From Byssothecium circinans (taxonomy: Eukaryota > Ascomycota > Dothideomycetes > Pleosporales > Massarinaceae): DNA of 58,505 bases. The stretch covers positions 1 to 58,505 of the forward strand of contig ML977064.1 in the NCBI GenBank assembly GCA_010015675.1, read 5' to 3'. A model generated the notes under the pieces. It worked only from the letters and a program-made list of their open reading frames with translations, had not been told where the DNA came from and searched no databases. Both the position numbers and the translations under genes were made by a program. Of the stretch, positions 1-58,505 are shown one piece after another (the stretch's first letter is position 1; each line of letters begins with the position of its first letter).

Positions 1-95
<95 letters not shown>
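1..95. repeat. (TTTC)n microsatellite
   Basis: An almost uninterrupted tetranucleotide run fills the first 95 bases and is cut by the window edge, so its true length is unknown. It lies in the 3' flank of the pyruvate carboxylase gene, in otherwise unremarkable intergenic DNA. Confidence 0.97.
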
Positions 96-1344
96 CCAAC
101 GCGTAGTACTTTACCTAGAGAGAGAGTTGGAAGCCACACGCTTACAAGTCCCTCCATAACCTTTTTTCCGCGAGGAAAGTTTAGCAACTAGCAACTATAT
201 GGCTCCACGCCCACGCCCACGCTCTAGAATCCCAGCACGTCGAGCCCGCCGATCGAGAATGTTGAACGCGACGCGGACCCCGCGCTTCAGTTCAGAGGGA
301 TATAGAGGCGTACCGTGGCCTCAAGCTCGCGGTTCTCTACGCAGCGGTGTAATTATTAGGGACGCTGTACTATACCACATCATACTACACTATACTCTCC
401 CCTCCCGGGGACGACGATGTGCAGACTCGACCTTGTAACATTCAAGGGAGATGAATAGAATAGGCTAGGTCTGGCTCTGGGATGCTTGCTTTTCAAGGCA
501 GTAGCCTCCTATGCAGTAAAGGGTCGAGAGTCAAGAGTCGAGAGTCGAGAGTCGAGAATTAAGAGTAGAATAGTAGAACAGTTTGTTTGTTTGTTTGTTT
601 TCCAGTTAGTTCATATTAGCGTTCATGTCTTGATTGTATAGTTACAAGTAAAACTAACATTTTCGACGGCAAAAGGGAGGATACCTAGATGGTTACAGAG
701 ATAGATATCTAGTACTAGATACTCCCACATCCCACAAACTTACTCCTGGAGAGCAACTGGTTGTATAACCATCTCTGATCATTAGCATCACTGTTACTAT
801 CAGCACGCCCTCTACTACCCCCTATCCCCCCACCCCTAACAACGCCACCACTACTACCCACCCACCTACAAGATAACATACGATTGTGATGACACTTAGG
901 CGGCAAGGGCATGGCAGCTTCTCCTTTCCCCCTCTTTTTTTAGGATACCTTAGATGGATAGTAACTCGTATAAAAATACGATGACCTATCCTCACCCTCA
1001 TCCTCATCCTCATCAATCAACATCACAAGCAGAACCAACACCAAAAGATCCGGAGAACTCATTTCAGATATCCACAGCGAAACCAAAGGCATCACATCAT
1101 AACACCTTCGCCTTCGCCTTCCATTCGCCATCCCTATCCCTGTACATCCGCCGACTCCCCGGTCCGAAAGGTAAAGGAAAGAACCAGACAATCATGCTAT
1201 ATCATCCAAGACCATACCATACCATACCATACCGTTCCATTCATCCAACCTCCCATTCCCAATCCCAACCCCGAGACACTTTTCGCCAAGGAAAAAGCGC
1301 AAGAGCGAGAGAGAAGGAAGATAGGAGACTTTCGGCAAGTCAGT
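96..1344. other. Intergenic DNA with short tandem repeats, no gene seen
   Basis: I see no convincing gene. Open frames here are short and low in complexity. Simple repeats include GAGTCGA-type units near 526-558, (GTTT)n near 581-600, CCTCAT units near 990-1012 and ATACC units near 1208-1232. The stretch is not RIP-decayed: CpA and TpG are common, unlike the right half of the window. Confidence 0.6.
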
Positions 1345-1484
1345 CTAGGCAGGAGATGCAGATGCGGAGCCAGCAGCCGGAGCCACCTTGGGAGCCGAAA
1401 CCCTGCGGAGACGCTCCAGCTTCTGCAGCCGCTTCTTCAACGCCTTGATCCTGTCGTCCTCATTCGTCTTCTCTGTCGATCTAT
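1345..1484 (-). CDS. Possible unassigned 3' coding exon
   Basis: On the minus strand a frame with good codon texture ends at a TAG (1347-1345). It encodes a basic, Leu/Lys/Arg-rich amphipathic helix (residues such as DDRIKALKKRLQKLERL) followed by an Ala/Ser/Pro-rich tail. Just upstream is a splice-acceptor arrangement: a CTAAC branch-like site near 1515 and a CAG at 1487-1485. A short first exon could start in the T-rich stretch between 1500 and 1590, but I cannot fix it. I do not recognise the product. It could be the last exon of a small gene downstream of pyruvate carboxylase, or a chance frame. Confidence 0.3.
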
Positions 1485-1638
1485 CTGCCGTGGAGCTTTG
1501 CACCAGTGTTAGTCCGTGTCATCTAAGAGGTACCAGAAACTACGCAGAGAACAAAAGGTCAAAGATTTCATCAAAAAACGAAGCAAAAAATCCAAAAGCG
1601 AAAATTCAAATAACTTTAATTTCATTCCGCAGTATAGC

Positions 1639-4600
1639 TCACTTGACAATTTTGCAGACGAGGTCTCCAGAGTCGACCGAATCGCCTTCGCGGACAGACA
1701 GGTTGCCGATCTTTCCGGAGTGAGGTGCTGAAATAACCATCTCCTGTAATACTTATTAGCTGCTGCACCCACGTTTGTATCAGGTCGGAGACACTTACCA
1801 TCTTCATGGCGCTGAGGACAGCAATCGGGTCGCCCTTCATGACATCGCCACCCTCCTTGGCGCGAACCTCAACAAGCACACCAGACATGGGCGAGCCAAC
1901 CTGGCTGGTATCCATAGGATCAGCCTTGGGCCTCCTCACGTTCTCAATGGCGGCGTGCTTGTCTTCGACAGTGACGGCACGCGTCTCGCCGTTGACCTCG
2001 TAGAAGACCTCACGGAGGCCAGTCTGCTCGGACAGGGGACCGATGGCAAGGAGCTTCAGGATGAGCACCTTACCCTTCTCGAGCTCGACGTGAAACTCCT
2101 CACTAATCTCGGGACGAGACAGGAAGTAGCGGGTCGGCAGGACGGAGAGGTCACCGTACTTGCTGGTGAACTTCTTGTAGTCATCAAAGACCTTGGGGTA
2201 CATGACGTAGGAAGCAACGTCGCACTCGGTGGCGTCGCCCCACTTGGACTTGAGTTCGGATTTGATCTTGACAAGGTCAACAGGCTCAAGATACAAGCCA
2301 GGGCGCTTGTCCATCTTTCTACGGTCGCGGAGAGCCTGCGAGCGAAGCGGCTCAGGGAAACCGCCGTAGGGCTGACCCATGAGACCCTCAAAGAACTCTA
2401 GGACTGAGGACGGGAAATCGAGCTGCTCGGCCTTGCTGAGGACATCGTCATAAGTCAGGCTGTTGGATACCATGAATTGAGCCAAGTCACCAACGACCTT
2501 GGAAGTCGGCGTGACCTTGACAATATCGCCGAGCAAGTCGTTGGCCTGCTCGTAGGCCTTCTTGGTCTGAGCCCACTGCTCACCGAGACCCTGCTGTGAG
2601 GCTTGGAAGATGAGATTGGTGAGCTGGCCACCGGGAATCTCGTGCTCGTACACCTCGGGATCGGGACCGGTAAGACCAGCCTCAAAGGGCGAGTAGAGGA
2701 GACGGAGCTGAGCCCAGTAGGCGTCGAGATGACGGATCATGTGAGCATCGAGGCCAGTCTCAAAGTCGCTACCCTCCAAAGAGGCAAGGAGAGCACCAAT
2801 GCTGGGCTGAGATGTCATTCCAGACATGCTGTCAGTGGCGGCATCAACAGCGTCGGCACCAGCTTTGGCGCACGCAGCCATGGAAGCGACACCGGTACCG
2901 GCGGAGTCGTGGGTGTGCACATGGATGGGAAGATCGGGGTACTTCTCGCGGATGGCGCCAATGAGGAGAGTAGCAGCCTTGGGCTTCATGACACCAGCCA
3001 CTAAGGGGGTAAAAAGTCAGCAAAGCTCAGTGAGTGGACTTTGCACCTGGGGTATACTAACTGTCCTTGATACCCAGGATATGGGCGCCCATGCCGACGA
3101 TTTTCTCAACGAGAGAGAGGTAGTACTGGAGGTTGTACTTCTTCTTGGGATTCAACACTATAACATGTTAGCATCAAGCAAAGGATCAAGGAATGGGAGC
3201 ATTCACTATCTCCTGAATAGCACACGGTCCCCTCAGCGACACCGCCAGCCTTGAGAACAGCCTTGATACCGACTTCAAGCTGCTCGACATCGTTCAGGGC
3301 GTCAAAGACACGGAAGATATCAACACCATTCTTCTTGGCCTGCTCGCAGTAGTGGTAGATGGCGTTGTCGGGAAGCGAAGAATACGCAACACCGTTGGCT
3401 CCACGCAGAAGCATCTGGAAGGGGATGTTGGGCACAAGCTTCCTCATCTTCCTCAGCCTATCCCACGGGTCCTCGTAGAGGAAACGCATGGCAACATCAA
3501 AGGTCGCTCCACCCCAGCACTCAAGAGCCCAGGCGTTGGAGTAAGCGTGAGAAGTCTCCTTGGCAATGTTGAGGAGGTCAACAGTTCGCACACGAGTGGC
3601 GAGCAGAGACTGATGGGCGTCGCGCCAGGTAGTGTCCATGATGAGACAGCCCTTGTTGGCGCGGACAGCCTTGGAAAAGCCCTCAGGACCGTCCTTGAGA
3701 AGGATGTTCCTCCATCCCGTGGTGGCCGGAACAGACGTGTCGATCTTGTTGCCGTTCGAGTCGTGGAGAACGGGGATCTTGATCTCACCCTTGAATTTGG
3801 GCTCACCAACCTGTCCCTTCACCTGGCTACCATTGACGGCAAGCTCGCCGAGATAAGCAAGCAGCTTCTGAGCACGGTTCTGGGAGCCGATTAGGTTGAA
3901 TAGGGCGGGCGTATCGTCGATGAAGGTCGTCCAGCACTGGCCTTCGATGAAGGTCTCGTGTGTGAGGAGCTTCAGGAGGAAGGGAATGTTGGTCTTGACA
4001 CCACGGATGCGGAACTCAACCAGTGCACGAAGCATCTTTCGGCGGACGATTTCGTATGTGGAGCCACGGCACGAGCACTTCACAAGCATACTGTCGTAAT
4101 GCGGGGTGATGATAGCACCGGCAAAACCGTTGCCTCTGCAGTTGCAATCAGTATCTTTTCCAGCAACACCTTTGACGATCACTTACCCGTCCAGACGGAC
4201 GCCGTTACCGCCTGCGGAACGGTACACCTCAATCTTTCCCGTATCCGGCGCGAAACCATTGGCAGGGTCTTCGGTCGTGATACGGCACTGGAAGGCAAAG
4301 CCTCGAGTGGAGATGTGATCTTGTGTGAGGCCGAGCTGCTCGAGAGACGCACCGGCGGCGATCTGGATCTGCGCAGCGACGATATCGATGCCCGTGACTT
4401 CTTCCGTGATGGTGTGCTCGACTTGAATACGCGGGTTGATCTCGATGAAATCTAGAATATATTAGTGGCATGAACCAAGCAATGCTGGGAATTAACTTAC
4501 AGTAGCGGTTTTGCTGATCAACCAAGAACTCGGCAGTACCAGCATTTCGGTAGTTGACCGACGACGCAAGCCTGACAGCATCGGCAAGAATAGCATCGCG

Positions 4601-5775
4601 AGTCTCGACCGGCAGATCTTTGGCCGGAGCAATCTCAACCACCTTCTGGTGACGACGCTGGACACTGCAGTCACGCTCGTACAGGTGGACGACGTTGCCG
4701 TAGTTGTCACCGAGAAGCTGAACCTCAATGTGCTTGGGCTTGTCGAGGAAGCGCTCGACGAAGACGGTGCCGTCGCCAAAGGCCGACTTGGCTTCCGATG
4801 TGGCTCGCTCAAAGTTCTCCTTGAGTGTGGCCTGTTCGCGCACCACACGCATACCACGACCACCACCGCCAAAAGCGGCCTTGATGATGATGGGGAAGCC
4901 ATGCTTGTCGGTGAACTCCTTGACTTCTTCGAACCTCTCGACGGGGTTCTCTGTGCCGGGCACCACAGGCACTTTGCACTGGATGGCGAGCTTACGGGCT
5001 GAGATTTTGTCGCCCAAGGCAAGAATCGTCTTGTAGGACGGGCCAACAAACTGAGATGGAGAATTAGCTTTCAATTGCAAAAAGTATAACTGTGGTTGGT
5101 GGCCCGCGCGCACATGCAACAGCGGACCCCCTCCCGGGGCCGCCTCGGAGAGATCGGCTCAATAGAGGCGAGATGAGACGTGCGGCTGCATGTGATGTGC
5201 AGCTCACGGTAGTGGCATGCCGTCATAGCATCAACAAGGGTGGGTAAGACTCACGATAAGACCAGCTTCCTCCACCTTGCGCGCGAATTCCGAGTTCTCC
5301 GACAGGAAACCGTAGCCCGGGTGGATCATGTTGACCTGGTGCTGGAGCGCGATCTTGATGATCTCGTCGCCGGCGAGATAGGCACCGACAGGCGTGTACT
5401 GGCCGCGGTGGCCGATCTCGTAGGCCTCGTCGGCCTTTTGCCTGTGCATGCTGAGCCGGTCCTCATGGCTGTAGACGGCGACAGTGTGCAGGGACAGCTC
5501 GTGAGCGGTCCTGAAGATGCGGATGGGGATCTCGCCTCGATTGGCAACTGTTAAGCTGAATGTTAGCGGGGCTACGAAGCTTCCGGCGTGCCATTGAGGG
5601 AATTGAGGTATATACCTAGGATCTTCTTGAGCTGCATGATGGAGCTGCTGGCACGCAGGTGGTGGTGCACCGAGTTGCGGTGCGGGTGGTGCTCGCCGTG
5701 CTCCTCATCGTAGTCGTTGTCGTCGATGGCCGAAGCTTCCGCAGCGGTGTTCTTGTCTACTGCGAGCGTAGCCAT
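1639..5775 (-). CDS. PYC: Pyruvate carboxylase (cytosolic, biotin-dependent)
   Basis: Converts pyruvate, bicarbonate and ATP to oxaloacetate, the anaplerotic step feeding the TCA cycle and gluconeogenesis. Exons by descending coordinate: 5775-5616, 5547-5255, 5050-4501, 4451-4187, 4135-3207, 3157-3062, 3000-1799, 1743-1639. They sum to 3600 nt with phases agreeing at all seven GT-AG introns, giving 1199 aa, near the usual family length. Visible in order: the biotin carboxylase ATP-grasp loop GGGGRGMR (about residue 212) and [11 protein letters not shown] (about 338); the carboxyltransferase signature [10 protein letters not shown] (about 590) and the metal-site region [11 protein letters not shown]; the PYC-specific domain; and a C-terminal biotinyl domain with AMKM|EM, biotinyl Lys about 1164. 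The N-terminus is acidic and His-rich with no mitochondrial presequence, as expected for cytosolic fungal enzymes. The start is the first ATG of the exon carrying the conserved frame. Confidence 0.97.
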
Positions 5776-5909
5776 GCTGGATGGCAGTGTGTGATGTGTG
5801 TGTGTAGACAGTTGGAGGTAGAGGAGGGCGGGAGGGGAGAAGAAGTGGAGTGAGTGAGTGAGGGAGCGAAGGTTGGAGGGTTGGTGGGCAGGCAAGAGCG
5901 GAGGGACAG

Positions 5910-5916
5910 TATATAT
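5910..5916 (-). promoter_or_regulatory. TATA-like box upstream of PYC
   Basis: Read on the minus strand, an AAAATATATACTG stretch lies about 135 bp before the PYC start codon. Between them is a pyrimidine-rich leader (GA-rich on the plus strand, about 5800-5890), common upstream of highly expressed fungal genes. The call rests on motif and position only. Confidence 0.4.
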
Positions 5917-5917
5917 T

Positions 5918-7826
5918 TTCTGGGCGTTATCGGTATCGCGCCCGAGACGGAGCAAGAGCAAGTGCAAGACGGTTCCGGCTCCGTCGGTCTACCAATCCAA
6001 TACCAAGGCTTAGACGGTGCTGGTGTCGAAGCTGTCCACTGTTTGGCGGGCAAAAAGCAACACGCGTGGACATGTGCAGCGTGACTCTGCGTGAGTGGCA
6101 GGGCACTGAGGGCAGCTCTAGGGGCCCGGACCAGATGCAGGCTAGAGCTCCCTTCCCTTTGTTGAAGCTGCTGCAGCTGCCCCTCCTCCCAGTCCCTTCC
6201 CCCCGTCTCGTCTCGTCTCGTCTCGTTAGATTGTCGATAGACTCTCCACCGCAAAACCCCCGCGCCGACGACATCACCGCTGTAAATCTTATTGCATACA
6301 CACCCCCATCCGCCCATCCATCCATCCATCCCATGCCCCCGAGTGCCCACAGCACAATCTTTCTCGCACACTGCTCAAACCCAGCTTCCCCACGCCCTTC
6401 TCGGGGTCCCCCTCCCCCTTCCCCCGTCCCCCGTGCGTGGAGCCTGCCCAGAAAATCTCTGTCCGCCATGTGCCTCAGAACGCCGTCTCTCACATCTAGA
6501 GTCCCTCATACCATACGGAGTACATAACACTTGCCTCACCGCCCGCTCCGCTTCCCACCAGCCCGAGACATGTATGCACGCCGGCTAGCCTGTATGTACC
6601 GTACGTAGCTATGGTAGACGGCGAAGCGGATGTCATTCGACTACCACGCGTTGCGCTGCGCTGCGCTTTGCTTCGGCTCAGCCCAATGCAAGTACTTTTT
6701 TTGATTTTCGATGTTGCGGTGCGCCTTGTCGTGATAGCCGAAGAACGGGGGAGAGAAGTCCGAGGGTCCTTGGGGGTGATGACGCAGATCTTGCCTTGCA
6801 TCTTATGATCGCCGCATAAGCGCAAGGCAAAGGCCACGGCTCATGCTCATGCTCATGCTCATGCCTCATGCTTCCTTTCGTCTTCTTCTTTCGGTCTCTG
6901 CGACCCGCCACGACAGTGCAGATTCCATGGAAGCTTAATCTACAGTATCATGTTTAGCCAAGCCGTGATAAGTGCGCGCACGAAACATTAAATCTTCTAG
7001 GCGCTGCAATGGGGGATCGGGGGATCCACCGTCTGTAAACACCGACGGTGCCTAGGTACACGGCTCTCGCGTCGTCGAAGCAAGCCTGCAGTAGAGGTGC
7101 TGTGTGAAGCCCCGTGTCGTGACTCTGGCAGAGCTATACGGACAATAATTGCGAGAAAGCTGCCTGATGTTTACCTGCTTGACTCCGACTTTCTTTCTTT
7201 GCATGTCTATTCGTCTCGCCCTGCGCATCATCGCATCTCTAACTCCAACGAGTCGGACTCTAACTCCCGTGACCCATACAAATATCCCCAATTTAGCACA
7301 CGCCCATGTGAAAAAGAGCCCGCAGCGCCGAGGCGCTCTTGGCAGCGATCATGCATCCACAACTAAAAAGCTGGACGCACTCGTCAAACACCGCGTCTGC
7401 GGTCTCCACATGGGGGGTCCACGCACACGCACCTTTCCAAACAAGCACCAAGAGACCAAGAAACCCACCATCAATTGATCCAGCCTCACAGAATCCGTCA
7501 CATACAGTACATGCATACACCCAAAGTAGGAGACCGGAGAAATCGAATTAACTGGCTTGTAGAATACACGAGTTTGGGAAAAACCGCCCCTTGGGCGCAC
7601 ATATGCTGCAAATCCTCATGGAAGAATGAAGAAGATATGCTGCTGCCCCAGATCTCTTCGGCAATCCCCACACCCACCCCCCCTCAACCCGTCTTAACGC
7701 CGTGTAGAGTACATTTCGCTAACTCCCCAGGAAAAAAAAACCCGCATGATATGCTAGCCCGTTCACTAAACCGCTCGCTTTTTTGCTACTTCGTCACCGC
7801 CGAATATCAACTGTACAGGTAGAAGC
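5918..7826. other. Spacer between PYC and clathrin genes
   Basis: This spacer of about 1.9 kb lies between two minus-strand genes. It should hold the PYC promoter and the clathrin 3' UTR. It contains simple repeats: CTCGT units near 6207-6228, CCAT units near 6314-6330, GCTCAT units near 6838-6870. Open frames here have no recognisable product. Confidence 0.6.
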
Positions 7827-10800
7827 TTAAAAGGCCCGATAGCCGGTGGGTTGCGGAGCCACCCCGTTGGGTTGTCCGTAGGGCCCAGGCGAAGGTGCCG
7901 ACGCGATCGGTCCCTGCGTGAGCATAAGGCGCGATCCGAGGATGGGCGTGTCTTCCTCCTTCTTTTGCTGCGACGCCTCGCGGATCTTGCGCTCCTCATT
8001 GTCCTTCTTGAGCGAATCAATGGCCGCCGCCTGCTGGGAGAGCAAATTGATCATGTACGGCTAAAGATGATGAATTAGCATTTGCTTGGATCGCGTCAAT
8101 TGAAGACTGCTTACCATGGTGAAGTCGTTGAGGCCGTTACGCCATGAAATCTCCAAGATGACATCCGGGCGGATAAGATCATAGCATGCATACAGTATAC
8201 CGACGTAGCACTCGCGGCTGCCAATGTCGACAAACTAGAAAAATGATTAGCATCCATACTTAGATACACCGACGGATAACTTACGTAGCGGAGCAGCTCT
8301 TCAACAACGTCGGGTTTGCCAGACATGGCCGCAGTCTCAATAGCATCCTTGAACAACTTGTCTTGCTTCGACAGCGCGATTGACTTGTCCCATCGCTTGT
8401 TCTTGCGGTAGATGTTGGCAGCGATCTGGCGGAAGAAGACCAGGTCATGCTTCTCAAGACGCTGTGCAAGGTCCATGGCATCGTAGTTGTCAAAGTTTTG
8501 GACCGAGTCGCGCAAAGTCTTGTAGTCCTCCTCCTCGATCAACAAGTCGTTGAGCGCATGGTTGACCTCACGCTTGTTCTGAGGCTGCACATTGAGCAGG
8601 AATGGCTTGATAAGAGGGATATTGTCCGACTTCAGGAACATGCGGACAACGCGGTTGACGTCGATTCTAGGAGTGAGCGCTTGCAGCAGGTCGGTAAGCA
8701 GAGTTGGTTGCTCCTCGAGGTAGAAGCCCAGAGCGCGGTAGTAGATCTCAACGTTGGTGGCCTTGGTGATCGTATCCTTGAAAGACTGGTGCTCCCAGGC
8801 ATCGGCCGCGCGCTCCATCATAGCCAGAGCAGCGTTGTCCCACTCGTCATAATGGACGTACAAGAAGATGAGTTCAGGCCACAAATGACCCTCCTCGCAG
8901 GCCTTGATCATCTTGGGAATGTTGATGCGGGACCAGAAAAGACGAAGGTGCTCCATGACACGCTCAGGATGGTACTTGGAGAGCGCAATTCCAACCTCTG
9001 TAAACACGCCCATGTGAGCTCTCTCAAGACCAAGGCCGGCCTCAAGGAGGCTGATGAGTTCGTCGAAGTAGCCGTTGCGCTCATATTGCTTGACCAAGTC
9101 CGCAAGCTCTTCAGCGTGGACAATGAGGTTGAGACCACAGATTTGAGCGAGACGGAACTCCTTCTTGGCAACGCATGCCTCGTTGACCTGTCGCCAGACC
9201 TTGATGCTGTTGGCCTTGCGAGCACACTCCACAGCAGCCTGGTAATCCTCGAGATGGACGAGGGTGGTGGCGAGCTTAGCCCAGTTGGAAATGCTGGTGT
9301 AGAAGATTTTCGCAGCCTCATGGTAACCCTCTTCGTACGCCTTGTCTCCGGAAGCTTGGACATCGGCAACATTGGTGGAACTCAAGAAGTCTTCAAGCTC
9401 GGGCAGCTGGTTGGTGCGCGCATAGCAGAAAGCCAAGGCGGTGTCGACGGGGACTTCACGCTGTGTCTTGCGAGCCATGCGCAAGAACTTGATCAAGTCC
9501 TCGTCTTTGCCGGCGTGCGTGGCAACCTCAATCACTTCCAGGAAATTGGTTGGGTCTCCAGCGCGAATGTAAGATTCGATAGAGTCGGTGACACGCAGTC
9601 CATCCAACTGGGCTTTTGCAACCCTGCTCCAGACTTCGGGAGTATCGACACGCTCCGCATATTCCTGGGCTCGGTCCACGCTGACAATGTGTTCGATAAG
9701 CACGTTGACGGCGTCAACGTGGCTCTCGTGCTTCTTGAAGATCTCAAAAGCCTCTTCATACATGCCGACCTCAATACACTGCTGGGCGATATCCTCGGGT
9801 GTGTAGTGCTCCAGCTGATGAATGTAGCCCATCATACGACCACGATCAGACTTGGCCGCCGTAAGCATGAGCAAATTCTGGAGCGAAGGGTTGTCGCTGA
9901 ATGTGGAAGGCTCCAAGATGATCTTCTCGAGCAGTTCAATGAGCTCCGCAGGCATGTCACTAGTGATGAAAGCCTTGACAGCAATAGAGACCTTGTCGGG
10001 ATCTGTGCTCTCTGGGACGGCCGTGGAGGTGACCTGATCGACCAAAGATCGGCGATGCATGTTGTTCGGGTTGAGCACAAAGTCCCAGACCTCAGTATCG
10101 GCGCGGTCGAGGAGATAACGAGCTTGAGCCTTGAACATTGAGTTCTCGTTGGTGACGTTGATCAACTCCAAGTCGTTCTGGCCCTTGCTGTAGGCGATGA
10201 AGGCCAGGTTGGGGTCACGCTTCTCGCAGTACTTTCCGACCACGAGGGTGTCGTACGCATCGTTCTCCTTCAGGAACTTCTCCGGATTGTTGTTGCTTGA
10301 AGTGCAGAGTTAGTATTATGTTTCACAAGCATCTCGAACACTGGGTTTACGTACCTGTCAATGTAGATCTTGGCAAGCGCGTTGTACACGGCTTGTTGCT
10401 GGTTACCAGCTGCAAGTGTTTGCTCCAAGAAAGGCAGCAAAAGCTTCAAACGATTCCGCGATTCGACTTCTGCAACGAGCTCGTCGATCGGGATAGAGGA
10501 AGGGGTAACTGAAGCCAAAAGGCCCTTGATGATTCCCTCGTCACAGTCCACGTCGAGCAGTCCACCGATGACAGCGGGCGTCCGAGCTGGATTCACGCGC
10601 TGTACGTAAACCTCGATCGATTTGAATTGCTGCTTCTTGTAGAGGAAGAGGACCAAGTCGTGGATGAAGTTGAAACGATCGCAGACGATGATAAGAGGTA
10701 GCTGCTCAGTAAGATTGGCTTCCTTGAGAAAGTTCTTGACTTTTTCTGGGTCGTAAAAGTTAGACTCCCTGCAAATTCGCTCAACCTCGTTCAGCTGGCC

Positions 10801-13303
10801 AACGGTCGTAGCAGCCTCAATGTACTTGAAGTGCACATCCTTATCCTCGCTGACATTGACAATGGAACCAAGGAAGAAATACAAGCCTTCAGCGGTGCGG
10901 TGCTTCTCCAAGAGATCGATGATGTTGGTGGCGCCCAACAGATCGGAGTACTTTTGGGCGATTCGAATGACGGCCTGCAGGTTCTGTCGAATGTTTTGCG
11001 TGAGCATATGGTCCATGCAGTCGAGTGAAAGTTCGACAGTAAGCTTTCCAAAGTAATTGAGCAGCCATTCTTCGGGGATCTTGTCGGTCTGCACGATCAT
11101 ACGCTTAATCGACGAGGGATCTTCGGTGTGTTCCAAGGCACGGGTCAGAAGTCCAGCATTCTCGCAGAGCTGAGCAATGCGAGCCTTGTCGTAGTGCGAG
11201 AACATTTCGTTTCCGAGAATCGCATCCGCCACCTGCGGGGCGTTGAGCAGATTCATCTCGAGGAGCTTTGTCTGGAGATGGCCCTCCTCAGGCAGGTTGT
11301 TGGAGAGTACATCCAAAAGGAAAGCGGTCGCTTGCTGGATCATGCCCTGGGACTGGAAAATGTCGACGACGCGGTCGATGCTGATGAGCGGACCACCTTC
11401 ATGCTTGGCCAAGCTGGACGCGAACTCGGCGCCCTTTTCGGGGTTGACACGAACAACTAAGAAATGTCAGTAAAGCTTGCTCAAAGGCAAAAAAGCATTT
11501 TGCAGATGACTCTATCGTCCACAACTTACTGTGCTGAAGCAGGACGTTGTAGTCGGGGTTATAGCCAACCGACTGGCAGTACTGCAGGATGAGGTCGAAG
11601 TGACCCAACTCCGCAAGTGCAGCAACCGTCTTCTGCGGCACGTTCGCCTCCTTGTAGATAGCCAAGGCCAAGTTGAGGTCATGTGGCTTTGCGATATCTC
11701 CTAGCTCTTCGGAGCAGTGCAACTTGCCCTCCTTCTGCCACTTCTCTATGAGGTGCTTGCGGCCTTGGGCGAAGACGGGACGCGCCAACTCCAGGGTTTC
11801 TTCCTTGTTCAAGCCACCCTTGTCGAGCAATTGACCAAAGTATTGCAAAAGCACCGTGATCTGCCCAGGCTGTGCGGGGATCTGTCGCAGCCTGTTGATC
11901 GTCTGCGTAGTGCGGAGGAATCCACGGGGCGAGCTGGCGGCAACCTTGGCAGCCTCGGTGTAATTCTGCTGTTGCATGAGGTTCTCGAAGCGCGTGGCAT
12001 ACAGCTGGTCGGCGCCCGGAAGACCGCCCTTGGAAGCTAGCTTGTAAGCGATCTCCGCGCACGCCGGGTTCTCCATGATGTATGGAATCAGCGCATCCTC
12101 CTTGATCGTCGTGTGCAGAACCTGGCCGCGCTTGTTGATCACCACAACACCAGTGCCGTCGTCATCGCGCGCGGTGGTGAAGACGGTTTCTTCTGATATC
12201 CGGTTAAGGAACAGAGCAGTTCCCGTCTCGAGGTCGTGAAGGTGGATGAAACCGAACTTGGTGACGACGACCAGGATGCCGTACTTGTGGGCGATGTGAA
12301 TACCAAGGGGGAAGTCGCCGGTGCCCTCCGCAGGCCAGTGAATTGGGATCAGTCGCTTTGGGAAGGCCGGGTTTGCGGCGTTGTGATCCACCTCCACGAT
12401 GTTGATCTTGGCGTCACCGGAGGTCGACTTGACGGCAAAAGCGAAGAGCTTTGTGTCGGTTTGAGCGCCGTCGAGACGGATTGTGCCGAAAGTCGCGGCA
12501 TGACCCTCAAGAGGCTGGCTGACGTTGCGCGCCTTGGAGAACAGCTGCATGTTGCCACGAATGCCTCCGGCCGGGTTAGAGGCAATTCCAACCAGACATG
12601 ACCAGCTCTCGTCATCGTTAGTAACGTAGTTGATGATCTGGTTATTCTCGAGCTGCTCTTGGCGATCAAAGATCTTGCGGGGGGTGGGTGGGTTGTTTCC
12701 ATCGAGCACATCCCAATGGAACACCGACTTTGTGCTGACAAGAGCCAATGTGGTTTGGCTGATCCACCGCCAAAACTGGATATCCTCGTGATGGGCGTAC
12801 GTCTGCAGGCGCTGCTTCGTCTCGAGGTTGAACAGCTGCAGAGTCCGGCCTTGGGCTTTGAGGGCGATGATGGGCTCGGTCAAGTGCATGATGGCGCTGT
12901 CGGCGCGGATTGGTCGCCGGATGACATTGTTTGTGTTCTTGAGGTCGATGATGACGGTCTCGGCGGGCGTGTTGGCCTCGTTGTTCTGCTGGCGCACGCA
13001 GACGTACTTGTCCGACTCGAGCGTCTGGGATCGGGTTAGCCGTGTCCATAGTGAATGCAGTGAACGCAGCGTCTGGTGTATACATACGCAATTCTGCCAT
13101 GATATCGATGCCGGCTGTGTCTTCTGTTAGCTTGTTGTCCCTTCCCGCTGCGGTCTTTTCAGCTGCCTGGAGATGGACACGTACGAGGATGTTGAGGTTC
13201 GTGAGCTATCACAGCCATTGTTAGCGAGGTCATACAGTCAGAGTGGGCGCATCCATACCAGCGTCGGCTGCGTCACAGATAAGGGGATCTGTCGTGAGGA
13301 CAT
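7827..13303 (-). CDS. CHC1: Clathrin heavy chain
   Basis: Forms the triskelion leg of clathrin coats in endocytosis and trans-Golgi/endosome traffic. Exons by descending coordinate: 13303-13259, 13205-13185, 13114-13088, 13024-11530, 11456-10355, 10295-8285, 8234-8115, 8060-7827. Total 5055 nt with all phases consistent, giving 1684 aa, the normal length. The first four exons join to [10 protein letters not shown]...[17 protein letters not shown] then [13 protein letters not shown], matching the family start (LTNLG..PASI..TLESDK). A seven-bladed beta-propeller follows (about residues 1-330), then the long alpha-helical clathrin repeats, and a C-terminal trimerisation region reading [17 protein letters not shown] and [15 protein letters not shown]. 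The tail is short and Pro/Gly-rich, ending TGYRAF. An upstream ATG at 13523 opens a different, overlapping frame and is not the family start. Divergent with the eIF3j gene. Confidence 0.97.
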
Positions 13304-14524
13304 GTTTGCGCCAAAGCAGCTCCGAGCTCACCGGGAGTGAGGGCGCTGTTGACGAAGGGGTATCGAAGTTAATGAAGAGAGAATTAGACCCAGAGCATAA
13401 ACGCCGGATGCGCGCAATAGGAAACGAGGGAGTGTCGGGGGTCGCGGTGGTATCGTGAGATTGAGATTGTGGAGGAGCTGCCGTTTTCTGGTAAAGGAGC
13501 TCGACCACGAATCCAGAAGACATGCGCTAGCCGTTTGGGGGAGGCACGTGATCCTCCGATCCAACTCCGCCTTCACCTCACCATGCCGACTCCCGACTGG
13601 CTTTACTTGATTGCTGGGACCTCTCATTCCATTCCATAGTATCCAGTTGTCATTCCCGAACATGGACCGCTTGAAATTTGCTCATAGACTACAGCCACAC
13701 GCACGTAGGACCCATGTGGTCACCGTTAGTGTCTATGTATTGAGCACCAATTCTATTCTACTTCCAGGAATATACCGAGTCCTATTACTTTGTGTTTCTT
13801 TCTGTGTGCAACTCGTTTGTTCGTTTTAGTTGTTCCCTCTGTTTGTAAGTTGAACCAGCCAATGCTTCTTGCCTGCAGCCCCAAGTCAACCAAGCCAAAC
13901 ATACCATGGTACCTGTTCAATCCCGCCCAATACATGTGCTGCTCGACATACCCATCTCAGTCTTTGCGGTGAAGTCCAACCTGGAGTGACTCAAAGGCAA
14001 CGAGCATGACTCCTCCGTTAGCGCCTGGCTGGCGTGGGCTGATATGCTTCCGTTGGGCTATTTACGTGCCTCCAAGTCAAGCAATACCGTCTCTTGAAAC
14101 ATGAGATCAAACTTGAACTGCCTTTACACCAATCGCTGTAGATACAAAACATGAAAACAATTCGCAAGAGCAGAATTATATTGTGTAGCGATCATCGCCG
14201 AAAGAGTGCATCTTCTAGAAGGCGGCGGATGCGCTGTGATTGGGCAGCAACGGGCACAGCAGTTTGCAGTGTGAGTCAGCAAGAGTAGCGAGAATTGGAT
14301 GAGCCCGACCCCGGCTTGGTCTGCAGCCCAACCCATTGTCTCGTCCCTACTAATTTCCATACTGCAGCCCACTCCCTTCACCCACACACACTTTACCTCG
14401 CTCCCGCCCAAAATTCCAGTGCAACAACCGCCACCGCACTCGGCTATACACACACAGCGCACACACAGCACCACCTCTACATCTCACGCTCAGCAAACCA
14501 CTCCCACACACTCAAACCGCAATC
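13304..14524. promoter_or_regulatory. Shared upstream region of CHC1 and HCR1
   Basis: About 1.2 kb separate the two divergent start codons, so both promoters and 5' leaders must lie here. A CA/CT-rich pyrimidine leader runs into the HCR1 ATG (about 14380-14524), and the other end holds the clathrin leader with an upstream ORF starting at 13523. I see no further gene. Individual sites cannot be assigned by eye. Confidence 0.5.
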
Positions 14525-15561
14525 ATGGCGCCTGGAAAATGGGGTACGTCATATCCCTGTCGCCTGCGCGATCGCGCCAGATGGCCACAACCCACGGTTT
14601 TGCAACAAGATGTACTGACCAGCGCGACAGATGACGAGGAGTCCGAGAGCACGCCTCCCTCCTCTCCTCCCATTGTAGCCCGTCGCGGCAAGTTCGACGA
14701 CGAGGAAGATGACAGCGATGTACGTCAGCCCGCCCTGATCCCGCCCGCCGTTTCCTTTCCAACTCCGAAGAACAGCTGTACTGACTGGTGCTACGCAGGT
14801 CCTCGAATCATGGGACGCCGCTGAAGATTCGGAAGTCGAGCGCGAGAAAGCGAAAAAGGCCGCCGACGCAAAAGCCAAGGCGGAAGCCGAAGCAAAGGCC
14901 AACCACAAGAGCAAGTCGGCGCGCATCGCCGAGCGACGGGAGGAGAACATGCGCCGACGAATGGCAGAGGATGCGGAGTCGGAGGACGAGGAGGAGGAGG
15001 ACGAGGCTGAGCGACGCGCCAGACTGCGAAAGACGGAGCAGGACGCCGACCTGAGGCACGCTGAGGATCTCTTCGGCGGTGCTGGCGGCAGCGTTAAGCG
15101 CGTCACCGCAAAGCCCGTCACGCTCGTCGACGACGCCAGCCCCGATAACGTCATCGATCTGAGCTCGCTCAAGATCTTCGACCCGACCAGCAAGGACCAG
15201 TTCGCCAAGCTTAGGGAGACATTGGTGCCTCTCCTCGTCAGCAACAGCAAGAAGGCCCACTACACGCTGTTCCTGCAGGAGTTCACGAAGCAGATCGCCA
15301 AGGAGCTGCCGAGCGACCAGATCAAGAAGATCGCCAGCGGTCTGACCACGCTGTCCAACGAGAAGATGAAGGAGGAGAAGGCCGCTGAGAAGGGGGGGAA
15401 GAAGAGCAAGGCGGCGAAGACGAAGGCTAGCTTGGTGGCTACTCGGGATGTCAGCTACAAGGCCGACACCGCCACGTACGAAGAGGACTTTGGAGAGTGA
15501 GTAACCCAGCGTTGTAGTCTCCAACAAACGCTAATCCCTTTCCAGTGACGACTTTATGTGA
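14525..15561 (+). CDS. HCR1: Eukaryotic translation initiation factor 3 subunit j (HCR1 homologue)
   Basis: eIF3j is a loosely bound eIF3 subunit that aids 40S recruitment, start-site selection and ribosome recycling in the cytoplasm. Exons 14525-14543, 14631-14719, 14799-15496 and 15546-15561 total 822 nt in consistent phase, giving 273 aa, as usual for the family. The start MAPGKWDDEE and an acidic N-terminus lead into a long charged helix rich in Ala/Lys/Glu (about residues 45-110). A conserved middle section follows (VIDLSSLKIFDPTSKDQF, YTLFLQEFTKQIAKELP), then a Lys-rich segment and the hallmark acidic C-terminus EEDFGDDDFM. The last intron leaves a 16-nt terminal exon that supplies DDFM and the stop. 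Context and phase strongly support the model. Confidence 0.95.
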
Positions 15562-17834
15562 AGACATTCTCCCAAGTTCGACCCGAAGTACTTGAGCACA
15601 CCTCCAACCGGCAGAGACACAACCACCGCGCCGATCCAACACCCCCCGCCATGTAAAACGATGGTTGTACAGCACATCTCCTACTCCGGTCCTCTCAAGA
15701 TTTCCCCCATGCCTCCAGTGCGCGGCGTTCCGGTCTCGGGGTTTTGCTGTCTTTTATCTTCCCTATCATTGCTTGGACATGGGTTTTGACTAGTATTTTC
15801 TCTAGTATCTCCTTTCTTGTTTGTTTCGACAGTAGGGAGCGGCATTGCATGCATGCATAGACGGATTATGGGTTACGGATGGGATGCATGGGTGGACGGA
15901 CGGGCAGGTGTTTGTAATGAAGTAGCAATGTTGAAGTGATTTGACTTTTTACTTCGTCTCCATGTTACTTTACTGTAATAAAGTGATGGGGGTTCATATG
16001 CAGATAGATACGTTGTCAGCTGGCATGCGTCATGCCCTGTGCCTCTGCACGCGCCAAGGCCGTTCTCCGTTCTTGCCACCGTGTAGGTAACATGTACCTG
16101 ACGATCGCATGCCGGTACTAGACTAATGCGCGGCGATTCGCTCAAGGAAGGTGCTGCGGGTGTGGAATAATAATAATGAAAGCATGGAACCGTGGCTGGA
16201 AGAACTTGGATCTTGGAAGAGGGGTGTGCGACAGGCGGCGCTACAGGGTGACAGCGACGTGGCTGACTTGCGGCTTTTGGTCCTTGGAAGGCATGGCATG
16301 GCACGGCACTGGGCCGGCGAGGGCGAAACACGGGCTGGATGGGGTTGTTGTTGTTTGGTTTGGTTTGGTCTGATTTAGTTTGGGGCGGTCGTGGTGAAGG
16401 TGAATAATAGAATAGAGATGTGGCGCGAAAAGTCTGATTAGCCACAGCTCAGCTCGCGTGGGTGATGATGGTGAGGGATCCCTTCTATATCGGTAGCGGC
16501 GGGTTTCCAAGATTGTTATTATCTATTATTGAAGATGGTTGGTCCTGGCGATGCGGCTCTGTGGAGTCTGTGGCTCTCTGGCCACCACTCGTTCGCCTCA
16601 TGCACATGCGCCCGCCCAGTCAGTCAGTCAGTCCCATCCCAACACTGTGTGGTGGTAACTGTAACCGTAACTAACTGCAACCTACTGTACATATTTCCAC
16701 GCTACTCGGGTAGGCGGCCTTCCTGGGCTTAGTCAGAGTGTGGCGCCGTCTCGTTCGCTGGAGGCACATCTTCGGGACTGGCGGGCGCGCGCCGTCATTG
16801 GCCCGCCACGGTCGCGCTCTCCTCCAGGCTCAGCGGCGCCTCTTCTACACAGCCTTCTTTCCTTCTTTCCTTCTTTCTTGCGTCTGCCGTTCTTCATCTG
16901 CGCCTGCTCTGCTGCCTCTTCTGCCCGCTCTCCATCCCCCCACCAGCCGAATTGCTTCGCGCCTCCCTCGTGCATCTCGTCGCCATTTGCACTGCAAGCA
17001 GTAAGCCATCCGTCGAAACCGGCCGGCGCACTGCTCTGCCGGGGTCCGTGTTGCGGCCTCCATCGTCGATTCGTCGTTACTCGCTAGGCAAACCAAACCA
17101 CGATCCAGCCACAGCAACAGCCCGTCTCCAGCTTGGACTTTGAAGCCTCGTCATCGGCACCGCCAGCCTTCAGCCATTTCCATCCCGTCCGCCCAGCACG
17201 CACAACACCTCCACACTTTGCTGTACTGCACTGTACTGTACTGCGCTGCACTGTACTCTTTGTCCCAGGCGCCTGCATATCCTTCTGCAAAGTCCCCTCC
17301 GTCGCACGCCCGCCCTGCAAGACCATTTCCCTCATAGTCGGCCCGCCGCTCAGCTCACAGCCTCACTGCCACTGCTCGCATCTGAGGCGCCGTACGCCCA
17401 TCTCCACCACGCCCATCTCCACCCAACCCGGTTCGCTGCCTGCCATCGCCCGTCGCATCCACTCCACTGCGAACCACGACTGCACCTCCCGCTGCATTGC
17501 ATCCCATTGCCTCGACCTCCCTACCTACCCGCGCGACCGCCACACCACCCGCAATCGCCAGGCTATCGCAATTGCCGGCGCATTCCGTCCTCGCCCTTCG
17601 GAACAATTGCTGGCGGCGAGTGCCCCCATGAGAACAGTGTCACACATAGGTAATCTATCAGTGTGCGCCCCGTAGAGTTATCAGAATAGAGGTATGTCTG
17701 AGCAATGCGCTGCTCGCGTCCCGTCGCGTGTCGCGATAGACCTCCTCATGACCAGCTGTACAGGCCAGGTCGAATGAATGGACGCTGACAGGATGCAAGC
17801 ACCGTGACCTACGTGACTGTTTGACTCCCATCTG
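15562..17834. other. Spacer between HCR1 and the zinc-finger gene
   Basis: About 2.3 kb with no gene that I can support. The right third is pyrimidine-rich and suits the promoter and long 5' leader of the downstream transcription factor. It includes a CTGTA-type repeat patch near 17220-17256. A possible 5' UTR intron runs from a GTATGT donor at 17692 to a CTGACAG acceptor at 17791. The ORF at 17133-17675 has Cys/His/Pro-rich low-complexity content and looks accidental. Confidence 0.55.
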
Positions 17835-19721
17835 ATGGCATCCGCTCGAGCTCTTACGCCTACGCATACAGGAGCTTTTCCTGCGCCCAATCGAGCCACC
17901 ACCCCGTCCAATAATTCACATCCCGGCGCGACATTCGGAGCCCACCTCACCAAGTCCCCGCGCGGGCTATCGCCCCGACCTTCGCCCCAGCCCTTCACCG
18001 GCGCCGCCGCCCTGGAGGACGAGCGCAGGCGTCAAGAGGAGCTGTCGCATCAAACGAGCCAAAACCCACAACTGGCCGTCGTTCAGAGCTTGATCGGCGC
18101 CAGTTCCACTTCTTCAAATAAACCGCAGAACGCGCCCCCAGAGCCGTCACAGATGAGCGCCCCACTCGAAAAGGTCGCGCGGTCGCTTGTCATCCCCGAG
18201 CAGTCGGGGGTGACGGGCGACGCTATGCAGACGAGTCCGGTGAGCCTCTCAAGTTTTGGCTCCGCCGACTCAACCACTGCACCCACCGCAACTGCCATGC
18301 AAGCAACCACGGGTCCGACCATACAACCCCAAGAAAACACGCCCCAACAGCCACAACAACAGCATGCGCCAATGCCCCACCACCAGCCCATTGCCCCAAA
18401 TCCAGGCGATGGTCCTGGGAATCGCGCATTCACTTTTCCGGGTCCGCTCCCTCCAGAACACGATCCACGCGCCCCACAGCGCCAAATGAGTTTGCCCGGC
18501 TACCAGAACAGCCCCAAGTCCCCCTCTACCAAGCGTCACAAGTGCCCATACTGCTCCACCGATTTCACACGGCATCACAACCTCAAGAGCCATCTTTTGA
18601 CACATAGCCAAGAGAAACCTTATGAATGCCCTACGTGCCAAGCGCGTTTCCGCCGTCTGCATGATTTGAAACGACATACGAAACTGCACACCGGAGAGCG
18701 CCCACATACCTGCCCCAAATGCGGCCGCAAGTTTGCGCGCGGGGATGCGCTTGCGCGTCACAACAAAGGGCAAGGCGGCTGTGCGGGTCGCCGGTCGAGC
18801 TTTGGCCTCGATGACGATATGATGGATGGTAGGACGGACGAGGGCATGGATGGCATCGTCTACCAGCACGAGCACGATGGCGAAGGCGATGAGGACGACG
18901 ACGGTGGGCGTCGTGTCAGTGAGCCGGCGCGTAAGAGACAAAACACTGGAAACTCTACGCAAGGTCCGTATCGCCACCATTCCAGCACCTACCCGCCCCT
19001 TGGTGTCAACCGATCACAGCTGGGTCAGTCACTTCTTCAATCGCCGTATCCACCATCCAGCAGCAGCCTAGCCAGTCATCCGACTAACATTGCGCCAAAC
19101 ATAGCTCCAGCAAGCATGTCCAGTCTCCACTACACGGCTCGAGAAGCAAACATGTTCAGCCAGGGCGGCATGACGGAGAGTCCGAAGCCCATCTCCCCGG
19201 GACAAGAACAACATCGCATCAACAGACCCGACGGCAGCATACCGCGCTCGCCCAGTATGCACGCCAACTTCGCCCAGAATGCCGGCCGTGGCACGTCTCC
19301 CATGGGCATGGCCCCGCCTTTAGCAAACCCTCCTCACCTGCCTGCCCTCCCGGGTCTTGCTCCCGGCATGATGTCCAAGCAAGGCTCGCAAGGCGGCAAA
19401 ACCAACGGTCCCAGCATGCTGCAGCACCAACAGGTCCCAGGCTCCGGTACCGCATCACAGCCCGGCAGCATGTCGAGTCACGGCGCCAGCAGCGGCGGCA
19501 GCATGCGCGAGGTCATAGGCAGCGGGCCCGACATGTGGCAGTACGTCCGTGAAGTCGAGGCCCGCATGGCGCACATGGAACAAGAACACAAGAAGAGCCT
19601 GAGCACACTGGAGAACGAGCTCACCCAACTCCGCGCCCAACTAGCCACGCAACATACGCAGAACAACAACCCGCCGCCGCCGCCGCCGCCGCCGCAGCAG
19701 CAGCAGCAGCAGCAACATTAG
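17835..19721 (+). CDS. C2H2 zinc-finger transcription factor
   Basis: A single 628-residue reading frame for a probable nuclear DNA-binding regulator. An in-frame stop at 17814-17816 bounds the start unless there is an upstream exon. The N-terminal third is Ser/Pro/Thr/Gln-rich and disordered-looking. Three tandem fingers follow: finger 1 at residues 237-257 (CPYC...H...H), finger 2 at 265-285 (CPTC...H...H) and finger 3 starting at 293 (CPKC). Finger 3 ends HNKGQGGC, so its fourth ligand is probably Cys 316 rather than His. The linkers SQEKPYE and TGERPHT are typical. An acidic Asp/Glu/Gly stretch follows (about 325-355), then a long Ser/Pro/Gly region, a predicted coiled coil (about 565-612), and a tail of eight prolines and seven glutamines encoded by CCG and CAG runs (19672-19716). 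I do not recognise a named orthologue; the general family call is firm. Confidence 0.9.
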   Translation: MASARALTPTHTGAFPAPNRATTPSNNSHPGATFGAHLTKSPRGLSPRPSPQPFTGAAALEDERRRQEELSHQTSQNPQLAVVQSLIGASSTSSNKPQNAPPEPSQMSAPLEKVARSLVIPEQSGVTGDAMQTSPVSLSSFGSADSTTAPTATAMQATTGPTIQPQENTPQQPQQQHAPMPHHQPIAPNPGDGPGNRAFTFPGPLPPEHDPRAPQRQMSLPGYQNSPKSPSTKRHKCPYCSTDFTRHHNLKSHLLTHSQEKPYECPTCQARFRRLHDLKRHTKLHTGERPHTCPKCGRKFARGDALARHNKGQGGCAGRRSSFGLDDDMMDGRTDEGMDGIVYQHEHDGEGDEDDDGGRRVSEPARKRQNTGNSTQGPYRHHSSTYPPLGVNRSQLGQSLLQSPYPPSSSSLASHPTNIAPNIAPASMSSLHYTAREANMFSQGGMTESPKPISPGQEQHRINRPDGSIPRSPSMHANFAQNAGRGTSPMGMAPPLANPPHLPALPGLAPGMMSKQGSQGGKTNGPSMLQHQQVPGSGTASQPGSMSSHGASSGGSMREVIGSGPDMWQYVREVEARMAHMEQEHKKSLSTLENELTQLRAQLATQHTQNNNPPPPPPPPQQQQQQQH

Positions 19722-21411
19722 TCGACGTCTTGATGTAATGGGGGGGTGGCGTCCTTTTATATATTTATTTTCTTCTTCTTGCGATACGAGCGTTATGATA
19801 ATCCCGCATGCATAATGCGTCTAGTTAGCAGTCAGTCAAATTCATATGGCTTAAAAGTCTGGTTTTCGCTGTTCCACTGTTCACTATTTCACGGGGTTTT
19901 GAGGGGGAGGTGTTTGTTTGTTTATACCACGGAACCACGGACTTTTGTTGGGGTTTTGGTGGGCTTTTACAAGTTCGAGTTCAAGTTCTCTTTTTCTTTT
20001 TCTTTTTTCCTTGAGAAGAACGATGTGTTCTACGTTCGTCTTATTCCCTTTGAGGATGGGAGGGGAGGGGAGGGAGTGAGGGGAAGGGGAACGGAAAGGA
20101 GAGAGGGAAGGGAAGGGAATGGAAGAAATGGAGTGGTAGAAGGCTACGGCTTTTTTCGGGATGGGGGTATAGACAGACAGACAGACAGACAGACAGAGGG
20201 ATGATGTATGATGTATCTACGACGTACCTGTGTTTGTGTTTGTGTTTCTGTGCTTGGGCAGAAAGAAGAATAGAACAGAATTGAATTGAAAATTCTCTTA
20301 TCTTCTCGTTATTATTATCGTTCTTCTTCTTCTTCTTCTTTTTCTTTTAACTTGCTTGACTCGACTTGACTTTACTTTACTCGGCCTGACCTGACCTGAC
20401 CCGACCTAGGGGTATTGGAGCGCGATAGAGCCTTCCTCTCAACACTATTGTTTCAAAGGTTGTTTATTAACCTCTTACAACAACAAGTACAGGCTTTGCG
20501 GGTCTTGCGTATCGGTACACAGACAGCATCGGTACACGGCGTCGGCGTCGAGTTGAGATCGAGGGACGGGAAGGGTCGGTGGGCTGGGGACTGGAGACTG
20601 GAGACTGGGGGATTCGGGGGCGGGTAGCTTGTGGGATGGTTGGCTGGATGGCGAGTGTGGAGGTTTAAGGGTTGGATGGATGGTGGGATGGTGGGATGGT
20701 GCGATGGTGCGATGGTTGGACGGATGGTGAGTGCAGAGTTTTAAAGGTTACGTTAGGGATCAAGGGTTGGCGAAGTATGTATGTAGATAGGAAATGAACC
20801 AAGGTATTATACGTAAACCTTTTTTTCCGGAATCTTAGTGCAGTCAGTTCAATCAGTCAGTATGCATGCAAGCAAGCAAGTTCTTTTGGGAAGAAAAGAG
20901 AAAAGAGAAAAGAGAAAAGAAAACATGGGAAACACAACAAGGGTTTCTTGGGTTTCTTGTTTCTTGTTTCTTGCGGCGGGAAAGAAAGGTGAGCTGGGGA
21001 TCTAGGGGTCTGGGGGTCTGGGGGAAATGTTTGTATTTAGGGACATTGCGGTACTTAGTAAGTGTGTGTGTGTAGGGGGGGATGATTATGATGCGTCTAT
21101 AATTGATATTAGTTTAACTATATTCCTATAGACATGATAAGATACAGAGCTTACTATATCTCATGGTAGCTTTGTAAGGTTGTTGTATTTCCACATGTAT
21201 TTTGCAAGGCTGCACAGAATACTACAGGGGGTAGGGGCGTAGGGTGAAAAAAATGAATAACCACCGTAGTAAATGTTTGTTCAAGGGAAGAGAAGGGAAC
21301 GAGGCGCTAATTAGATAGTACAGTACAACAACGCTAAAGGGCGGCTCTATAGTTATTAGTAGCTTGACTAGTCTCCATGATACCTTACACCTTACACATC
21401 GTGTTGTGGGT
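19722..21411. other. Gene-free spacer rich in simple repeats
   Basis: No gene seen. Visible repeats: G-run purine tract near 20057-20125, (ACAG)n near 20171-20197, GTGTTT units near 20228-20250, (TTC)n near 20322-20342, GGATGGT minisatellite near 20635-20735, AGAAA units near 20893-20920 and GT repeats near 21061-21073. The first part should include the 3' UTR of the zinc-finger gene. From about 21.1 kb the DNA grows more AT-rich towards the repeat compartment. Confidence 0.65.
20057..20125 (+). repeat. Polypurine tract with quadruplex-type G runs
   Basis: A stretch of almost pure purine holds four or more closely spaced G runs (GGGAGGGGAGGGGAGGG), the arrangement expected to allow a G-quadruplex or triplex on the plus strand. 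It lies about 335 bp beyond the zinc-finger stop codon, possibly in its 3' UTR. Function is unknown. Confidence 0.6.
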
Positions 21412-22138
21412 GCTAGAGATTGCAGTGAAAATTGCCTTGCAGTTAGCTTACGGTCGCCTTTACTGCCTCTGTTTGCTTAGTCCGATCCGGTTCTATAAGG
21501 CTGAAAAGTCCCGTCCTACTCTACGCCGCTAAAGATTGCAGTGAAAATCCCGCTCACCGTATCACGTGTGCGTTTTCCAGGGATCTGCGCTCATTGATAC
21601 TTATCGCTGAGATCACTGTTCTACGCTTTTTAAGAGGGTTTCGAAGCTAGGAGTCTTGGATATGGGTCAGTGTGTTCGTGGAGGTGATTGGACGGTGTTT
21701 TTCATGTGCTGATGTTTGGTAGGGGTGAGATATGGCCGGTTTGGTCGTGTTGGATTGGTTTGGATGTGCGGCTGAGGGAGCGGTGAGGTGGCTGGTGAAG
21801 CGAGCGGTGTCGAAGGCTAAGAGTGTGGTGGGGTCGTTGGGGCTAGAGATTGCAGTGGAATAGTGACATGTTGGACAGGAAATAATCCCTTCTGCACTTC
21901 GCCATGGTTAAAACTTGTTGCTGGTTATTCGTGAGAGGAGTGGGTAGCGCTTTTCGGGGGAAATTGTGGCGGCATCGTTGATTGGGAACTTCACGTTCCA
22001 GGAATGTATCTATACGTTGCAGGATGTGGATAGAGGAGATTATCTTTATCACCTTAACCAGGTTGAAAATCGCAGTGAAGATACCGCAGAGTTCTGTTGT
22101 CTCCATATTCCAACCCGATCAAGCGGCGGAAGGCTTAC

Positions 22139-22548
22139 CTACTTGGGTAGAATAATAAGGCTGCGCCCGTGCTAAACATTGCAGTGAAGGCGCTCATCTG
22201 TGCGGGCTTGGAATTGTTGTTCCATGCACGACTAGACATGTACGTCCTGCGTAAAGTATTGTAAGAAAGGTCCGTCTGGACTAGAAGTTCTAGAATTTCC
22301 TCGCCAGGTCGCTCATTTATAAGCAGAGATTCTTCTGAAAATATTCCTCTAAAGTTCCTGCTTAAAAATCGCATGCGAAAAGGGGAGACAACCTAGGTAC
22401 GCAAGGCAGAACACGGTAACAACCTTGGAAGGTTACAAGTAGGTCCTAGTATCTCCATGTTGAATGTCCGAATCCGAGCAATGCAAGCGGCGTCGGCTCA
22501 CCTAGGTAGAATAATAAGGCTGCGCCCGCGCTAAACATTGCAGTGAAA
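22139..22548 (+). repeat. Pair of ~50-bp direct repeats
   Basis: The segments 22139-22189 and 22500-22548 are nearly identical: both read CCTA..GGTAGAATAATAAGGCTG followed by CGCCCG and a copy of the dispersed motif in its CTAAACATT variant. The motif is therefore part of a longer repeated unit in at least these two places. Confidence 0.8.
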
Positions 22549-23077
22549 AAAGTCTCTCGGAACCACAAGCGCCATGTCGAACGCTCAGCAACACTAAACC
22601 CATCAACTCCACCACATTCTCTTTCCACCTCATCGTTTTTCCATTCGTTGGATTGGGGAGGAGCTCCTTCAAAACCCCTCGCCCGGGCTAAAGATTGCAG
22701 TGCAAAGCCATATCAACCTATCAGCTATGATTGGATTCAATGTGGTTGGCCGGGAGCGGCTCCTTCAGTGCTCCTGCTTGCTCCTTGCTCCTTTACGTGA
22801 GCGCTCTAAGAACAAGAGGCGGGGTCAGTTTCGACTGTGTAAATCATTGCGCGAAATGCTCTATCCTTATTGTAAAAGTCTTTGCTGTTGGAGAGTATGT
22901 GGTGCGATGCGAGACTATGGATGCACGACTATACATGTGCGCGTAGAGTAATATAGGGAACATTCGTCTAGACGAAAAGATAAGTGTTTCTCTACCAAGC
23001 CCGCTGATAGTTTCAGCGAAGACTCTTGAATAAAGATCGCTTTGGTACGGAGTATTCCTGCTTCAAAGAAAGGTATA

Positions 23078-23147
23078 AGCTAGCCGTAATAGCTTTCGGC
23101 CACCTAGACCTTTCGGCCACAACACCAAATCGGCCACCCCTCAGAAA
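23078..23147 (+). repeat. Left terminal inverted repeat of H with 17-bp units
   Basis: CGGCCAC starts at 23097, 23114 and 23131, exactly 17 bp apart, after the outer AGCTAGCCGTAATAGC. The partner is at 24795-24863 in inverse orientation, where the three cores have become CAGCTAC, TAGCTAC and CAGCTAC (read from that end). Confidence 0.9.
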
Positions 23148-23569
23148 TCAACGTAATAATTCAGCCAGCCTAGTTACAATTGCCACTCAATACACATAGA
23201 TTGCAGAGTTTTTGCTGCCACTTCTGCTGCCAGTTTTTCTGCCTCTTTTTCTCTGTCAGGACTTTTGTTTTATTGCTCCATAAGGGCAGAAGCCTGCTTG
23301 GCTATCATGATTTGATCTATGCTAGCAAAGCGTTGATTTGGGTCTATACGAACCCTTTTCTATAGTTATTAAGGCTTAAGGGCCTTAAGTTAGCTCTAGA
23401 GTCTTTTATTCTCTACTTTTAGCATTACTAAGTGTGTATTTACTACTATAATTACCTTGCTAGCTTTCTTAAACAGTTAGTGAACCTTATGGCTTAATTT
23501 CTTAGTACTGTGGAGCTACCTTTAAGCTATAAATAGATCCTAAGGGCCGTAAGGGGTAGAGAGATAGCT

Positions 23570-24480
23570 CTTAGTAAGATAAGCTTAATCCTAGCAAAGG
23601 GGCGTAATAGGCTTTTAAGCAACTTAAGATAAGTTAACTACGCGCTTAATATTTAATAGGTAGATGCCTGTAGTAGCCTACCTACTATAAATTACTCTCT
23701 TAGTAATTGCAGCCTCTCTAGTAGCGTTATAGGTAGTAATAAATTATTCCTTTTTAACTAGGGTAGTATCATCTAGGTAGGATAACTCCTAGATCTGCTA
23801 GTAATAGAATTATTTTACTAATAAAAAAACTAAGAGATCTAGGGGCTATAGAACGTATAAGGAGTGTATAGGGAGAAATAGAAGCTTAACCTTATTCTAC
23901 TTATAGATCTATAGGAAATCTAGGTCTATATAGCTGCTATAACTATCTAAGATTAGCATCCGCTAGTAATCCTCTAAGGATGTAGTTTTTAGTAGAAATA
24001 CGTGTTATAGCTACTTAGCGCTAATCACATTAGATGTCTAGCCATTCTCTAAAGTTACGTATAGCTAGTTAGGTATAGTTAATGGAAACTAGGTGCTCTA
24101 TAGGTTTTTACCTTTAAAAATAATCCCTAGCTGCAGCTTTCTCCCTGTTATAGAAACGCACTTAATTATTAAAGCCTACTTATAATTCTCTAGAGACTAA
24201 TAGTAAGCCTTTATCTTCTAACTACTAGTAAGTACTCTAGTATTTATATATACACCTAGGGCCTTACTAGTCTTATCTATATTCTACGTATCCTTATTAC
24301 GTATATTTAGCTTAACGCGGACCTGCTTATAGAGCTTAAGAAACTCGCGTATTACCTTCTAAGTTGCTCCCTTAGCTCTTACAGCCTCAATTTTCCTACC
24401 TATAATAGAGGTAACGCGTGGGTTGCGTTTAATAAAGAAAGATATCTATAGTTTACTTACTAGCTTATTATTACTATTTA
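23570..24480 (-). pseudogene. Decayed Fot1/pogo-type transposase of element H
   Basis: In the minus direction a DDE_1-type transposase can be followed through many stops. Near 23925-23965 it reads RMLILDSYSSY, matching the family's second catalytic Asp in (L)LILDGHxSH. Next comes a frame resembling LLFLPxHSxxVLQPLDL near 23850-23905. Upstream are residues resembling the GWTSN block (about 24040). Stops are mostly TAG/TAA where Trp or Gln would be expected, as RIP produces. It cannot encode an active protein. Its sequence differs clearly from the transposases of A, B and C, so it is a separate lineage. Confidence 0.8.
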
Positions 24481-24794
24481 ATCGCAGGATTTAATTCGCC
24501 ATTTCTCGTGCGCGAGCGTGGGAGGGAGGGCAGGCACGTGTGTCCTCTTCAAGAATCTAATTTGCAAGAAATTCCTCTTATAAGGGGGTTAATCGCTATA
24601 GGTGTTAAAGGCTATAGCGCATATTAATACTGCCCTATAATTAGTGCTATAACGTAGTTTAAGGGATTACGTAGGCCTTTATAGCTGCTCTCTAGCTTTT
24701 ATAAATGCTAGCATTAAGATTATTAATAGCTGATTGAATTATGATTTCACGGTTATCCATTTTAATGCGTTGCGTAGAGAGAAAATGCGTGATT

Positions 24795-24863
24795 TTCTAA
24801 AGGGTAGCTGATTTAGTGTTGTAGCTAAAAGGTCTAGGTAGCTGAAAGCTATTACGGCTAGCT
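24795..24863 (-). repeat. Right terminal inverted repeat of H (RIP-mutated)
   Basis: Its reverse complement matches the left repeat base for base apart from C-to-T and G-to-A changes, mostly in the CGGCCAC cores. The outer 20 bp are perfect. Confidence 0.9.
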
Positions 24864-24865
24864 TA

Positions 24866-26194
24866 GTAATACTAAAAAGTAGAGACTACGTAAGGCTAAA
24901 CTAGTAGCTTTTTAAAAGTATAGTAGTGCGCACAGACTATTAGTACTTATACTATATTCTTTAGCCTTAAGCAGCCTTCATATCATTAGCACGCGAAAGT
25001 GGCGAGCCTTATATTTAGCTTTAACACCCTACACTTATTAGGATTAGGCTTAGGGTAGTTAACGTAGCTTCTTTAACGCTAGAGATTGTAGTAAAACTAT
25101 ATGGCTAGTTCAGCTTGCTCTTACTACTATAGTAATTAGACTGCTATCAATTTATTCTTTTCTTTCTTTGGATGCGAGGTAGAAGCGCATATTTTTCATG
25201 TAGGCAGACTTTATCCACTAGCATGCAGGTAAGCTGCGCTATAAGTAGTAAGCCCTTATCTTTAACTCGCCTAGGCTAAAGATTATAGTAAAATCTAAAT
25301 TAGGGTAGTAAACGTTGCGTAACCACGTTACGCTACTTTTATGACTACTCCTTAACGCTAGATTAAAAAACAGCTATAGTACCTTAAGGTCCCGTATTAG
25401 TAATTAGTCCGCTACATCTTCTCTCCTTAACTTATTTAGATGTGAGGTAGAAATATGTTTTTTACACAGTTCTATATGCGCTTCTATTCTTAGGCCTATC
25501 TCACTTGGACTCCTAAGGTCCTCATCTAGGCTAAAGATTATAGTGTAATATGGTAGCACCTTACGCTATAGGGGATAATTATTCTAACTCCTCCCCTAGG
25601 CTAAAGATTGTAGTAAAATTTGCTTCTATTAAGACTTTGCCTAGAACATGTAGCAGCACATCCCTACTAGGTACATGAGCACGCGCGTGATTCATGAGCT
25701 AGTCTTACCTAGACTCCTTACCTAGGCTAAAGATTATAGTGTAAATCTACCTTAGTACTATATATAGCGTCTTACTAGCTCTGACGGGATAAACAGGGAT
25801 CCCGTCACAGAGCTAACTTAGTAAGGTAGCCAGCACCTCTAATTAGTGCAAGTCTTCAAAAGTAGAGACAAAATTCAAAACGATCTTTAATTTTAAAGCC
25901 TACTTTTAAGCTGAAAGGTAACGTTCCTAGCGCGCGTAATCGCGACGTGGCCGTGCGCCAGCGGCTTAGGGGTCCTTACCCTTACTACTTAGGCTAAGCA
26001 CTAAAGTCCTCTATAGTCTTTAAAAAAAATATAGTTATTAAGTAAGCTATAAAGGGAAAGTCTAATTTTTTAAAGTATAACTTTTATATAAGTTTTACTA
26101 GCTATACTAGCGTAAGAGAGGTAGCTAATAGTAAAAAAAGGATACCTTAGTATATCTAAGTAATATAGTATAAAAGGTTAGAGTTTCTATAATA
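24866..26194. other. AT-rich decayed DNA with motif copies, no gene
   Basis: TA-rich sequence with no frame I can assign. It is probably the continuation of the 21.4-23.1 kb region, since it carries five decayed copies of the dispersed motif between 25078 and 25746. A less mutated GC-rich patch lies near 25925-25975 (CG-rich, GTGGCCGTGCGCCAGCGG). Confidence 0.6.
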
Positions 26195-26196
26195 TA

Positions 26197-28054
26197 AAGC
26201 ATTACTAAACCACCTACACTACTAAACTACCTATGATTCCTTAGTAATACTAACTTACTTAACTTTATTACTATTATCATCTATATTACTACTTAACATG
26301 ATAAACTAAGTACTAGCCTCTAACTTAAAAGAACCCTCTTTATCTACTTAACACGTTCTTATGTTATGCCTAGCCTTACCATAGTTACTATAGTAGTAAA
26401 TACCTAGTTATTACACTTTATATTTACCCTCTACCCTCGCCCTCTTATAGTTCTAAATAGTTCCTAATAGTTTAGAACTATTCTAGTCTACTATAGGACT
26501 ATACTATATAGTGCTGCCCTTCTAAAGATACTTACACTTACGTGTTTTTTACTTAGTTACTACTATAAGTTACTATTTAAGCTCTTTAATGCGCGCCTTT
26601 ATTAGCGCGCTACTATGCACTATTAACTTAGCGCCTTTAATAAGCTATGAAAGCCTACCCTAAGCCGTCCATAGTGACTAAGTAATAGAATTACGTACTA
26701 GCTTTAACTATAAGCTAAATTTACGTGTATTACTTAGTATTCTTAATTACCATGGCGTCTCTAGTAGTGGGGGTCCTAGCAGGGTGTATATACATATATT
26801 AAGGTAATTAAGTACTACCTGCGCGTTTAGAGGGACTAGCCCTATTACCTTAAAGGCCTTTTAATAGTTCTAAACCATAAATACGCTTAAAAACGCGTCT
26901 TTAAAGGCTGGTAGGAACGCTTCCTTATTAACGTAAAAGACGTATTAGCGCGCTAAGTTCTAAATAATCTTAGAGTACTTACGCTTAAGCGGCGAGAATA
27001 ACACTACATTAAGTAGCTAAAGGATATGTGATAAGTGCGTAGGTATATAAAGCGTAATAATCTTATTATCCTTATAATAATTCTTAAAATCCTAATTTAG
27101 GTAGCTTTCATGGCCATCTAAAATTAGTAACTAATAGACGCTAATAGTTTTTACCTTTATATGCTTGTTAAAGTGCTTTAACTACGCGAGACTAAGCTTA
27201 TTAGTTATCTATTTATTCTCTAAGACTAAGAGCTTTTAATTACGTAGTATATTAGCTTCCTAGTACTATAAAGAGATATAGACGCGTCCTTTATATATAA
27301 TAAATAGTGGGGTAAATGTACTATTTAAACATATACTCTAGATATCTATTACCTACTCTTTATCGCCTGGCTAAACTATTATAGGCCTTTCTTACTTCTC
27401 TAAGCTAGTAACTACTTTTATAGAGCTAATAACACCTATCTAAAAGCTAGTCTTATTAAAGTTATATATATTATTATTATATACGCCGTACTTTACTTTA
27501 GTATCCTATATAAGCTTAAACTACGTGCTAACTACCTTAGGATCTTCCTATAGTGCCCTCTAATAGTCCTTTAAACAGTTCTAAACTATTTATAACTATT
27601 CTAAATAGTTTATGAACTATTCTACCTAGTTAATGCCTACTTTCTTACTACCCTACTTGCGTAGTAGTTTATTCGCTATATCTAACACTTCATCTAATGT
27701 AGGCGCGAATCCTTGCAAATTAAGGTTAAGGATATATAGGATAAGTGTTTCCTACTTAGTTAAGGACAGTTTTAAACAGTTTAGTACCGTTTCTAGTTGA
27801 AACGGTATTCCTTTAGCGTATGTAGTAAGGACGCGAGGCTTAGCGTTAAAGGCCTTAGCAGCGCTTTGATAGCTTTAGAATTAGCCTCTATTATATGCGC
27901 TAAGGGTAAGCTATAGTCTGCCTTCATGTTAGAGTCGTTCAGACCTTTATTGTTAAGGCATTTTCGTGTTAAAGATAGAGTTAGTATTGCTAAGGAATCA
28001 TAGGCGGTTTAGTAGTGTAGGCGGTTTAGTAGTATAAGCGGTTTAGTAGTACTT
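26197..28054 (-). mobile_element. Pogo-type DNA transposon A
   Basis: A 1858-bp element between TA dinucleotides (26195-26196, 28055-28056). The terminal repeats contain 17-bp units ACTACTAAACCGCCTAC: two at the left end and three at the right, followed inward by GATTCCTTAG(C/T)AATACTAAC. The transposase frame lies on the minus strand. Heavily RIP-decayed throughout. Confidence 0.9.
26270..27990 (-). pseudogene. Decayed pogo-type DDE transposase of A
   Basis: Reading minus, LILDGHESYLN followed by DFKNYY (about 27080-27130) is the catalytic DDE_1 block. About 35 residues later comes LLNVVLFSPLKRKYSKII, the family's QPLDV.xFSPLK block. The same order of blocks is found in B and C, so the three are close relatives. 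Stops interrupt the frame many times, mostly TAG and TAA. The C-terminal part in the sister copies ends with a CCHC-like knuckle. Confidence 0.82.
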
Positions 28055-28056
28055 TA

Positions 28057-28398
28057 CGTTAACTTTTTACTATAAGTAATATTAATAAAAAATCCTTAGT
28101 AGCTATAAAGCCTTAGTAGATATTAAAGGTAATAAAATAACTCTTACTAAGATATACCCTTAGCTCTAAGAGATAATAATTAAAAGCTAAAGTACCTAAA
28201 AAAGTAAATATTAAAAATATAAAATTATAAACTTTTTAATATTAATATATAAAATAGATAGAAAATCTAATTTTTTAATAGTTAAATAAGTTATACTACG
28301 CTACTATAACTATATAGCCTAAATATTTAATATTTTTATAGTTATATAGTAAAATTTTACTATAAAATTAGTATACTTATATAAGTCTACTTTTATAG
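28057..28398. other. AT-rich gap between elements A and B
   Basis: No gene seen. Very TA-rich. Two copies of CCTTAGTAG 17 bp apart (28095 and 28112) hint at a decayed iteron array but are too weak to call. Confidence 0.5.
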
Positions 28399-28588
28399 TA
28401 ATATATTCTACTACTAAGCGTACTATACTACTAAGCGCGCTAGTTTTCCTTAGCTATACTAACACTACGCTTATTATGAAATACCTTAACTAACAAACTT
28501 ATTACTTATTTAATAAGAAGGTAGGATTAAGCTTACCCTTTAAGCTTACTATTTAGGCTAATTTTAAAGCCTCTAATACGCTGCTGAA

Positions 28589-29049
28589 TATTACTAAGGG
28601 GTATACTTGCTAAATCCTAGTCCATGTTAGGGGAGGCCGATTAGTGTAAGGTATATACGTTAGGTAGTAGGCTTTAGTAGTTTAAAAGGTAAATATACTA
28701 AAGCAACTAATTCTATAATAAACTATAGAATAACTAAGTATTAATCTAGGTAAGAGATAAACTATAGAGAGTTAACTATAAAAAACTAGAATTAGAAAGA
28801 TAAAGGAAACTTGTCTAGTCTTTATACTACTCGTTCTATTCCTTTAATAAGTCCTTAATCCTGCCTAGAGCTTCTGCTCCTTTAGTTCCTAGGATCTCTT
28901 CCTAATCCTAGGATCTATAGGATCTTTAAGCCTTAGCAGGATTATAATTATATAACTAATGCTCTAACCCTGCCTAGCGCCCTACTACCTAATACTCTTC
29001 CTAAGCGTATCATTCCTACGTAGCTGCGCTTATCTATTGTCTTGTAATA
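28589..29049 (-). repeat. 3' LTR of Gypsy-1
   Basis: 461 bp, closely matching 35726-36187. It is the 3' LTR because gag-pol reads on the minus strand and the polypurine tract abuts it on the inner side. Confidence 0.9.
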
Positions 29050-29051
29050 TT

Positions 29052-29066
29052 ATCCCCCTCTTTAAG
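29052..29066 (-). promoter_or_regulatory. Polypurine tract of Gypsy-1
   Basis: The minus strand reads TTAAAGAGGGGGATAA directly before the LTR, the usual second-strand priming site. This fixes the element's orientation. Confidence 0.8.
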
Positions 29067-29159
29067 GTTATCATCCTAATATCCTAGGAGGTATATCTAC
29101 TATGCCGCTTCTTCTTATAGCTAGTATATAAGTCGTACGTGTCCCTAGTTGCTCATGGT

Positions 29160-29860
29160 ATTATAGCCTCCTTTATGGTTTTACTAACCTTTCTCTAACT
29201 ATGCCTAAAGTTCTATCTAAGTTATTAACTACGCGTCGCTACTATTATGCTAACTAAATCCGTTCTTAAGGGTTGGAGATAACACCTAGTTACAAACATT
29301 ATTAAAAGCGCAAGCTTTATTATTTTATAAATGTAGCTATAGGTTAGTGCGCTGCTTACATTTAAGTTTATATTAAGTGCAGTCTATTTATTCTTAAAGA
29401 GGAGTAGGAGAAAGTATAGATAAAGAAGAAGAAAAAGTAAATTACACTTCTTTATTCTAAGGTAGAGGCTGCGTGGCTTTAGGCTAAGTCTACTTAACTT
29501 CGCGTAGAGCTAGCTAAGTTAGAAGCCTATAAGTGCTTTTTTATAAACTAGGATTATTACGTCTTAACTATAATAGATGCTGCTTAAGAGGTAGAGACTT
29601 TAAAGAGTATAGAGACTATCACTTTAGCTAAACTGCCACTATCTAAACTATTGTTAACTAACCTAGGCTAGTTACAGGCTAATCCTTCTTTAACCTCTTT
29701 TAATCCTTCTTTATCCTTTAACTTTTCTACTTTCCTAGCGAGTACGGAATTATTACCTCTAGATACTGCTAGTAGTAGTCCTTTACTAATTATTTATAGT
29801 CTATAAGATTTTATATTAGTTCTTAGGTATTCTAGCTATCTAGCTAGTCTTTCTACTTAA
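29160..29860 (+). pseudogene. Decayed counter-oriented ORF in Gypsy-1
   Basis: On the plus strand, opposite to gag-pol, a frame starts MPKVLSKLL (about 29200). It becomes Lys/Glu-rich, then Ser/Leu-rich (NPSLSFNFSTFLAS). It aligns with the better preserved copy in Gypsy-2 (38168-38880) and overlaps the chromodomain end of pol antisense. Many stops. Function unknown; see the Gypsy-2 copy. Confidence 0.55.
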
Positions 29861-32800
29861 CTAAGTACTTCTACTAACGTTTAAATTTCTATAGGTCCTT
29901 AATTTCCTTAACCTTGTAATTTTTATCTTTAAGCTTAATTCATGTCTTGACTTCAGCGTTTAGTAGTGCTAGTTTAAAGAGTAACTTATAAAAAATAGGG
30001 TATATACGTATACCTTAGGGGAGCTCTAGTTTAAACGTAACTAGTCCCTTAACCTCTAGGATTTAGAATAATCCTATTTAGAGGTTATCTAATTTATCAT
30101 ATAGCTATTTAGTTTTTAAATTTTTTTGTAATAGGAAAACTTTATCCCCCTCTTTAAGGGTTAGTCCCTTAAGCCTTTTTTTATTTACTAATTTAGCTAT
30201 TATAAGGTTCCGTTAAGCAATCCGTTAGCTTAATTCATTATGTAATTCACAAAGGAGTTGTGCCTTATTATTAGCTCTAGCTAAAAGACTCTTAATGTCT
30301 TTAGGATCCTAATAAGCAGTTAGCTCATATCCCTAGTTCACGTAATATAGTAAGTATCCTGTTGTCGTAGATCTTATACTATTATAGGCTAATTATACTG
30401 TTAGCAGGAGTTTAACTTAGTTATCCTATAGCTTATTAGCGTATATCCTTAGATACTATTCTAGTGTCTAGTTCGTCCGTTCTATCTAACTATCTATCTA
30501 TAGATAGAAGCTAGTTAAAAGCTTCTTATTAACTCTAAGTTTTATAAGGAATGTGCTTTAATACCTAGAAGTAAATAGTGTCCTATAGTTAGTAGTAAAC
30601 TATTCTAGCATACTATACTAGCTAATAAGTGCCTTAGTTACCTCGTAAGCTATTTCTTTAGCTATAACTATTTCTTCTATTAGTATAAATATTAATGCTT
30701 TAGTTAATTAGTTAATAATTACTAATATTAAGTTGCATAGCTATATAGATCTAGGTTCTAACGATTTTGGGAGCTTTATAACGAAGTCTATTGTAACGCT
30801 AATCTATAGGCATGCGGGTGGTTTAAGTGATTAGAGTAATCTATAGGGCTTATATCTCTTAGGCTTATTCTTAGAATATACTAAATAGTTGCCTATCATG
30901 TTCTAAACTGCTTTTTGTATATTAGGGATTAAGTATTTGTTTAAAATCTATTAAACTGTTTTGTTAATCCCTAGGTGTCTATATTCCTTAGACTCGTATA
31001 ATTTCCGTATTAGGGTTAGTATATAAGCTTCGCATAGTATAATCTATTATTCCTTATTATAGGGTAGTCTTGCCCTAAGGTAGTTAACTAAGTCATATTC
31101 TACCCTCTATTCTAGGGTTAAGCGACTGTAGTCCGCGAAGTTGTATACTTTTAGTCCTTTATAATTAATCCTAGCTATCTTAACTAATTAGGGTTAATTG
31201 CGCCGTAAACTGTTTCCTAGTTCTTAGGTAGGCTCCCTAAGCCTTTTATCCTATTTTTATATAGTTTTAGCTATCCTAGCTAGCTGTTCAACTAAAGTTC
31301 CCTAAACTAGTTGTAGTTAGTTGTAAACTAATCATCTATCTATTTCCTTTTATAGGATAGTATTGTGCGTAATAGGTTAGTTTATTTCCTAAAGGTTAGA
31401 TCTCTAGCTAAGAGCATCCGCCGCTCTATTTAGCAATCCTAGGCGATAGTGTACTTTAAAATTGTAATCCGCTATTATCTTAGCCTATCTAACCTATTGT
31501 TAGTTAAGCTTCTTAGTTGTTATAAAGCTTATTAGGTTCTAGTAATCTGAATATACCTCTACCTAGTATTTAGCGCCGACTAATTAGGCTTGCTATTATT
31601 TAAAGGAATCTACTATTGCTAGTAGTTCCTTGTTATAAACGTTGTAGTTAAGTTCTACTCCTAAGAACTTCTAAGAGTAGTAAAATACTAGTCTCTACTT
31701 CTTATTATTACCTTATTACAAGAGTATTGCTCCTAAGGCGTAATCTAATACATCTATTTCTACACGTAGTAGCTATTCTGAGTCATGCATTTATAATATA
31801 GGGACTAATAAGAATAATCCCTTAAGCTTTTTAAAAGCCTTCTATTATTCCTATCCCTAATAGAATCCCTTTTCCTTCTTAGTAATCTCTATAAGAGGCG
31901 CTGTAGTCTTTAAGTATCCTAAAATAAACTTCTAGTAGAAGTTAGCAAATCCTAGGAAGGATTATACGTCCTTAACTATCTTAGGTTTTAGCTACTCCCT
32001 TATAGTCTTAACTGTCTTTAGGTCTATAGTAATGCTGTTTTGTAAAACTACAAATCCTAAGTAATCCGTCTCTATAACGTAGAATTCGTATTTCTTTAGC
32101 TATAGGGGTAATTAATACCTCCTAAGCTTCCTAAGCACTTTCTTAACATATTTAATGTAATCCTTAAGCGTTCCTAAGATATATACTAGTATATTATCTA
32201 GGTACGTAGTTATAAAAACGTCTAAGTATTTATAAAGTGCTCTATTAATAAGCGCCTAAAACGTTATAGGCGCATTTGTTAATCTAAAAGGCATAACTAT
32301 ATACTTGTATAATCTATAATAAGTTTTAAAGGCAGTTAGCTATTTAAAGCCCTTAGCTATCTATATTTAATAGAATCTATCTTATATATTAAATTTCGTA
32401 ATCTACTTAACTCCTTAGAGGCGGTCTATAAGTTCCTAGATTAGAGGAAGAGGGTAGCAGTTCTTCTTTATAATATAGTTAAGCTATCTATAGTCTATAT
32501 AAAGTTACAGCTTTCTATTCTTCTTTAGAATAAAGAGAATTAGTAAAGCTATTAAGCTTATACTCTCTTATATATACCCTTGCTTTATATTCTTCTTAAT
32601 ATAAGTCCGTAGTTCCTTCTACTAGTCTTATATTAGTAGGTATATTAGTCCTAGGTATAGCTTCGCGCCTTCTTTTAGGTGAATCTTGTAATCCTAATCC
32701 TAGTAATCTAGTAATACGATCTCATCTTATTCCTTAAATAGATCTTGAAACTCCTTATATTCTAGTAGTATTATAGGTTAGGGTTCATCCTTTATAGGCG

Positions 32801-35690
32801 TAACTTTCTATATCTAAATAACTCCTATTTATGAAGGGTCCTTCTTATAGATCTTCCTAATCTTATAAGGTAATATCTTGCTAATCTATCTAGTCTAACT
32901 AGGTAAGCTCTAGATTACTAGGCTTAATCTTCTATAGCGTGCTCTAGCAACCTTGCGCGCTAGTTCTTAGCTAAACATCATGCCTTTCTACTAATTAATA
33001 GCAGGATTGTGCTTCCTAAGCTAATTATATCTAATTAATATGTCTTCTTCTCTAAGATCTATAATATTAAGGGATGTTATATCTTTAATTCTAAGTATAT
33101 AGAATAACACTCCTTAGGTTTCTAACCTTAAGAATCTATTACTATAGGATATTAGTCTATTATTAGCTAATACTACTTATATTAGACGTTCTTTATCTTA
33201 ATAGGGTATATTAAATTTCTTAACTACTTATAGGGAGATAATTGTCTATATAGCTCTGCTATCTATAAGCGCTATAAGCCTGTATCTGTGTATGCGCACC
33301 TTTACCTTTAGTTGATAAATTAGTAGTTCTAGGTGTTGTACGTTATATAGAGTTATTGTAGGAATACTCTTACTAGCGTAACCTTATCCCTAGTAGTATC
33401 CTAGTTTTTTAACCCTCTAGGTTTCTTTAGGAACTAGCCTAACCCTTACTTATTAGATAAGTATATCTAATAGCTATTCTTGTAGTAGGCTGTCTATAAT
33501 AGGCGCGCGTACTCTACTGCTAGATTATCCCTTCTTAGGAAACCCTTCCTAAGTTTCTCTAATAGGTATACTTGATATATGTCATTAAAGCACTAGTTAT
33601 AAGGCAAGTCAGCGTGACTTCCTTTATTAATAGCGTTGTTAGGGGCTAGGGTTTTAGGCCTTGCAGGGAACTAGGTTACATTCACTAGCTCATCGCCTTA
33701 GGCTATCTATTCCTAATGCTGATTATCTAGCATTGTTTGCTAGTATTGCATAGAATCGCTGTACTTCCTCTAGCAAGTGTCCTTCTTAGATTCGCAGGGA
33801 AGGGCGGGGAGTATATAATGTTTATAATCCTTATCTATGTATTCCTTTAAGGTGAGTAGGTTATAATCATAACCTCTCTTATCCTACGCGGCCTCTTCCT
33901 TACAGAGCGTATAGTATATATAGCTAAGAATTGTCTTACACTATACCTAATCTTTCTCTTTATATTCTTAGTCCGTAGGGTGCTTTAAAGGGTGTTAGTA
34001 TTAGTAATTTTTTATTTTATATTCTAGTATATTACCGTCTATTAGTCCCACTAGCTAGTATCCTGCGATATACTTACTTAGCTAATGCATCTAGCAGTGC
34101 TAGTTATAGTACTTCTGCTATCTAATGCATTTATACTACTATTACTAATTGCTAAAGTAATAAGTGTAGTAAGCTGCTACTAGATAGTCTTTATCTAGAA
34201 CTATGATATGCGACGTTCGTCTAAGTTATCATCTTATCTTATCTTATTTACGTTTATAGTAGAGACACTAGCCCTCCTAGTAGTAATACTAATTAACTTC
34301 CTAGTATAGATCCTTCTCTAGTACTTCTACCCTAATATGTTCCCCTATAATATATAGGCCTTAGAGTTATATAGCCTCTACTACTACTTTACTAGCTTTT
34401 TCGCCGCATACTAATATAGGTATATTGCAAGTTAGTCCTTTATGCGTAGCACTAGCATACCTTTAGTATACTTTTGTATCTACACGCATCTAAACTACCT
34501 AGTCTAGTACCTTATTCTTAGCTAGACCTTAGCTTAGACGTAATACTCCTTCTTCCTAGGGATTAGTTTTCTTGATAACGTTATTAGATAGTTTACATGC
34601 TTGATCTAGTTCTAAAGGCAGGAAAGGAGTAGGCTGCTAACGTAGCACCTCTAGTTTATCCTCCTTAGGTCCCGTTGCCTAGAACTTAACTATCCTAATC
34701 TTGATCACCCTAAGCTTGCTAGCCTAGCCTTAGTTCTTTAGGTAGTTTCTATAGAAGTGTCCTACTTTACTGCACTAGAGACATGCCTTCTTCTTAAAGC
34801 ATTCCTAGTGTTATTTGTAGGTTAGGCTGTCTAGCTATCTTCCCTTACCTTTATTAAACTACTTCTTTTATTAGACTTTATCTATTATTACTACATTACT
34901 ATTATAGTTATAGCGTAGTGTCTTTAGCTTTCTATATCTTCTAGAGTTAGGAATAATAGTTATGTCCTATTATTTCTTCTACAGCGCTCGTTTGTAGAGC
35001 TAGTTGTTGATTTAGGTAGCTAGGTTAATTATATCTTGCGAGTTATCTAGCTTATTATAATAGATTATCCTATCCTTAACAGTTTCCTTTAGCCTGTTAT
35101 AGAAGGCCGTGCGTAATAACGTATCATCCTAATTAATCTTTAACTATAGTTATTTAAACTCTGTTATATACTTAGCGACTAACCTCTCTTGCTAGATCTA
35201 AAATATCTTTTGCTCTACTTAGGTCTCTTTATTAAGTTCCTTAAATACCTTTTAAATCTCTTTCTTAAATGCTGTCTAGCTCTTAAAGATAGCCTTCATG
35301 TCATCTTTGTAATACTTTATCTTGTTCATGAGATAATCATCTATAAAGGATTGCATCTAAGTAGCTACCTTGTCCTTTAGGTGCATACTAGCTGCGAGGA
35401 TTTTATCTTAATCCCCTATTATAGAGTTAAACTAATAGTATAAATCTATATTAGTAAGGAATAGCTTTAAGCTATCTTATCCTCTATTATACTTTTCTAG
35501 CGCTATAATCTTTCTATGGGGTACAGTGTCCTTAGCCTAGAGTTAAGTAGTTGCCTACATTAATCTATTAATCTATTTAGCCTATTACTATATCTAGTTA
35601 GCCTAGTTAGCTATTACTAATACTAGACTTAAAGCAGGTGTACTAATACTACTACTAGTAGCACGTAGGATAGCAGGAGCTACTATATTA
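29790..35690 (-). pseudogene. Decayed gag-pol of Gypsy-1
   Basis: Blocks seen on the minus strand, in order. A gag zinc knuckle (34783-34745) has the last Cys changed to Tyr. A reverse-transcriptase entry block resembles ILFxLKKNRKL...DYR (about 32540). The catalytic box reads YLDNILVY (32203-32182), its second Asp changed to Asn. An RNase H block follows, EIDVLDYALGAILL (31766-31717). An integrase core resembles IDFVIKLPKSLEPRS (about 30800) followed by ILVIINxLTKALIF. A chromodomain near 29800-29950 could tether integration to marked chromatin, as in other chromoviruses. Trp and Gln codons are now stops at dozens of sites, so the copy is dead. Frames at 35189-35380 on the other strand are shadows. 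Confidence 0.88.
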
Positions 35691-35725
35691 TACATTTAGG
35701 TTCTTAAACCTGTAGGTAGTTAAAG

Positions 35726-36187
35726 TATTACTAAGAGGTATACTTACTAAATCCTAGTCTATGTTAGAGGAGGCTAGTTAGTGTAAGGTGTATATATTAG
35801 GTAGTAGGCTTTAGTAGTTTAAGAGGTAAATATACTAAAGCAACTAATTCTATAATAAACTATAGAATAACTAAGTATTAATCTAGGTAAGAGATAAACT
35901 ATAGAGAGTTAACTATAAAGAACTAGAATTAGAAAGATAAAGGAAACTTGTCTAGTCTTTATACTACTCGTTCTATTCCTCTAATAAGTCCTTAATCCTG
36001 CCTAGAGCTTCTGCTCCTTTAGTTCCTAGGATCTCTTCCTAATCCTAGGATCTATAGGGATCTTTAAGCCTTAGCAGGATCATGATCACGTAACTAATGC
36101 CTTGACCCTACCTAGCGCTCTACTACCCAATACTCTTCCTAAGCGTATCGTTCCTGCGTGGCTGCGCTTATCTATTATCTTATAACA
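35726..36187 (-). repeat. 5' LTR of Gypsy-1
   Basis: 462 bp. Differences from the other LTR are mostly transitions plus one 1-bp indel near 36055. It would have held the promoter of the minus-strand transcript. Confidence 0.9.
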
Positions 36188-36899
36188 CTAAAGCCTTTAA
36201 CGTTCGCTATTAAACCCTCTCTTAACGCGCACGTGGAATTGCCTTTTAACTAATAATAGTACTAAACTATTTAAAACTTTTCTTAACTAAAGAGGACATG
36301 CTTATCTAATATATCCTTAACCTTAATTTATAAGGATTTGCACCTACCTTAGGTAAAGTGTTAGATATAGCGAATAAACTACTATATAAGTAGGGTATTA
36401 AGGAAGTACGTATTAACTAGGTAGTATAGTTTATAGACTATTTAGAATAGTTATAAATAGTTTAGAACTATTTAAAGGACTATTAGAGAGTACTATAGAA
36501 AGATCCTAAAGTAGTTAGCGTGTAGTTTAAGCTTATAGAGGATACTAAAGCTAAGTACAGTATATATAATAATAATATATATAACTTTAATAAGACTAGC
36601 TTTTAGATAGGTATTATTGGCTCTATAAAAGTGGTTACTAGCTTAAAGAAGCAAGAAAGGCCTATAATAGTTTAGCTAGGCGATAAGGAGTAGGTAATAG
36701 ATATTTAGAGTATATATTTAAATAGTATATATACCCTACTATTTATTATAACGTATTCCACCACCGAAGCGGCCACACCACCGAAGCGGCCACACCACCG
36801 AAGCGGCCACTTTTTCTTGGCAAGGAATATCAAAGAGTATTATCTTAATAACAAAGCTAAACCTTAATATTTTCTTTCAAAATTTTAAACCTAGATAGA

Positions 36900-37139
36900 N
36901 NNNNNNNNNNNNNNNNNNNNNNNNNNNNNNNNNNNNNNNNNNNNNNNNNNNNNNNNNNNNNNNNNNNNNNNNNNNNNNNNNNNNNNNNNNNNNNNNNNNN
37001 NNNNNNNNNNNNNNNNNNNNNNNNNNNNNNNNNNNNNNNNNNNNNNNNNNNNNNNNNNNNNNNNNNNNNNNNNNNNNNNNNNNNNNNNNNNNNNNNNNNN
37101 NNNNNNNNNNNNNNNNNNNNNNNNNNNNNNNNNNNNNNN
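36900..37139. other. Assembly gap (240 N)
   Basis: A run of N within element D. The matching interval in element E is about 319 bp, so the N length may not be the true size. Confidence 0.99.
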
Positions 37140-37542
37140 ATATACTAAATAAAGCTATATATAAGTTTAAAGTAAGTAAATACCTCTAAAACTAAAAGAT
37201 CTAGCCTAATATAGGTTTTTATAAAAATCTTAACACTGCCTTATAATAAAGCTTATATAAGCTATTTTCTTATAGCTAACTATTTATATTACTACTATAT
37301 ATATATATAAAGTTTATTAAAAGAAAAGAACTAAGGATATCTAGCTAGAGAAAATATTTAATTATAGTTTTCTAATTTTAGGAATCTCTACCCTCCCTAC
37401 GCTAATTCTCTAATAGGTCTAGGCTGCACGCTATAATTTTAGTACTAATAGGTGTATTATCTATACATAAACTAGCTCTAAAGTTATTATAACTTATTTA
37501 GCTAGTTTAGTAGGTATTTATACGCTATATACTAAAAGTAGC

Positions 37543-38017
37543 TGTTACTAAGGGGTATACTTGCCAAGCCTGATCCGTGTTAGGGGAGGTCGATTAGTGT
37601 AAGGTGTATACGTCAGGTAGTGTGCTTTAGTAGTTTAAGAGGCAAACGTGCAAAAGTAACTAATTCTATAACCAACTATAGAATAACTAAGTATTAATCT
37701 AGGTAAGAGATGAACTATAGAGAGTTAACTATAAAGAATTAGAATTAGAAAGATAAAGGAAATCCGTCTAGTCTTTATACCGCTTATTCTATTCCTTTAA
37801 TCCTATAATCTCTAGAGATCCTAAGATTATCCCTAATCTCTTAATCTCTTAAGATCTAGAGATTAGTCTATGATCTCTATTCTTAGCAAGATCAATGTCA
37901 CGTGATCACTAACTTAATCCTACCCTGCGCATTATTATGTTGCTATCCTCTAGTCTTAACACCCTTCACACTGTGTTATCTAGTCTTAAATACCCTATAT
38001 CTATTCTATTTATAACA
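37543..38017 (-). repeat. 3' LTR of Gypsy-2
   Basis: 475 bp, TGTTAC...ATAACA on the plus strand. It matches 44523-44997 apart from transitions. Confidence 0.93.
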
Positions 38018-38034
38018 TCATCCCCCTCTTTAGG
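38018..38034 (-). promoter_or_regulatory. Polypurine tract of Gypsy-2
   Basis: The minus strand reads CTAAAGAGGGGGATGA directly next to the LTR, in the same place as in Gypsy-1. Confidence 0.82.
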
Positions 38035-38167
38035 ATTATCATCCTAATAATTATAAAGGTCTAGCCACTATGCCACATCTAGCCTTAGCTAGCATATAAA
38101 GCGCACGAGTTCCTTACTATAGGTAGTATCATATCCTCCTTAGATATTCTTTAACCTTCTACCTAAC

Positions 38168-38880
38168 CATGCCTAAGGAATCCCGTCCTTAAGTCCTAAA
38201 GGTTCCTTATACAGATCCTCTATCTGTTCCTGCCAACACGTCTGCTGCTCGTTGAAAGCTGCTTGCTCGTCGCGTTCTAGCAAACGGTCGCGAGATGCCT
38301 TCTCCTTATTCTGCATGTCATAAGGAGAGCTAGAAGTGCATCATAAGCCTAGATTCTAGGCGTTATTTTAAGTGTATAGATTACAACTGCAAGTGTGACC
38401 TAGTCATGACTCCTTATGAATAGGCTAAGCTAGATACAAAATATAGTCATCTTCACATCCTAATTCTTAAGTCTTAGCTAGAGTTAAAGAAGCTTAATCA
38501 TTAAGAGAAAGAGATGTACTATCAAGAGCTAGCCTTAATAAAAGAGATGGAGGGCCTTAAGCGTAAGGCTAGGTCTTTAACTACTGCTCCTAAGAGTATA
38601 GATGCTACTATTACGCCTTTACCGCTGCTACCTATATTATTGACTGACCTAGGCTAGTTGCAGGCTAACTCTTCTCTCTTATTTAACGCTTCCCTATCTT
38701 TTAACTTTTCTACTTTCCTAGCGAACTTAGAACTACTGCCTTTAGATACTATTAGTAATAGTTCTTTACTAAATCCTTGTAGCCCGTAAGATTCTATATT
38801 AGTTCCTAGGTATTCTAGCTATCTAGCTAGTCTTTCTATTTAACTAAGTATTTCCACTAACGTTTGAATTTCTGTAGATC
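38168..38880 (+). pseudogene. Cys-rich counter-oriented ORF in Gypsy-2
   Basis: On the plus strand, opposite to gag-pol and between the chromodomain and the 3' LTR, a frame starts MPKESRP (38168). A second ATG at 38295 begins MPSPYSACHKES. A cysteine pattern follows (ACHKES, KCIISLDSRRYFKC, NCKCDLV), then a charged helical stretch (38450-38580) and a Ser/Leu-rich tail. Only a few stops, each RIP-like. From memory, similar short Cys-rich hypothetical proteins followed by a coiled coil are common near repeats in fungal genomes, but I cannot name a family. The position is shared with Gypsy-1, so it belongs to the element. It may be an accessory protein or an antisense regulator. Confidence 0.6.
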
Positions 38881-41800
38881 CTTGATTTCTTTGACCTCAT
38901 AATCCTTGTCCTTAAGCTTGATTCGTGTTTCTAGCTTAGCGTCTAGTAGTGCTAGTTTAAGGAGTGATTTATAAAAGATAGGGTATATGCACATGCCTTT
39001 AGGGAGTTCTAGCTTGAACGTTACTAGTCCTTTAGCCTCTAGGATTTGAAAAGGTCCTATTCAGAGGTTGTCTAGTTTGTCGCATGGCCGTTTAGTTTTC
39101 AAATTTTTTTATAATAGGAAAACTTTATCCCCCTCTTTAAGGGTTAGTCTCTTAAGCCTTTTCTTGTTCACTAATTTAGCTATCATAAGGTTCCTTTAAG
39201 CTATTCATTGGCTCAGTTCATTATGCAATTCGCGAAGTAGTCGCGCCTTATTATTAGCTCTAGCTAAAAGGCTCTTAACGTCCTTAGGATCCTAATAAGC
39301 AATTAGCTCATATCTATAATTCATGTAATACGGTAAGTATCCTATTATCAAGGATCTCGTGCTGTTGTAGGCTAATTATGCTATTAGTAGAAGTTTAACC
39401 TAGTTATCCTACAGCTTATTAGCGTACATCCTTAGGTACTATTCTAGTGTCTAGTTCGTTCATTCCATCTAACCATCTATCTATAAGTGAAAGCTAGTTA
39501 AAAGCTTCCTATTAACCCTAAGTTTTACTAGGAACGTACTCTAATACTTAGAGGTGAATAGTATTCTATGATTAGTAATAAACTATTCTAGCATACTATA
39601 TTAACTAATGAGTGCCTTAGTTACTTCGTAAGCTATTTCCTTAGCTATAACCATTTCTTCTATTAGTACGAATATTAATGCTTTAGTTAATTAGTCAACG
39701 ATTACTAGTATCAAGTCGCATAGCCATGCTATTCTAGGTTCTAATAATTTTAGGAGCTTTATAATGAAGTCTATCATAACGCTAATCCATAGGCGTGCGA
39801 GTAGTTCTAGCAATTAGAGTAATCTATAGGGCTTATGTCTCTTAGGCTTATCCTTAGAATAGGCTAAATAGTTGCTTATCGCGTTCTAAACTATTTTTCA
39901 TACATTAGGGATTAAGTACTTATTTAAGATCTATTAAACTATTTCGTTAATCCTAGGGTGTCCATATTTCTTAGACTCGTGTAACCTTTGGATAAGTATC
40001 TACGCTTTATCCCCTTAGACTCGTCGACATCTATTAGGCTCCTAGGTAAGCTTATTAAGCTTCTTATCCTATAACTATATGACCTTAGTTACCTTAGCCA
40101 ATCATTTAACTAGAGTTCCTCTAAATAGTTATAGTTGATTATAGTCTAGACTACTATCTATATCCTTCTATAGGACCACGTCGTGTGTAATAGGTCTGTC
40201 TATTTCCTAAAAGTTAGATCTTTAGCTAAGAGCGTCCGCCGCTCTATTTAGCAATCCTAGGCGATGGTGGACCTTAAAGTCGTAATCTACTATTATTTTA
40301 GCCTATCTAACCTATTATTAGTTAAGTTTCTTAGTCATTATAAAACTTATTAGGTTCTAGTAATCTAAATATACCTCTACCTAGTATCTAGCGCTTACTA
40401 GCTAGGCTCACTATTATTTAAAGGAGTCTACTATCACTAGTAGTTCTTTATCATAAACATCGTAGTTAAGTTCTACTCCTAAGAACTTCTAAGAATAGTA
40501 GAATACTAGTCTTCATTTCCTATTATTACCTTATTATAAGAGAATCGCTCCTAAGGTGTAGTTTAATGCATCTGTTTCTACTCGCAGTAGTCATTCTAGG
40601 TCATGCATCTAAAGCATAGGGGCTAACAAGAATAGTTCTTTAAGCTTTTTAAAAGCCTTCTATTATTCTTGTCCCTATTAGAATCCCTTCTCTTTCTTAG
40701 TAATTTCTATAAGAGGCGCTGTAGTCTTCGAGTATCCCTAAATGAATTTCTAGTAGAAGTTAGCGAATCCTAGGAAGGATTGCACGTCCTTAACTATCTT
40801 AGGTTTTAGCTATTTTCTTATAGTTTTGACTTTCTTTAGGTCTATAGCAATGCTATCTCATGAAATAATAAATCCTAAGTAATCCATCTCTGTAACGTGG
40901 AATTCACATTTTTCTAGCTGTAAGGGTAATTAATACTTCTTAAGCTTCCTAAGCACCTTCTTAACGTGTTTAATATAATCCTTAAGCGTTCCTAACGTAT
41001 ACACTAGTATGTCGTCTAGGTACGCAGTCATAAAAACGTCCAAGTATTTATAGAGTGCTCTGTTAATAAGTGCCTAAAACGTCGTAGGCGCGTTCATTAG
41101 TCTAAAGGGCATAACTGTATACTCATACAATCTATACTAAGTTTTAAAGGTAGTCAGCCATTTAAAGCCCTTAGCTATCTATATTTAATAGAATCTATCT
41201 TATATATTGAATTTTGTGATCTACTTGACCCCTTAGAGGCGATCTATAAGTTCTTAGATTAAAGGAAAGGGGTAATGATTCTTCCTTATAACATAGTTAA
41301 GCTATCTAAAATCCACATAAAGTCGCAGCTTTCCATTCTTCTTTAGGATAAAGAGAATTAGTGAAGCTATCAGGCTCACACTCTCTTATATATATCCTTA
41401 TTTTAAGTTCTTCTTAATATACTCTTACAGTTCCAACTGCTAGTCCTAAGTAAGCGGATATATTAGTCCTAGGCGTAGCTTCACACCTTCTTCTAGGTAA
41501 ATCTCGTAATCCTATTCCTAGTGTTCTAGTAATATGGTTTCTTCTATTTCTTTAAATAGGTCTTGAAACTCCTCATATTCTAGTAGTATTGTTAGTTAGG
41601 GTTTATCCTTTATAGGCGCAACTCTCTGTATCTAAATAACTCTTATCTATAAAGGGTCCTTCTTATAGATCTTCTTAATCTTATAAGGTGATATCTTGCT
41701 AATCTATCTAGTCTAACTAGGTGAGCTTTAGATTACTAGGCTCAATCTTCTATAGCGTATTCTAGCAACCTTGCGCGCTAGTTCTCAGCTAAACATTATG

Positions 41801-44480
41801 CCTTTCTACTAATCTATGGCAGGATTATGCTTCCTAAGCTAATTATAACTAATTAACATATCTTCTTTACTAAGATCTATGATGTTGAGGGATGTCATAT
41901 CTTTAATTCTAAGTAAGTGGAATAATACTTCTTAGGTCTCTAACCTTAAGAATCTATTACTATAGGACATTAGTCTATCATCAGCTAATACTACTCATAT
42001 TAGATGTTTCTTATCTTGATAGGGTATATTATATTTCTTAACTACTTGTAAGGAGATAATTATCTATGTAGCTCTACTATCTACTAGTGCTATAAGTCTG
42101 CGTCCGTGTATACGTACCTCTACCTTTAATTAGTAAACTAGTAGATCTAGGTGTCGTACGTTATATAAGGTTATTATAGGAATGCTCTTACTAGCGTAAC
42201 CCTATCTCTAGTGGTATCCTAGTTTTTTAACCTTTAGAGTCCTTTCAAGAACCTTCCTACTATTTATTCTTTAGGCAGGTGAACTTGATAGTCATCTATA
42301 TAGCATGCTATCTAAGGTAAGCGTCCGTGCTCTACCTCTAAGTTATTATGTCGTGGGAAACCCTTCCTAAGTTTCTCTAATAGGTGTGCTTGATACATGT
42401 CATTAAAGCACTGTTTGTAGGGTAGGTTATTATAACTTTCCCTTATAATAGCTCTAGGTAGGCGTCTCATAGTCTAAGTATGCAAGATGTTATCTCTAGT
42501 AGCCCTGCCTTCTAGATAGCTTCGTAGCTAGTATTGCGTCTCTAGTAACGTTCGCTATATCTATCACGTAAGCGTCGTCTTTCGTCTGAACGCGTCTTCC
42601 TTAGTTTTATTAAGAAGAGCTAGGAATTCATGTCATTAGTATACTATTGCTAAGCATTTAGAAGGGGGTAATAGCTTATAGTTAGCTCCGTGCTATATCT
42701 ATGCTACTTCTTCCTTTAAAAGGAGGTAGAACATGCATCCTAGGAGTGCCTTACACTTATTCTACTTAAGCTCCTTATGTCCCTTATCTAAAGGGTGTCC
42801 CATAGGGTAATAGTAGAGACATGCGTTATTTTTATATACTATTACTTCCCTATCTATTCATCTAGCTAGCTAGTATCCTGCAACATGCTTACTAAGCTAG
42901 TATAGTTAGTAGTGCATATCATAGCACCTACTCTATCCTAGGCGTTCGTGCCATTTTTGCTAATACTTGAAATGGTGTACGTGGTAGTTGTCTTCCATGC
43001 AGTCTTTTTTTAAGAGAAGGGCGTAAGAGGCTCGTCTAGGCGTGTATCGCACGCTTTATCTTTCTTATAGGTAAGTAACATAGTGCTCCCTCATGCAGTT
43101 ATACTACTTAACTTTGTTATATTTATTATTAATCTTAATTTATTATACCTTCATTTATAGACCTTGCTCCCTTATTGCTATCATTACTACTTTATAGGCA
43201 TAGCTACCGCGTACTAACGTATCTTAGATACACGTTTTGCCTCTGTGCGCGTCGTCTCTACACATCTAGCATAGATTATCTTTAAGTTATTAAAGGACCT
43301 TATAGTCATCTATCTAGTTTAAAGGGTAAGTTGCTAGGGCTAAAATAGATTCTATGTTACTAACGTTATCATTAGTTAATTCTGTGGCCTAATCTTGCTC
43401 TAAAGGTAGGTAAGGAGTAAGTTACTAACGTGGCACCTCTAGTTTACCCTCTTTAGGTCCCATTACCTTAAACTTAATCATCCTAATTTTGACTGCTCTA
43501 AGCTTGCTTGCCTAGCTCTAGTTCTTTAGGTAGTTTCTGCAGAAGTGTCCTACTTTACCACATTAGAGATATGCTCTTTTCTTGAAGCGTTCCTAGCGTT
43601 GTTCATAGGTTAGGCTATCTAGCTATTTTCCCTTGCCCTTATTAAACTACTTTCTTTATTAGACTTTGTCTATTATTACTACATTACTGTCGCGGTTATA
43701 TCATGGTGTCTTTAGCTTTCTATGTTAACTAAAGTTAGGAATAATTATTATGTCCTATTACTTCTTCTATATTACTTGTTCATAGAGCCTGTTATTAATT
43801 TAGGTGGCTAGGTTAATAATGTCTTGTAAGTCTTCTAGCTTATTATGATAGATTATGCTATCCTTAACAGTTTCCTTCAGCCTATTATAGAAGGCTGTGC
43901 GCAACAGTGTATTATCCTAATTAATCTTTAACTATAGTTGTTTAAACTTCGTTACATACCTAGCAACTAACCTATCCTACTAGATTTGAGATATCTTTTG
44001 CTCTGCCTAGGTCTCTTTATTAAGTTCTCTAAACGCCTTCTAGATCTCTTCCTTAAACGCTGTCTAGCTCTTAAAGATAGTCTTTATATCATCTTTATAA
44101 TGCCTTATCTTATTTATAAGATAGTTATCTATGAAGGGTTGCATCTACGTGGCTGCCTTGTCCTTTAGGTGCATGCTGGCCGCGAGGATTTTATCTAAGT
44201 CCTCTATTAGGGCATTGAATCAACAGTACAAATCCATGTTAGTGAGGAATGGCTTCAAGCTATCTCATCCTCTATCATACTTCTCTAGCGCTGTAATCTT
44301 CCTATAGGGTATAGTATCCTTAGCCTAGAGTTAAGTAATCACCTGCATTAACCTATTAATCTATTTAGCTTGTTACTATAACTAGTTAGCCTAGTTAGCC
44401 TAGTTAGCCATTACTAATGCTAGACTTAAAGTAGGTGTACTAACACTACTACTAGCGGCACATGGGGTAGCAGGAGCTGC
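38790..44480 (-). pseudogene. Decayed gag-pol of Gypsy-2
   Basis: Minus-strand blocks in order. A gag zinc knuckle lies at 43575-43531, with its first and last Cys changed to Tyr. A reverse-transcriptase block resembles ILFILKKNGKLRLYVDFR (about 41375-41320). The catalytic box YLDDILVY is intact (41022-41000). RNase H and integrase regions follow, collinear with Gypsy-1. The chromodomain (about 38930-38800) reads DYEVKEIKDLQKFKR followed after a stop by WKYLVK. In chromoviruses this C-terminal chromodomain guides integrase to chromatin. The many TAG/TAA stops are nearly all at expected Trp or Gln codons. The frame at 43986-44168 on the other strand is a shadow. Confidence 0.9.
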
Positions 44481-44522
44481 TATTATGTATGTTTAGGTTC
44501 TTAAACCTGTAGGTAGTTAAAG

Positions 44523-44997
44523 TATTACTAAGGGGTATACTTGCTAAGCCTAATCCGTGTTAGGGGAGGTCGATTAGTGTAAGGTGTATACGTTAGGTAG
44601 TATACTTTAGTAGTTTAAGTAGTAAACGTGCAAAAACAACTAATTCTATAACTAACTATAGAATAACTAAGTATTAATCTAGGTAAGAGATGAACTATAG
44701 AGAGTTAACTACGAAGAATTAAAATTAGAAAGATAAAGGAAATCCGTCTAGTCTTTATACCGCTCATTCTGTTCCTTTAATCCTGTAATCTCTAGAGATC
44801 TTAAGATCGTCCCTGATCTCTTAATCTCTTAAGATCTAGAGATTAGTCCGTAATCTCTGTTCTTGGCGAGATTAATGTCACGTAATCGCTGACCTAATCC
44901 TGCCCTGCGCATCATCATGTTGCTATCCTCTGGTCTTAATACCCTTCGCGCTGCATTGTCTAGTCCTAGATACCCTATATCTATTCTATTCATAACA
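44523..44997 (-). repeat. 5' LTR of Gypsy-2
   Basis: 475 bp. It begins TATTAC instead of TGTTAC, a G-to-A change. Confidence 0.93.
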
Positions 44998-46334
44998 GTA
45001 GCCTAGTATTCTCTATACTTATATAGCTTACTAAGCTATTAGAAATCCTAGAATATTTTTTTATAATCCTTTTAGGCTATATTATATATATCTATATTTA
45101 AGATTTTAGCTTAATAGCTCTAATATTTAAATTATTATTAAAGGTTGAATCTTTGATTTTCCGCCAAGCAAAAAGTGGCCGCTTCAGTGGTGTGGCCGCT
45201 TCGGTGGTGGAATACGTTATACAAAGGATACGTCTATATCTTTTTATAGTACTAGGAAGCTAATATACTATATAATTAGAAGCTCTTAGTCTTAGAGAAT
45301 AGATAGATAACTAATAAGCTTAGTCTTATATAGTTAAAGCACTTTAACGCGTATATAAAGGCGAGAACTATTAGCGTCTATTAGTTGCTAATTTTAGATA
45401 GCCACGAAAGCCACCTTAATTAAGATTTTAAGGATTATTGTTATAATAATAAGATCTTTACGCTTTATATACTACTATACTTGTTATACATCCTCTAGCT
45501 ACTTAATGTAGTATACTTCTCGCCGCTTAAGCGCAAGTACTCTAAGATTATTTAGGGCTTAGTATAAAAGTACGTTTTTTATATTAATAAGGAAGCGTTC
45601 CTACTAGCCTTTAAAGATACGTTTTTAAGCGTATTTATATTTTAGAACTATTAAAAGGCCTTTAAGGTAATAAGGCTAGTCCCTCTAAATACGTAGGTAG
45701 TACTTAATTACCTTAATATGTATATATATACCCTACTAGGACCCCTACTACTAGAGACGCTATAGCTATTAAGGACTCTAAGTAATATACGCGAATTTAG
45801 CTTATAGTTAAAGTTTATACGTAATTCTATTACTTAATTACTACGGATAGCGTAGGGTAGGCTTTTATAGCTTATTAAAGGTACTAAGTTAGTGCTACAT
45901 AGTACTACGCTTATAAAGTCGCGTATTAAAGACCTTAAAAAGTAACTTAAGATAATAACTAAGCGTAAAATACGTAAGCATAAGTATATTTAGAAAGGTA
46001 GTACTATAGAGTATAGTCTTATAGTAGACTAGAATAGTTCTAAACTATTAGGAATAGTTTAGAACTATAAAAGGGTAAGGGTAGAGAGTAAGAGTAAGGT
46101 ATAATAACTATAATAACTAGGTATTTAGTGCTGTAGCAACTGCGGTAAGACTAGGCATAACATAAAAACTTATTAAGCTAATAAAGAGGGTTCTTCTAAG
46201 TTAGAGGCTAGTACTTAGTATATATTTTCAGATAGCAATACAGATGATAATAATGATGCAGTTAAGTAAGTTAGTATTACTAAGGAAAACTAGCGCGCTT
46301 AGTAGTGTGGTGCGCTTAGTAGTAGAATATATTA

Positions 46335-46457
46335 CTCTATTTTATAATATATCTTTCTTTCCTACTTACTAAATAAGGGAGGTAAGAAGATATAATATCC
46401 TAAGCCCTAATACTTAAAAATTTTAAAAGGAGAATAAGTAGTATTAGTTTAAAAAGA
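46335..46457. other. Short AT-rich stretch between B and E
   Basis: No gene or repeat identified. Confidence 0.4.
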
Positions 46458-46459
46458 TA

Positions 46460-47525
46460 ACGTATTCCACTATCAAACAGCCTAAACCATCGAACAGCCT
46501 AAAATTCCTTGGCAAGGAAAATCAAATAGTATTATCTTAATAATAAAGCTAAACCTTAATATTTTCTTTTAAAATTTTAAACCTAAATAGATATATATAT
46601 AATCTAATAGGTATTAAATTTATATAGCCATAGCTTACGTAATACAGTAGTTATTAGTAAGAGAAGAAATCTTAGGTAAAACCTACCTTTTACTATAGAT
46701 TAATAGCTAAACGTTAGTAGTATACTATATAACTTTTAAGACTTACTTATTACCATATTAGTTAGTAGCTATTAAGTTATTATAGCGTGCAGCCTAGATT
46801 TAATGCTATTATAGTAGGTAGAAGGTAGGGGGTATAAAAAATTAGAAAACCTTCTAAATAAAGTTATATATATTAGATATCTCTACTTCCTTCTTTGGAG
46901 GAGGATAGTATATACTAGATAAAGCTATAAATAAAATTTAAAGTAAATACCTCTAAAACTAAAAGATCTAGCTTAGGAAGTATAGGTTTTTAAAAAATTT
47001 AGATACTACCTTATTATAAAGCTTATATAAGCTAATTTCTAGTAGGAAACTATTTATATAACTTCTATATATATATATAAAGCATATCTATAGATAAAAA
47101 GTAAGAATATCTAGCTATATAAAATTTATAATTATCTTTTTCTAATTTTAGGTATCTCTATCCTCCCTACGCTAGTTCTCTAATAGGTCTAGGCTGTACG
47201 CTATAATTTTAGTGCTAATAGGTGTATTATATATATATAAACTAGCTCTAAAGTTATTATAATTTATTAAGCTAGTTTATTAGGTATTGTAGGGTATAAT
47301 GCTTAAGCGACCCTACTATTCTCTAACTTATATAGCTTACTAAGATATTAGAAATCCTAGAATATCTTTTTATAACCTTTTAGATCTATATTATATATAG
47401 CTGTATTTAGAATTTCAGTTTAATAGCTCTATTATTTAAATTGTTATTAAGGGTTGAATATTTGATTTTCCGCTAAGCATTTTTGGGCTGTTCGATGGTT
47501 TAGGCTGTTCGATAGTGGAATACGT
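46460..47525. mobile_element. Short non-autonomous TA-target element E
   Basis: A 1066-bp element flanked by TA (46458-46459, 47526-47527). The outer ends ACGTATTCCAC match D, and so does the interior, including CTTGGCAAGGAAAATCAAA next to the left repeat and long AT-rich stretches. The 17-bp units between are different: ACTATCAAACAGCCTAA and ACCATCGAACAGCCTAA instead of the GCGGCCAC type. No coding frame. Probably mobilised in trans by a pogo-type transposase. Confidence 0.88.
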
Positions 47526-47530
47526 TATAT

Positions 47531-47698
47531 TGTAAGACTCTAGACACAGCCTCGGGATCCTCCCGTCCTATCTCGGTTGGTTCTCCCTCTTTGGCCTAGC
47601 GTCGCCTACCTCCTATATAGCCTTGACTCCTGAGCCACACTAATACATCAGTCGACTCGCTCTACAATATGCTCTCGGTGCCTATATACTGTCTTACA
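47531..47698 (+). repeat. 5' LTR of the Copia element
   Basis: 168 bp, TGTAAGACTC...GTCTTACA, with short perfect inverted ends (TGTAAGAC/GTCTTACA). Confidence 0.95.
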
Positions 47699-47712
47699 GT
47701 TATGAGCCTGGA
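47699..47712 (+). promoter_or_regulatory. Primer binding site, half-tRNA type
   Basis: GTTATGAGCCTGGA begins directly after the 5' LTR. It is complementary to the anticodon-loop part of initiator tRNA-Met (which contains GCTCATAAC), not to a tRNA 3' end. Drosophila copia and yeast Ty5 are known to prime from such a cleaved half-tRNA. The match is by eye. Confidence 0.65.
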
Positions 47713-47858
47713 ATAACTCCAAAATTATCAACTACTTAATCAACTACAACCTACTTGAGCGTCCTTAACGACCAAGTAGCCTGCGGACCCTCTGCAGAGT
47801 TTTCACCTCAACTAATCTCCGCCTACAAAGCTACAATTGATCCACGATCACCTCCATC

Positions 47859-50800
47859 ATGTCCTTAAAGGAATCTATCATCCTAAAAGGCACGCGCAAC
47901 TTCAAAGAATGGTATACGGTCCTTAGACGTACCGCGAAAGCCCTTAGCATACTTAAATACGTCGACCCTAAGATCCCTACGAAGCCGCTCCTTAAAGAGG
48001 TCCCCTCTGACCCAGAAGATAACGTCGATACTATAGTCTGGAAAGAACGTCGCAAGCGGTATATTAATTATGAGAAAGCTCTTAATAAGCTCTAGATCCA
48101 CATTACTAATACTGTTTAACCAGCCATCCTTTCATTAATGCCTAAGGATTCAACCGTTATAGCTTAGGTGGCATTCCTATACCGGCACTACTCTAAATCA
48201 ACAATCACAAAGTAAGAAGAAGCAGACAAGGCATACACAAAGGCTAAACGCTTTATCGCAGGACGCTCATTACTTAAGGACTGGATAAATGATTTCCTTA
48301 TTGCTTTTACCAAAGCTTCTAAACTTAAGGTCGCTGCAGTTTAGGACTTCAGTCCCTAGCTTGACCTACTATCAGTCTTTCACTTAATTGACTTAGGCTT
48401 TACAGCTACTATTAACATGAAGGTTCAGGCTGCTTATAAGGCATATACTATGGCAAAGGTTAATCCACCTCCTCTAAAAGAGGTCATCGTACTAGCCGTC
48501 CTAGCGTCTTAAGGTCAACTAGTAATACCTGAACAGTGATACCTCATTCTATTACCTCTTCCTAAAATTCTGGCTAACGTTACCATCCTAGCTCTTATTA
48601 AATAATACAGGAACACGTCCTACCTCCACCACCTACGGTAGCTGAATATATGAGGCACAATACACGCTGCTACCCTCAGTGGCGCCAAATCATTATACAA
48701 TGAATTGGGCACTAGCTAGAGACTATCTACTAGACTATTAGTGACGCCCAACAACTACGGTAGTAACTCGCGCAAACGGACGAATACTCAGGTGGCCGGA
48801 AAATCGTAATTAAAGCCTTACCCTTGCGGTAAGCCTGACTCTCACCTAATAACTACTTATTAGGGTCAATGCCTATACATCTGCACATGGCTTTAGCTAA
48901 CGGGCTTCAAGATTAATCCTAAATGCACAGACAATCTTAAGTAATACCAAAGTATTAAACGCAATGCGGACCTACTTAATAAAATCCGCGATAGAGAGCT
49001 ACAACGCCAGGCTCAGAATAACGGCACTATAATAGCTTTATACGTCAATGCTGGTAACCAGAACTTAGATAGAGAACGTAAACAATCCTACGCTATACAC
49101 TATATCGCTATAAGCAACCAGCGCGACTAAGGGAACGTCCTTCTCTACTCATGGATACTCGACTGCGGCTTAGATGTACACGTTAGCAATAACCCTAATG
49201 AATTTATATGGAAACAGCCAGCGCTACCTGGTGAGAGACTCGGCTACGGCAACGACTTAGTTAAGATCGTCGCCTAGGGAGAATGCGACATCGCGATTAA
49301 TACTCTCTAGGGCCCTCGACGTACTATACTCAAGAACGTTACTCTCTGCCCTAATTTCATCACTTCTCTCATCGCCCTCTCACGCTTTAAGGCTAAGAAT
49401 ATCCACTTCAACTCAGGACGTCTCTGCCTATACACACTTGATCACAAATCCAACCTAGTGTGGGTAAAGGTCACATTATCTAGTGGTTACTACCTTATAC
49501 TTAAGCGTCACACTTCTCTAGTGACGGCTAAGCACGACTATACTAAACAGCCTTTTAGGGCCTTCGCCTCTAAGAAGAGTAGCTAACGTTAAAGGCGCTC
49601 TAAGGCTCCTCTCCCCACTTAAAAGCTTACCGGCATGCAAGCACATATCCTTATGGGCCATCCTGGGGCTAACACGCTGGACAAACTATCTACTAACGTT
49701 ATTAGGATAGACCTACTGACTACATTGTCACCCTTAATTAAGGACTGTCCTTAGTGTAGTGTCAATAAAGTGACTTATATTATATCTTGACGATCAGACC
49801 GCGAGCACATGCCTACCCGTCCTTTTGAGGCTATAGCAATTGATCTTATTGCCCTTGACGGTGAATCTCTTGCAGGCAATCACTACCTCTTTCATGGGTA
49901 CTGTCTGGTTACCAAGACCCACATGGCATACGCAATCTAGAATCAATCGGGACCTATCCTTATTCGCGTCTTCAAGCTCATGGACTAGATGATTAAGAGA
50001 CGGTATAATACCGCACTAACCTTCGTACACATGGATAAGGAAGCTAGTTATGGCTTCGCTAACGAAGAAGGCGTCGCAGAACTCTACAAAGAAGAGGGTA
50101 TAACACTTTAACTGCGAGCACCAAATACAGCGGAATAATCTGGACACGCAGAACGCTCTAGGAAAATGCTTATCATAGTGGCTCACTCCCTCTGAGTCGC
50201 ATCTAATCTCCCTCTTTACCTCTGTGAAGAGATATACGTATACGCCACGTACCTACTTAATCAAATGCTAGTTAAAGCACTTAACTAGAAGACACCATTT
50301 AAAGCTACCTATGGTAAGCGACCCTTACTAGCTTATCTTTGAATCTATAGTTACTAAGCATACTACCTCCGTAAATAACCCGCGCGTACTAATAAGCTCT
50401 CCCCTCATGCCCTTATCAGTTACCTCGTAGGTGTTGATTCCCGTAATATCTACTACATCTAGGTACCAAAGGCTTCATCACGTGGACATAGAGGCAAGGT
50501 TATACGCACTTAGGACGTCACCTTTAACGAGCAATACTTCTTTAGTGACGCGGACGAAGACCCACTATCAGGCATCTAGCTTAAAGTAGCTATGGAGGAG
50601 ATTAAAGAAGATACTAACACTAAGTAGGAGGAATTAGATGAAAAAGTTCATAAGGATTTATCTAATACTATTCCCGTCCCTTCTACTAAACAACTACTCT
50701 CAGGCGACATATACGGCTAAGCTTAAGGCAATTAGAATCTATATCTATCTCTTATCTTATTAATTAACTAGTCCCATTAATTACTTAGTCGTCAAGGATG

Positions 50801-52982
50801 CTTAAGTAGCTCGCGCAATTCACCACCGCGCTAGGGCCGTGCGCCAGCTAATCAGACACCATAGGGTGCACCCGGTGAGCTCTCATTAGCCACCCCGTCA
50901 AGTTGACTTTCATCGCAACTTATTAAAGACCCACCAATCTTTTCACTTAATTTGGAAGACTCACGAATCTCTTCTGACACTCATCCTAGAGGCTCATGAA
51001 TCCCTTTAACTCAACTTTCATCGTAACCTATTAAAGACCCACTAATCTCTTCACTCAATTTAGAAGACTCACGAATCTCTTCTAACACTTATTCTGGAGG
51101 CTCACAATTCCCTTTAACTTACTTACATACTGCTGGAGACTCTTAAATCTCTTTACTAGATCCTAGTTTCTAAAAAAGGAAGTATAAAACTAACTAACAC
51201 CTGGACAAAGAAAACGTGTTGGCGAAACGCACTAGAAACCGTACTGCTAATGCAATCCAGACCTATTAGAACACCTTTGTGGCCGCCTCCCTTAGTAATA
51301 AGTTGCCTTAATTAGTTACTCCGTCTTAATGGGTACACTAAGATTAGTTGCCCCTAGTCCCACGCTTTTAGGCGGACGTACTAAAGCTACTAGATTGGCT
51401 TCAAGCAGGCTTTATTACTGCTTGTCACAAGGAACTTAAGACAATCAAACGTAAAGGCATATATAAAGTTCGCGCCCTCACTAAACTACCACCAGACACT
51501 AAAGTAATACCTCTTATGTAGGTCTTCACATACAAGTTAGAAGCCAGCTTCTTAGTAAAGTTCAAAGCGCGCATCATGGTAAGAGGAGACTTATAGACTA
51601 CCGTAGGTGATACCTATGCTACTACTCTTACTATCTAAATCTTCCGCGCTCTAATGGCGATTACTACCTACTTTAATATAGACATATGGTAATACGACGC
51701 TGTTAACGCTTTTATAAACGCCTTTCTCCCCTCACTAATCTAGACATAGGAACTAGAAGGCTTCTAAGATGGTGCCCACTACTAGGAGCTCATTAAGGCG
51801 CTCTATAGCTTGCGCATCTCTCTGCTGCTGTGGTACAAAGACTTTACTAATACACTAAAGGACCTCAGCCTTTAACTAATCCTTAACGCCCCTTACCTTT
51901 AGATGAATGACAAGATAATTGTATTCTTCTACGTTAATGATATCATCACTATGGCACTCCCTAGCTATTTGAACGCCCTTGATGAGTTTGAACGAAAGCT
52001 GAAGCAACGCTATGAGATCACTGACCTTCAGGGTCGTGATACTAAAACGTTCTGCAGCATTAACACTTATTGGGATCGTGAGAATGGTTACCTCTAGCTT
52101 TCATAAAGGGACTACATTGAGATAATCTACAACAAGTTTAAGGCGCCCATGAAATCCGCCTAGAATAAGACTCCGTCAACACCACTTCTACTTAAAGAAC
52201 TCGTCCCTTCTCCTAAGTCTAAGAATGAGGAGAACTCTTACTAGTACTTACAAATCGTTGGCTCTATTGGTTACGCTGCTGGTGCTACCTAACCTGATAT
52301 TACTAAAGCTTATTTAAAGCTTGCTGAATTTCTTACTAACCTAGGACCTAAACACCTCTCTATAGCCTACTAATGCCTCGCATACCTATACTACTCTTAA
52401 GACCTCACTCTATATTACTCTAAGGACCTCACCACACCTCATCTCTATAAGAAGGAAATAGATGAAACCGACTTCTTCGGAGCAACTAACGCCTCATACG
52501 CCGATCATAAGGCTACCCGTAAGTCCTCTTAAGGCTATATCTTCTTCCTCTTTGGTGGACCAATTGATTGGAAAGCAATACTCTAATGCTGCGTTGTTAA
52601 ATTAACTACTAAAGCCGAACTCATGGGCCTCTCTACTAGCTATACTGAGTACTATTAGTGGTTACGGATCTTCAAAGACCTACGTCTAGAATTTAATGAA
52701 TAGCCCGCCATGTACTACAATAATAAATAGATGATTCGCCTACTAACAGCTAATTCACCGTAACTCAAAACTACGCTCCATTACGTGAATATCTACCATC
52801 ACTGGCTTCATGAACAGGCGCTTCATGGGACTGTGTCTCTCGCCTACATTAATATGAACTCTTAACTAGCTGATGGGTTGACCAAGCTGCTCTTAAAGTA
52901 AAAACACTAAGAATGGATCAAGCTCCTTTATCTTGAGCCCATTCAAACACTCCTCCATGCCATTCAACCGACAGCTGACTAA
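47859..52982 (+). pseudogene. Decayed Copia gag-pol polyprotein
   Basis: The frame opens MSLKESIILKGTRNFKEW (47859), a typical Copia gag start. The protease block is WILDCGLDVHVSN (49152-49190), with Cys where Ser of DSG is usual. The GAG-pre-integrase block HILMGHPGANTL (about 49645) leads into the integrase zinc-binding Cys pair and core AIAIDLIAL (about 49835). Reverse transcriptase runs from about 51480; its catalytic box FFYVNDII (about 51925) has the first Asp changed to Asn. RNase H shows SYADHKATRKSS, then GGPIDWKA (about 52490-52580) and LADGLTKLL (about 52870). The stop is TAA at 52980-52982. Internal stops are nearly all TAG/TAA at expected Gln/Trp sites, so the copy is probably inactive. 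Confidence 0.9.
50905..51165 (+). repeat. 108-bp in-frame tandem duplication in the Copia polyprotein
   Basis: CATCG(C/T)AACYTATTAAAGACC at 50911 recurs at 51019, a period of 108 bp (36 codons). The two units are near-identical and a third, degenerate unit follows to about 51165. It lies in the linker between integrase and reverse transcriptase. Confidence 0.85.
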
Positions 52983-53711
52983 TGGGCCTTCAAAATCCTC
53001 ATCCTTCCTACTAGCTCATTACTGATAATTAAGTACTAATCTACCACTGAGCCCATCAATCCTTAGCTTACTATCAAGTGTTGTATCACTGCCTTAGGAA
53101 CTAGTGAAGACGTTCACGACTGGGCACTATCTATCACAAAGTTATTGATAGCTAAACGCTGCTCTAACCAGAATGGATTAGCTACCTATCTCTGCACTAC
53201 AGCCTCTTCAGTACAAACACATGCGAGCCCTTCAATCCTCGCGATACTAAAGTGAGCCTATTAATCCTTACACTAAGTCAAGCCCTTTAATCCTCGCACT
53301 GGCTCTGCTCACTGATATGTCCTTAACAAACTAAGTAACTGACACTCCTCTACTTGACCGTCCTGGTCAACCAAGTACCTGGCAACGCTCTTGGTCACTC
53401 ACTAATCTGACCTTGATCAATAAATAAGCCTCCCCTCTCTATCTAATCTAGGCCCCATCTGTATACTAACCTACTTGAACGTCACTGATGGACTACTACC
53501 GTCCTGATCGCCCTGCACCTAAGCATATTACTCCTCATTTCTCTCTCACACAAAGCAGTCACACAAGAACCTGCTGATAGCTTGTTTCCTCTCCTCACGT
53601 AGGTTGGGGGTTTTCCTGCTATCTCTCATTCATCTCATCTACCTGAAGGCCTTCTGACTCCCTTCAACGCTATATCTTCTTAATCTTTCAGCTCGCCACT
53701 CTCTTAGCAAT
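52983..53711 (+). other. Non-coding 3' region of the Copia element
   Basis: About 730 bp between the pol stop and the polypurine tract. It is CT-rich, with loose repeats of a GAGCCCTTCAATCCTCGC-like unit near 53225-53300. No second gene seen. Confidence 0.55.
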
Positions 53712-53723
53712 CTGAAGGGGGTG
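53712..53723 (+). promoter_or_regulatory. Polypurine tract of the Copia element
   Basis: CTGAAGGGGGTG directly precedes the 3' LTR, confirming plus-strand orientation. Confidence 0.8.
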
Positions 53724-53891
53724 TGTAAGACTCCAGACACAGCCTTAGGATCCTCCCGTCCTATCTTGGTTGGTTCTCCCTCTTTGGCCTAGCGTCGCCT
53801 ACCTCCTATATAGCCTTGACTCCTGAGCTACACTAATACATCAGTCGACTCGCTCTACAATATGCTCTCGGTGCCTATATACTGTCTTACA
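53724..53891 (+). repeat. 3' LTR of the Copia element
   Basis: 168 bp, the same length as the 5' LTR. Confidence 0.95.
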
Positions 53892-54110
53892 AATATAATT
53901 ATAATATTAAAAAATAATTTTATATAACTATTATATTTAAATAAAGAGATTACTTATAAGCCTTATATAGAAAGGACTTTTATAGAAGTAAAATACTAAG
54001 CTATAGAGTCTTTTTACTTTATATCTAAAAAAAACTTATAATAATAAGAAAGGAACCTATAATTTTTAAGTAGAGTTATAGTATATACTAGAAAAAAAAA
54101 GTATAATGTA

Positions 54111-55932
54111 AAGCACTATTAAAGTAGCTATACTATTAAAGTAGCTACTTTTCTTTAGTAACACTAATAATACACTTATTATAAAATACCTTAACTAATA
54201 AACGTAATACTCGTTCAACAAGAAGGTAGGATTAAGCTTGCCCTTCAAGCTTACTATTTAGGCTAATTTACAAGCCTCTAACGCGCTACTAAGGCTTTTA
54301 ACGTTTGTTATTAGAGACTCTCTATATACCTTAATAAAATCGCCTTTTAACTAATAATAGTACTAAACTGTTTAAAACTGTTCTTAACTAAAGAGGACAC
54401 GCTTATTTAATATATCCTTAACCTTAATTCGCAAGGATTTACGCCTATATTAGGCGAAGTATTAGATATAGCAAATAAACTACTACGCAAGTAGGGTAGT
54501 AAGGAAGTAGGTATTAACTAGGTAGTATAGTTTATAGACTATTTAGAATAGTTATAAATAGTTTAGAACTATTTAAAGGACTATTAGAGAGTACTATAAG
54601 AAGATCCTAAGGTAGTTAGCACGTAGTTTAAGCTTATGGAGGATACTAAAGCTAAGTATAGTATATATAATAATAATATATACAACTTTAACGAGACTAG
54701 CTTTTAGATAGGTATTATTAGCTCTATAAAAGTAGTTACTAGCTTAGAGAAGCAAGAAAGGCCTATAATAGTTTAGCTAGGCAATAAGGAGATAGTAACA
54801 GATATCTAGAGTATATATTTAAATAGTATATTTACCTTACTATTTATTATATATAAAGGACGCGTCTATATCTCTTTATAGTACTAGGAAGCTAATATAC
54901 TACGCAATTAAAAGCTCTTAGTCTTAGAGAATAGATGGACAAATAATAAGCTTAGTCTTGCATAGTTAAAGTACTTTAACGCGTATACAAAGGGCTAAAT
55001 AGTAGGCGCCTATTAGTTGCTGATTTTAGATAGCCACGAAAGCCACCTAAATTAAGATTTCAAGGATTATTATATTGATAATAAGATCCTTACGCTCTAT
55101 ATGCTAGCGTACTCGTTACACATCCTCTAGCTACTTAATGTAGTGTATTTCTCGCCGCTAAAGCATAAGTACTCTAAGATTATTTAGGGCTTAGCGTAAT
55201 AACACGTCTTTTATATTAATAAGGAAGTATTCCTACTAGCCTTTAAAGACGCGTTTTTAAGCGTGTTTATAGTTTAGAACTATTAAAAGGCCTTTAAGGT
55301 AATAGGACTAGTCCCTCTAAACGCGTAGGTAGTACTTAATTACCTTAATATATATATATATATACCTTACTAGGACCCCTACTACTAGAGACGCTATAGC
55401 TATTAAGGACTCTAAGTAATATACGTGAATTTAGCTTATAGTTAAAGTTTATACGTAATTCTATTACTTAGTCACTACAAATAGCGCAGGATAAGCTTTT
55501 GCAGCTTATTAAAGGTACTAAGTTAGTGCTGCATAATACAGCGCTTATAAAGGCGCGTATTAAAGAGCTTAAATAGTAACTTACGGTAGTAACTAAGCGA
55601 AAAACACGTAAGTGTAAGTATCTTTAGAAAGGTAGCACTATAGAGTATAGTCCTATAGTAGACTAGAATAGTTTAGAACTATAAGAGGGCAAAGGTAGAA
55701 GGTAAGTGTAAAGTATAATAACTAGGTGTTTGCTACTATAGCAACTATAGTAAGACTAGGTATAACGCGAGAACTTATCAAGCTAATAAAGAGGGTTCTT
55801 CTAAGTTAGAGGCTAGTACTTAGTATATATTTTTAGATAGTAATATTAACAATAATAATAATAAAGTTAAGTAAGTTAGTGTTGCTAAGGAAAAGTAGCC
55901 ACTTTAATAGTGTAGCCACTTTAATAGTACTT
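54111..55932 (+). mobile_element. Pogo-type DNA transposon C
   Basis: 1822 bp between TA dinucleotides (54109-54110, 55933-55934). Each terminal repeat has two 17-bp units ACTATTAAAGTGGCTAC, clean at the right end and partly mutated at the left, followed inward by TTTTCCTTAGCAACACTAAC. Uninterrupted, so it serves as the reference for how B is broken. Confidence 0.9.
54190..55870 (+). pseudogene. Decayed pogo-type DDE transposase of C
   Basis: Reading plus, LILDSHESHLN (about 55025), DFKDYY, then LLNVVYFSPLKHKYSKII (about 55130-55185) mark the catalytic core. A C-terminal knuckle-like block has all its Cys turned to Tyr (YSNYSKTRYNARTY, about 55740-55780). The N-terminal part would hold the CENP-B-like DNA-binding domain but is too decayed to outline. 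Multiple TAG/TAA stops. Confidence 0.82.
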
Positions 55933-56033
55933 TACATTAGTCTTTATTATATTTTATTTAAAGTTTTATATATAGCTATAAAGTTTAAGGTATTACAAGG
56001 TTATAAAGGTATAGCGTGCGTAGTACTATAGGC

Positions 56034-56096
56034 TTAGCAGTGCTAAGGATTTAGTAGTGCTAGGGATTTAGTAGTGCTAAGGATTTAGCAGTACTA
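56034..56096. repeat. Orphan array of 17-bp units
   Basis: Read on the minus strand, ACTGCTAAATCCTTAGC, ACTACTAAATCCCTAGC, ACTACTAAATCCTTAGC and a partial fourth unit follow each other at 17-bp spacing, with an outer TAGT. This is the layout of the terminal repeats of A-E, but with yet another variable half. I found no convincing inverse partner in the window. Confidence 0.75.
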
Positions 56097-56590
56097 CTAG
56101 TTTAACACTTAGTATAGCGTAACTACTAATTAATAGCTGCCCTACTAAGTTAATTAAAGCCTAGATTACTATAATAATATTAACTTATTAAACTATCCTA
56201 TCCCTCTCTACTTCTCCCCACCCTTAATGCATCCTATCTTAGTCACTGCCTAGATCTATGAACTTGAAACTCCTTCTCCATTGCAAGCGATAGTAGCCTG
56301 ATAGTCGTAAGAGCCCACACCCACACCTATGAAAGAAGATACGCTATATTATACTAGGCGAGATGGCGGCAAATAACTAGAACATATTTAACCTAGTAGG
56401 TCACGGTGTAAGCTAGTTCATGGCTTAGGCCACTCTATTAATATCTTACCCTTAATAATACTAAATTACTGAGGCATCTATAACGCCTTAATAGTTCTAA
56501 TAATTCATTAAAATACTATATAAACGCCTGCGAAAAAAATGTACTATTTAAATTTCCTTAGGAGCTTAATGTTGCGGCCACTTTAGGTAG
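56097..56590. other. Partly undecayed stretch without a gene
   Basis: Between 56200 and 56430 CpA and TpG are again frequent, unlike the neighbours. I recognise no product. A lone GCGGCCAC at 56575 resembles the D-type unit core. Confidence 0.45.
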
Positions 56591-56599
56591 TAGTAGTAG

Positions 56600-58210
56600 G
56601 TAGTAGTAATATAGCCTATGCGCCTTCCCCTATTTCTGCACCCTCTATAGAACTACTAGTACGTCTCTATTTCTTCTATTTCTTTATAGGAGGATTTGAA
56701 GCCTTCCTCTTTCTCTTTTAGAAAGTTTGTATAGACTTCTAGGTGTTTTATTTCTCTTATTTCTTACGCTCCTAGGCAGCCTTCTACTTAGCCTTAATCC
56801 TCTCTCTTCTCTCTCTTCTTAACTCTTAACCTTTGTCTTTCTTCTTGTTATTAAAGCTTAAGGACCTTCTATTAAGCCTTCTCTACCTTAATATGAGCTC
56901 TCTTAAGTTATTATTCCTCTTCTTCTTATTCTCTAACTCTCTTATATGCTTAAGCCTCCTATATCTTTCTAGGTGACTAAAGGACTGCTCCACCATAGTA
57001 CTCTTAACGTTATTATGAGTTAAGAGGCTTGCTCTTCTTCTTATATTTCTATGTAAGTAAAAGAGCCTGCCTTAAGCCTTATATTTCTATGTAGAGTAGG
57101 TTATTCTAGATAAAGATGTAATAGAGTAACTATTAAAGCTTCTAAGTCTCTTTACTACTCTATTCTTTTGCTACAGACTTAATAAGGGTCTGTATCTTCT
57201 GCTAATCCTTGCTATTAAGTACTAAGGTTAAGCTCTCGCGTGAATCTTATTCTAGTGTTAAGTACTAGAATCATTTAAGGATAGCTTCTAGGTTAAGTAG
57301 CTATAAGCTAGTTACTTTAAATAACTTTAGAATAGTTTATTCTTAAAAGGACTTAGTCTAGGCTTACTAGAATAGAAGAAAGAAGTCTCCTTTCTTTACT
57401 AAGACTAGGCCCTAAGCGTTATAGAGGTATTATGTAAGAGCTTTTAAATAGGCTGTTAAAAGAGGCTTAAACATCACTACATCTAGTAGTTATAGTGTAT
57501 AAGTTAAGTAAGGGGGAAATACTAGGAGGAGAATCCAATTCTAGTAATAGAAGTTAATAAAATCTATTATAATATAGGAACCATGGCTGTCTAGGATTAA
57601 TAACCTCTAGGATCTCTTTGCTTTAGCTTTAGTGTATTAATTAAACACCTGTTTAAGCTAGGCAAGGCTAATATCATTGTTAGTCTATCTATTTAGAGAT
57701 AAGCTAATAAAGACCTAGTGTTGTATAGCCTTAATATCCTTAACCTAGGCTAACTGGATAGCCTTATTAGCAGCTGCAAATAGGATAGCTAGCGGCAAAG
57801 CTAATCTATCAGCACATATATAGGCTAACAACGTTATCTACTCTCTATTGCTATCTTAAAGTGCTGTCCTTACTTCCCTGCTATTCTACATAGCCTTGCT
57901 AAAGATCCTTTTGCTTCTCCTAAGTACCTTAAGTAGGAAGCCTTTCTCATCCATATTATACGTATTATACTGCTTAATGTTGTATTCCCCCATCTTCTTA
58001 GTTATAAGTTGAAAGAATTAACGGTATTTATCCTCTAAATTAGCATGGTGGTGTACTTTATCTATTACAGGTACCTAGTAAGGTGTAATAGCCATCTAGT
58101 TACTATTAAGGAATCAGGAAACCTAGCTTTTGCTCATTAGTTGTTTTGCAATTGCAGAGGTAAAGTTTTGAACTATCTCTCTTATAGGTTGTAGACGACG
58201 AGCTGTTAGC
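56600..58210 (-). pseudogene. Pogo/Fot1-type transposase G, N-terminus displaced
   Basis: Minus-strand blocks in order. NTYNMDEKGFLLKVL (about 57970-57925) carries the first catalytic Asp. ISLSLNR*TNNDISLA (about 57705) matches the family's SxNGWT block. LILDSHGSYI (about 57598-57570) carries the second Asp. A block resembling LLLVFPPxxTxTLxxLDVVMFKPL follows (about 57530-57450). The C-terminal region (about 57000-56600) is Lys/Arg/Glu-rich and coiled-coil-like. This is a lineage distinct from A-C and from H. Decayed by stops at Trp/Gln sites. At its N-terminal side element F begins (58222), so the DNA-binding domain is missing or lies beyond F. Confidence 0.85.
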
Positions 58211-58221
58211 TATTCTATATA

Positions 58222-58505
58222 ACGTATTCCACCACCGAAGCGGCCACACCACCGAAGCGGCCACTTTTTCTTGGCAAGGAAAATCAAAGAGTATTATCTT
58301 ATTAACAAAGCTAAACCTTAATATTTTCTTTCAAAATTTTAAACCTAGATAGATATATATATAATCTAATAGCTATTAAATTGCTATAGCCTTAGCTTAC
58401 GTAATAAAATAGTTATTAACTAAAAAGGTACTAGTAGCTAAAACCTACCTTAAACTATAGATTAATACCTAAACGTTAGTAATATACTATATAACTTCTA
58501 GGACT
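58222..58505. mobile_element. Short non-autonomous TA-target element F (cut by window end)
   Basis: It starts ACGTATTCCACC next to TA (58220-58221), with two clean units ACCACCGAAGCGGCCAC, then TTTTTCTTGGCAAGGAAAATC. The following bases match D and E. The right end lies outside the window. Confidence 0.9.

Follow-up and report, generated by a model that had tools for sequence, protein, structure and literature searches.

Pogo-like elements in the genome of Byssothecium circinans carry ends built from tandem 17-bp units, and the inner half of these units covaries with the first HTH domain (HTH1) of the transposase belonging to the same element. These elements are of the pogo/Fot1-like (DDE_1) kind, and their DNA-binding domain is CENP-B-like and contains two HTHs. 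The explanation favoured here, which is considered probable as a whole, is that the pogo-type transposase of an element binds each of its 17-bp units as a single bipartite site, wherein a psq-type HTH1 would read the inner half and HTH2 (Tc5/CENP-B type) probably the outer one. A shift in specificity could follow when end units and the HTH1-coding segment are swapped onto a nearly unchanged backbone, and non-coding elements could change transposase by swapping end units alone. An earlier note on this DNA had described the units and proposed that their variable half is a specificity code that diversifies between families; its observation is confirmed and its interpretation is partly supported.

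The window, that is the whole stretch of 58,505 nucleotides that was analysed, is one contig (C88) of an assembly of 48.4 Mb in 109 contigs. Its 23-58 kb portion is AT-rich (26-45% G+C, compared with mostly 45-61% before) and contains genes broken by C-to-T changes. Element H (about 23076..24865, minus strand), recognized by its TIR pair, its sequence and tblastn, is a group I pogo-like element with the TIR TAAGCTAG; the right half of the units at its left end is TTTCGGCCA, and its RIP-mutated transposase (about 23177-24862, minus strand) has 73% identity to an open copy in locus L048. Element A (26190..28061, minus strand), located with a fixed-frame end scan, has two units at the left end and three at the right, a CCGCC[C/T]A code in which RIP changes are present, and the HTH1 helix KPRVLT, resembling that of CCGCCCAC families. 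Element B (28399..46334, plus strand) measures 17.9 kb including nested insertions, and both of its ends carry TACTACTAAGCGCGCTA-type units; pieces of its transposase (36148-36750 and 45217-46266) flank element D on each side, and from the matching units and these two pieces the two ends appear to form one element. Element D (36749..45219, no strand assigned) sits inside the transposase gene of B, as that transposase is split in two at D; it is non-coding and 1.05 kb long, apart from about 7.4 kb nested within it, has three units on the left and two on the right (CACCACCGAAGCGGCCA), and reads N at 36900-37139. Element E (46458..47527, no strand assigned) is a 1.07-kb non-coding element with units CACTATC[AG]AACAGCCTA and AACCATCGAACAGCC[CT]A. 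Element C (54104..55939, plus strand) has units [CT]ACTATTAAAGT[AG]GCTA, the RIP form of GCGGCCA, and a RIP-mutated transposase in pieces within 54201-55871 (plus strand) with an HTH1 helix of the GCGGCCAC type. Element F (58220..58505, no strand assigned) is truncated by the window end, carries two CACCACCGAAGCGGCCA units and has the same interior as E (84% over 287 bp). In an orphan array at 56034..56096 (minus strand) a 17-bp unit, reading CACTACTAAATCCTTAG on the minus strand, is present in 3.7 copies. The array had been counted among the elements; H and A-F do have tandem 17-bp units at their ends, whereas the orphan is 17-periodic without an element end, as neither the 10-nt end motif nor a partner end was found in the fixed-frame end scan. 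The window holds no transposase belonging to D, E, F or the orphan. For one transposase, the named relatives within the best 120 of 761 matches come mostly from Pleosporales (Pyrenophora, Curvularia, Ascochyta, Boeremia and Paraphaeosphaeria), and one is from Aureobasidium.

Period 17 yields 13 clusters in 23078-58505, where each other period from 8 to 39 yields one to four, and it yields none in positions 1-23077 of the window. Across the 48.4 Mb, the pattern ACYAYYRAA-N8-ACYAYYRAA occurs at 947 sites and its reversed control at none. Pairs of ACCAYCGAA with a free spacer of 1-31 number 322 genome-wide, compared with 3 for the control; spacer counts were read off the 100 listed of these 322 un-mutated pairs, in which the spacer is 8 in 97 and 25 (8+17) in 3, that is 97 pairs lie 17 bp apart and 3 lie 34 bp apart. 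The ends of A-F were scanned in the frame 'TA + 8 nt, unit 1, unit 2'. In the families read, TIRs start with TA at each end, unit 1 occupies TIR positions 11-27 and unit 2 positions 28-44 (L067 is off by one); in groups I, II and ACC the TIR-to-TIR span is about 1.74-1.87 kb. At positions 11-15, 92% of cells agree between units 1 and 2 of one element, compared with 43% between families (18 informative families, 10 rows with identical entered units being left out), as predicted if one unit is one transposase site; agreement at positions 16-17 is partly by construction because the register is set by the final CA.

The number of units varies. Among 28 loci picked by the DDE_1 domain only, several of them copies of one family, 17-bp-unit TIRs were read off in 18, TIRs without units in 6 and no TIR was found in 4; in two further sets of 10 loci, two units are present at both ends in 4 and 6. 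Single units occur at both ends of L077 and at the right end of L046, L067 has units at one end, and the count rises to three at the right end of A and the left end of D. Six loci (L001-L004, L006 and L007) have TIRs without 17-bp units and share a TACAGTCAACTC-type TIR, which is 24 bp long in L001-L004; L001, scanned as an example, carries HTH_ABP1_N. No TIR was found in L005, L053, L054, L058-L061, L063, L069, L070 and L073, or in L068 within the stretch examined. Some pogo-like elements here do without 17-bp units. Unit length is constant in the ACC clade and its codes differ by transversions, and neither of the two counter-patterns named in the earlier note was seen.

Because RIP makes only C to T or G to A changes, the purine/pyrimidine class of a unit is RIP-proof. 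The variable halves reported to differ between families do so in part through RIP, as GTGGCTAC (C) is the RIP version of GCGGCCAC (D, F) and CCGCCTAC (A) that of CCGCCCAC. Beneath this layer, four codes separated by transversions cover 831 of the 947 ACC-type sites, the other 116 being unsorted: YYRYYYRY (CCGCCCAC) at 495 sites, YYRYRYRY (CCGCGCAC) at 170, RYRRYYRY (GCGGCCAC) at 144 and RYRYRYRY (GCGCGCAC) at 22. The conserved half was tallied at position 5 (C or T) in the 100 listed un-mutated pairs of 322, which make 91 arrays (3 arrays being singletons). Both states occur with three codes among these listed arrays (C/T 36/16 with CCGCCCAC, 10/6 with CCGCGCAC and 11/2 with GCGGCCAC), and the GCGCGCAC arrays carry T only (7). 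This half stays conserved because the transposases found in A, B and C come from a single clade; it differs in other clades, to one of which H belongs.

Pfam found DDE_1 in all six proteins scanned, most loci having been chosen by that domain. HTH_Tnp_Tc5 scores over the cut-off in L055, L048, L001 and L068 and under it in L063, and was not found by Pfam in L066; HTH_psq lies slightly below the cut-off in L048, and both HTH domains are listed for many homologues. The CENP-B site measures 17 bp. Predicted structures show two HTH units; compared by fold, the modelled DNA-binding domain comes closest to CENP-B in complex with its box (1hlv; CENP-B 1-129), at about 24% identity, which agrees with the proposed CENP-B relation. 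The whole-length model best matches Mos1/SETMAR catalytic domains, the catalytic part filling the listed rows, and CENP-B was absent from PDB sequence searches with single proteins and with the A1 profile, the top match of which was LCoR (E 0.59). The transposases form group I (TIR TAAGCTAG, including H), group II (mostly TIR TAACGTG), the ACC clade (including A, B and C) and group III (TIR TACC or TAACGTG).

Covariation was scored over 28 rows of families and subfamilies (13 of group I, 7 of group II and 8 of ACC), which are not independent because eight are ACC-clade subfamilies. The mosaic L066 was left out. Three further loci could not be used: L094 reads N throughout, L067 reads N at its N-terminus, and L068 has R in its helix but lacks a clear unit pair. 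N-termini align without internal gaps through HTH1. Among 1500 residue-base pairs ranked by MI, column 103, the first residue of the HTH1 recognition helix, paired with base 15 tops the ranking in unit 1 and is runner-up in unit 2. The same-helix pairs 103 x 14, 104 x 13 and 107 x 14/15 fall in the top 18 of both units, some top-18 pairs lie outside the HTH1 recognition helix, and in unit 2 the leading pair joins base 3 to column 176, where the HTH2 recognition helix begins. A tree-aware test used a DDE-only tree, 400 simulations per position and correction over 98 columns, with Bcc dropped as too short. In this test base 15 is significant after correction (P 0.007 in unit 1, 0.012 in unit 2). 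Two other positions give borderline values with columns outside the helix, position 8 at P 0.057 and 0.045 and position 10, in unit 2, at 0.032. Base 3 is not significant (unit 2 single column 0.002, corrected 0.13), and the remaining unit positions reach no significance after correction. The covariation with one CENP-B-like subdomain foreseen in the earlier note is therefore seen between HTH1 and the variable half; for HTH2 as the reader of the other half the evidence is suggestive only.

The first residue of the HTH1 helix would contact base 15 on the opposite strand, Arg, Lys or His meeting G, Gln meeting A, Asp or Glu meeting C and Leu meeting T. These textbook contacts fit in 21 of 23 families, the rule having been formulated after the first table was seen; because trivial pairs (invariant base 17 with hydrophobic columns) top the raw rule fit, only the shuffles and the MI scan are informative. 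P and Y residues stand outside the rule; they account for 5 of the 28 rows first used and, among the 10 later families, for L088 alone (P with C), and L047 (Y with C) was left uncounted. The exceptions are I046, where R is paired with A (Q with T in its sister I052), and II062 (K with G), and II065 (Y with C and T) and unit 2 of L087 also run against the rule. The later families, of group III and unused in finding the rule, were read from the N-terminal end only, except L048, and the rule is right in both units for 8 of the 9 predicted. R occurs with C in L085/L086 (one family), L090, L078-left, L091 and L093, H with C in L089, L092 and one of the two units of L087, and D with G in the element surrounding the H-type copy in L048; the pairing in L078 and L048 is presumptive because a group I element lies between end and helix. 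Support from these families is modest because most predictions are C, the commonest base 15, and only D with G strongly discriminates. Between L079 and L066 unit position 11 (C or G) differs with no transversion difference in HTH1 or HTH2, and not every variable base is therefore protein-matched.

Among ACC elements of different codes, transversions are frequent in the 5′ end and HTH1 and rare elsewhere. L066 and L082 differ at 16/84 (codon positions 1-2) and 7/42 (position 3) in HTH1 versus 7/340 and 5/170 in the DDE region, and at 14/85 in the 5′ end and 11/75 in the 3′ end; the 3′ ends of L066 and L084 differ at 8/75. The excess at third positions in HTH1 (P 8e-5 and 1e-5) points to imported sequence and not to selection alone, and L066 versus L080 gives a weaker signal (6/54 vs 18/402, P 0.05). 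Among seven group I pairs compared, a near-identical backbone with a diverged HTH1 is seen in L071/L076 only (third positions 19/43 in HTH1 vs 11/219, P 4e-10; both loci incomplete). L049/L050 is the opposite, with fewer third-position differences in HTH1 (5/43) than in DDE (52/170), and the other pairs are intermediate, two of them sharing base 15; HTH1 divergence is raised with base 15 the same in L042/L048 (12/43 vs 21/170) and L008/L040 (20/43 vs 31/170). Good support for swapping is thus confined to the ACC clade and a single group I pair, where the pattern suggests that ends and HTH1 have been exchanged as a cassette, presumably by recombination. L066 itself is a mosaic with CCGCGCA units on the left and CCGCCCA on the right; its CCG-type left part resembles L083 and its CCC-type right end resembles L081 (0/75 transversions at the 3′ end). 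Codes also differ in 2 of 10 un-nested end pairs from the sample of 100 listed of 322 places, and with the L066 mosaic these led to rejection of a scheme of one code per family.

Copies that share the interior of E, at 84-97% identity, bear seven codes: CAGCCYA, GCGGCCA, CCGCGCA, CCGCCCA, GACGGCCA, AGTGCGCCA (one unit, in L030) and GCGCGCA. The match extends over at least 230 bp for the first six and over 89 bp for GCGCGCA, and several other copies match over just 31-100 bp. Both ends agree wherever both were read in one copy (E, D, L025 and L056), and in L034 one end has two codes. Codes described as family-specific are not limited strictly to one per family: some elements have two and this one interior has seven. 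Independent mutation of every unit in one copy is unlikely and exchange of ends is simpler; such exchange would let another transposase move the passenger. That one helix residue sets one end base, that ends and HTH1 travel as a cassette, and that the passenger outlives the destruction of its helpers by RIP through end swaps recruiting another transposase is a combined proposition given about even chances.

Other explanations can account for parts of these data. If the 5′ end and HTH1, which lie within about 350 bp, were simply moved together by recombination, they could covary with no functional matching, and the ACC-clade concentration of divergence in just these two segments would follow. 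However, the 3′ end, more than 1.2 kb from HTH1 and usually of the same code, has diverged too in the L066 comparisons with L082 and L084, and linkage predicts neither a single outstanding residue-base pair nor textbook contacts, so that linkage alone is improbable. Descent of all variable halves from a single ancestral unit by C-to-T changes is scarcely credible: A, B and C units in the window do differ from un-mutated codes partly by transitions, but the codes differ by transversions that RIP cannot make and un-mutated copies show the same codes. A pure RIP origin was rejected as the purine/pyrimidine classes did not collapse to one.

It is also unlikely that the functional 17-mer lies in another register, spanning two units. 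The rotated reverse complement of ACC units has TTCG and, 11 bp later, G+C-rich bases in a CENP-B-box-like spacing, TTCG appearing in the rotated register only (compared with the CENP-B box consensus), and a left-half-like CCCACCAAA follows unit 2 in several non-ACC families. Yet the two covarying bases, 3 (HTH2, suggestive) and 15 (HTH1), are separated by 12 bp inside a unit and by 5 bp across a junction, and ACC ends in the window show a third left half only where a third unit exists. Homology of the units to the CENP-B box through the rotated register was rejected as unlikely, as covariation does not favour that register.

How transposases and their ends remain matched during divergence is an old question. 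Since the variable half tracks the transposase's own DNA-reading helix, the match between enzyme and repeat becomes predictable and testable, which suggests a way to predict which transposase mobilises which orphan element. Dozens of natural pairs occur in one genome, together with natural chimeras and a simple predicted residue-base rule whose exceptions are named, and specificity change, cross-mobilisation and the escape of non-coding elements are therefore open to testing.

Binding of transposases to 17-bp repeats is already published as a suggestion: in the available part of PMC2836289, the fungal pogo-like elements Trem, Aft1 and Tan1 have 17-bp direct repeats in the TIR, which the HTH and CENPB domains are suggested to bind. 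As described there, these elements resemble the present ones in size (about 1.85 kb), in two 17-bp direct repeats per TIR and in HTH, CENPB and DDE domains; unlike that work, 28 families or subfamilies of one genome are compared here, the code is matched to a helix and an exchange of ends is inferred. DAHLIAE1 of Verticillium is 1.9 kb long, with TIRs of 41-62 bp and internal direct repeats of 15-17 bp; these repeats are called transposase binding sites in the available text of PMC3441728, that text holding no covariation with the DNA-binding domain such as is found here, and the accessible part of PMC4188875 makes a similar statement. Helix-base covariation or such end swapping was not found in the listed titles and starts of abstracts of the open-licence literature, and within that scope the helix-base matching and the end swapping look new. 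Human CENP-B (1hlv), the best structural match, shares two HTH domains with the predicted domain, from which it differs in the placement of the two domains and in sequence; its box does not align with the units in the register supported by covariation, and the units here are tandem and terminal.

The transposase gene of element B (window 28399-46334, 17.9 kb) holds the non-coding element D (window 36749-45219), and both contain further insertions. Downstream, GC skew is negative across window 48-54 kb, a stretch that includes a 108-bp tandem duplication (50906-51119) whose copies are 87% alike.

The 17-bp units, predicted transposase sites, also form expanded arrays of at least five head-to-tail copies in one spot, as at C2:849781-849891, C2:1370538-1370665 and C26:62504-62674 of the genome assembly and in L047 (734-825). 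Other DDE_1 elements lack these units and carry a TIR of the TACAGTCAACTC type (L001-L004, L006 and L007, on contigs C34, C14, C20, C23, C32 and C18), which is 24 bp long in L001-L004; HTH_ABP1_N is present in L001. With stop-free frames of 515-521 aa, the five genome matches L001-L005 are apparently recent. Seven further loci (L058-L061, L063, L069 and L070) encode DDE_1 proteins whose uninterrupted reading frames span 265-606 aa, and related copies of some are intact. The surrounding sequence covered by the analysis showed no TIR for them, and they are possibly longer elements or host genes.

Many of L016-L038 are little-mutated elements with ACC-starting units whose interiors are filled by N runs, as if recent identical copies had been left unassembled or held back, and intact partners may be absent from the data. 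Within this ACC clade, unit position 11 is G in L079 and C in L066, whereas no transversion separates their two N-terminal DNA-binding domains, HTH1 and HTH2; the transposase may tolerate both bases.
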